From: Candidatus Gemmiger faecavium | GTDB taxonomy: Bacteria; Bacillota; Clostridia; Oscillospirales; Ruminococcaceae | Length of the DNA: 36,410 bases | Assembly: GCA_019114415.1 (NCBI GenBank) | Contig: DXFO01000051.1 | Span: 1 to 36,410 of the forward strand | Direction of reading: 5' to 3' | The notes under the pieces: generated by a model | The model's input: the letters and a program-made list of their open reading frames with translations, nothing else | The model's database searches: none | Told to the model about the DNA's origin: nothing | Position numbers and translations under genes: made by a program | In this document: in pieces, positions 1 to 36,410 of the stretch | How the letters are laid out: the number at the start of each line of letters is the position of its first letter | Position numbering within the stretch: position 1 is the first letter of the stretch

Positions 1-350
1 AGGCTTATCCCGGCCCGTCCATCATCATCGGCTACGCTCCCTGCGAGCTGCACGGTGTCAAGGGCGGCATGACCAACTGCCAGAACGAGATGAAGAAGGC
101 TGTCGAGGCCGGCTACTGGAACCTGTTCACCTTCAACCCCGCTCTGAAGGCCGAGGGCAAGAATCCGTTCACCCTCACCTCCAAGGCTGGCAACATGGAC
201 AAGTATCAGGAGTTCCTGGCCAACGAGACCCGTTACAGCCGCCTGAGCCGCGCCTTCCCGGAGCGTGCCAAGGAGCTGTTCGCCAAGAACCAGGAGGCCG
301 CCGAGGCTCGTTACGAGCATCTGACCCGTCTGGTCGAGCTGTACAAATAA
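1..350 (+). CDS. nifJ: Pyruvate:ferredoxin (flavodoxin) oxidoreductase, C-terminal fragment
   Basis: The reading frame is open from the window edge (first full codon at base 3) and stops at TAA 348-350, giving about 115 residues. The start AYPGPSIIIGYAPCELHG followed by GGMTNC matches the end of the thiamine-diphosphate-binding domain of the large one-chain PFOR, and the tail with YNPAL-like NPALKAEGKNPF is the usual C-terminal segment of NifJ. The family oxidatively decarboxylates pyruvate to acetyl-CoA and reduces ferredoxin or flavodoxin in the cytoplasm of anaerobes. The N-terminal 90 percent lies outside the window. The gene ends with its own terminator, so it is not co-transcribed with what follows. 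Identification is by recognised family sequence and is firm. Confidence 0.95.
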   Translation, partial: AYPGPSIIIGYAPCELHGVKGGMTNCQNEMKKAVEAGYWNLFTFNPALKAEGKNPFTLTSKAGNMDKYQEFLANETRYSRLSRAFPERAKELFAKNQEAAEARYEHLTRLVELYK

Positions 351-409
351 TCAGCCCGCACCTTGGCAAAACGGCATAGTTGGATCCGTCCGACCTAAGC
401 TGAAATAAG

Positions 410-453
410 AGCTCCCCCTGTGTCCCGAAAGGGATGCAGGGGGAGCTTTTTTG
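410..453 (+). terminator. Intrinsic terminator of nifJ
   Basis: An 11-bp stem (410-420 with 437-447), extended by an inner TCCC/GGGA pair around a GAAA loop, is followed by a run of six T. It lies 60 bases after the nifJ stop. Confidence 0.9.
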
Positions 454-1137
454 CTTTGCGGAGGTGGTTTTTGGTGGAGTGTTTTGTTTTTTGAAGTGGA
501 GGTGTGGGGAAGGTGAGGCGCGCAGGGTGGACGAGGGATCGGGGCGAGGCCCGCCGGATTTAAGATTTTTATTTGGTAACCCGATGTGTGGTTTGGGTAC
601 GACGTTTCGGGCAGGCGGTAGCTTTTCTTTAGCCTTACTTCTTTCACCGGGGAAAGAAGTAAGCAAGAAACCCGCCCCTGATGCGCGCCACTCAACAAGG
701 CAGCAAAGCCGCCAAATCTGTCTCTGGCACAACATCTGCGTCGTTGTCGTCACTCGGCAGTCACAAAGACTGCCTTCGCTCCTCCGCCTAGCATCTGTCG
801 CACCAGAGCGATTTTGCGGTGCTTCGCAGTTGCTGCGCAACCTTCGCTTCCTTGTTTCGCCTGCGCGGTTCCTCCGCGGGGGGCACGGCTCAAGGGGCCT
901 GCGGGCCCCTTAAGAAACCCCGGGGCAAGAAGTGGGTCGTCCGAGAATTGCCTCCTGCAACTTGAGATGACCGGTCGGCGGGGCGCCTTTTGTACATCAC
1001 AAGATACACGGTCACCCGGCCTCCCGTATTTGCGCGCCGGTCCGCTCCCGCAGACCGGCGCCTTGCAGGCAAGGCTGGTGTCTGTTTCCGCAGCATCTTC
1101 TGCCCGTAAGGTTTCCTTTGCACGGTGCCGCCCATCC
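454..1137. other. Non-coding, hairpin-rich intergenic region
   Basis: I see no convincing gene in these 680 bases. The open frames present have no ribosome site and no recognisable protein. The stretch holds several stable inverted repeats: a perfect 12-bp stem at 634-645/652-663 with a six-base loop, an 8-bp stem at 892-899/904-911, a 9-bp stem at 1034-1042/1053-1061 and a 6-bp stem at 1060-1065/1070-1075. Base composition changes along it, from G/T-rich at 455-540 to a pyrimidine-rich middle. This could be a dispersed intergenic repeat of the species or a decayed insertion; that is inference. Confidence 0.5.
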
Positions 1138-1167
1138 TTGAAAATCCCTTTTTTGATATGCTATAAC
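1138..1167 (+). promoter_or_regulatory. Promoter of the nitroreductase gene
   Basis: TTGAAA (1138-1143) and TATAAC (1162-1167) are 18 bases apart, and a TG one base before the -10 makes it an extended -10. Transcription would start near 1174, leaving a leader of about 125 bases. Confidence 0.7.
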
Positions 1168-1204
1168 ATAAATGAATATCACCCGGAAAATACCGCCCGG
1201 AATA

Positions 1205-1269
1205 GACCGCAAGGCACCATAACGCGGCAGATGCCGCCTTGCGGTCAGAGTTTTGCGGCTTTGTTTTTT
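1205..1269 (+). promoter_or_regulatory. Leader hairpin with T-rich tail upstream of the nitroreductase
   Basis: GACCGCAAGGC (1205-1215) pairs perfectly with 1236-1246; an alternative GCGGCA/TGCCGC hairpin (1224-1229/1232-1237) shares bases with its right arm. T-rich stretches follow at 1251-1269. The two mutually exclusive hairpins before T runs could be an attenuator. No known riboswitch class is recognised. Confidence 0.4.
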
Positions 1270-1300
1270 ATGGAACCGCCCGGAAAGGAAGTGCCATCCC

Positions 1301-1894
1301 ATGATCCCCGCCATCTACGACAGACGCAGCATCCGCAAATTTTCCTCCCGCCCCATTGACGAACGGGACCTGCTGGAACTGATGGACAGCGCCGCCAAAG
1401 CGCCCTCCTCCAAAAACAGCCAGCCCTGGAAATACGTCATCGTGACGGGAAACTCCAAAAACGAAATGCTGGACGCCTACCGCAGCGGCCTTGCCCGGGA
1501 AGGGTCCCGGGATGACTGCCCGCCCCAGTGGAAACAATATCTTGCAGCGGCGGCCCACACCGGGGACATCATGGAACAGGCCCCCGTCACCGTGCTGGCG
1601 GTGAACCCTCTGGGCCGGGGAATGGACGCCCCGCAGACGCTGGAAGAGAGGGTGCTGGAGATCTGCAGCATCCAGTCCATCAGCGCCTCCATCCAGAACC
1701 TGCTGCTGGCCGCCACGGACAAGGGCATCGGCAGCCTGTGGATCTGCGACATCTACTTTGCCTACCCGGAACTGTCCGCCTGGCTGGGGGAGGAGGGGCA
1801 GCTGGTGGCCGCCGTAGCCCTGGGCTACCCCGAGGAATCCCCCGCGCCCCGGCCCCGCAAACCTTTGGAGGAAATCCTCCGCTGGCGGCGCTGA
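1301..1894 (+). CDS. Nitroreductase family protein
   Basis: This 197-residue protein has the family length and landmarks. The N-terminal DRRSIRKF (residues 7-14) is the FMN-phosphate-binding arginine/serine motif, SSKNSQPWKYVIV near residue 34 is the second flavin-contact segment, and GIGSLWICDIYF near 144 matches the usual G-(L/I)-G-S-x-W-I core. Members are cytoplasmic FMN enzymes that use NAD(P)H to reduce nitro compounds, quinones or flavins; the substrate here cannot be told. The ATG at 1301 is chosen because AAGGAAG at 1285-1291 stands 9 bases before it; an upstream TTG at 1253 lies in the leader hairpin region and lacks a ribosome site. It is transcribed alone from the promoter at 1138. 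Confidence 0.9.
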   Translation: MIPAIYDRRSIRKFSSRPIDERDLLELMDSAAKAPSSKNSQPWKYVIVTGNSKNEMLDAYRSGLAREGSRDDCPPQWKQYLAAAAHTGDIMEQAPVTVLAVNPLGRGMDAPQTLEERVLEICSIQSISASIQNLLLAATDKGIGSLWICDIYFAYPELSAWLGEEGQLVAAVALGYPEESPAPRPRKPLEEILRWRR

Positions 1895-2229
1895 CCTCCG
1901 CCCGGACTCCGCCCCGCCCAAGGCCCGGCCCCAAGCCCGGCAGGGCAGGGGCGCGGCTGCATCCGGGCCTTGCCCTTTTGCTTTCTCATACGGCCGTGCA
2001 GAAAAGCCCCGGCCCGGGGCATCTGCCGCCATCCCGGGGACGCCCGTCGACGGAGCGCATCACGCTGCGCCTTCCGTCCGGGGGCCGTCCCTTTTGATTT
2101 TCCGGGAAATCCCCGCACCGCTGCCGGGCCGCGGCAGGGATTTGTCTCAAAACGTTACAACCCGGATACAACTCTCTGCTATTGTGTAATCTGGAACGCT
2201 GTGCAGACAGGGAAAGGAGTCGCCGTACC
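1895..2229. promoter_or_regulatory. Intergenic region with hairpins and a probable autoregulated promoter of the first two-component system
   Basis: The left part (1895-2140) is very GC-rich and non-coding, with a perfect inverted repeat at 2006-2020 and a CTGCCG/CGGCAG stem at 2121-2126/2132-2137; an imperfect hairpin before CCCTTTTGCTTT (1943-1985) may terminate the nitroreductase transcript. At the right, TTACAA (2155-2160) and ATACAA (2166-2171) are 11 bp apart, one helical turn, just ahead of a possible -10 TATTGT at 2180-2185. Direct repeats at this spacing over the -35 region are typical binding sites of OmpR-family regulators, so autoregulation is a reasonable inference. Confidence 0.4.
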
Positions 2230-2895
2230 ATGAACCGTATTCTGATCGTTGAGGATGAAACCAATATCGCCCGGTTGATCGAGATGAGTCTCTCCCGGGC
2301 GGGGTATGAGTGTACCGTCATCAACGACGGCATGCAGGCCGCCAACTGCATTGAGCAGAACAGCTTTGACCTGGCCCTTCTGGACATCATGCTGCCGGGG
2401 CTGGACGGCTACTCTCTGCTGGAATACCTGCGCCCCATGGGGACGCCGGTCATCTTCATCACCGCCAAAAGCGCCCTGAAAGACCGGGTGCAGGGGCTGC
2501 GTCTGGGAGCGGACGACTACCTGGTCAAGCCCTTTGAGATCGAGGAACTCATGGCCCGGGTGGAGACGGTTTTGCGCCGCACCGGCAAGGGCGGCCGGGT
2601 GCTCACCGCCTTTGATGTGGAGCTGGATACCGTCTCCCGCACCGTGACCAAAGAGGGAAAACCTCTGGACCTGACCCCGCTGGAATACGGCCTGCTGGAA
2701 CAGCTCATGCGCAACCGGGGAGCCGCCCTCTACCGGGATGTTTTGTATGAGCGGGTGTGGGGCGGCGAAATGACCGAGACCCGCACCCTGGACCTGCACA
2801 TCCAGCGCCTGCGGAAAAAGCTGGGGTGGCAGGACCGCATCGAGACGGTGTACAAGGTGGGCTACCGCCTGAAAAAAGAGGAGGAATCCCCGTGA
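2230..2895 (+). CDS. OmpR-family response regulator (first cassette)
   Basis: The 221-residue protein has an N-terminal receiver domain (about 1-115) and a C-terminal winged-helix DNA-binding domain (about 125-217). The receiver shows the acidic pocket E8-D9, the phospho-acceptor D52 in LLDIMLPGLDG, T78 and K100 in DDYLVKPF. The effector domain has the LTPLEYGLLEQL and DLHIQRLRKKL signatures. The start ATG at 2230 follows AAAGGAG at 2213-2219. The stop overlaps the GTG start of the kinase gene by four bases, so the two are translationally coupled and surely partners. It should control transcription on phosphorylation by the kinase. It is clearly paralogous to the regulator at 27208. Confidence 0.95.
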   Translation: MNRILIVEDETNIARLIEMSLSRAGYECTVINDGMQAANCIEQNSFDLALLDIMLPGLDGYSLLEYLRPMGTPVIFITAKSALKDRVQGLRLGADDYLVKPFEIEELMARVETVLRRTGKGGRVLTAFDVELDTVSRTVTKEGKPLDLTPLEYGLLEQLMRNRGAALYRDVLYERVWGGEMTETRTLDLHIQRLRKKLGWQDRIETVYKVGYRLKKEEESP

Positions 2896-4298
2896 AGTTT
2901 GCCCAAAAACTGGGCTGCGCCATGATGCTGGTGCTGGCGGTGTCCTTTTCGGCGGGAGGCTGTGCGCTGCTCTACGGCGATTTTGCCGACCGTCTGGCCG
3001 AGGCCGACGCCCAGAACCAGGCCCAGCACTCCCTGGCCTGCTACGCCGTGGAAAGCGAGATCCTTTCCCTGTACAGCCTGGGCGATGCCGTCACCGGGGA
3101 CGCCCTGGCCGCCGAGGTAGGGGAACTGACCGACACCGCCCCGGAAGGCAGCACCTTTGCCCTGTGGTATCAGGACAGACTGGTCTGCGGCCAGCTGCCG
3201 GGGGAGGTGCAGCCCATGGAGATGGAGTCCTCCCAGATCCGCTACGTCCGCACGGGGGAGACAGTCAGCGCCGTCTACTGCTCCGACCTGCTGGACGGGG
3301 CCAGGCTGTTCTCGGTGTTTGACGTCAGCTCGCTGTACGCCGCCCGCACCCGCAGCCTGCTGCGGTTTCTCACCATGGAGGGGGCGGTATTGCTCTGCGC
3401 CGCGGTGGTGGTGGTCCTGCTCAGCCGGCGCATGACCCGGCCCCTGGCTCTGCTCAACCGTGCCAGCGGGGAGATCGCCGCGGGGGCCTACGACCGCCGC
3501 ACCGCCGTGCCCGGCGATGACGAGATCGCCCAGCTCAGCCGCAGCTTTGACCACATGGCCGCCGCCGTGGAGGACAAGGTGGCCCAGCTGGAACTTTCGG
3601 TGCGCCAGCGGGACGACTTTATGGGGGCCTTCACCCACGAGCTGAAAACCCCCATGACCAGCATCATCGGCTACGCCGACATGCTGCGCAGCATGCACTG
3701 CGACCCCGACGAACAGAAGGAAGCCGCCGGAGCCATCTTCCACGAGGCAAAGCGGCTGGAATCTTTGAGCCGCAAACTGCTGCAGCTGCTGCGTCTCAGC
3801 GACGAGGAGCTGACCCTGACCCCCGTATCCCTGGACGGGGTGCTGCGGACGGTGCACCGGTCCATGGCCCCGGTCTGCCGGGCGGCGGGGATCACCCTGC
3901 GCATGCCCGGGGAGGAAGGCCTCACGGTGCGGGGGGACGCCGACCTTTTGACCGACCTTCTCTGCAACCTGATCCAGAACTCCGTCAAGGCCAGCCGGGA
4001 GGGGCAGATCGTGGAGGTCATCTGCCGCCGCCAGAAAAGCGGCAGCATCCTGCTGGGGGTGGCGGACGCGGGCATCGGCATCCCCGCCGAGGCCGTCAGC
4101 CGGGTCACCGAGCCCTTTTACATGGTGGACAAATCCCGCGCCCGCAAAAGCGGTGGCAGCGGCCTGGGCCTGGCCTTGTGCAGCAGCATCGCCCAGGCCC
4201 ACGGGACGGAACTGCGCATCCGAAGCCGGGAGGGCCGGGGGACCTGCATCACCGTGACCCTGACCCCCTGCCCGCCCCAAGGAGGTGACAACCCGTGA
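2892..4298 (+). CDS. Membrane sensor histidine kinase (first cassette)
   Basis: This is a 468-residue class I sensor kinase with a GTG start that overlaps the regulator stop. Transmembrane segment 1 is at about 8-28, an extracytoplasmic sensor domain of about 130 residues follows, and transmembrane segment 2 is at about 159-179. A HAMP linker comes next, then the dimerisation domain with the phospho-acceptor H249 in FTHELKTPM, and an ATPase domain with an N box (NLIQNS), G1 (DAGIGIPAE) and G2 (GGSGLGLAL). It autophosphorylates and passes phosphate to D52 of the regulator. The start MKFAQKL and the domain layout closely resemble the kinase at 27864. The sensor domain is not a recognised ligand-binding family. 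It overlaps the next gene by four bases. Confidence 0.95.
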   Translation: MKFAQKLGCAMMLVLAVSFSAGGCALLYGDFADRLAEADAQNQAQHSLACYAVESEILSLYSLGDAVTGDALAAEVGELTDTAPEGSTFALWYQDRLVCGQLPGEVQPMEMESSQIRYVRTGETVSAVYCSDLLDGARLFSVFDVSSLYAARTRSLLRFLTMEGAVLLCAAVVVVLLSRRMTRPLALLNRASGEIAAGAYDRRTAVPGDDEIAQLSRSFDHMAAAVEDKVAQLELSVRQRDDFMGAFTHELKTPMTSIIGYADMLRSMHCDPDEQKEAAGAIFHEAKRLESLSRKLLQLLRLSDEELTLTPVSLDGVLRTVHRSMAPVCRAAGITLRMPGEEGLTVRGDADLLTDLLCNLIQNSVKASREGQIVEVICRRQKSGSILLGVADAGIGIPAEAVSRVTEPFYMVDKSRARKSGGSGLGLALCSSIAQAHGTELRIRSREGRGTCITVTLTPCPPQGGDNP

Positions 4299-6565
4299 AA
4301 TTCCTGCATCCCAAAAACCGCCGCCCCAGGGCCGGGGCGGACAGCCGCAAAAAGCCGGAGACCCAAAACGCCCCGGACACCCCGGAAACCGAAAAGACGG
4401 CAGACGCGGGAGACCCCTCTGCCGGGCAGCCGGACGCAGGCCGATCCCCGGAGGACACGGACTTTCCCCCGGAGGCAGACCTGGACTGGTCGGGGCTTCG
4501 GGAGCCGGTGGGGGATACGGCCCCCCGCAGGCGGTTCCCCCTCTGGGCGGTGGGGTGTGCAGCGGTGATGGTGCTGGGGGCGCTGGCCCCCGCCGCCATG
4601 TTTGCCATTGCGGATACCACCCTCTTTTCCAGCCGGGAACAGACCGACGGCGGCTACCAGTCCCTGACCCCCAAGGGCAGCGACTACTATCTGGTGCGCA
4701 TGCTTCATGAGCGCCGGGACGCCAACTATGAAAGCAGCCTGTCCGACGGCAGCGGCCAGGGGGGCTTTTACTACCAGACCTATGCCTCCACCGGCAGCCT
4801 GCCCCTGGACTACAACCTGGCCCCCAAGGTGGAGCAGGTGATGGATGAGTATGTCAGTCTGGGCATTCTGGACAGCAGCTGGGTGGACGGCTTTTATCAG
4901 GACCTGGCCGCCGACGGCCTGACCCTGGATTACAACCTGTCCGGGTCCAGCGATACCCTGGGCTTTCTGTCCATTGCCTGCGATGCGGGGGACATCCGCC
5001 GTCTGGGCATCACCATGGAAGCCCGCACCGGCAAGGTGGTGGAGCTGTACATCCGCACCTCCTGGCCGGGACTGGCGGAATTCAGCGATGCCCGGGAGAT
5101 CCTGAACCAGTGGATCGTCCTCAACGACCTGGAGGACCTGGGGGACTGGGCGGTGCCCACCGGCACCTGCTGGGAGGACTTCGGCCTGTACAGCGCCCGG
5201 GGAGAACTCATGGCCATCTGCTGGCTGAGTGAAACCGAAAACGGCTCGGTCTTTTGGCTGGAACTGCAGCCCTGCACCGCCGAAATGCTGGCCGCGGGGA
5301 CCTTTGCCCCCTCGGCGGAGGACTCCGCCATCACCAGCGAAATGCTGGACCGGGAAACCCTGAAACAGCCCGCCCAGTGGGACAGAAAGGTCTACTCCGA
5401 CGGGGATACCGGCTATTACATCCGCGACCTGGACGACGGTTCGGGCCAGGTGCGGTATCTGGACTACACCGCCAACACCGACGGCTGCGTCTGCCAAAAG
5501 CCCGGCTGCACCCATGACAACGCCGACTGCCCCGCCTGGCTGAGCCGGGAGGAGATGGCGTACAGTCCGCCCGCTCTGTTTGCGGCGGAGGGCTGCGTCT
5601 ATCTGGCATTTTCAGGGGAGCAGGGCATCAATACCGAGGACCAGGCAGTGGGGATGCTGATGGAAAACGGCTGGGAAGTCACCGAGGAAAGCATCCGGGA
5701 CCTTCTGCGGGTGGGCGTCGAGCGCATTTCCGCCGACGGCCTGACTCGGGAGACGGTGGCCGACCTGCCGGAGGCGGCATCGGACTGGACCTGCGTGGCG
5801 GTGGACGGGACCAAAGCCTACTTTACCCGGTCCCTTGCCTACCGGGAGAGCGAGGAACCGGCGGACAACTATCTGGTCTGCGATGTGACCACCGGGCAGA
5901 TCACCCAAAGCCCGGCGCGGTTTTTCCGGTACGAGGAAGTGCTTGGCTGTTACGGCGGCTGTCTGCTGATCCGGCGGACGGTGGACCCCATTGACATCCT
6001 GCATTACTGGAGCAGCGCCCTGGGCTCGGCGGGGAAGACCACCAGCCTGTCCTGCTATGAGCTGGTGGACCCGGCCACGGGGGAGCGGCGCGCCGTCTCC
6101 ACAGGGAACTATTTCGAGCTGTATCCCCAGTGGTCGGTCATGGTTTCCGCCCGGGACAAACTGGTCACGGTGGGGGTCGCCACGGACGGCGTCTGCCGTG
6201 TGAACACGATGGACCTGCGCACCGGAGAGATGGAGGAGACCGACCTGCCCGACCTCCTGATAGAGCGGGTGCTGGGCGACGATGCCAACCTGGGTTACCA
6301 CATCGCGCCCGACTGCGGCCTGCCCTGGGTGCAGTTGTGGTATGACGACACGGTGATCTACTACGACCCCACAACAGGGGAGGTCCGCCAGAGCGTGCTG
6401 GAGGGACCCTGCGTGGTTCGGGCCCTGACCGGGGACGGCCGGGTGGTGGCGGAAAACCTGGGGATTACCGACCGGTCCGGCTACCTGGCGGGCCCGCCGG
6501 AGGACCTGTGGCAGAGTGCGCCGGCCTTCGCCCCCCTGCTGTGGGCGGATGACCCGCAGGCGTAA
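4295..6565 (+). CDS. Large membrane-anchored protein with extracellular accessory domain and Cys/His-motif propeller-like domain
   Basis: The 756-residue protein starts at GTG 4295, overlapping the kinase stop; AAGGAGGTGA at 4279-4288 is a very strong ribosome site. Residues 1-80 are charged and proline-rich (cytoplasmic), and one hydrophobic segment at about 84-106 anchors the rest outside. Residues about 110-350 align with the small protein at 29279 (shared TGKVV/TGDVV followed by a conserved LGDW). Residues about 355-756 resemble the lipoproteins at 30185 and 31481: repeated short strands and turns suggest a beta-propeller, opened by C398/C400-Q-K-P-G-C405-T-H407-x4-C412-P-A-W415. The family is not one I can name. 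Coupling to the kinase suggests that it modulates sensing or is the cell-surface output. Confidence 0.85.
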   Translation: MKFLHPKNRRPRAGADSRKKPETQNAPDTPETEKTADAGDPSAGQPDAGRSPEDTDFPPEADLDWSGLREPVGDTAPRRRFPLWAVGCAAVMVLGALAPAAMFAIADTTLFSSREQTDGGYQSLTPKGSDYYLVRMLHERRDANYESSLSDGSGQGGFYYQTYASTGSLPLDYNLAPKVEQVMDEYVSLGILDSSWVDGFYQDLAADGLTLDYNLSGSSDTLGFLSIACDAGDIRRLGITMEARTGKVVELYIRTSWPGLAEFSDAREILNQWIVLNDLEDLGDWAVPTGTCWEDFGLYSARGELMAICWLSETENGSVFWLELQPCTAEMLAAGTFAPSAEDSAITSEMLDRETLKQPAQWDRKVYSDGDTGYYIRDLDDGSGQVRYLDYTANTDGCVCQKPGCTHDNADCPAWLSREEMAYSPPALFAAEGCVYLAFSGEQGINTEDQAVGMLMENGWEVTEESIRDLLRVGVERISADGLTRETVADLPEAASDWTCVAVDGTKAYFTRSLAYRESEEPADNYLVCDVTTGQITQSPARFFRYEEVLGCYGGCLLIRRTVDPIDILHYWSSALGSAGKTTSLSCYELVDPATGERRAVSTGNYFELYPQWSVMVSARDKLVTVGVATDGVCRVNTMDLRTGEMEETDLPDLLIERVLGDDANLGYHIAPDCGLPWVQLWYDDTVIYYDPTTGEVRQSVLEGPCVVRALTGDGRVVAENLGITDRSGYLAGPPEDLWQSAPAFAPLLWADDPQA

Positions 6566-6589
6566 AGCACAGCAACAAACCAATATACG

Positions 6590-6627
6590 GCAAAGGAGCC
6601 TTCCCCATGTGGGGAAGGCTCCTTTGC
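6590..6627. terminator. Strong hairpin between convergent genes
   Basis: A perfect 17-bp stem (6590-6606 with 6611-6627) around a four-base loop stands 25 bases after the stop of the plus-strand cassette and about 100 bases after the minus-strand phospho-glucosidase gene. The T run is short on both sides, so it may act as a terminator for both strands or as an RNA-stabilising hairpin. Confidence 0.7.
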
Positions 6628-6730
6628 TGTGTATAAGCAAATGCAAAAAAGGGGAGGAAATCTTGAAAAAATGGCAGGCGCCCCCGGCGCAGCGCAAAGC
6701 CGCTTTGCGCCTTTTACGGGGGCGCGGGGG

Positions 6731-8260
<1,530 letters not shown>

Positions 8261-8337
8261 TTGCAAGACTGTCCCCTAAAATACCCAAAAATTTTGTAGT
8301 AGTCTGAAAATTAATTAAATAAAATGCATTGAAATCC

Positions 8338-8386
8338 TTGACAGCGGGGAAAGCGGATGCTATGATTGAGATGAAATAAATTTCAT
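8338..8386 (+). promoter_or_regulatory. Promoter and palindromic operator of the ridA-PTS operon
   Basis: TTGACA (8338-8343) and TATGAT (8361-8366) are 17 bases apart, a near-consensus promoter. Exactly at the predicted start site sits ATGAAAT-AA-ATTTCAT (8371-8386), a 7-bp inverted repeat. A repressor bound here would block initiation; the sequence type would suit the YheO-like regulator encoded downstream or an unlinked RpiR-type protein (inference). Confidence 0.75.
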
Positions 8387-8406
8387 TCATTCGGAGGAGG
8401 ACTCAT

Positions 8407-8781
8407 ATGCTCGAAACCATTTCCACCGAAAAGGCCCCCGCAGCCATCGGCCCCTATTCCCAGGCCATCAAGGCCGACCGTTTCCTGTACCTGTCCGGCG
8501 TCATGCCCATCGACCCGGCCACCAATCAGCTGGTGGAGAGCGACATCACCACCCAGGCGGAGCAGATCATGAAGAACATCGCCGCCGTTCTGGACGCCGC
8601 CGGCTACACCTTTGCCGACGCGGTCAAGACCACCTGCTTTTTGTCCGACATCGGCAATTTTGCCCAGTTCAATGAAGTCTACGCCAAGTACTTCACCGGT
8701 AAGCCCGCGCGCTCCTGCGTTGCGGTCAAGGATATCCCCAAAGGCGCCCTTGTGGAAGTTGAAGTGGTCGCCTTTCAATAA
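8407..8781 (+). CDS. ridA: RidA family reactive enamine/imine deaminase
   Basis: At 124 residues it has the full RidA/YjgF/UK114 length and signature segments: GPYSQAIKA near 15-23, LYLSGVMPIDP near 27-37, NIAAVLDAAG near 57-66 and the active-site arginine R102 in KPARSCVAV, with acidic residues near 117-119 in the C-terminal strand. RidA trimers in the cytoplasm hydrolyse reactive enamines and imines, such as 2-aminoacrylate made by PLP enzymes, to keto acids and ammonia. GGAGGAGG at 8393-8400 precedes the ATG. It is first in an operon with a PTS permease, with a PLP aminotransferase downstream. That suggests a dedicated job for an intermediate of this pathway rather than general housekeeping. 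Confidence 0.95.
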   Translation: MLETISTEKAPAAIGPYSQAIKADRFLYLSGVMPIDPATNQLVESDITTQAEQIMKNIAAVLDAAGYTFADAVKTTCFLSDIGNFAQFNEVYAKYFTGKPARSCVAVKDIPKGALVEVEVVAFQ

Positions 8782-8807
8782 ATTCTTCTAAATAAGGAGG
8801 AAGGATC

Positions 8808-10193
8808 ATGGCAAAGCAAATTCCGGTATCCCAAATCGTACAGGCCGTGGGCGGCAAGGAAAACGTTGCCCAGGCCGCACACTGCGCCACCCGCCTTCGC
8901 GTGACCCCCAGGGACTGGGCCAAGGTGGATGAGGAAGCCCTGAAACAGATCCCCGGCGTTCTGGGCGTGGTGCACGGCGCCACCCAGGTGCAGATCATCA
9001 TCGGGGCGGAGGTCAACAACGTCTACAAGGAGTTCGTTGCGCTCACCGGCGTCGATGAGGAAGCGGCCATCGACGAAAACCTGGACCTCAAGCAGGATCT
9101 TGCCAACAAAAAGGGCAAGCTGCTCACCACTTTCTTTGAGACGGTGGCGGCCATCTTCAACCCCATCGTCCCGGCGCTGGCAGGCTGCGGCTTCCTGTCC
9201 GCCTTCATCTGCATCTTCATGGCTTTCGGCGCCTCCACCTCCCAGCCCACCTTCAACGTCATCGTGGCCATCTCCATGGCGGTGTTCACCTTCCTGCCCT
9301 TCCTGCTGGCAGCCAGCGCGGCCAAGGTCTTTAAGATGAACCAGTTCGTGGCCCTGACCATCTGCGCGGCCATGATGTCCACCACCTGGTCCGGCCTCAT
9401 CGCCGACGGCGTCGAGACCTACACCTTCCTGGGCATCCCCTTCCGCGTCATCGACTACTCCTCCTCGGTGCTGCCCATCGTCTTTGCCATCCTGCTGGCA
9501 TCCTACGTGGAGCGCTTTTTGGACAAGTACATCCCCGGCGCCCTCAAGATCATCCTGGTCCCGGCGCTGACCATCCTCATTGCCACCCCCATCACCCTGC
9601 TCACCGTCGGCCCCTTCACCTACTGGCTGGGCGAGGAACTTGCCGGCGGCGTCAACTGGCTGTTTGAGTACGGCGGTGTCTTTGCCGGCCTGGTCTACGG
9701 CGGCATTTACTCTGCCATGGTCGTTCTGGGCATCCATCACGGCATGGTCCCCGTCCTGACCCAGATGATCGCCACCCAGGGCTTCAACTACGTTTCTCCC
9801 ACCTCCGGTTCCGCCAACATCGGCCAGGCCGGCGCGGCCTTCGGCGTCTGGCTCAAGAGCAAGAACAAGACCCTCAAGGGCAATGCCGCTTCCGCTGCCT
9901 TCGCAGCCTGCACCGGCATCACCGAGCCTGTTGTCTACGGCGTCAACGTTCCTCTGGGCAAGCCTTTCCTCTTCGCCAGCATCGGCGGCGCCTGCGGCGG
10001 TGCCTTTGCCTCCTTCTTCCATCTGAAGGCCTACGTCATCGGCGGCCCCTCCTTCCTGAGCTTCGGCATGTTCATGGGCGGCGAGAACCCCATGTATAAC
10101 TGCGCCATGGTCATGGCTGGCTTTGTCATCGCCTTTGTGGTGGCGGCTGTGCTCACCGTGCTGTTCTGGAAGCCGGAAGAAAGCAAGCAGTGA
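8808..10193 (+). CDS. PTS EIIBC component, glucose/sucrose/beta-glucoside superfamily
   Basis: The 461-residue permease has an N-terminal EIIB domain (about 1-85) with the phospho-acceptor C26 in HCATRLRV, a linker, and a C-terminal EIIC domain with about ten membrane segments (about 100-455). GITEPVVYGVN at about 369-379 is the EIIC signature. No EIIA domain is attached or encoded nearby, so a EIIA from elsewhere must supply phosphate, as with MurP- or sucrose-type EIIBC proteins. It imports and phosphorylates a sugar; the divergent 6-phospho-beta-glucosidase points to a beta-glucoside. AAGGAGGAAGG before ATG 8808 is a strong ribosome site. It lies 26 bases after ridA, in the same operon. 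The substrate cannot be determined from the sequence. Confidence 0.93.
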   Translation: MAKQIPVSQIVQAVGGKENVAQAAHCATRLRVTPRDWAKVDEEALKQIPGVLGVVHGATQVQIIIGAEVNNVYKEFVALTGVDEEAAIDENLDLKQDLANKKGKLLTTFFETVAAIFNPIVPALAGCGFLSAFICIFMAFGASTSQPTFNVIVAISMAVFTFLPFLLAASAAKVFKMNQFVALTICAAMMSTTWSGLIADGVETYTFLGIPFRVIDYSSSVLPIVFAILLASYVERFLDKYIPGALKIILVPALTILIATPITLLTVGPFTYWLGEELAGGVNWLFEYGGVFAGLVYGGIYSAMVVLGIHHGMVPVLTQMIATQGFNYVSPTSGSANIGQAGAAFGVWLKSKNKTLKGNAASAAFAACTGITEPVVYGVNVPLGKPFLFASIGGACGGAFASFFHLKAYVIGGPSFLSFGMFMGGENPMYNCAMVMAGFVIAFVVAAVLTVLFWKPEESKQ

Positions 10194-10269
10194 TCCTGAC
10201 CCCCGGCGGTTGACAGCCGGGACCCTGATATGCCATCATCTTTCATAGAGGGCGGCAGTCCATACATAC

Positions 10270-10305
10270 AAAAGCCGGACACGCGCCTGCGCGTCCGGCT
10301 TTTGT
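10270..10305 (+). terminator. Terminator or attenuator between PTS and aminotransferase genes
   Basis: AAAAGCCGGAC (10270-10280) pairs with 10292-10303 through GTCCGGCTTTT, with an ACGCG/CGCGT inner stem. It may reduce rather than abolish read-through into the aminotransferase, whose own promoter I cannot see. Confidence 0.65.
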
Positions 10306-10336
10306 CTGCCGTCCCTTCAACCGGGAGGAAAACCAT

Positions 10337-11545
10337 ATGGACATTCAATCCAAAATGAACGACGCCTTTGCCCGTGCCCAGGGCGGCCTGTTCACCGCCG
10401 TGGAAAAGGCGGACGTGGGCGGCTCTTATCAGGAGCTGGAACGCCGGGGCATTGCCCTGATGGGCTGGGCCGATCCTTTCATGCCCGACCGCTCCATGCC
10501 GGATTTTGTGGAAAAAGCCTGGCTGGACGCCGTGCGGGAGGATTCCGCCCCCCACTACACCGCCCCCATCGGCAACCCTGACCTGAAAGTGGCCCTCGCC
10601 CGCAAGCTGAAAACCCAGAACGGCCTGACCGTGGACCCCCAGCGCAATATCCTCATCACGCCGGGGTCGGACTCGGGACTGTACTTTGCGGTGCTGCCCT
10701 TCGTCAAGCCGGGGGATGAGGTGCTCATCCCGTCCCCCAGCTATCCCAACAACTTTCTGGACGTGGAGATCATGGGCGGCCGTCCCGTGGCGGTGGAGCT
10801 GAAAGCCGAGACCGGCTACCAGCTGGACCTGGAGGCCATGGAACGACTGGTCACCCCCCGCACCAAGATGGTGCTGCTGACCCATCCCAACAACCCCACC
10901 ACCACCGTCTACGACCGGGACTCCCTGCAGGGACTGGCGGACTTTGTCATCCGTCACGACCTGGTGCTGGTGGTGGACCAGGCCTTTGAGGATTTCACCT
11001 TCGGCAATGAGATGCTCACCCCCGCCGCCCTGCCCGGCATGTTCGAGCGCACCGTGACGGTGTTCTCCTTCTCCAAGGGCATGGGCCTGAGCGGCCTGCG
11101 GGTGGGGTACATCGTCTGTGACGACAAGATCATGGACAAGCTGTACGCCAACGCGGTGGCGGTCATCGGGGCGACCTCCACCTCCGCCCAGAAAGCGGTG
11201 CTGGCCGCCATGGAACACCCCGAATTCATGGAGCAGTTTGCCCACGCCTACGACAACCGCCGCAAGATGGCCTTTGAACTGCTCAACCAGGTGCCGGGGG
11301 TCTCGGTACAGATGCCCCAGTCGGGCTTCCTCTGCTGGGTGGACGTGTCCGCCCTGGGAGACTCGGGGGAGATCACGGCCTGGCTATTGGAACACGCCGG
11401 GGTATCGGTGAACGACGGCGCCAACTACGGCCCCGGCGGTGCGGGACACCTGCGCATCGTGCTGGGCGTCTACCGGGACGACGAGAAGGTGTACGACGCC
11501 TTGCGCCGCATCTGCGCCGCCCTGAAAGAGTTTGCCGCGCGATAA
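10337..11545 (+). CDS. PLP-dependent aminotransferase, class I/II
   Basis: The 402-residue fold-type I enzyme carries HPNNPTTTVY (H183 to Y192, with PLP-contacting N186), D214 that pairs with the pyridine nitrogen, and the Schiff-base lysine K247 in SFSKGMGLSGLRVGY. The usual tyrosine after the aspartate (D-x-A-Y) is F217 here. A conserved arginine in HLRIVLG near the C-terminus would bind a substrate carboxylate. It transfers an amino group between an amino acid and a 2-oxo acid; the specific substrates are unknown. GGGAGGA at 10323-10329 sets the ATG at 10337. Its place between a PTS permease with RidA and a YheO-like regulator suggests it acts on an amine or amino acid released from the imported compound. 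Confidence 0.93.
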   Translation: MDIQSKMNDAFARAQGGLFTAVEKADVGGSYQELERRGIALMGWADPFMPDRSMPDFVEKAWLDAVREDSAPHYTAPIGNPDLKVALARKLKTQNGLTVDPQRNILITPGSDSGLYFAVLPFVKPGDEVLIPSPSYPNNFLDVEIMGGRPVAVELKAETGYQLDLEAMERLVTPRTKMVLLTHPNNPTTTVYDRDSLQGLADFVIRHDLVLVVDQAFEDFTFGNEMLTPAALPGMFERTVTVFSFSKGMGLSGLRVGYIVCDDKIMDKLYANAVAVIGATSTSAQKAVLAAMEHPEFMEQFAHAYDNRRKMAFELLNQVPGVSVQMPQSGFLCWVDVSALGDSGEITAWLLEHAGVSVNDGANYGPGGAGHLRIVLGVYRDDEKVYDALRRICAALKEFAAR

Positions 11546-11554
11546 AAAGAGGTC

Positions 11555-11583
11555 TTTTCAAAATCTGGGTTTCCGTGTAAAAT
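11555..11583 (+). promoter_or_regulatory. Promoter of the YheO-like regulator gene
   Basis: TTTTCA (11555-11560) and TAAAAT (11578-11583) are 17 bases apart, just after the aminotransferase stop, so the regulator can be made separately from the operon. Confidence 0.6.
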
Positions 11584-11626
11584 ATGGAATGGAATCTAAG
11601 ATAGAAAGCGGAGATCGGACAGAGAT

Positions 11627-12322
11627 ATGGCAGGGCGTACTGGACAGGTAAAGCTGACAAAAACAGACCGAGTGATTTTGGAATCCTATATCCCGGTGGT
11701 ACAGGATCTGGCCGTATACCTTGGCAGCAGCTACGAGATCGTGCTGCATTCCCTGGAGGATTACGACCATTCAGTCATTGCCATCGTCAACGGGGCGCAT
11801 ACCGGCCGCACCGTGGGCGCGCCCATCACCGACCTGGCTCTGGATATGCTGGACGTACTGTCCCAGGGCAAACCCTCCACGGCGTATTTCAGCACCAACA
11901 AAAAAGGGGAGCCCCTCAGGTCCACCACCATCGCCATCCGGGGCGAGCATGACCGCATCGTGGGCCTGCTGTGCATCAACCTGTATCTCAACACCCCCCT
12001 GTCCGAGATCCTGGCCGACCTGACCCCCGACCGTTTTGCCGGCGTCAGCGCCCCCGCCCGGGAGACCTTTGCCTCCAACACCGGGGAACTGATCGAGGCC
12101 GCCCTGGACGACATCCGCGCCCGGGTCATGCAGGATGCCTCCATCCTGCCCTCCAACAAAAACAAAGCCATTGTGGAGGAACTGTACGACAAGGGGATGT
12201 TCCGCCTCAAGGACGCGGTGGTCATTGCCGCCGACCTGCTGGGCATCTCCAAAAACACCATCTATATGCACATCCGCAATTACCGCAAGGCCTGCGGCCC
12301 GGAGGATTCCTCCCGCCGCTGA
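11627..12322 (+). CDS. YheO/DauR-type transcriptional regulator (PAS-like plus HTH)
   Basis: The 231-residue protein matches the two-domain YheO family. Residues about 12-125 form the YheO-like PAS domain (YIPVVQDLAVYLGSSYEIVLHSL, then AIRGEHDRIVGLLCINLYLNTPL). Residues about 170-225 form a helix-turn-helix of the HTH_22 type (IVEELYDKGMFRLKDAVV, then GISKNTIYMHIRNYRK). DauR of this family controls D-arginine catabolism, and other members are found beside RidA and PLP-enzyme genes. The ribosome site is weak (GGAG at 11610-11613). As the last gene of the cluster it is the best candidate to bind the operators at 8371-8386 and 8196-8209. Its ligand is unknown. Confidence 0.88.
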   Translation: MAGRTGQVKLTKTDRVILESYIPVVQDLAVYLGSSYEIVLHSLEDYDHSVIAIVNGAHTGRTVGAPITDLALDMLDVLSQGKPSTAYFSTNKKGEPLRSTTIAIRGEHDRIVGLLCINLYLNTPLSEILADLTPDRFAGVSAPARETFASNTGELIEAALDDIRARVMQDASILPSNKNKAIVEELYDKGMFRLKDAVVIAADLLGISKNTIYMHIRNYRKACGPEDSSRR

Positions 12323-12340
12323 CTTTACGCAAAATAACAG

Positions 12341-12379
12341 AAAAGGCGCGCGCCCTCGGGAAGGAGGACGCGCGCTTTT
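12341..12379. terminator. Bidirectional terminator
   Basis: AAAAGGCGCGCG pairs with CGCGCGCTTTT across 12341-12379, between the convergent regulator and lectin genes. A/T runs on both sides let it serve both strands. Confidence 0.8.
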
Positions 12380-12432
12380 GTGTTTTGGAACATCGGGGGC
12401 GTCAGGGGATGACGCCGGTTTTTCCGGGGGCC

Positions 12433-13023
12433 TTACTTTGCCTTTCTGGCACGGGCAGCGCCCTTGCCGGCGGTCTTTTTGGCCCGGGTTCCCTTGCCGG
12501 TCTGGGTGCGGGTGATCTTGGGAGCACGGGTCACCACCGGCGGGGGAGCGTCTTTCTGGAGCAGCTTGTCGGGCACGGGGTCCAGCCGCCAGAGCTGGTT
12601 TTCTCCAAAAACATCCTGCCAGATCTGGGCCTGGGTGCCGTTGTCCACCCGCATGCCCACCAGGTCGATGACCTTGTCGGCCAGGACGTTGCGCAGCTTG
12701 ACGCAGCCGCCGCTGGCGGGCATGACCTGCCACCGCTGGCTGGCGCCGGAAGTCACCGACCACTGGTGCACCCAGGTGCCGTTGGCCACGCCGCCCATGG
12801 CCAGGTCCATGACCTTGCCGGTAAAGCGGTTGCGGATGCGGTACTGGCCGTCGGCGGCTTCCTCAAAGGTCCACTGCTGCCAGGGCTGGCCCTCATAACT
12901 CCAAAGGCGCACAGACGCGCCGTTTTCGGTGTTGAAATCGGCAACCTCCAGCACGCGGCCGTTTGCCGCGGCGATGGTGTAGTAGGCGCCCTCCCGGATG
13001 ACGGTTTGTGCGGATTTTCTCAT
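12433..13023 (-). CDS. Ricin-type beta-trefoil lectin domain protein with basic C-terminal tail
   Basis: The first 145 or so of 196 residues form a single R-type (ricin B) beta-trefoil. Three repeats each end in a QxW-like element, QQWTFEE, QRWQVMP and NQLWRLDP, with the sugar-site signatures GRVLEVAD, GKVMDLAMG and KVIDLVG. Residues about 155-196 are a disordered tail rich in Lys, Arg, Ala and Gly (TGKGTRAKKTAGKG, then RARKAK), like histone H1-type or Hc1-type DNA- or polyanion-binding tails. There is no signal peptide, lipobox or membrane segment, so the protein should stay in the cytoplasm or leave by a non-classical route. AAAGGAGG stands 8 bases before ATG 13023. It has its own promoter (-10 at 13130-13135). 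Role unknown. Confidence 0.88.
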   Translation of the reverse strand: MRKSAQTVIREGAYYTIAAANGRVLEVADFNTENGASVRLWSYEGQPWQQWTFEEAADGQYRIRNRFTGKVMDLAMGGVANGTWVHQWSVTSGASQRWQVMPASGGCVKLRNVLADKVIDLVGMRVDNGTQAQIWQDVFGENQLWRLDPVPDKLLQKDAPPPVVTRAPKITRTQTGKGTRAKKTAGKGAARARKAK

Positions 13024-13129
13024 GTGTGTTGCCTCCTTTGCCGCGGCAATGCCGGGCGTTTCTCACGCGGTCCCGTCCCGGGCGGCAGCATCTGCAGCCT
13101 GTTGGGGAGCCCGCGTTGTATCTGGTTTC

Positions 13130-13138
13130 ATTATAGCA
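13130..13138 (-). promoter_or_regulatory. Extended -10 promoter of the lectin gene
   Basis: On the minus strand TGCTATAAT (13130-13138) is a perfect extended -10. A -35 is not evident at the right distance. It is divergent from the helicase promoter. Confidence 0.6.
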
Positions 13139-13203
13139 TTTCACCAACGCGCAGTTTTGCCAAAATTTGACGCCCTGCCTTGTATATCCCGCGCAAAGCC
13201 CGC

Positions 13204-13232
13204 TTGCCCTGCCGTGGGATTGTTGGTATAAT
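13204..13232 (+). promoter_or_regulatory. Promoter of the DEAD-box helicase gene
   Basis: TTGCCC (13204-13209), 17 bases, TATAAT (13227-13232). The leader to the ATG at 13340 is about 100 bases and GC-rich. Confidence 0.75.
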
Positions 13233-13339
13233 GGGGAACAGATGACAGAATTTTGATGACAGCAGGCGGTTTTTCCCACAAAAGCGCGGCGCGCCGCGCC
13301 GGGGCAGGGCCGCCCCGGAAGAAAGGCAGAAACACGGCT

Positions 13340-14524
13340 ATGCAGTTCAGTGAGTTATCCCTGCGCCCCGAGATCCTGCGCGCCACGCAGGCCATGGGCT
13401 TTACCGAAATGACCGAGATCCAGCAGAAGGCCATCCCCCTCATGCTGGAAGGCCACGACATGATCGCCAAGGCCCCCACCGGCACCGGCAAGACGGTGGC
13501 CTTCGGCATTCCCATCCTGTCCCAGATTGACACCGCCCGCAAAAAGCCCCAGGCGGTCATCCTCAGCCCCACCCGGGAACTGGCCCAGCAGATCGCCGCC
13601 GATTTGCAGGACCTGGCCCAGTTCATGGACGGGGTGCGCATCGTCTGCGTCTACGGCGGCGCCGGGCTGGAAAAGCAGCAGAAACAGCTCAAGGCGGGCT
13701 GCCAGATCGTAGTGGCCACTCCCGGCCGCCTGATGGACCATTACCGCCACCATGCCATCGACGTCAGCGAGGTGGAGACGGTGGTGCTGGACGAGGCCGA
13801 CGAGATGCTGAACATGGGCTTTTACAAGGACGTGCGGCATATCATCGACCTGATGAAGCACCGCAAGAGCCTGTCCATGTTCTCGGCCACCATCAGCCGG
13901 GAGGTGCTGGACATCGGCTGGCTGTACCAGAAAAACGCCGCCGAGGTGGACGTCCAGCCCATGCTGGAAAGCATGCCCAAGATCGCCCAGTACAAGCTGC
14001 TGACCACCGGGCGGGACAAGCTGTCCGACCTGGCGCAGATCATCATCTCGGAGGACTACAAGCGGGTGATGGTGTTCTGCAACACCAAGTACAATACCGG
14101 CATGCTGGCCAATCAGCTGGCCCGGCTGAACTTCAATGTGGACTGCCTGCACGGGGACCTGTCCCAGGCGGAGCGCAACCGCATCATGAGCCGCTTCCGC
14201 GCCGGGGAGATCGCGGTGCTGGTGGCCACCGACGTGGCGGCCCGGGGCATCGACGTCTCCGATGTGGACGCCGTCATCAACTATGACGTCCCCGAGGACA
14301 ACGAGCACTACACCCACCGCATCGGCCGTACCGGCCGCGCCCGCCGCGAGGGCGCCAGCTACCTCTTCTACACCAGGGAGGAGGAAAAGCGGGTGGACAC
14401 CCTGCTGCGCCTGACCCGCAACACCGACGACTGCCGCAGCGTCCACTTTGACTTCAACCACGAAAAACTGGTGGTGGAGGAACAGAAGAAAGAGGACAAG
14501 TTCCAGATCCGCTGCTATTTCTGA
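13340..14524 (+). CDS. DEAD-box RNA helicase
   Basis: The 394-residue protein is a minimal DEAD-box core. It has a Q motif region (FTEMTEIQQKAIP), motif I APTGTGKT (K51), motif Ia PTREL, motif Ib TPGR, motif II DEAD (151-154), motif III SAT, motif IV-V (HGDLSQAERN, then ATDVAARGID) and motif VI HRIGRTGR. It unwinds short RNA duplexes using ATP in the cytoplasm, in cold adaptation, RNA decay or ribosome assembly. The C-terminal extension is only about 40 residues, with no DbpA-type RNA-binding domain or basic tail, so its target specificity is unknown. The ATG at 13340 is chosen over an in-frame ATG at 13253 because the family N-terminus begins there and the intervening 29 residues are unlike it. 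Confidence 0.95.
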   Translation: MQFSELSLRPEILRATQAMGFTEMTEIQQKAIPLMLEGHDMIAKAPTGTGKTVAFGIPILSQIDTARKKPQAVILSPTRELAQQIAADLQDLAQFMDGVRIVCVYGGAGLEKQQKQLKAGCQIVVATPGRLMDHYRHHAIDVSEVETVVLDEADEMLNMGFYKDVRHIIDLMKHRKSLSMFSATISREVLDIGWLYQKNAAEVDVQPMLESMPKIAQYKLLTTGRDKLSDLAQIIISEDYKRVMVFCNTKYNTGMLANQLARLNFNVDCLHGDLSQAERNRIMSRFRAGEIAVLVATDVAARGIDVSDVDAVINYDVPEDNEHYTHRIGRTGRARREGASYLFYTREEEKRVDTLLRLTRNTDDCRSVHFDFNHEKLVVEEQKKEDKFQIRCYF

Positions 14525-14578
14525 TTTTATGCCCCTTTCCGCCGCCTGTCCGGCGGCAAAAACAGACGAAGCATCAGC

Positions 14579-14625
14579 AAAATCTTCCGAACCCGAAAAA
14601 AATCGGGTCTCGGAAGATTTTTTTT
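14579..14625 (+). terminator. Intrinsic terminator of the helicase gene
   Basis: AAAATCTTCCGA followed by ACCCG pairs with the right arm ending in TCGGAAGATTTT, with an A-rich loop and a run of eight or more T. Confidence 0.92.
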
Positions 14626-14635
14626 GCAAAAAGGC

Positions 14636-14664
14636 TTGATTTTTGGGGCGGGCTTTGCTATAAT
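14636..14664 (+). promoter_or_regulatory. Promoter of tRNA-Val
   Basis: TTGATT (14636-14641), 17 bases, TATAAT (14659-14664), with the tRNA starting 19 bases after the -10. Confidence 0.85.
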
Positions 14665-14682
14665 AATCAAGTCGCGAGACAT

Positions 14683-14758
14683 GGACGGTTAGCTCAGCTG
14701 GTAGAGCATCTGCTTGACGTGCAGGAGGTCACAGGTTCGAGTCCTGTACCGTCCACCA
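14683..14758 (+). tRNA. tRNA-Val (anticodon GAC)
   Basis: The cloverleaf is complete. The acceptor stem is GGACGGT (14683-14689) with ACCGTCC (14748-14754). The D arm is TAGCTCAGCTGGTAGAGCA, the anticodon loop is TTGACGT with anticodon GAC, and the T arm is ACAGG-TTCGAGT-CCTGT. Discriminator A is followed by an encoded CCA (14756-14758). GAC reads valine GUC/GUU codons. Its 3' half is the attachment site of the integrated element. Confidence 0.96.
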
Positions 14759-14760
14759 AA
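14735..14760 (+). other. Left attachment site (attL) in the 3' end of tRNA-Val
   Basis: These 26 bases, from the T loop through CCA and two more A, are repeated exactly at 25879-25904. The tRNA stays intact after integration. Confidence 0.93.
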
Positions 14761-14762
14761 GA

Positions 14763-14800
14763 AAAAAGCCTAGGAACGCAAGTTCTTAGGCTTTTTCTTT
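14763..14800 (+). terminator. Element-supplied terminator after tRNA-Val
   Basis: AAAAAGCCTAGGAAC (14763-14777) pairs, with one mismatch, with GTTCTTAGGCTTTTT, followed by CTTTTTG. It lies just inside the element and replaces the chromosomal tRNA terminator now found beyond attR (25902-25937). Confidence 0.88.
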
Positions 14801-14807
14801 TTGCTTT

Positions 14808-14831
14808 ACCGCACTTTTGACCGCACTTGCT
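14808..14831 (+). repeat. Left pair of 12-bp direct repeats, probable integrase arm-type sites
   Basis: ACCGCACTTTTG (14808-14819) is followed directly by ACCGCACTTGCT (14820-14831). The same pair, again 12 bp apart and in the same direction, occurs at 25745-25768 after the integrase gene. Tyrosine integrases of the Tn916/lambda type bind such arm sites. Confidence 0.7.
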
Positions 14832-14995
14832 TTGCAGGCGAGTGCAAAAGCCGATTCAAGCCAATGTAAAATGGAAGGTCCTTTCCCTGTCCATGTGCTC
14901 AAACAGATGTTGCCCCTTTGCCTTGATGGATCTTGCCCCTTTGCCCTGTCTGGTGTTGGCGCACCAGGCGGGGATGGAGCTGCATTATTTGTATA

Positions 14996-15283
14996 TCACA
15001 GCAGCCCCGCGCCTCCGATTGCAATAGAATCATATAGGCGGATCGCATCCGCGTGGTTGTCCGTTGAACCTTCGGCCTTTTGGTAAAGGCGACCGGCCGT
15101 CCAAACAGCGGCAAGAGCATTGGCAATGACTACTCTTTTGCTCTCACCTGGGTAGCTCGCATGCATGCGCAAGGCATATGCGAAAACTTCCTTGGCCCGA
15201 ATGACTTGAGCAACCGACGGGTGTGGAACCGTCACCATTTTGGACGGCAGCGCGGGTTGCGCAAGCTGTGGTGTTTTATTCAT
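14996..15283 (-). CDS. Small element protein of unknown function
   Basis: This 95-residue protein is supported by a strong ribosome site (GGGAGGA at 15291-15297 on this strand, 7 bases before the ATG). It is predicted alpha-helical in its middle (VIRAKEVFAYALRMHA, then VVIANALAAVWTAGRLYQKA) with no membrane segment or known motif. It is the last gene of a three-gene leftward group (15748, 15611, 15283) read from the RHH-controlled promoter at 15992-16020. Downstream, TTGCCCCTTTGCC occurs twice (14910-14922 and 14933-14945). I do not recognise the family. Confidence 0.65.
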   Translation of the reverse strand: MNKTPQLAQPALPSKMVTVPHPSVAQVIRAKEVFAYALRMHASYPGESKRVVIANALAAVWTAGRLYQKAEGSTDNHADAIRLYDSIAIGGAGLL

Positions 15284-15335
15284 TGTTGAATCCTCCCTTG
15301 AAGGCCCGTATAGCCTGGTAGCACAGCTCTGTGGG

Positions 15336-15611
15336 TTACGCCACGCAGAAGCGCGTGGTCGTGGTGGTTTTAGTGAAGCGTGCGGCCAGTTCCGGGGCAG
15401 CGGCCTTGATGGCCTTGCCGTCCAGGCGGCTTGTGGTCACGGCCTTCAACGTGACTTTGTGGGTGCCTACGTCCATGCGCTCAACGTCCCGGCGGGCCAT
15501 TTCCGCCGAAATGGTGGCCTTGATGGTGTCCATTTCGGCCTGCGCCGCTTCAATCAGTTGCTGCGCCTCCCTGTAATGTTCCACCAGGGAAAGAAGTTCT
15601 GCGCTGCTCAT
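15336..15611 (-). CDS. Small coiled-coil element protein
   Basis: The 91-residue product starts MSSAELLSLVEHYREAQQLI. Its first half is a charged helix likely to form a coiled coil, and its second half has the pattern VGTHKVTLKAVTTSRLDGKA followed by APELAARFTKT. I associate this pattern with short early proteins of Clostridial phages and integrative elements, though I cannot name the family. The ATG at 15611 follows AAAGGGGG; a longer frame to 15755 would overlap the gene before it and has no ribosome site. It lies 14 bases after the 40-residue gene, in the same operon. The function is unknown. Confidence 0.7.
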   Translation of the reverse strand: MSSAELLSLVEHYREAQQLIEAAQAEMDTIKATISAEMARRDVERMDVGTHKVTLKAVTTSRLDGKAIKAAAPELAARFTKTTTTTRFCVA

Positions 15612-15625
15612 GCCTGCGCCCCCTT

Positions 15626-15748
15626 TCACGCTGCGGCCCGGCTTACCAGCGGGCCGTGCTTGCGTTCCTCTGCGCGGCGCTCGGCTGCGCTCATGCCGGA
15701 CTGCCAGCAGCAGTAACCGTCCTGGAAGGTGTAAACATAGACTTTCAT
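15626..15748 (-). CDS. 40-residue element protein
   Basis: The short frame MKVYVYTFQDGYCCWQSGMS continues with an acidic-basic helix AAERRAEERKHG. It is preceded by AAGGAGG at a good distance (15756-15762 on this strand), the best ribosome site of the left operon, which is why I accept so short a gene. It has two adjacent cysteines and no membrane segment. Its position first in the RHH-controlled operon suggests an early function. The family is not recognised. Confidence 0.7.
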   Translation of the reverse strand: MKVYVYTFQDGYCCWQSGMSAAERRAEERKHGPLVSRAAA

Positions 15749-15761
15749 AGAACAAACCTCC

Positions 15762-15790
15762 TTGAAGATCGCGGCGGCCCGTGCTATAAT
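15762..15790 (+). promoter_or_regulatory. Possible rightward (antisense) promoter
   Basis: TTGAAG (15762-15767), 17 bases, TATAAT (15785-15790) reads rightward, against the left operon and towards the RHH operators. No plus-strand gene follows before 16128, so it could make an antisense or regulatory RNA, or be fortuitous. Confidence 0.4.
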
Positions 15791-15987
15791 GAGGCTGCCC
15801 TTTGTGGGGTTGGCATCGCGTTTGCTTTGGTCGGCGTCGCGGTGCCTTTTCTTTTGCCTACTCGGTTGCAGGCGGCCAGTGCCCGATGCTTGTTTAACCC
15901 TTGCGTGCAAGTCCGTTGCGCAGTCTGTTCTCTGGCGCTTGCCGGTGTTCCCCTGAGGTTTTCACCGTGCCTTGTCCCTTTCGACAT
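15784..15987 (-). CDS. Possible leaderless small basic protein
   Basis: The ATG at 15987 lies at or next to the predicted start site of the promoter at 15992-16020, so the mRNA would be leaderless. The 67 residues are very basic (NRVGKRKGTATPTKANAMPT) with no known motif. The alternative is that this is the 5' leader of the 40-residue gene. Evidence is position only. Confidence 0.25.
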   Translation of the reverse strand: MSKGTRHGENLRGTPASAREQTAQRTCTQGLNKHRALAACNRVGKRKGTATPTKANAMPTPQRAASL

Positions 15988-15991
15988 TATC

Positions 15992-16098
15992 ATTATATAC
16001 CATTGCGCAAGTACATTCAATGGACGTTTTGCACAAAGATTTGTACTTGCATAAGTGTAAAATGTACACTTGCGCAAGTACATGATATGCGGTATAAT
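15992..16098. promoter_or_regulatory. Divergent promoters with three RHH operators
   Basis: Leftward promoter: TTGAAT (16015-16020), 17 bases, TATAAT (15992-15997). Rightward promoter: TTGCGC (16070-16075), 17 bases, TATAAT (16093-16098). Three copies of one 18-bp motif lie here: 16042-16059 reads TGTACTTGCATAAGTGTA, 16065-16082 is its inverse with two changes, and 16003-16015 is a 13-base partial copy. The first partial copy lies in the leftward spacer and the third full copy covers the rightward -35. Confidence 0.8.
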
Positions 16099-16127
16099 GA
16101 AAATGTAAGGAAGGGAGGTATAAAAGT

Positions 16128-16334
16128 TTGGGAACCGCAAGAACTAGAGCTAATAACAAGTGGAACGCAAAGGCATATGACCGCGTAAACCTGCTCTTTA
16201 AGAAGGACGCCAGCCCCACGAAAGAGGAAGTGCAAGCCGCTGCCGATGCGGCAGGAGAGAGCCTCAACGGTTATATTGTGGGAGCGGTCAAGCAGCGTAT
16301 GGAGCGGGATGCCTCCGGAAAGCCCAGCGAATAA
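16128..16334 (+). CDS. Ribbon-helix-helix (Arc/MetJ-type) repressor
   Basis: The 68-residue protein begins at TTG 16128, 9 bases after AAGGGAGG (16111-16118). NKWNAKAYDRVNLLFKKD forms the N-terminal beta strand (residues about 10-27), followed by two helices (about 31-43 and 45-58) with the turn GESLNGYIVGAVKQ. That is the pattern of Arc-like RHH proteins on phages and mobile elements. RHH dimers bind short palindromic operators through the strand. The three operators just upstream make autoregulation, and control of the leftward operon, very likely. The rare TTG start should keep its level low. Confidence 0.85.
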   Translation: MGTARTRANNKWNAKAYDRVNLLFKKDASPTKEEVQAAADAAGESLNGYIVGAVKQRMERDASGKPSE

Positions 16335-17151
16335 TACCGGCAAGGATGTTGCCGCCCGCCGGGCCGGTTGCGGTTTTACGGTCCGCATACCGTGTCCCGG
16401 CGTTCTGCTGGATGCTTCAAAGCTGGAGTCGTCCAAAATTTGGACAACTCGGCGGCCAGATCGGCACCCTGCGGCAGGTGGTGGAAAGCCTCAATGCAGC
16501 CTTCACCACCTGGAGGATACAGAAAGATGTTGCCGAACTGTTCGGCAACTCTCACCATGTTGTCGCACGGTGCGACGACTCCACCCTCACCGTTTTCGCA
16601 ATTTGCGACGAGCTACCGGCGTCCAAATTTTGGACACCGGACAGGCAGCTTGCGACAAATTGGCGCGGGCAAGAGTATCCCCGCACCCGCTTCCGTGTAT
16701 GCATAGGAGCGCCCGGCGGTTCTTTCTGCCGCCGTCCAGGATCACCGGCTCTGATCTTTATCCAGGAGGCCGCCGAAGCCTGCGCCCCGGCTGCCGCAGT
16801 GATGCTCCAGGTCCGCCAGGCCTGCGGCCTCGCTCTGATCGTCCAGGGCGGCTAGATCTCGCCCCCGGTTGGCATCCAGGCGGGAGACCGGCGGCAGCTG
16901 GTGGCCGCTCGGCGGCTGTACAGTATTGCGGACGTGTGCAGCTGTGGAACAACCTGGCAGCACAGTTTTAGCCCGGCTAGAAGTCCCCACATCGTGACGG
17001 CCCCGGAAACGGCCCTATTTTTGCTTTTTTTGCGTCAGGCATGAAACTACTCGAATGCTTTTGAAAAGGCTCACAGCGCACAGGAAACGGGCCACAGCGC
17101 GTACGTGCAAATATTATGGCAACAAAGTCTTGCCGAACTGCAAAAACAAAA
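16335..17151. other. Non-coding region with a cluster of perfect odd-centred palindromes
   Basis: No frame here has both a ribosome site and a recognisable product, so I leave it non-coding; a 169-codon frame at 16346-16855 and an 82-codon minus frame at 16742-16990 are unconvincing. Within 205 bases lie five perfect inverted repeats with a single central base: 16431-16445, 16529-16549 (21 bp), 16562-16576, 16596-16608 and 16621-16635. The first and last differ only at the centre (GTCCAAA-A-TTTGGAC and GTCCAAA-T-TTTGGAC). A weak GC hairpin followed by T runs at 16997-17032 may end the RHH transcript. Confidence 0.6.
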
Positions 17152-17187
17152 GCCGCCCGGCGGATCGGATGATCTTTGCCGGGCGGC
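17140..17187 (-). terminator. Terminator of the sigma-factor operon
   Basis: On the minus strand a 10-bp GC stem (17178-17187 with 17152-17161) is followed by TTTTGTTTTTG. It lies 22 bases after the sigma-like gene. Confidence 0.85.
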
Positions 17188-17208
17188 CTTTGCTATTGTT
17201 GGAATTGG

Positions 17209-18078
17209 TCAAAGTAGTTTCCTACATTCCAGGGCCTCCAAAATTCGTTCTTCTATGCTGCCTCCACTCGAAAAAGAAACTTGCCCAATATAGTGATATG
17301 CATGGGTGTTTATGAAATCATCATGCCAACGCTGTAGGCGTGGACTGCGGCTCAGCGTTCTAAGTGCGTTTTGCATTACTTGCCGCACCCGCCCGAAAGA
17401 AAGTCTTTCTTCTGCAGCAATGTCTTGCAAGGTCTTTTGCTGGTAAAAGCGCCCCCGGATAATTGTTTCTTCCCGCTGGGTCAGTTTATGTAAGGCTTCC
17501 TCCAGAGCGGCGTGCAGTTCTTTCTGGTAAATTCGTTCCTCTACATCCTGGAACGCCTCCGCGGCTGTCGGATCGGGTTGGATCTCGCCCAGGCTGGCCG
17601 CGCCGTCATCCCCTGCATCCAGGGGGACATCCAGGCTTGTGCAGTGGTTCAGCGGATCGGCAGAAACGGTGCGCTGTTTACCGTCAGCATCGGTCACATT
17701 GCGACGGTGGCCGCCGGTCAATGCCTGGTTAATCTGACGCTGCATGGCCTGCCTAAGCCAGTTTGAAAAGCTGCCCGCCTCCGGCTGGTAGGTCTGGGCG
17801 GCGTACTGGACAGCAAAATAGCCCTCTTGCTCGAAGTCGTCTACCGTCATGCCGTGGGTGTCTGCCAGCTCTCGGTGGTTCGGGTACCATTTCCAGAACA
17901 TGGAGCGCAGCAAGCCCCGGTTAATCTCCCAAAGCTGGCCCAGGGCAAAAGCGTTGCCGGCGGCGGCCAACGCGGCCAGGGCTGCGTTGGCTTCTTGCTG
18001 CCCGGCGGTTGCCTGTCTATTGATTTTCGGGGCGCTGCAGGCCACGCTTCCCGGCGGTTCAATATTCCGGTTTTCCAT
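17209..18078 (-). CDS. Sigma-70-like RNA polymerase sigma factor of the element
   Basis: The 289-residue protein has a region 2-like domain at about 44-120 (QLWEINRGLLRSMFWKW, then DDFEQEGYFAVQYAAQTY and FSNWLRQAMQRQINQAL). A polar linker follows, then a region 4 helix-turn-helix at about 200-255 (LHKLTQREETIIRGRF, then TLQDIAAEERLSFGRVRQVM). Region 2 should bind the core polymerase and a -10 element, and region 4 a -35 element. ATG 18078 follows AAAAGGGGA; the open frame upstream is not supported. Phage and integrative elements of Clostridia carry such factors for late gene control. It lies last in the leftward direction, with a terminator. Its target promoters are not identified; none of the promoters found here looks non-canonical. 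Confidence 0.85.
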   Translation of the reverse strand: MENRNIEPPGSVACSAPKINRQATAGQQEANAALAALAAAGNAFALGQLWEINRGLLRSMFWKWYPNHRELADTHGMTVDDFEQEGYFAVQYAAQTYQPEAGSFSNWLRQAMQRQINQALTGGHRRNVTDADGKQRTVSADPLNHCTSLDVPLDAGDDGAASLGEIQPDPTAAEAFQDVEERIYQKELHAALEEALHKLTQREETIIRGRFYQQKTLQDIAAEERLSFGRVRQVMQNALRTLSRSPRLQRWHDDFINTHAYHYIGQVSFSSGGSIEERILEALECRKLL

Positions 18079-18729
18079 GACATTCCCCTTTTCGTGTGAA
18101 AATTTTCCCAGTGACGGCAGTGAAGTCCGGCCCCAGGGGGGAGGGGGGTAGATCTCCCCCTTTATTCCCTGACGAATTCTTAAAGTTTCCAATATCTCAC
18201 TCAAAAACAAAGCCTTACAATCTGGTCTTTGTATATCCGGAATGTGTAGTATCACGCCGTGCGTCGTGTCGTTTCGAGATCGGCAGTTGGCTCACCTGCC
18301 CGCCACATAGTCAGGCACAATCTCAAGATGGAGGAACTATTCGGAATCATAGCCAAACCGGCTGAGACTCCCACAGGGCACAAAGCGTTTCCACTTCAAC
18401 TATGTTTTTTACTTTTCGGCGCCATCGTGTTTGGGAGGGTTCCTCCCGAGTGTGGGGGCGGCTTATGCCCCCCACACTTGGGGGATACCCAAACACACAA
18501 CGCGGGATATATATACGTAGTATATATAGGGACTGCAAAATTGCAGTTTATAGGCCTATAACTGCAAAATTGCAGTCAATGCTGTCGTGCAAAAATAGGC
18601 CTATAACTGCAAAAATAATACATATTGTAAACTGTAGCTATTACAGTTTGTAATATATTAATCTCTGTATCCGGGTGCACTTTGCCCATTTTATTTAACT
18701 GAGCCTATTACAAGCTCAGGCCGCTTATT
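18079..18729. promoter_or_regulatory. 650-bp regulatory or origin-like region with dense inverted repeats
   Basis: No gene is seen. A GC-rich hairpin (AGTGTGGGGGC against GCCCCCCACACT with one bulge) occupies 18450-18479. AT-rich DNA follows with ACTGCAAAATTGCAGT at 18532-18547 and again at 18561-18576, separated by the 12-bp palindrome TATAGGCCTATA (18549-18560). ATAGGCCTAT recurs at 18595-18604 before a half copy ACTGCAAAAAT at 18606-18616. A 13-bp imperfect inverted repeat lies at about 18624-18654. Iterated palindromes next to an AT-rich stretch suit a replication origin or a multi-site operator. A leftward promoter for the sigma gene probably lies at about 18180-18220, but no single pair of boxes stands out. 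Confidence 0.55.
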
Positions 18730-18969
18730 TCATATGGGCCCTGGGTTGCGATCCGCCGTACCTCTCCGAGGCTTTTGGGGGCGGCTCTTGTTCGTGGTCG
18801 GCGGTCCCGTATGAGCCGCGATAAACTCTCCCAGGCCGTCCTCCGTAACCAAGTACTGTCTGGCCACATTTACGGTCTGGCCGAACTCTCCGGCGCGGAT
18901 CAGCCGGAGCACCGTGCTCTTGCTGACGCCCAGCAGGGCGGCCAGCTTGTCCGGAGTATAGAGAACCAT
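18730..18969 (-). CDS. Excisionase-like MerR/HTH_17 DNA-binding protein
   Basis: The 79-residue protein opens with YTPDKLAALLGVSKSTVLRL followed by IRAGEF, the helix-turn-helix of the excisionase (Xis/HTH_17) family. A wing (GQTVNVARQYLVTEDGLGEFI) and a basic disordered tail follow. Such proteins bend DNA at attachment arms to direct integrase to excision, or act as small repressors. ATG 18969 follows GAGGAG; the longer frame up to 19095 lacks a ribosome site. The gene is far from the integrase, unlike most xis genes, so a purely regulatory role is possible. A TATAAT overlapping the stop of the upstream gene (about 19100-19106) may provide a local promoter. Confidence 0.8.
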   Translation of the reverse strand: MVLYTPDKLAALLGVSKSTVLRLIRAGEFGQTVNVARQYLVTEDGLGEFIAAHTGPPTTNKSRPQKPRRGTADRNPGPI

Positions 18970-19104
18970 GATACAATCACTCTCCTCAATTGATTTATTC
19001 GGGCATGTACCAGTTACACTTTTGCAATTCTCAGAGCTGCTCGACAGTAGTTTATTCAGAGTGGGCAATGCCAGCCATGAGAGTCCCTGTAGCACCCATG
19101 CACA

Positions 19105-19383
19105 TTATATCTTCTGCACATCATGGCAGGACTCATGGCCTCCGCATTCTGCTTTGCACACCGAACTTTGGCTTTTCTTGTCTTTGACAAGCTGGCGGAG
19201 GTCCTTGTTGCACTTTTCCAACCTTGCAAGGACAAAATACATACCGTCCATGAACTCATCAGGATTAAACGGTCCTTCCATCATGGCCGTGTAAATGGCG
19301 ATTGCAGCATTGATACCACGTTCTATCTCAAGTGCTGCATCATCTATTGATACCACAAATTCTTCTGGGTTATTCCGCTGCAT
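19105..19383 (-). CDS. Small element protein with C-terminal Cys/His tail
   Basis: The 92-residue protein is largely helical (AALEIERGINAAIAIYTAMM, then DEFMDGMYFVLARLEKCNKD). It ends in a tail with C-x3-C-x5-C-H spacing (SVCKAECGGHESCHD) that could bind a metal. ATG 19383 follows GGGAGGTGG. Its start lies inside the end of the gene before it (14-base overlap), so it belongs to the leftward operon. I do not recognise the family. Confidence 0.65.
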   Translation of the reverse strand: MQRNNPEEFVVSIDDAALEIERGINAAIAIYTAMMEGPFNPDEFMDGMYFVLARLEKCNKDLRQLVKDKKSQSSVCKAECGGHESCHDVQKI

Positions 19384-19702
19384 CGCTACCACCTCCCTGC
19401 CGGGCCGCCGCTGCCACAACCTGCTGCAGCTCGATTTTTTTCCGGGTCTTGTCCCACAGCTCGGCCAGATCTACATTGGCGTTGATGGTCTCGCCCCGTC
19501 GGATCGTGGCCACGGTGTAGCCGTTGCGCTCAAACTGCTGAGTCAGATAGCCCGCCGGGCGCAGTCCCAGGCGCTCCAGGGCGGATAGTTTACCGCCGTC
19601 AAGCACGACGGTTTCCCGGTGTATGGTGCGCGGCTTGGGCTGCCGCTGGTCGATGTACTCCACCTCGTAGGCGGTCAGGGTGATGGTCTTTTCAAACTTC
19701 AT
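19370..19702 (-). CDS. Element protein of unknown function
   Basis: The 110-residue product starts MKFEKTITLTAYEVEYIDQR and has a central LSALERLGLRPAGYLTQQFE followed by strands (GYTVATIRRGETINANVDL). It looks like a small mixed alpha/beta protein with a basic, glycine-rich end. The ATG at 19702 follows GGAGGAAAA and overlaps the stop of the gene before it as ATGA, so translation is coupled. No membrane or known catalytic motif is seen. It may be an accessory early protein of the phage-like operon. Confidence 0.7.
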   Translation of the reverse strand: MKFEKTITLTAYEVEYIDQRQPKPRTIHRETVVLDGGKLSALERLGLRPAGYLTQQFERNGYTVATIRRGETINANVDLAELWDKTRKKIELQQVVAAAARQGGGSDAAE

Positions 19703-19989
19703 TGCAATTTTCCTCCGATTCGTGTATGATGGAGGCGGTAACAGCAGCAAACTTTACCGCCTTGGCCGTTCCGGTGTTCCAGCACCGGGGCGGCCTTTTT
19801 GCATTCGAGTGCAAACCACAGGCCAAGCAGTGTGTTTTCCAGCAGCGCGCAGGCCAGAAGCGCGGGGACGTTGAGAGCGGCCAGCGCCGCCAGGGCATAA
19901 ACGCCCAGTGTAACGGCGGCCAGCTCCACAGCCTTCTGCAGCAGCCAGAGGGCGGCCCTTCCCGCTCTCCGGCTGCCCTGGTCACACAC
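19699..19989 (-). CDS. Small membrane protein of the leftward operon
   Basis: I start this 96-residue frame at GTG 19989, which overlaps the end of the DUF3102-like gene; its stop overlaps the next ATG as ATGA. Two hydrophobic stretches (AVELAAVTLGVYALAALAAL and PALLACALLENTLLGLWFAL) make a helical hairpin in the membrane. The basic N-terminus (RRAGR) suggests both ends are cytoplasmic. The cysteine-rich end KVCCCYRL is unusual. Phage operons often carry small membrane proteins of unknown role (anti-host, holin-like). The start codon is uncertain because the ribosome site is poor. Confidence 0.6.
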   Translation of the reverse strand: MCDQGSRRAGRAALWLLQKAVELAAVTLGVYALAALAALNVPALLACALLENTLLGLWFALECKKAAPVLEHRNGQGGKVCCCYRLHHTRIGGKLQ

Positions 19990-20695
19990 GGATAGCCGCC
20001 TGCATCCGGGCGGCAATTTCTTCCGGCGTTGAGGTTTTCAGCATGTTTTCAAACTGACGGAGCATCACATCCTTGGCTTCTTCCAATGTGGAACACTCGC
20101 CAACCTCCCGTATTTCCGCGTGCTCCGGCGCGTGATACAAGGCCGGATACTTGCGGGCTTCATCGGCCCAGCTCCGGGCCGCATTCCAGCATTGCTCTGT
20201 TGCCTGCTGGAACTCTTCCCGGGCTTCCTGCAGCATCTTTTCCGCGTCCAACAGTTTCTTGCCTTTCTTGACCTTTTCCGGGTCACCGCTGGCCAGAAGT
20301 TCCATCGTGATCGGTGAGGCCTGCACCTTGCTGGCCGCATACAGAAGCGATCTGGGCATAGAGTCAAGATTTTTTAATTCCGCACACTGTGCGGAATTAA
20401 AATTGTTTCCGATCGTAACCATTTTGCGAGCGTTCCCTTCGCTCAATCCCCTAGCCTTGCACCAAGCTGTCCACTGCCCTCCGCCATATCGGCCGGTGCG
20501 GGCTAGCTTGGCGTGCATGGCGGCAACACGCTTGCAGGTCTCGATGTAGTTGCTACCGGTGGCCTGGGCGTACTTACAAAAGTCCAGGTCAATGCGCTGC
20601 AGCTCGCCGCGCTCTTCCATTTCCGCCGGGAAGGTGTAAGCCCGGAATCCGTACTCATTCATGGCACTGGTGGCCATAGTGTTCTGCTCGTTCAT
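19982..20695 (-). CDS. DUF3102-like phage regulatory protein
   Basis: The 237-residue protein has an N-terminal helical domain with GGQWTAWCKARGLSEGNARK and MVTIGNNF, followed by LDSMPRSLLYAASKVQ. That matches the G-x-W-x2-W / S-x3-A-x3-M pattern of DUF3102-type proteins from phages and plasmids. A coiled coil (about 140-175, LLDAEKMLQEAREEFQQATE) and an acidic helical tail follow. The role is unknown; some relatives are thought to bind DNA. A perfect 31-bp palindrome with one central base (20372-20402) lies inside the coding sequence, over codons NSAQCAEL. ATG 20695 follows AAAGGAAAG and overlaps the previous stop as ATGA. Confidence 0.75.
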   Translation of the reverse strand: MNEQNTMATSAMNEYGFRAYTFPAEMEERGELQRIDLDFCKYAQATGSNYIETCKRVAAMHAKLARTGRYGGGQWTAWCKARGLSEGNARKMVTIGNNFNSAQCAELKNLDSMPRSLLYAASKVQASPITMELLASGDPEKVKKGKKLLDAEKMLQEAREEFQQATEQCWNAARSWADEARKYPALYHAPEHAEIREVGECSTLEEAKDVMLRQFENMLKTSTPEEIAARMQAAIRV

Positions 20696-20922
20696 GCTGT
20701 CTTTCCTTTCTTGTGGTTGCTCTCAAAGAAGTACTTTCCGTAGTCGGCGCGGTCAATACCCAGCTCCTGAGCGATGGCATCCATCTGCCAGGCATCAAAA
20801 GGCTGTTGCCCTGTCATACGGGCGGTCATGGTACTGGGAGCCATTCCAGCCCGCCGGGCCACCTCGTTCTGACTCATTTCGCATTCCGCAAAACGGACAC
20901 GCAGATTGTAAAACGGTCTCAT
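20692..20922 (-). CDS. Cro-like XRE helix-turn-helix protein
   Basis: The 76-residue protein has one helix-turn-helix of the Cro/C1 type: AECEMSQNEVARRAGMAPST followed by MTARMTG, with MDAIAQELGI as the fourth helix and a short basic tail. It should bind operators as a dimer. ATG 20922 overlaps the stop of the Rha-like gene and its own stop overlaps the next start, so the three genes are translationally coupled. It is a second or third HTH regulator of the leftward operon and may act as Cro or as a helper of the Rha-like protein. Confidence 0.85.
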   Translation of the reverse strand: MRPFYNLRVRFAECEMSQNEVARRAGMAPSTMTARMTGQQPFDAWQMDAIAQELGIDRADYGKYFFESNHKKGKTA

Positions 20923-21587
20923 GTGGTTTTTCCTCCTTCCAGAACAGTTTTAATCGCGTCGTACCGCATACCGCAATCAAGCAGCGCGGCAACCTGATTT
21001 TCCCGGCGGGTCACAAGGGCCAGTGTGTCGGCACTCAGCAGCGGTACCACATCAGCGCCCCTGGGAAGCCCTGCGTCTTTGCGAATCTTGGCAGCACTAC
21101 GCCCCGTGACAGCCTTGTAGATCAAATTGGTGTAAGCTGCAAACGCATGACCGTGAAAACGCTCATTTTCTCCGCTATCCCGGATGGCATCGGTCAGACT
21201 ACGGCGCACCGGCAGTTTTACGGCCCTCTGTGCATCCCGGCGGGCCAGTTCCTGGCGGGCATTGAAGAATTCCCTAACTAGGGACTTTTTGAACCGGCGC
21301 ACGGGCTCGGTGTTCTTCAGATAGGTGATGAGCAGAGTTGCTTGCTGCTCATTCAGGTAGTATAGCTTTTGCACACTAGATCCGGTACGGTGGGGGCACG
21401 CTCGGATTTCAAATCCCAGGCTCCCGAACTCTTCAAGGTCGTTTTTGTGCTTTCGGATAAGGTGCTCAACTGTCTGTCGCTGAACCTGCGCATATTGCGC
21501 CACAATGTCCGCCGTGGTATACGGTTCCATGCGGGATCCAATGGGCTTGATAAGTACCAACCTGCAAGGCAATGGCATCTTCTTCAT
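20919..21587 (-). CDS. Rha-like phage regulatory protein
   Basis: The 222-residue protein begins with a KilA/Rha-type domain: YTTADIVAQYAQVQRQTVEH, LIRKHKNDLEEFG, then YYLNEQQATLLITYLKNTEP and VRRFKKSLVREFFNAR (about residues 22-112). This is the pattern of phage Rha and AntA/Ant N-terminal domains. The C-terminal half (about 125-215, FHGHAFAAYTNLIYKAVTGR) is a conserved phage antirepressor-type extension. Members are phage regulators that influence lysogeny or host growth. AAAGGAG precedes ATG 21587. It is the second gene of the leftward operon, the usual place of antirepressors in lysogeny modules. Confidence 0.85.
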   Translation of the reverse strand: MKKMPLPCRLVLIKPIGSRMEPYTTADIVAQYAQVQRQTVEHLIRKHKNDLEEFGSLGFEIRACPHRTGSSVQKLYYLNEQQATLLITYLKNTEPVRRFKKSLVREFFNARQELARRDAQRAVKLPVRRSLTDAIRDSGENERFHGHAFAAYTNLIYKAVTGRSAAKIRKDAGLPRGADVVPLLSADTLALVTRRENQVAALLDCGMRYDAIKTVLEGGKTT

Positions 21588-21593
21588 AGCCGC

Positions 21594-21827
21594 TCACTCC
21601 TTTCGGCCGTTGCATTTTCGGGATGAACATGGCAAAAAAAATTCAGCTCTTCGGTGCGGTGATGTTTCGAGAATATCACAAATTTTTGTGGCTTCTTCTA
21701 CTGTAAAAGCACGCTTTCCGTTTAATTTTCTGTTCAAAGATTGTCCGGAAATCCCCATTTCTGCCGCCACTTTCTTTTGGCTTGTACGCTTTTCTGCAAT
21801 CTTCCCACGTATAAAATTATAATCCAT
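21594..21827 (-). CDS. XRE-family helix-turn-helix regulator, first gene of the leftward operon
   Basis: The 77-residue protein has the HTH IAEKRTSQKKVAAEMGISGQ followed by SLNRKLNGKRAFTVEEATKI, and a short end EFFLPCSS like DUF739-type phage Cro proteins, whose C-terminus usually contains FF. ATG 21827 follows AAAGGAGG. It is the first gene after the leftward promoter (21873-21901) and faces the CI-like repressor, so it is the natural Cro counterpart. The frame can be read ten codons further, but without a ribosome site. Confidence 0.88.
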   Translation of the reverse strand: MDYNFIRGKIAEKRTSQKKVAAEMGISGQSLNRKLNGKRAFTVEEATKICDILETSPHRRAEFFLPCSSRKCNGRKE

Positions 21828-21845
21828 TCTCTGTAACCTCCTTTC

Positions 21846-21960
21846 ATATCGTTGCATTTTTAGGACGTCTTTATATTACACCCGTTCAGTCATCATGTCA
21901 ACCCAATAATGCAACGATATTAAAATAATTGTTGCAGCAATGAAACAAACAGTATATAAT
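21846..21960. promoter_or_regulatory. Lysogeny-type divergent promoters and operators
   Basis: Leftward promoter: TTGACA (21896-21901), 17 bases, TAATAT (21873-21878). Rightward promoter: TTGCAG (21932-21937), 17 bases, TATAAT (21955-21960). ATATCGTTGCATT (21846-21858) is repeated exactly in inverse orientation at 21908-21920, and a related near-palindrome ATTGTTGCAGCAAT (21928-21941) covers the rightward -35. These are likely operators of the CI-like and Cro-like proteins. Confidence 0.8.
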
Positions 21961-21989
21961 AGTCTTAAACGAAACCGGAGGTTTGGACA

Positions 21990-22595
21990 ATGGAAGACCT
22001 AAGCGTTATCCGCGATAGAATGAAAAAGCGAAGGGAAGAACTGGGATACAGCTATCAAAATTTAGCAGACTTGACTGGCATGAGCAAATCAACGCTGCAA
22101 AGGTATGAAACCGGAGGGATCGGCAATTTACCTTTGGATAAGCTTGAGATTTTGGCGAAGGCTCTGCGTTGTTCTCCCGCGTATTTGATGGGCTGGGCAG
22201 ATGAGGACGTCTCCCTTACTGCGCATCTAATTAAGGCGACAAGGATACGCGCCAGAATGTCCATAGAAGACCTGTCTTCAGCAAGTGGTCTACCTGTTTC
22301 GTTGTTGGAAGACTACGAAAGAGGCACTAAAAAGCTCAATATTGAAGATTTAGGCAAAATAGCGAGTGCACTAAACCTTTCCGCTTACTCTTTGGCCGAT
22401 TTCGATTTGGCAACAAATATGATGACTATGGATATCAACAATGCCCGGTATGAATACGGAGAAGAGTACAATCAGTATGCCAGAATGATTCAAGCTTTCG
22501 GTTATTTAAACCACCTGGGAGCTGAAAAGGCTGCTTCCGCCGTAGAGGATCTAGCCAAGATACAAGAATATAGGCGCGATGAAGACAAGTTTTAA
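21990..22595 (+). CDS. CI-like repressor with two XRE helix-turn-helix domains
   Basis: The 201-residue protein has a first HTH at about 6-62 (MKKRREELGYSYQNLADLTG, then MSKSTLQRYETG) and a second HTH at about 75-130 (IKATRIRARMSIEDLSSASG, then LPVSLLEDYERG). A helical C-terminus of about 70 residues follows. It has no Ser-Lys peptidase domain of the LexA/CI type, so it is not cleaved by itself on DNA damage; induction would need an antirepressor, such as the Rha-like protein, or a metalloprotease. CCGGAGG precedes ATG 21990. It should repress the leftward operon through the operators between the genes and so keep the element integrated. Confidence 0.88.
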   Translation: MEDLSVIRDRMKKRREELGYSYQNLADLTGMSKSTLQRYETGGIGNLPLDKLEILAKALRCSPAYLMGWADEDVSLTAHLIKATRIRARMSIEDLSSASGLPVSLLEDYERGTKKLNIEDLGKIASALNLSAYSLADFDLATNMMTMDINNARYEYGEEYNQYARMIQAFGYLNHLGAEKAASAVEDLAKIQEYRRDEDKF

Positions 22596-22843
22596 TGTGT
22601 ACAACTTATGCATATTAAAACTACTCAGTTCAGCCAAGAATCCATAGCCATTCCGGCACATAGTTCCACATTTTTTATCCCTGCAGCGCAATCCTACCAA
22701 ATTGATATGACCCCGGTGGCCAGATCGCGCCCGGCAGGGACTACCTGAGCATATTTACTATTGCACATTCAGACTCGCCGGGGAGTATAAAAGAGAGTGC
22801 AATACAAGCGCGTAGCAATCGGTGAGTTCGAAACGCGCAAGAG

Positions 22844-22862
22844 AAAACCTGATAAAACCTAA
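22844..22862 (+). repeat. 19-bp repeat flanking the zeta-toxin fragment, left copy
   Basis: AAAACCTGATAAAACCTAA differs by one base from the copy at 23268-23286. Each copy also contains AAAACCT twice. Confidence 0.55.
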
Positions 22863-22884
22863 TAGCAGAAAGAGGGCAAAGCCT

Positions 22885-23286
22885 ATGAAGATCTATACCA
22901 TCATCGGCGGTGTAAACGGCTGTGGCAAATCCAGTCTGACCGGCTCCATCAAAGCCGAGCGCACCGACTTGGGAATTATCGTAGACCCAGACAAAATCAC
23001 CGCCGAACTGCGCGGGGACGAATACGAAGGCGGCAAGGTGGCCGTGGAGAAGCTGGAGCGGGACACAAGCCCCACAGCGCCCCGATTTCCGCCCCCCTGT
23101 GGTGCGTTCCGGCGCACAGGCGGCAAACTATATTCCCGTACGCCAGAACGCCGCACAGCGCCCCGCTGGGGCCTTTCTGCGAGGGCGGGGACGCCAAGGG
23201 GAGGATTTTGTAACACGACACGCGCGGGAATTTCTGGACACGATAACGCGCGGGCGGCTCGCACCCCAAAACCTTATAAAACCTAA
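22885..23286 (+). pseudogene. Broken zeta-toxin/P-loop kinase gene
   Basis: The first 55-60 residues from ATG 22885 (AGAGGG upstream) are a clear zeta-toxin-like P-loop NTPase: KIYTIIGGVNGCGKSSLTGS has the Walker A GGVNGCGKSS, then GIIVDPDKITAELRGDEYEG and GKVAVEKLER. Such proteins are about 190-200 residues long and phosphorylate UDP-amino sugars or similar targets. After about 23067 the frame stays open to 23286 but becomes proline- and arginine-rich and unrelated to the family, and the catalytic and lid regions are missing. It was therefore cut by a deletion or insertion. No epsilon-type antitoxin is visible. The remnant is probably inactive. Confidence 0.75.
23268..23286 (+). repeat. 19-bp repeat flanking the zeta-toxin fragment, right copy
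   Basis: AAAACCTTATAAAACCTAA, one mismatch to 22844-22862, in the same orientation. The distance between copies is 424 bases. Confidence 0.55.
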
Positions 23287-23481
23287 AATCCAGCCAGGAA
23301 ACGCCACCCCGCCGGGCAGATTACGACATTAAACTGGATAAACTGCATTAACTGAAAACTGGTGACATCCCAAAACGCGGTTTAACCATGTTATGGGAAA
23401 AAGACAGAAAGACATCTTTAACAATGTACGATAAACCAAACAAAAATATAGTTCTAGATTAGAAGAATGCAATATATTGGC

Positions 23482-23542
23482 TTGACGTGTTGTGAACCCT
23501 CTATATAATGCGGTTGACGATTTGACCAATCTGGCATATAAT
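23482..23542 (+). promoter_or_regulatory. Tandem promoters of the Abi RNA and gene
   Basis: TTGACG (23482-23487), 16 bases, TATAAT (23504-23509), and TTGACG (23514-23519), 17 bases, TATAAT (23537-23542). Two near-consensus promoters 32-33 bp apart suggest strong expression of the RNA that follows. Confidence 0.85.
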
Positions 23543-23548
23543 AAAAGC

Positions 23549-23630
23549 AACAGATCCCGCCAAGCCTCTTAGGTGATATTCGTCATTGTACGGATACATT
23601 TAATGCGCAACAGGCGGGCCTTTTTGTTTA
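23549..23630 (+). ncRNA. Structured RNA upstream of the Abi gene (abiF-type motif candidate)
   Basis: From the predicted start near 23549, CCCGCC (23556-23561) pairs with GGCGGG (23613-23618), followed by CCTTTTTGTTT, a terminator-like end. Inside are a small CCT/AGG hairpin (23565-23573) and TATTCG/CGGATA (23577-23582 with 23591-23596). A conserved RNA called the abiF motif is known upstream of Abi_2-family genes; position, size and the terminator-like end fit. I cannot run a covariance search, so the family assignment is inference. Confidence 0.65.
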
Positions 23631-23646
23631 TTAGGGGATGTGTAAA

Positions 23647-24519
23647 ATGCCAACAAAACCATTTCTTACTCTGGACAAGCAAGTTGAACTCTTAAAAAGT
23701 AGAGGTCTCATTATCGAAGATGATGAATACGCAAAGAATCTGTTAGCCTCTGTTAATTACTACCGCTTCAGTGCCTATTCATTAACGCTTCGCCGAAATG
23801 ACGTTTTTAACCCAGACACGAAGCTGCAAGACATTTACTACTTATACAATTTTGACGCACGGTTGCGATCTTTTGTCCTTAAATACACCCCTAAAGTCGA
23901 AGTCTTGCTGCGTGCACACATGTCCTATATTCATTCAAAGAATCACGGCGCGTTGGGGTATCTAGACAGCAGTACCTTCAAAGATCCTTGGTATCATGCA
24001 CTGTTTTTGTCACGGCTGCAAAAGCTATTGAACGATTCAAAGGAAGCCTTCGTGCTCCATCACCGCAATGATTTGGATGGTCAATATCCATTTTGGGTCG
24101 CTGTCGAAGTGATGACTTTCGATCTGGCCTCCAAATGCCTGCAAAACATGAATAATCAAGATCAGGTAGAGATTGCCAAATATTATTCGATCCATCTCCG
24201 ATTCCTTGCAAACTGGATGCATTGTGTGGTTATCGCGCGAAATATTGCCGCGCATAACGGACGTTTTTATAATCGTCCGATCTCCACAAAACCTACCATC
24301 CCCAACGCCGTAAAAGGGCACTTTCGTTCAGATCGAGCATTTTCTTATCTGTATGTTATTTACCAATTACTAGAAAACGATACAGACAAAGAGCTGTTCA
24401 TTCATGATCTAAAGTCACTTTTGTCTGCATATGATCGCATCGACTGCTCTTGTATTGGGCTTCCTTCGGATTGGGAAAATGTTTTGACGACACCCATTCA
24501 TCCCCTTACCGTAGTATAA
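23647..24519 (+). CDS. Abi_2 family (AbiD/AbiF) abortive infection protein
   Basis: This 290-residue protein has the Abi_2 layout: TLDKQVELLKSRGLII at the N-terminus, NLLASVNYYRFSAYSLTLRR near 35-55, DIYYLYNFDARLRSFVLKYT near 75-95 and the HEPN-type catalytic motif ARNIAAHNGRFYNR near 198-211 (R-x4-H). Family members are phage-defence toxins, thought to be RNases, that stop growth of infected cells. I start at ATG 23647, 9 bases after AGGGG; an ATG at 23638 has no ribosome site. Codon use is much more AT-rich than the neighbours, a sign of separate transfer. It lies between the repressor and the integrase, the usual accessory slot of prophages and satellites, behind a probable regulatory RNA. 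Confidence 0.92.
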   Translation: MPTKPFLTLDKQVELLKSRGLIIEDDEYAKNLLASVNYYRFSAYSLTLRRNDVFNPDTKLQDIYYLYNFDARLRSFVLKYTPKVEVLLRAHMSYIHSKNHGALGYLDSSTFKDPWYHALFLSRLQKLLNDSKEAFVLHHRNDLDGQYPFWVAVEVMTFDLASKCLQNMNNQDQVEIAKYYSIHLRFLANWMHCVVIARNIAAHNGRFYNRPISTKPTIPNAVKGHFRSDRAFSYLYVIYQLLENDTDKELFIHDLKSLLSAYDRIDCSCIGLPSDWENVLTTPIHPLTVV

Positions 24520-24525
24520 AAAAAA

Positions 24526-24555
24526 CGCCCCCGGCGGCAACCGGGAACGGTTTTG
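24526..24555 (+). terminator. Weak terminator after the Abi gene
   Basis: CCCGG (24530-24534) pairs with CCGGG (24541-24545) between an A run and a short T run. The stem is imperfect beyond five pairs. Confidence 0.35.
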
Positions 24556-24659
24556 AATAGAACGGCTCACACAGCAACGTGTATAAGCAGCCCTAGCACC
24601 TGCAATTATACACCCTCCTGCGTGGGCTTGTCAAAGCATACCCACAAGGAGGTCTTTGT

Positions 24660-25733
24660 ATGGGCAGACGAACGAACACAGCCGCCTGGAACGGCAAGCG
24701 CTGGCGCATTGACGTGCAGAAGGACGGCACCCGCAAGAGCTTTTACAGCTCCAAGCCCGGCCGCACCGGCCAGCGGGAAGCAAACGCCAAAGCGGACGCC
24801 TGGCTGGAGGAAGGCATCGGGGCCAAAGCGCCCCGCGTCAGCGAAGCCGGGCAACTATGGCTGCAGGAAGTGCAGCTCACGACCAGCTCAACCAACTACC
24901 GCCCGCTGGAAAGCCGCTGGCGGGTCTGGGTGCTGCCCCAGATCGGCAGCAAGCGGGTCAGCAACCTGACAGACCAGGACCTGCAGAACATCGTCAACAA
25001 GGCATATTCCGCCGGGCGCAGCCGCAAGACGCTGCAGCTGCTTTGTGCAGACCTGCGGGCGTTTTGCAAGTATTGCCGCAAGTCAAAGTTTGCCCGTTAC
25101 ACGCCGGAAGATCTGCGCGTTCCCACCGGGGCCAGGTACAAAGGCAAAACCGTCCTGCAGCCGGCGGACCTTGTCAAGCTGTTCAATACTGACACGACCG
25201 TATATAAGGGCCGCACGGTACACGATGATTTCATCCAGGCGTACCGCTTCCAGGTGCTGACCGGCCTGCGTCCTGGTGAGCTGCTGGGCCTGCGCTGGGC
25301 AGATATTCACGGCAACACGGTGCAGGTGGCCCGCTCGGTCAACGTGGACGGCGAGGAAACCCAGGGCAAGAACCAGAATGCGGTGCGTGCCTTTGTGATG
25401 TCAGACATGGCCCGGCGGGTGCTGGAAGATCAGCGCCAGGTCACCGGCAGCGAGGACAGCGTGTTTGCCTTGGGCTCGGAACAGTATTATTACCACCGTT
25501 GGCGGGTGTACTGCAAGACCAACGGGCTGACGCCCTGCTCCCCCTACGAGCTGCGGCACACCTTTGTTTCTGTGGTCAAGACGCTGCCCGCCGGGGAGGT
25601 CAAGCAGCTGGTGGGCCACAGTCAGGACATGGACACCTTCGGCGTGTACGGCCACGCCCTGACCGGCGATGATGAGACCACCGCCCAGGCCGTGAACGGG
25701 GTGTTCCTGCGTGTGCTGAAAACCGCCCAATAG
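24660..25733 (+). CDS. int: Site-specific tyrosine recombinase (integrase)
   Basis: The 357-residue integrase has an N-terminal arm-binding domain (about 1-55), a core-binding SAM-like domain (about 60-150) and a catalytic domain (about 165-350). Catalytic residues are R204 in TGLRPGELLGLRW, a beta-hairpin lysine near K237, R299 in YELRHTF, H320 in LVGHSQDMDT and the nucleophile Y330 in FGVYGH. The first histidine of the HxxR box is Y296, as in some Gram-positive integrases. It catalyses exchange between the tRNA-Val attachment site and the element. AAGGAGG lies 8-9 bases before ATG 24660. The arm-type repeats follow its stop directly, and attR is 145 bases downstream. Confidence 0.97.
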   Translation: MGRRTNTAAWNGKRWRIDVQKDGTRKSFYSSKPGRTGQREANAKADAWLEEGIGAKAPRVSEAGQLWLQEVQLTTSSTNYRPLESRWRVWVLPQIGSKRVSNLTDQDLQNIVNKAYSAGRSRKTLQLLCADLRAFCKYCRKSKFARYTPEDLRVPTGARYKGKTVLQPADLVKLFNTDTTVYKGRTVHDDFIQAYRFQVLTGLRPGELLGLRWADIHGNTVQVARSVNVDGEETQGKNQNAVRAFVMSDMARRVLEDQRQVTGSEDSVFALGSEQYYYHRWRVYCKTNGLTPCSPYELRHTFVSVVKTLPAGEVKQLVGHSQDMDTFGVYGHALTGDDETTAQAVNGVFLRVLKTAQ

Positions 25734-25744
25734 AGCCCCGCCGT

Positions 25745-25768
25745 ACCGCATATTTTACCGCACTTTTG
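25745..25768 (+). repeat. Right pair of 12-bp direct repeats, probable integrase arm-type sites
   Basis: ACCGCATATTTT (25745-25756) and ACCGCACTTTTG (25757-25768) are adjacent direct repeats. The second unit, with three flanking T, is identical to the first unit of the left pair at 14808. Confidence 0.7.
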
Positions 25769-25878
25769 GTTTTTACATCGGCCTGTGGCGTTCCTGTTAT
25801 GCAAATGCAGGCCGCCCGGCGGGCCGCCTTATTGCTCACATTGCCCGGCGTACCGGCACGGCAATTCAACGCTGAATA

Positions 25879-25904
25879 GTTCGAGTCCTGTACCGTCCAC
25901 CAAA
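25879..25904 (+). other. Right attachment site (attR)
   Basis: These 26 bases repeat the tRNA-Val 3' end (14735-14760) without mismatch. The sequence before them is unrelated to a tRNA. Confidence 0.93.
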
Positions 25905-25937
25905 AATGACCGGTTCTTCGGAACCGGTCATTTTTTT
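25902..25937 (+). terminator. Original chromosomal terminator of tRNA-Val
   Basis: A perfect 15-bp stem (25902-25916 with 25921-25935) with a TTCG loop and a T run lies at attR. Before integration it would have followed tRNA-Val directly. Confidence 0.9.
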
Positions 25938-25970
25938 GTTTCTTGACCCGGGGCGGCCCCGCACCCCATC

Positions 25971-26011
25971 AAAAAAAGGACCTCCTGCCCATCCGGGCAG
26001 GAGGTCCTTTT
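25971..26011. terminator. Terminator of the lipoprotein gene
   Basis: A 17-bp perfect stem (25974-25990 with 25995-26011) has seven A on its left, which are T on the minus strand, so it terminates the leftward gene at 26061. Confidence 0.9.
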
Positions 26012-26060
26012 CACAGATCCAGGTCACAAACCGGGAAACCCGTTCGGGGTCGGGAGACGA

Positions 26061-26870
26061 TCACTCCGCCACGGTCACAGAGGTGATGTGGGGGTTGACA
26101 CCCTCGTACCAGTACAGGAAGCCCTCGGCGTCGATGGTCTGGCCGATCTCCAGGTTCTTGACGGCGGAGTAGACCTCGGTGGTGCTGTCGCACAGGTAGC
26201 TCTCCACCAGGAAGGTGTAGGTCTCGCCGTTGTAGGAAACGTTGAAGTACAGGTCATCGCCCTCGGTGCCGGAGCCGTCCCAGCCGTACAGGAAAGCAGC
26301 TTCCTCGCCGTTGGCGTCGGTGCTGGGGGCAACGGTCAGGCCGGTGAAGCTGACCAGCTGGTTCTGGTGGTCGATGAGCTCCTCGGTGCCCAGCAGGTCG
26401 GTGACGTCCAGCGGGGTGGCAACGAAGGTGTCGGCGCCGTCCACGAACTCAAAGGTGGCTTCCATCAGCTCGACCTCACCGGACCAGATGGTCTTGTAGC
26501 CGGTGACGCGGATGCAGGTGCCCGGGGTCAGCTTTTCGTAGTCTTCCTCGGAGCAGGCCATGTCATAGAAGAAGTAGGCGCCGTCCTCGTCCTGAGCGTA
26601 GATGGTGGCCTTGTCCTCCCACCAGGACTGCTTGGCCTGGACGTAAGCCTCCACGGTGACCAGGGTGTCCACGTCGGCGGCCATGTACTCGTCGTAGCTC
26701 AGCACTTCGCCGGTGGCGCCGGTCTCGGCGGTGGCGTCCTCAGAGCTGTCGGTGGCCACGGAAGAGGACTCCTCCGCGGTGGACTGGCTTTCGGAAGAAG
26801 GATTGCCCGCGCAGGCAGCCAGGGACAGGGTCAGGCTCAGCGCCAGGACGGCAGAAATCAGCTTTTTCAT
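26061..26870 (-). CDS. OB-fold-like lipoprotein
   Basis: The 269-residue protein has a lipoprotein signal (MKKLISAVLALSLTLSLAAC, lipobox LAAC with acyl-Cys at 20) and an acidic Ser/Glu/Thr linker (about 22-55). Two beta-rich domains follow. The first (about 67-145, LVTVEAYVQAKQSWWEDKAT, then TPGTCIRVTGYKTIWSGEVE) has the strand order of an OB fold, and the second (about 165-265) looks like a diverged copy. It is anchored outside the membrane. The ligand is unknown; such OB-fold lipoproteins are common in gut Clostridia. AAGGAG precedes ATG 26870. It is monocistronic. Confidence 0.8.
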   Translation of the reverse strand: MKKLISAVLALSLTLSLAACAGNPSSESQSTAEESSSVATDSSEDATAETGATGEVLSYDEYMAADVDTLVTVEAYVQAKQSWWEDKATIYAQDEDGAYFFYDMACSEEDYEKLTPGTCIRVTGYKTIWSGEVELMEATFEFVDGADTFVATPLDVTDLLGTEELIDHQNQLVSFTGLTVAPSTDANGEEAAFLYGWDGSGTEGDDLYFNVSYNGETYTFLVESYLCDSTTEVYSAVKNLEIGQTIDAEGFLYWYEGVNPHITSVTVAE

Positions 26871-26908
26871 GATAAATTCTCCTTTTGGTGTACATCTTGT
26901 TGATGATG

Positions 26909-26957
26909 GACAACATAGACAACATATTTATTATAACGGCAATGGGCGAAAAATCAA
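26909..26957 (-). promoter_or_regulatory. Promoter of the OB-fold lipoprotein gene with tandem repeat at the start site
   Basis: On the minus strand TTGATT (26952-26957), 16 bases, TATAAT (26930-26935). Just downstream, TATGTTGTC occurs twice in tandem (26918-26926 and 26909-26917), overlapping the start of transcription, a possible operator. Confidence 0.6.
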
Positions 26958-27141
26958 CCAAAACACCCCATGCCGGGAACTTTTGGCATCAAAATGTTAC
27001 CGAACCGCAATCCATCGCGGTTTTTCCGCCGCCCGGCGGTACCGGCATCCCTGTGTAAAATTCCCCGGCAGGCCTGCCGCCCGGTGGCGTCCCGGGGCAA
27101 AATATTGTACCATAGTGCTGACAGGCCCTTTGCGGAGGGAC

Positions 27142-27174
27142 TGAAACAAAAATGACAATTTCCCGGGGTAAAAT
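27142..27174 (+). promoter_or_regulatory. Regulator box and promoter of the second two-component system
   Basis: TGAAACAAAAATGACAA (27142-27158) is followed after 10 bases by a -10 TAAAAT (27169-27174). The box sits where a -35 would be, as expected of an activator site. It recurs with the same spacing at 30034-30066. Confidence 0.7.
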
Positions 27175-27207
27175 TCCCTTATCCATGACCGGAAAGGAGC
27201 CAAGCCC

Positions 27208-27867
27208 ATGTATCCCGTTCTCATTGTGGAGGACGAGCGTCCCATCGCCGACCTCATCGACCTGACCCTGCGGCGGATGCAGTACACCTGCGTCCAGGCC
27301 CACAGCGGGGAGCAGGCCGCCGACCTGATTTTGAGCCGGAAGTTCGACCTCATTTTGCTGGACGTCATGCTGCCCGGCATCGACGGCTTCGGCCTGATGG
27401 AGTACATCGCCCCCACCGGCACGCCGGTCATCTTTCTCAGCGCCCGCTCCAGTGTGGAGGACCGGGTCAAGGGCCTGCGGCTGGGGGCCTACGACTACAT
27501 CGTCAAGCCCTTTGCCCCGGAGGAACTTCTGGCCCGGGTGGACGGGCTCATGCGCCACACCGGCCGCCGCAGCGCAAAAATTACGCTGTGGGATGTATCC
27601 ATCGACCCGGAAGCCCGGGCCGTCACCCGGGAGGGCCGGCCGGTGGAGCTGACCCCCAAGGAATACGACCTGCTGATGGTATTGCTCCAGAGCCGGGGCA
27701 TCGCCCTCTACCGCAGCGTGCTGCTGGAACGGGTGTGGGGGCTGGACAGCGACACCGGGCCCCGGGCGCTGGACCTGTACATCTCCCGCCTGCGCAAAAA
27801 GCTGGGCTGGGGGGACAGGATCCGCACCGTATCCGGGGTGGGGTATCTTTTGGAGGGGGAGCCATGA
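27208..27867 (+). CDS. OmpR-family response regulator (second cassette)
   Basis: The 219-residue protein has a receiver with E8-D9, phospho-acceptor D52 in LLDVMLPGIDG, S78 and K100 in YDYIVKPF. Its winged-helix output domain starts near 125 (LTPKEYDLLMVLLQSRG, then DLYISRLRKKLGW). It is paralogous over its full length to the regulator at 2230. GGAAAGGAG precedes ATG 27208. Its stop overlaps the kinase ATG as ATGA. The box repeated upstream of its own gene and of the lipoprotein pair is the best candidate for its binding site. Confidence 0.95.
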   Translation: MYPVLIVEDERPIADLIDLTLRRMQYTCVQAHSGEQAADLILSRKFDLILLDVMLPGIDGFGLMEYIAPTGTPVIFLSARSSVEDRVKGLRLGAYDYIVKPFAPEELLARVDGLMRHTGRRSAKITLWDVSIDPEARAVTREGRPVELTPKEYDLLMVLLQSRGIALYRSVLLERVWGLDSDTGPRALDLYISRLRKKLGWGDRIRTVSGVGYLLEGEP

Positions 27868-29291
27868 ACTTTGCCCACAAACTCACCCTGGCAGTGGCGC
27901 TGCTGCTCTGCGTGACCCTGTCGGCGGGCGGGGCGTGGACCATCGGGCAGAACTTTTCCGCCGCCCTGGATGCCTCCGCCGCCGACGCCGCCGTGGCCCA
28001 TATGCGGGAGCGCTATGCCGTGGAGGACCTGCTCTCCGGTGTGGACACCCTGCCCGACGCCGCCGACGCGGTGCGGGACTACGCCGCGGGGCTGCAGCTT
28101 TCCGGCGGTGGGACCAACTACCGGTTTTCGGTGCTCACCGGGCAGGGGGTGGTGGTGTGGTCGGACATGCCCGCCGCCGTCCGCTTTGCCGACCAGTGGC
28201 AGGCGGTGGAGGCCGGCACGGGGGGCATGGTCTACTGCGGCACCGCCGACGCCCGGTATCTGCTGCTGGCCTCCCCCTTGCAGACAACGGAGGAGGAACT
28301 TTACCTGGTGGGGGGCTACGACGTCACCCGCCAGTTCACCGAGCACCGCCGCCAGGTCCGGCAGTATCTGGTGGTGGAGTGCGTGGCCCTGGCCCTGGCC
28401 CTCACCGCCGCGGCCTTGCTGGCCTGGGCGCTGACCCGGCCCCTGCGCCGGCTGGAAGCCGCCAGCCGGGACATTGGGGCGGGGCGGTATGAGCGCCGGG
28501 TTCAGGTGAAGGGCGGGGGAGAGTTCGCCCGTCTGGCGGAAGGTTTCAACACCATGGCGGGAGCGGTGCAGAGCAACATGGACGCCCTGCGCCGACAGAA
28601 CGAGAGCCGCACCCGGTTCGTGGCGGCCTTCACCCACGAGCTGAAAACCCCCATGACGGCCATTCTGGGCTATGCCGACCTGCTGCGCAGCGGGGAACAG
28701 CCCGCCGATGTCCGGCAGCTGGCCGCCGACTACATTTATCACGAATCCGCCCGGCTGGAACACCTGAGCCGGGAACTGCTGACCCTGATGGGGGTGGAGG
28801 AAGGCCCGCCCCCCGCCCTGCAGCCGGAGCCGGTGGCGGGGATCTTCGGGGACGCGGTGCGCAGCCTGCCCGACCTGGGCGGCGTCCGGCTGGAAAGCAG
28901 CTGCCCGCCCGGGGCAAGGGTGCTGGCCAACCGGGCGCTGCTGGCGGATCTTCTGCGCAATCTTATCCTCAACGCCGGGGCGGCCGCCCCGGCGGAGGGC
29001 GGGGTCATCCGCCTGACCTGTGAGCGGCAGGGGGAAGCCTGGCGGCTGCGGGTGCAGGACAACGGCCGGGGCATCCCGGCGGAGGACCTGCCCCATGTCA
29101 CCGAGGCCTTTTACATGGCGGACAAAAGCCGCACCCGCGCCCGGGGCGGCAGCGGCCTGGGGCTGAGCCTGTGCGCGGCCATCGCCCGGGCCCACGGCAG
29201 TTTTCTGGTCATTGACAGCGAACCGGGACGGGGGACCTGCGTCTCCCTGGACCTGAGACCGGGGGAGGAGGCCGCGCCATGCACAGACTGA
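27864..29291 (+). CDS. Membrane sensor histidine kinase (second cassette)
   Basis: The 475-residue kinase has transmembrane segments at about 6-28 and about 168-190, with an extracytoplasmic sensor of about 140 residues between. A HAMP linker and the HisKA domain follow, with H258 in FTHELKTPM. The ATPase domain shows NLILNA, DNGRGIPAE and GGSGLGLSL. It starts MNFAHKL, like MKFAQKL in the kinase at 2892, and the two share layout and many residues in the catalytic half. The sensor domains are less alike, so the signals may differ. It overlaps the regulator by 4 bases and the next gene by 13, so all three are coupled. Confidence 0.95.
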   Translation: MNFAHKLTLAVALLLCVTLSAGGAWTIGQNFSAALDASAADAAVAHMRERYAVEDLLSGVDTLPDAADAVRDYAAGLQLSGGGTNYRFSVLTGQGVVVWSDMPAAVRFADQWQAVEAGTGGMVYCGTADARYLLLASPLQTTEEELYLVGGYDVTRQFTEHRRQVRQYLVVECVALALALTAAALLAWALTRPLRRLEAASRDIGAGRYERRVQVKGGGEFARLAEGFNTMAGAVQSNMDALRRQNESRTRFVAAFTHELKTPMTAILGYADLLRSGEQPADVRQLAADYIYHESARLEHLSRELLTLMGVEEGPPPALQPEPVAGIFGDAVRSLPDLGGVRLESSCPPGARVLANRALLADLLRNLILNAGAAAPAEGGVIRLTCERQGEAWRLRVQDNGRGIPAEDLPHVTEAFYMADKSRTRARGGSGLGLSLCAAIARAHGSFLVIDSEPGRGTCVSLDLRPGEEAAPCTD

Positions 29292-30004
29292 ACATTTCCG
29301 CCCGTTTCCGGGGAAAACTCCCCGCCATTCTGGCCACGGCGGGGGTGCTGGCGGCGTGCGGGGCGTCTTTGCTGCTGCCGGGCATCTGGGGTGCGCGGCA
29401 GGAAGCGGCCCTTCTGGACGGCCCCGCCGCCCGTCCCGCCGTGGCGGGCCTGCCCGACGAGGAAGCCCGGGCCATCCCCGTCCTGTACGACCTGTACCGC
29501 ACCCGGCTGCAGCCAGGGAACTTCGGCTGGCAGGAGGGGGATATGTCCCTGCTGCCGGAACTGGAAGGATGCCTGGACCGCCTGGCGGACAGCGGGGTGC
29601 TGCCCCGGGAAATGCCCGCCGCGGTGCAGCCGGCCCTGGACGCCGCCGCGGCAGGGGCGGAGGATACCTCCTGCCTGACCCAGCGCACCGGCAATTTTGC
29701 GGGGGTGCAGGTCAGCGCCGGCGGGTCCGGGAGCTGTTTTGTCTCCGCCGTGTGGGACACTGCCACCGGGGACGTGGTCTCCCTGAACCTGTCGGGGGAG
29801 CTGCCCGCCGCCGACCCCGCCGCCGTGCTGGATGCCTGGCGGCAGGATCTGGGGCTGGATGTGCTGGGAGACTGGCAGGACGAGAGCACCGAAACGGGGG
29901 TGTCCTCCTGGTCGGACAAGGCCCAGGTCTATCTCTACTGCGCGGCGGAGGAAAACTCCCTGCGCCTGACCATGACCAATCTTTCGGGGATGGAACGGGG
30001 CTGA
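29279..30004 (+). CDS. Membrane or lipid-anchored accessory protein of the second cassette
   Basis: The 241-residue protein has a basic start (MHRLNISARFRGK) and one hydrophobic stretch (about 15-38), which contains LAAC. It could be a signal anchor or a lipoprotein signal. The outside part contains DLYRTRLQPGNFGW, CLDRLADSGVLP and TATGDVVSLNL, then VLGDW. These align in order with residues about 115-350 of the large protein at 4295 (VMDEYVSLGILD, ARTGKVVELYI, DLGDW). ATG 29279 lies inside the kinase gene. It is likely the separate counterpart of the accessory domain fused to the propeller in the first cassette. The function is unknown. Confidence 0.8.
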   Translation: MHRLNISARFRGKLPAILATAGVLAACGASLLLPGIWGARQEAALLDGPAARPAVAGLPDEEARAIPVLYDLYRTRLQPGNFGWQEGDMSLLPELEGCLDRLADSGVLPREMPAAVQPALDAAAAGAEDTSCLTQRTGNFAGVQVSAGGSGSCFVSAVWDTATGDVVSLNLSGELPAADPAAVLDAWRQDLGLDVLGDWQDESTETGVSSWSDKAQVYLYCAAEENSLRLTMTNLSGMERG

Positions 30005-30033
30005 GGGGGCAAAGTTGTAAAACATCCCCGCGG

Positions 30034-30066
30034 TGAAACAAAAATGACAAGGGGCCGTGGTACCCT
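30034..30066 (+). promoter_or_regulatory. Regulator box and promoter of the lipoprotein pair
   Basis: The 17-base box of 27142 is repeated exactly at 30034-30050, again with 10 bases to a -10-like TACCCT (30061-30066). The poor -10 suggests dependence on an activator. Confidence 0.65.
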
Positions 30067-30184
30067 GACAGCATACCGCCCCCCGGGCGGCGTCTGAATC
30101 AGGAATCGAGAACACGCGGCCGCAAGGGAAACGGCAGACAAAGCCTGCTGTTTTGTGGAACCGCGCAGAAAGGCAGGCCTTTGT

Positions 30185-31462
30185 ATGAAAAAGAGTTTTC
30201 CCCGTGCCGTTGCCCTGACGGCAGCCGCGGCCCTGGCCGTTTCCCTGGCGGGGTGCACCCCGGGGTATGAGGACTACGCCGAACCCCTGGCCACCCAGGA
30301 GTCCGCCCCCGACACCGCCCCGGCATCGGGAGAGCTGCAGATGCTCTCCCACGGCACCGACGACGGCTATTACCTGTCCCTCATGGACCTGACCCGGGGC
30401 AGCGAGGAGCGCACCGACCTGCTGGGCTATGTGGATTACGCCCAGACCCGGGCCGCGGTGCTCTGTGCCCAGCCCAACTGCACCCACAGCGACGGCAACT
30501 GTCCCGCCTGGCAGGGCGTCTGGGGCGGGTCGGCCTGGGCGCTGCCCGGCGGGGAGCACATCGTCACCAACACGGTGGAGGACTCCGGCGAGGAGCAGGT
30601 GTATGTGCTTACCCTCTGCGCCCCCGACGGCACCGAGGAAAAAACGCTGTGCCGGAGTGCAAACAACAACATCCCCACCATGGCGGACGACCACTGGCTC
30701 TACTGCCTGACCGGGCAGGGGCTGAACCTGTGGCGGGTGCCGCTGGACGGGGGCGAGCCGGAAGAACTGGTCACCCTCAACGCCTACGATGTGGAGGGCT
30801 GCCTGGGCCGGGAAATTTTCTACCCCGTCTACGGCAGCGCGGAGCAGGCCGACGGCACCGCCCTGACCACCCTGACCTACACGGCGTACAACATCGATAC
30901 CGGGGCCACCCGGGTGCTGCTGGATGTGAGCTATTCCTCCGACAACATCAGCAACCCCTACCTGGACATGGACGGGGCCACCCTCTACTGGTACGACCCC
31001 GCGGCGGGCAGCCTCTGCGTGGTGGACGTGAAAACGGGAGAGGAATCCCGCATGCCCGTGAACTGGGACTTCAGCCGCGCCGGATGCGGGACCATCTACC
31101 AGACCACCCCCTGTGCCGTGGTGGACGGCAAGCTCATTGTGGACCAGTACGGGGACATGGGGTCCTGCCGGGCGGCGGTGAACCCTGCCGACGGCTCCGC
31201 CTATGAGCTGACCCTGGGCTACATCCGCAATGGCCGCTCCGAGAGCGTGCAGATTTTGGCCCGGAGCAGCCACGGCCTGCTGGTCAAGTACGAAAACCGC
31301 CTGACCTCCAAGGACGAGGTAAAGGACGACGGCTCGGTGGGGACGGTGGACATCGAACAGGTGCGCCTGGCCCTCATCGACCCGGAGGCGTTCCTCCAAA
31401 ACCAGCCCGACTACCGGGACATTGCCCCGGTGGAAGGCTTTGACGGCGAATTTGCCTGCTGA
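30185..31462 (+). CDS. Propeller-like lipoprotein with Cys/His motif (first of pair)
   Basis: The 425-residue lipoprotein has the signal ALTAAAALAVSLAGC with the acyl-Cys in the lipobox LAGC. After a short linker comes C94-A-Q-P-N-C99-T-H101-x4-C106-P-A-W109, the motif shared with 4295 and 31481. The rest is made of short strands and turns in repeated blocks of about 45-50 residues (YCLTGQGLNLWRVPLDGGEP, GATLYWYDPAAGSLCVVDVK), typical of a beta-propeller. ATG 30185 is preceded by AAAGG at a long distance. It should be displayed on the outer membrane face. The motif may bind a metal or hold disulphides. The product could be a sensor accessory or a target of the two-component system. Confidence 0.85.
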   Translation: MKKSFPRAVALTAAAALAVSLAGCTPGYEDYAEPLATQESAPDTAPASGELQMLSHGTDDGYYLSLMDLTRGSEERTDLLGYVDYAQTRAAVLCAQPNCTHSDGNCPAWQGVWGGSAWALPGGEHIVTNTVEDSGEEQVYVLTLCAPDGTEEKTLCRSANNNIPTMADDHWLYCLTGQGLNLWRVPLDGGEPEELVTLNAYDVEGCLGREIFYPVYGSAEQADGTALTTLTYTAYNIDTGATRVLLDVSYSSDNISNPYLDMDGATLYWYDPAAGSLCVVDVKTGEESRMPVNWDFSRAGCGTIYQTTPCAVVDGKLIVDQYGDMGSCRAAVNPADGSAYELTLGYIRNGRSESVQILARSSHGLLVKYENRLTSKDEVKDDGSVGTVDIEQVRLALIDPEAFLQNQPDYRDIAPVEGFDGEFAC

Positions 31463-31480
31463 CGGGGAAAGGAAACGGAT

Positions 31481-32809
31481 ATGAAGAAAGCTATGTTTCG
31501 CCCTCTGGCCGGGCTGACCGCCGCGGCCGTGATGCTCTCCCTGGCAGGCTGCGGCCCCGCCAGCCGGGCGGGCAATACCCACACCCCCGCCAACGCCACA
31601 AGGGAAAGCGCCCCGGCGGGCGCGCTGGAACTGCTGGCCCCCGGCAACGGCCGGGGCATGTACACAAACTTTATCCGCAGCGACGGCGCGGGCGGCTGGA
31701 GCAGCCTGCGGTGCTGGGTGGACTACGGCGGCGCGGTGGAGACCATCCTCTGCGCCCAGCCCAACTGCACCCATGACGGCGATGTCTGCACCGCCTGGAT
31801 CGACCCCGAAGTCAGCGAGAGCAGCTACGTCCTGGGGGGCGATATGCTCTGCGCCGGGTACGGCATGGACACCATGACCCTGACCCTGCGGAAGGGGGAC
31901 GGCTCCGACCCGAAGGTACTGTACGAGAGTGCCTCCTACCTGTCCCCCCGCATGACCGACGGGGAGTGGCTCTACTTTGAGCAGGAGACGGCAAACGGGG
32001 AAGGCCCCGCCGCCAACGCCCTGTACCGCGTTTCCCTGTCCGGGGGCGAGGCGGAAAAACTCTTTGACCTGCCCTATCCCGTGGAATCCGACGCCGGGCT
32101 GCTGGGGTGTACCGGGCGGGAAGCCATTTTTTACACCTTCCATTGGGGGGACGACGACACCCCCATGCCCGAGATGACTGACGGCATGACCCGGGAGGAG
32201 TACGACGCCGCCGTGACCCGGTGGGCCGAGAGCCAGCAGGGCAGCCACCGCATCTACGCCAAAAACGTGGACACCGGCGCCGAGCGGGAGCTGGCCGCCT
32301 GGAACTCCGCTCTGGGCAGTGCGGGCAGCACCTGCGCCATGGCGGAGGGCACCATCTATCTGCTGCCCGACCGGAGCCTGGGGGAGCTGACCGCCATCGA
32401 CCCCGCCACGGGCAAGAGCACGACCACCGCCGTGGCCTGGCCCTTTGACATCCCGGCGGAGGAGATCTACACCATCGCCATCAGGGGGACGGTGGAGGGC
32501 AAGGTCATTGCCGACGTCACCACCCTGGAAGGGGGCGACCGCCGCGTAGCCATTGACCCCGCCGACGGCAGCGCCCGGGAACTGACCCTCCATTACATTT
32601 CCAACGGCCACGTCAAGGGCATCCGCATCCTGGGGCAGGGCGGCGGCAAGCTGCTGGTCTGCTATGAGCAGCGGATGGAGGACGCGGTGGCCGTGGGTTC
32701 CGACGGCATGACCTTTGTGGGCACCGATGTCAACGAGCGGTGGGCCATGATCGACGCCGCCGATTTCCTGGCCGACAACCCCGCCTATCAGGACCTGCAA
32801 TCCGCCTGA
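31481..32809 (+). CDS. Propeller-like lipoprotein with Cys/His motif (second of pair)
   Basis: The 442-residue protein is a paralogue of the one before it, 18 bases downstream in the same transcript. Its signal MKKAMFRPLAGLTAAAVMLS ends in the lipobox LAGC. The motif is C91-A-Q-P-N-C96-T-H98-x4-C103-T-A-W106. Propeller-like blocks follow (DGEWLYFEQETANGEGPAAN, then ALYRVSLSGGEAEKLFDLPY), and the end DAADFLADNPAYQDL matches DPEAFLQNQPDYRDI of its neighbour. Such pairs may differ in ligand. GGGGAAAGGAAA lies before ATG 31481. Confidence 0.85.
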   Translation: MKKAMFRPLAGLTAAAVMLSLAGCGPASRAGNTHTPANATRESAPAGALELLAPGNGRGMYTNFIRSDGAGGWSSLRCWVDYGGAVETILCAQPNCTHDGDVCTAWIDPEVSESSYVLGGDMLCAGYGMDTMTLTLRKGDGSDPKVLYESASYLSPRMTDGEWLYFEQETANGEGPAANALYRVSLSGGEAEKLFDLPYPVESDAGLLGCTGREAIFYTFHWGDDDTPMPEMTDGMTREEYDAAVTRWAESQQGSHRIYAKNVDTGAERELAAWNSALGSAGSTCAMAEGTIYLLPDRSLGELTAIDPATGKSTTTAVAWPFDIPAEEIYTIAIRGTVEGKVIADVTTLEGGDRRVAIDPADGSARELTLHYISNGHVKGIRILGQGGGKLLVCYEQRMEDAVAVGSDGMTFVGTDVNERWAMIDAADFLADNPAYQDLQSA

Positions 32810-32828
32810 CAAGCGCCAGAATATACAG

Positions 32829-32870
32829 AAAAAGGCCCGATGCCTGCAAAACGGCATCGGGCCTTTTTGG
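32829..32870. terminator. Bidirectional terminator
   Basis: A 16-bp stem (32829-32844 with 32853-32868) with A and T runs at its ends lies between the lipoprotein gene and the convergent ktrA gene. Confidence 0.92.
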
Positions 32871-32888
32871 GTTTTGTAAGGGGTAAAA

Positions 32889-33569
32889 TCAGTCGTTTTC
32901 GTCCCACTCGTTCAGGCGCAGCAGAGCGTCCCGGCTGCCGGAGACGATCATCACGTCGTTGGGCTGGAAGCAGTAGTCGGGGCGGATATTGTCGGTGACT
33001 TTGCCGCCGCTCTCCACCGCGATGACGTTGAGGCCGAACCTGGCGCGGATGTCCAGCTCCAGAATGGTCTTGCCCACGAACTTGTCCGGCACGATGAGCT
33101 TGGAGATGTTGATGCTCTCGCTCAGCTGGATGAAGTCCAGCACACGGGTGGTCTCCAGACGGTTGGCCAAGCGCAGGGCCATGTCGCGCTCGGGGTAAAC
33201 GACCTCGGCGCCCAGCTTGGCCAGAATCTCGCCGTGCTCGGCGCTGGTGGCCTTGGCGATCACCGTGGGGATCCCCAGGGCCACCAGGTGAAGGGTGGTC
33301 AGGATGGAGGTGTCGATCTGCTCACCGATGCACACCACCGCCACGTCGCAGTTCTGAATGCCGGTTTCCGCCAGGGACTTTTTGTCCAGGCTGTGGATGA
33401 CTACGGCGTTTTCCGTGATCTCCCGCATCTCCCGGACCTTCTCCTCATTCTTATCCAGCACCAGCAGCTCCGCGCCGGACTCCGCCAGCTCCAGAGCCAG
33501 AGCGGTGCCGAAGCGCCCCAGCCCCACGATGCCGTAGATTGGTTTGTCTTTTTTGGATCTGTTGAACAT
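32889..33569 (-). CDS. ktrA: Ktr/Trk potassium uptake regulatory subunit
   Basis: The 226-residue protein has an RCK_N (TrkA-N) Rossmann domain with the dinucleotide motif GIVGLGRFGTALA (about 13-25) and acidic D39 at the end of strand 2. It also has an RCK_C (TrkA-C) domain from about 145 (ISKLIVPDKFVGKTILELDI) that in this family can bind c-di-AMP. An octameric ring of it gates the KtrB channel on the cytoplasmic side in response to ATP or ADP. It lies 16 bases after ktrB on the same strand, so the two are one operon. AGGAGGAG-type pairing precedes ATG 33569. Confidence 0.95.
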   Translation of the reverse strand: MFNRSKKDKPIYGIVGLGRFGTALALELAESGAELLVLDKNEEKVREMREITENAVVIHSLDKKSLAETGIQNCDVAVVCIGEQIDTSILTTLHLVALGIPTVIAKATSAEHGEILAKLGAEVVYPERDMALRLANRLETTRVLDFIQLSESINISKLIVPDKFVGKTILELDIRARFGLNVIAVESGGKVTDNIRPDYCFQPNDVMIVSGSRDALLRLNEWDEND

Positions 33570-33585
33570 GGAAGCTCCTCCTAGT

Positions 33586-34884
33586 TTAGCCGATGGCGAT
33601 ATTGCCCTCGGGGTAGTGGGTGCGCTCCCCCTTGGTGAAGTACCACAGGGAGGCGATGGTCAGCGGCCCCAGACGGCCGATGTACATGATCAGAATGGAC
33701 AGCAGCTTGCTGCCGTCGCTGAGCCCGGGGGTGATGCCGGTGGAAAGGCCCACCGTGCCGAAGGCGCTGGTGACCTCGAAGAGCGCCTGCATCAGCGTGA
33801 CGCCGGGGTCCAGAATCACCATCAGATAGGTGCCCGTCAGGACCACGCCCAGGGCCAGCAGGGTGATCACAGCCGCCTTGCGGAAGGCGTCGGCGGGAAC
33901 AGAGTAGTGGAAGGCCTTTTCCGTCTTGTTGGTGGCGGCGGACTTGATGCCCTGGAGCAGCACGAAGAAGGTGCTGGTTTTGACGCCGCCGCCGGTGGAG
34001 CCCGGGGAGGCGCCGATGAACATGAGCACCGTCAGCACCAGGAGCCCCGCGTTGGAGAAGGAGCCCAGGGGATAGGTGGAGAACCCGGCGGTACGGGCGG
34101 ACACGCTGTGGAACAGGGCCCCCAGCCAGGTCACGTCCTCAGTGAGCTTGATGAGCAGGGTGCCCACCACGATCAGCGCGGCGCTGACGGTGAGGACCAC
34201 CTTGGTGTGCATGGAAAATTTGCTCCAGCGGAACCGCTTGCGTACGACCTCCTGGATGACCAGGAAGCCGATGCCGCCGAAGATGATAAGGGCACAGGTC
34301 ACCAGGTTCAGCAGCACATCGTCCTGGTAGGGAATCAGATTCTGGAAGTTGCCCAGAATGTCGAAGCCCGAGTTGTTGAAGGCGGCCACCGAGTGGAACA
34401 GGCTGATGCCCAGGGCGTCCAGGGGTTCGTAGTCCTGGACGAAGGAGAGGAAGCTCAGCGCGGCCCCCGCCAGTTCAAAGGCCAGTGTGGTCAGAAAAAT
34501 GCGGTGGACGAAGCGGACAATACCTTGGCCGGAATCCAGATTCATGGCCTCCCGGACCAGGTTCCGGCCCTTCAGGTTCACACGCCGCCGCATGGCCAGG
34601 ATGATGCCGGCGCCCACCGCCGTTACCCCCAGGCCCCCCACCTGGATCAGGGAGGCCAGGAAGAACTGGCCCAGAGGGGTGAAGGTGTCCCCGGCGTCAA
34701 TGGCGATGAGGCCGGTGACGCACACGGCGCTGGTGGAGGTGTACAGGGCGTCGATGTACCGGACGGTAACGCCGTCCTGGATGCTGCAGGGCAGCATCAG
34801 CAGCCCCGAACCCAGCAGAATGACAAGGGCGAATCCCAGGGCGATGATCCGCCCCGGCGCCAGCCTTGAGATGAATTTTGCCAT
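33586..34884 (-). CDS. ktrB: Ktr/Trk potassium transporter membrane subunit
   Basis: The 432-residue membrane protein has the four-fold M1-P-M2 repeat of the TrkH/KtrB family. Selectivity-filter segments are visible as TSTSAVCVTGL (about 49-59), AAFNNSGFD (about 167-175), ARTAGFST (about 284-291) and SAFGTVGLSTG (about 389-399), each with the key glycine. The SPGSTGGGVKTSTF segment before the third M2 is the usual gating loop region. With KtrA it imports K+ with Na+ or proton-motive coupling. Start 34884 is preceded by GAGAGGGA. A -10 with TG extension (TGTTATAAT, 34945-34952 on this strand) lies about 60 bases upstream. Confidence 0.95.
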   Translation of the reverse strand: MAKFISRLAPGRIIALGFALVILLGSGLLMLPCSIQDGVTVRYIDALYTSTSAVCVTGLIAIDAGDTFTPLGQFFLASLIQVGGLGVTAVGAGIILAMRRRVNLKGRNLVREAMNLDSGQGIVRFVHRIFLTTLAFELAGAALSFLSFVQDYEPLDALGISLFHSVAAFNNSGFDILGNFQNLIPYQDDVLLNLVTCALIIFGGIGFLVIQEVVRKRFRWSKFSMHTKVVLTVSAALIVVGTLLIKLTEDVTWLGALFHSVSARTAGFSTYPLGSFSNAGLLVLTVLMFIGASPGSTGGGVKTSTFFVLLQGIKSAATNKTEKAFHYSVPADAFRKAAVITLLALGVVLTGTYLMVILDPGVTLMQALFEVTSAFGTVGLSTGITPGLSDGSKLLSILIMYIGRLGPLTIASLWYFTKGERTHYPEGNIAIG

Positions 34885-34918
34885 ATGATCCCTCTCTTGC
34901 AGTAGAAAGTCATAACAA

Positions 34919-34952
34919 GCCGGCCAACGCTGGCCGGCAGGGCCATTATAAC
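34919..34952 (-). promoter_or_regulatory. Promoter and leader hairpin of ktrBA
   Basis: On the minus strand a TATAAT (34945-34950) with upstream TG precedes an 8-bp GC hairpin (34931-34938 with 34919-34926) in the short leader. The leader is too short for a c-di-AMP riboswitch. Confidence 0.5.
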
Positions 34953-34973
34953 AGAAGAGCCGCTAAGATGCAG

Positions 34974-36215
34974 TTAAGGTTTTTTCAGTTCCGGGGACTC
35001 CTCCTCGCCCTCGTGGCTCAGCGGCCCGGCGGTCCCCTCGCCGAAGGAGATGATCTGTCTGCCGTATTTGGCCCGGAGGTTGTCCACCGCCTGCTCCAGC
35101 CGCTCCCGCCTCTCGTCCAGAGCGGGCTGATCCGGGGCGAACAGATCGGTCTGCTCGTAGGTCTCCCGGGTGTCCGTCAGATCCAGGGCGGTGACGCTGA
35201 TCAGCCGGATGGGGCTGGGGGGCCGCCACAGGCCGTCAATGAGCTCCATGGCCGCCTCCAGCAGCTCCCGCATCAGATGGGTGCTGTGGCCCAGATGCTT
35301 CTGCCGGGATATGTTGTGGAAGGAGGGGTCCCGCAGACCCACCTGCACCGCCCTGCAGTAGAGGCCCTGCTGCCGCAGCCGGGCGGCCACGCTGTCGCAC
35401 AGCCGCGCGGCGCCCCGGCGGACCTGGTCCCGGGTGGTCAGGTTGTCCGGGAAGGTGGAGCTGTTGCCCACGCTTTTCACCGGCTCTTTTTCGTGCTGGG
35501 GCCGGACGGGGGCGTCATCCAACCCGTTGGCGCAGCGCCACAGCTGGCGGCCCATCTTCCCCAGCAGCCCCTCCACAAGCCCTAAGTCCGCCGCCGCCAG
35601 CTGTCCCAGGGTGCGGATACCGTACTGGGCCAGGGCCTTTTGGGCGGCGGGGCCGGCGAAGAGGATGCTGCCCACCGGAAGTGGCCAGACGATCTCCCGC
35701 CAGTTTTCCCGGGAAATCACCGTGGTGGCGTCGGGCTTGCGGTAGTCGCTGCCCAGCTTGGCGAAGACCTTGTTGAAGCTGACTCCCACCGACAGCGTCA
35801 GGCCCAGCTCCCCACGGACCCGGCGGCGGAGCTCGTCGGCAATGGCGGCAGCGTCGCCGCCGAACAGGTGCATGCTGCCGGTGATGTCCAGCCAGCTCTC
35901 GTCGATGCCGAAGGGCTCCACCAGGTCGGTGTACTGGCCGTAGATGGCGTTCACCAGGTGGGAGAATTCCCGGTACAGGCCGTGGTGAGGCGGGAGCAGC
36001 ACCAGGTCCGGGCACTTCCTCCGGGCCTGCCAGATGGTCTCCGCCGTTTTGACGCCGCAGGCCTTGGCCGGCTCGTTCTTGGCCAGGATGATGCCCTTGC
36101 GGCTGGCGGGGTCTCCGCATACCGCCACCGGCAGCTCCCGGAGCTCCGGCCGGGACAGGAGCTCCACCGAGGCGTAAAAGCTGTTCAGGTCACAGTGCAG
36201 GATCACCCGGTCCAC
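34974..36215 (-). CDS. Y-family DNA polymerase (DinB/UmuC-like)
   Basis: The 413-residue protein starts DRVILHCDLNSFYASVEL, with metal-binding D9 and steric-gate F13. It has the second catalytic motif GIDESWLDITGS (D and E metal ligands near 110) and the finger segment VGVSFNKVFAKLGSDYRKPD. A little-finger domain follows, then EQTDLFA near 354-360, where Q355-T-D-L-F359 is a good sliding-clamp-binding peptide. It performs translesion synthesis. I choose GTG 36215 because GGAGGGG lies just upstream and homology begins there; the longer frame runs back into a terminator hairpin. The length and the SWLDI variant fit the Firmicute DinB group. Confidence 0.93.
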   Translation of the reverse strand: MDRVILHCDLNSFYASVELLSRPELRELPVAVCGDPASRKGIILAKNEPAKACGVKTAETIWQARRKCPDLVLLPPHHGLYREFSHLVNAIYGQYTDLVEPFGIDESWLDITGSMHLFGGDAAAIADELRRRVRGELGLTLSVGVSFNKVFAKLGSDYRKPDATTVISRENWREIVWPLPVGSILFAGPAAQKALAQYGIRTLGQLAAADLGLVEGLLGKMGRQLWRCANGLDDAPVRPQHEKEPVKSVGNSSTFPDNLTTRDQVRRGAARLCDSVAARLRQQGLYCRAVQVGLRDPSFHNISRQKHLGHSTHLMRELLEAAMELIDGLWRPPSPIRLISVTALDLTDTRETYEQTDLFAPDQPALDERRERLEQAVDNLRAKYGRQIISFGEGTAGPLSHEGEEESPELKKP

Positions 36216-36228
36216 GGCGGCGGCCCCC

Positions 36229-36276
36229 TCCGCAAAAAGGATGTGGTATACTGACCGGCAGTATACCACATCCTTT
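36229..36276 (-). terminator. Terminator hairpin between the RibU-like gene and the polymerase gene
   Basis: An 18-bp perfect stem (36259-36276 with 36236-36253) around five bases is followed on the minus strand by TTTTTGCGG. It should end the transcript of the gene at the right edge. Each arm contains TATACT or its complement, so it could also overlap a promoter or operator of the polymerase gene. Confidence 0.75.
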
Positions 36277-36307
36277 GACAGATGAAAAGGGGAAATTAGA
36301 CACCGCG

Positions 36308-36410
36308 TCACCGGTGCAGCAGGGGGGAGAGGGGCTTGTAGATCAGGAAAGCCAGGAGGGTGTCCAGCAGGCCCTTGAGGAGGGTGAAGGGGGCGTTGAA
36401 GATCACCAGG
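36308..36410 (-). CDS. ECF transporter S component, C-terminal fragment (RibU-like)
   Basis: The last 33 residues, LVIFNAPFTLLKGLLDTLLA followed by FLIYKPLSPLLHR, run in from the window edge and stop at TGA 36308-36310. An N-A-P-F-x2-L-K-G-x2-D motif followed by a hydrophobic helix and YKPLSPLLH is the end typical of ECF S components of the riboflavin (RibU) type, which bind the vitamin in the membrane. Only the end is present, so the substrate is a guess. Confidence 0.7.
   Translation of the reverse strand, partial: LVIFNAPFTLLKGLLDTLLAFLIYKPLSPLLHR

Follow-up and report, generated by a model that had tools for sequence, protein, structure and literature searches.

The window, the whole 36,410-nucleotide stretch of DNA analysed, contains two cassettes, the features of which all lie on the plus strand. 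Cassette 1 (2230-6565) encodes a response regulator (RR), a histidine kinase (HK), and a fused protein. Cassette 2 (27208-32809) encodes, in order, an RR, an HK, an accessory protein (ACC), and two propeller lipoproteins. RR1 (2230..2895) is an OmpR/PhoB-type response regulator (Pfam Response_reg, 3.6e-28; Trans_reg_C, 3.1e-21). HK1 (2892..4298), which has a GTG start, matches Pfam HAMP, HisKA, and HATPase_c, and its region before HAMP is taken as the extracellular sensor. The kinase family carries the signature AFTHELKTPMTS / TEPFYMVDKSR. The fused protein P0003 (4295..6565, 756 residues) is, as judged from profiles and a predicted model, ACC and propeller in one chain, with an N-terminal tail, a transmembrane helix, the ACC domain, and the propeller. 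RR2 (27208..27867), also OmpR/PhoB-type, and HK2 (27864..29291) are assigned by Pfam. The separate ACC protein P0006 (29279..30004, 241 residues) consists of an N-terminal transmembrane helix (residues 14-47) and an outer alpha/beta domain, according to its model and the family HMM. The lipoproteins P0007 (30185..31462) and P0008 (31481..32809) share 34% identity, and in both LAGC at residues 21-24 forms a lipobox (Cys24) after the signal peptide.

The preliminary description regarded the two cassettes as paralogous in order, and its coordinates prove correct: RR1 and RR2 share 56% identity, HK1 and HK2 37%. The four-base overlaps that it noted in cassette 1 are seen at both junctions (RR1/HK1 and HK1/P0003). 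In cassette 2, the overlaps are 4 bases (RR2/HK2) and 13 bases (HK2/ACC). In a tree of 53 kinases, the kinases of cassette 1 and cassette 2 each group with their own orthologues, indicating that the two cassettes are older paralogues. The tree does not bear out a recent tandem duplication, despite the adjoining position of the cassettes in a related genome (G151). A 269-residue lipoprotein encoded on the minus strand (26061-26870) was first scored as a propeller; its match lies essentially in the signal-peptide region, and both it and its G151 counterpart were dropped.

ACC is a single-pass membrane family of about 230-300 residues that has no Pfam name. Profile-profile scores for ACC and propeller were controlled by shuffling columns, and both parts align significantly against these controls. 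With the transmembrane helices removed, the fused and separate ACC domains align by hhalign with a score of 138.3 (prob 99.5), compared with 19.8 for the best of 50 shuffles; without the five nearest relatives of the separate form, the score is 104.8 (shuffled maximum 17.0). Pairwise BLAST is marginal (E 0.035), and the claim of homology therefore rests on the profiles. The homology proposed earlier between the 241-residue protein and P0003 thus stands, but the range of 115-350 does not: it extends from the transmembrane helix, at residue ~80, to residue ~326. In particular, the ACC part (residues ~81-326; 4535..5272) comprises the helix (81-112) and the outer domain. The predicted model of P0006 has a pLDDT of 90.3 and a pTM of 0.77. 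The model of P0003, built on an alignment in which fused rows stood together with ACC-only and propeller-only ones, is of middling confidence (pLDDT 75.4, pTM 0.70). Compared by element order, the predicted secondary-structure elements follow the same sequence in the fused and separate ACC.

The propeller part of P0003 (residues ~353-756; 5351..6562) aligns with the separate propellers with an hhalign score of 189.1. Without the Cys motif the score is 111, compared with at most 21.0 in 30 shuffles of the same part, in agreement with the resemblance of both lipoproteins to the C-terminal part of P0003 noted at the outset. BLAST against the two lipoproteins gives E values of 2e-8 and 1e-5, the former confined to 64 residues around the Cys/His motif. 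A profile of a 19-sequence propeller alignment matches the PDB best at SAKe6 designs (1.1e-13) and also oligogalacturonate lyase (1.9e-4); SAKe6 and most other matched titles are propellers. Foldseek with the whole P0003 model returns 328 matches below 1e-3, and among those listed is the propeller domain 2gop (TM 0.62 by target). A beta-propeller fold is thus predicted for this part. The Cys/His motif forms invariant columns of the 19-sequence alignment and reads C400-x4-C405-x-H407-x4-C412 in P0003 (5492..5530), C94-x4-C99-x-H101-x4-C106 in P0007, and C91-x4-C96-x-H98-x4-C103 in P0008. It is present in 71/79 kinase-linked, 35/45 other, and 3/3 fused propellers; since 35 of the 45 others carry it too, the motif is rejected as a requirement for kinase linkage. 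Of 124 propeller ORFs that are not fused, 114 carry a loose lipobox pattern.

The outer domain of ACC perhaps belongs to a PepSY/YcdB-like superfamily. The broad ACC profile weakly matches YcdB/YcdC (DUF4901), YpeB, and PepSY proteins. ACC profiles match the PDB PepSY entry 9vy3 with E values of 0.0015 and 0.00059, and a broad ACC alignment scores 25.6 by hhalign against 19 PepSY domains (prob 26, shuffled maximum 19.0). Against YcdB/C, with the transmembrane core removed, the score is 39.6 (prob 34, shuffled maximum 25.5). The assignment to PepSY itself is weak: only 1/34 (A8) and 1/41 (A10) ACC members match PF03413, at best E values of 0.0033 and 0.0034 and below the Pfam cut-off, and the 53-sequence ACC alignment does not match the PepSY domains by hhalign (prob 0.4). 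Foldseek of the ACC model against the PDB gives no match below E 0.001; 4pw1, a Clostridium leptum protein of unknown function, ranks seventh (TM 0.34/0.36) and is a lead only. YycH and YycI are accessory proteins of WalK, and neither family appears among the Pfam matches (E up to 0.1) of the 34 and 41 ACC members.

The linkage between ACC and kinase is nearly invariant. A search of 396 family genomes, with up to six candidates scored per genome, reported ACC at 53 places, and each time an HK gene immediately precedes it, as established by script for 52 and by eye for one (L127, where the HK and RR frames overlap upstream). When loci are fetched by kinase alignment alone and the best 80 of 583 are examined, an iterated ACC profile, trained on its own matches, finds ACC in 67, always directly behind the kinase and nowhere else. 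A strict profile, trained only on the first 53 and with the transmembrane core removed, finds ACC in 31 of the same 80 (5414 ORFs), all adjoining the kinase. Thirteen of the 80 loci give no ACC match, and two of these end just behind the kinase. Gene order varies, with the propeller before the RR, between RR and HK, or after ACC, and the association stays; the order RR, HK, accessory protein, propeller recurs in other genomes, as anticipated. A class survey with a broader ACC profile (A10) gives matches in 23/291 genomes at E 0.001. Of its 25 rows, ten belong to open frames that are 661-729 residues long, and four of five such stretches examined (L251, L253-L255) encode YcdB/C-type proteins, indicating that the lower rows are not HK-linked ACC. 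Unlike ACC, these four proteins all have DUF4901 repeats and three have S-layer (SLH) domains; no HK or RR gene lies beside theirs in the 4.5-kb stretches examined. The six best places examined (L256-L261) are all RR-HK-ACC.

ACC is the constant partner of the kinase and the propeller is the optional part. A propeller gene is present in the locus at 50 of the 53 ACC places in the family genomes, and a separate propeller lies next downstream of 43/50 non-fused ACC genes. In the kinase scan (best 80 of 583), 15 of the 67 ACC loci have a fused (two cases) or directly downstream propeller, and 52 have neither at E < 1e-20. Propellers without ACC are found in 27 loci examined, three with direct HK-propeller order. 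Therefore, the propeller is dispensable for ACC-kinase function generally. Some propeller genes are solitary and others form tandem arrays, such as the run of five in locus L044. Five loci encode fused proteins, four of them distinct (L042 and L163 are the same contig, judging by their length and position), and no separate propeller is found in the 3.9-4 kb downstream of any of the five. The fused proteins form one clade in both the propeller and the HK tree. In the propeller tree, the split between kinase-linked and other propellers requires 4-5 changes, compared with about 37-39 when shuffled (0/500 as low), and 3/79 kinase-linked rows fall among the others.

The outer parts also diverge together. 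Among 45 usable cassettes, 35 are non-redundant; over these, the partial rank correlations are 0.51 for kinase core and RR, a known contact, 0.27 for both sensor-ACC and ACC-propeller, and 0.22 for sensor-propeller, compared with 0.08 for ACC-RR and 0.03 for ACC-kinase core. The value for core-propeller (0.14) is not far under those of the outer pairs. Shared fast evolution of outer proteins can also cause such co-divergence.

MtrAB-LpqB, DbfQRS, and WalA-WalRK are precedents in kind for two-component systems accompanied by accessory proteins or propeller lipoproteins. The preliminary description called the module undescribed, which holds for Pfam, NCBIfam, and the literature searched but not for the kind. 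LpqB carries a beta-propeller; among the five Pfam families matched by 19 propeller sequences at E up to 0.1, none is named for LpqB. The actinobacterial MtrA-MtrB-LpqB system has a similar RR-HK-lipoprotein gene order, and LpqB is reported to interact with the extracellular domain of MtrB and to influence MtrA phosphorylation (PMC3353115, PMC12338722). In contrast, a membrane-anchored ACC here either separates kinase and propeller or forms one chain with the latter, and in the window no propeller lipoprotein gene comes right after the kinase. In DbfQRS of Vibrio cholerae, the RR and HK genes likewise adjoin one for a small extracytoplasmic PepSY protein. DbfQ, described as a secreted protein of the periplasm with 135 residues, the gene of which lies upstream of both, reportedly binds the sensory domain of DbfS, and PepSY-HK-RR modules are reported as widespread (PMC12714742). 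ACC differs from DbfQ in being larger and membrane-anchored and in having its gene downstream of that for the kinase; it also fails to reach the Pfam cut-off for PepSY and often has a propeller as its partner. By its description, WalA of Clostridioides difficile is a lipoprotein with a predicted beta-propeller in a clostridial two-component operon and a suspected kinase modulator; in that account, WalA comes first in its operon (walA-walR-walK-truA2), its role is not told apart from that of the other operon genes, and no ACC-like gene is named (PMC9210968). QseG, an accessory lipoprotein, is reported to control QseE (PMC12691602, PMC6075780), but this system, compared by description, is enterobacterial and its lipoprotein lies in the outer membrane.

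The ACC family sits right behind such kinases in many gut bacteria and is therefore probably part of how they sense their surroundings. We think it probable that each cassette is a two-component system to which an outer signal reader has been added, making a three- or four-part sensor; this fits the earlier proposal that the parts work together as an extracellular module, the sensory role of which we infer, along with contact with the kinase, the direction of control, and a ligand. The outer domain of ACC would sit on the extracellular sensor region of the neighbouring kinase and set its kinase/phosphatase balance. The propeller, held by its lipid in cassette 2 and by its covalent link to ACC in cassette 1, would bind an outside ligand or envelope component and pass its state to ACC, and the response regulator would carry the result to genes.

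Genes adjoining a two-component system can be its outputs rather than its inputs. ACC alone might modulate the kinase, with the propeller lipoproteins being regulator-controlled surface products kept adjacent for co-expression. Such an arrangement, which we consider unlikely but worth weighing, would suit the constancy of ACC, the optional propeller, and the solitary and tandem propellers. Against it, the kinase-linked propellers occupy a near-exclusive part of their tree, the propeller's divergence tracks that of ACC and sensor more closely than that of the RR, and the covalent fusion in four distinct loci suggests that ACC and propeller act in one place. It is improbable that ACC is a chaperone or stability factor for membrane insertion or dimer formation of the kinase, with a propeller unrelated to signalling. 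One ACC per kinase and gene overlaps of 4 to 13 bases within the window would agree with such a factor, but the large outer domain changes fast and does so in step with the sensor region, not with the kinase core, and the fusion would be left unexplained. Inheritance in compact, co-directional operons without shared function is very improbable, given an association that occurs in records bearing the names Gemmiger, Lachnospiraceae, Oscillospiraceae, and others, and persists under varied gene order; in the loci examined (6471 and 5414 ORFs), every ACC match lies by a kinase.

To our knowledge, no input is known for most sensor kinases of clostridia. C. difficile is credited in a commentary with roughly 50 two-component systems, very few of them characterised (PMC10601699). 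Since ACC lies behind the kinase in most loci examined and is naturally fused to a surface propeller, the family names a likely input subunit of this kinase type, and with a sensor of the proposed kind, the principle of accessory proteins known from MtrAB-LpqB and DbfQRS would reach Gram-positive gut commensals as well. P0003 is a ready single-chain construct for binding, structure, and ligand screens. More tentatively, the clostridial kinase clade marked by AFTHELKTPMTS...TEPFYMVDKSR may form obligate pairs with an anchored PepSY-like signal-reading subunit, to which Gemmiger relatives may have added a ligand-catching Cys3His propeller, sometimes fused as a one-chain co-receptor. The Cys3His of the propeller is a candidate metal or disulphide site under this obligate-pair reading.

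The window carries two cassettes on the plus strand, each with genes for a response regulator (RR), a histidine kinase (HK) and surface proteins, and their gene content and coordinates bear out the preliminary description of one fused and one split version. Cassette 1 comprises RR1 (2230-2895), HK1 (2892-4298) and the fused 756-residue protein P0003 (4295-6565). In cassette 2, RR2 (27208-27867) and HK2 (27864-29291) are followed by P0006 (29279-30004), a 241-residue single-pass transmembrane (TM) accessory protein (ACC), and by the lipoproteins P0007 (30185-31462) and P0008 (31481-32809). The regulators and kinases match ordinary Pfam profiles; in searches of Pfam and NCBIfam, none of P0003, P0006, P0007 and P0008 reaches a curated cut-off.

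By BLAST, P0003 matches P0006 only at E 0.035, P0007 at 2e-8 (a 64-residue match at the Cys/His motif) and P0008 at 1e-5. Profile-profile alignment with hhalign gives a probability of 95.9 for the ACC parts of three fused and eight split family relatives. With the TM segment removed, fused ACC aligns to 50 split sequences with probability 99.5 and score 138.3, compared with at most 19.8 in 50 column shuffles; the scores are 104.8 versus 17.0 when the five split relatives nearest the fused type are left out, and 151.1 versus 18.5 when part of the TM segment is kept. The fused and split propellers align with a score of 189.1, and of 110.7 without the motif region (maximum of 21.0 in 30 shuffles of that reduced part). 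The proposal that P0003 joins an ACC and a propeller homologous to the split proteins is thus upheld.

In the predicted structures, the ACC part of P0003 and P0006 have much the same order of elements. The P0006 model (pLDDT 90.3, pTM 0.77) has a TM helix (14-47), helices 67-75, 89-104 and 111-124, four strands (130-172), a helix (180-190) and four strands (199-234). The P0003 model (pLDDT 75.4, pTM 0.70) has a TM helix (81-112), helices 176-188 and 194-206, four strands (215-255), a helix (266-276), three strands (297-326) and a strand-rich part (366-733). Foldseek returns 328 matches at E < 0.001 for the P0003 model, and the top of the best 50 of these, judged by titles, are what we take to be propeller-bearing proteins; it returns none below 0.001 for P0006. 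A PDB search with the propeller profile hits SAKe6 designs at 1.1e-13.

Searching 396 genomes of the family with the ACC alignment as query (E up to 1e-4, with no more than six candidates per genome scored) finds ACC at 53 places in 32 genomes, and HMMs run on all 53 neighbourhoods recover 53 ACC ORFs. By script, an HK lies directly upstream in 52/53; in the remaining place (L127), HK and RR frames overlap upstream. An RR lies upstream in 52 of the 53, the stretch at L090 having none. The predicted recurrence of the order RR-HK-ACC-propeller is found: the propeller is next downstream at 43 of the 53 places, and the order is also present in a Candidatus Stoquefichus record (L187). At three places the propeller is fused to ACC, at 10 one lies upstream (that at L043 belonging to the neighbouring cassette), and L121, L122 and L123 have none. 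All kinases adjoining ACC match at least one of two signatures, around AFTHELKTPMTS and TEPFYMVDKSR; the six other HKs in the ACC loci match neither.

We also scanned named genomes for the kinase only and analysed the best 80 of 583 loci, whose record titles include Gemmiger, Faecalibacterium, Lachnospiraceae, Oscillospiraceae, Clostridium, one Candidatus Stoquefichus and one Ktedonosporobacter. Once iterated, and so trained on the hits it had itself produced, the ACC HMM detects ACC in 67/80, each directly behind the kinase and none elsewhere. A stricter test, with the TM core cut off and training on the first 53 only, finds it, at E 0.001 and in a set of 5414 ORFs, in 31/80, always next to the kinase. 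The two sets are not independent: the 80 loci share some members with the 53 places (e.g. L163 and L042), and the kinases that supplied the signature patterns were ACC-linked. Among the 13 loci lacking ACC, a DUF6034 protein occupies the slot in three (L188, L208 and L213; two titled Lachnospiraceae, one Parablautia), and the sequence ends just behind the kinase in two (L218 and L222). A broad ACC profile matches 23/291 genomes of the class; its six best places are RR-HK-ACC, and several weaker ones are YcdB/C proteins.

Of 45 cassettes whose propeller is downstream or fused, 35 are non-redundant, and in these co-divergence was measured by partial rank correlation of the protein distances for each pair of parts, conditioned on the other three. 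The correlation is 0.51 for kinase core-RR, 0.27 for sensor (the region before HAMP, taken as extracellular)-ACC, 0.27 for ACC-propeller, 0.22 for sensor-propeller, 0.18 for sensor-core, 0.14 for core-propeller, 0.09 for sensor-RR, 0.08 for ACC-RR, 0.05 for RR-propeller and 0.03 for ACC-core. Sensor-ACC exceeds ACC-core in 500/500 subsamples, and ACC-propeller exceeds core-propeller in 92%. In a 52-cassette version, sensor-ACC is 0.34 given core and RR, above 1000/1000 permutations. With the known core-RR contact first and the outer parts next, the pattern is as expected for an outer complex; fast evolution common to the extracellular parts could also play a role in this pattern.

The best-supported reading is that ACC is a putative co-receptor of the kinase, beside which the propeller would serve as an added outer reader. 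That the propeller is output only is argued against by its fusion to ACC and by clade-specific propellers. On a propeller tree of 127 rows (79 linked, i.e., no more than 5 kb from an ACC gene and on its strand, 45 other and 3 fused), linked and other propellers require 4-5 changes versus 37-39 in shuffles (0/500 as low), and starred branches force only 2, the tree being a FastTree tree with a weak root, many long branches and 'other' rows from hand-picked places. Three linked rows fall among the others; the fused propellers form one branch. None of the fused loci examined (the window, L043, L042/L163 and L164) has a separate propeller in the 3.9-4 kb downstream that was covered. Propellers are commoner than ACC (78/197 family genomes, many without ACC), and 3/27 propeller loci without ACC have one right after another kinase type.

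Accessory proteins for kinases are already known in principle, and the ACC-propeller arrangement is a new version. The PepSY protein DbfQ binds to the sensory domain of DbfS, pushing DbfS toward phosphatase activity (PMC12714742), LpqB acts on MtrB (PMC3353115; PMC12338722), and WalA, a propeller lipoprotein encoded in the wal operon of C. difficile, is a suspected WalK modulator (PMC9210968). Among the top entries of literature searches covering few subscription papers, none describes this module. From weak sequence signals in several comparisons, ACC is perhaps PepSY/YcdB-like; the 53-sequence alignment clearly misses PepSY, and the formal membership threshold is not reached.

The C-x4-C-x-H-x4-C motif is invariant in the 19-sequence propeller alignment, is carried by 109/127 propellers and may be a site for metal or disulphides. 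Kinase linkage does not need it. L116, L117 and L118 form a sub-branch of kinase-linked propellers in which both copies lack the motif. L044 (G152:C20) has a tandem array of five propeller lipoproteins and a sixth nearby, with the motif retained and no kinase in the stretch examined.

Beside cassette 1, the region 6731-12322 probably holds glucoside uptake genes: a GH1 glycosidase (6731-8179, minus strand), a PTS EIIBC (8808-10193) and a PAS_6/HTH_22 regulator (11627-12322). Between the cassettes, 14683-25733 looks like an integrated mobile element, with tRNA-Val (14683-14758), a sigma-70-like protein (17209-18255, minus strand), an HTH regulator (21990-22595), an Abi_2 protein (23638-24519) and a phage-type integrase (24660-25733). 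We regard a 1248-residue minus-strand frame opposite cassette 2 (29111-32857) as a high-GC shadow frame, with the real genes on the other strand. Cassette 2 is followed, on the minus strand, by TrkA-like (32889-33569) and TrkH-like (33586-34884) proteins and a Y-family DNA polymerase (34974-36311). In a same-genus genome (L043, G151:C7:650000-668000), the cassettes directly adjoin, split then fused, the reverse of the window, where the fused cassette comes first, ~20 kb from the split one.
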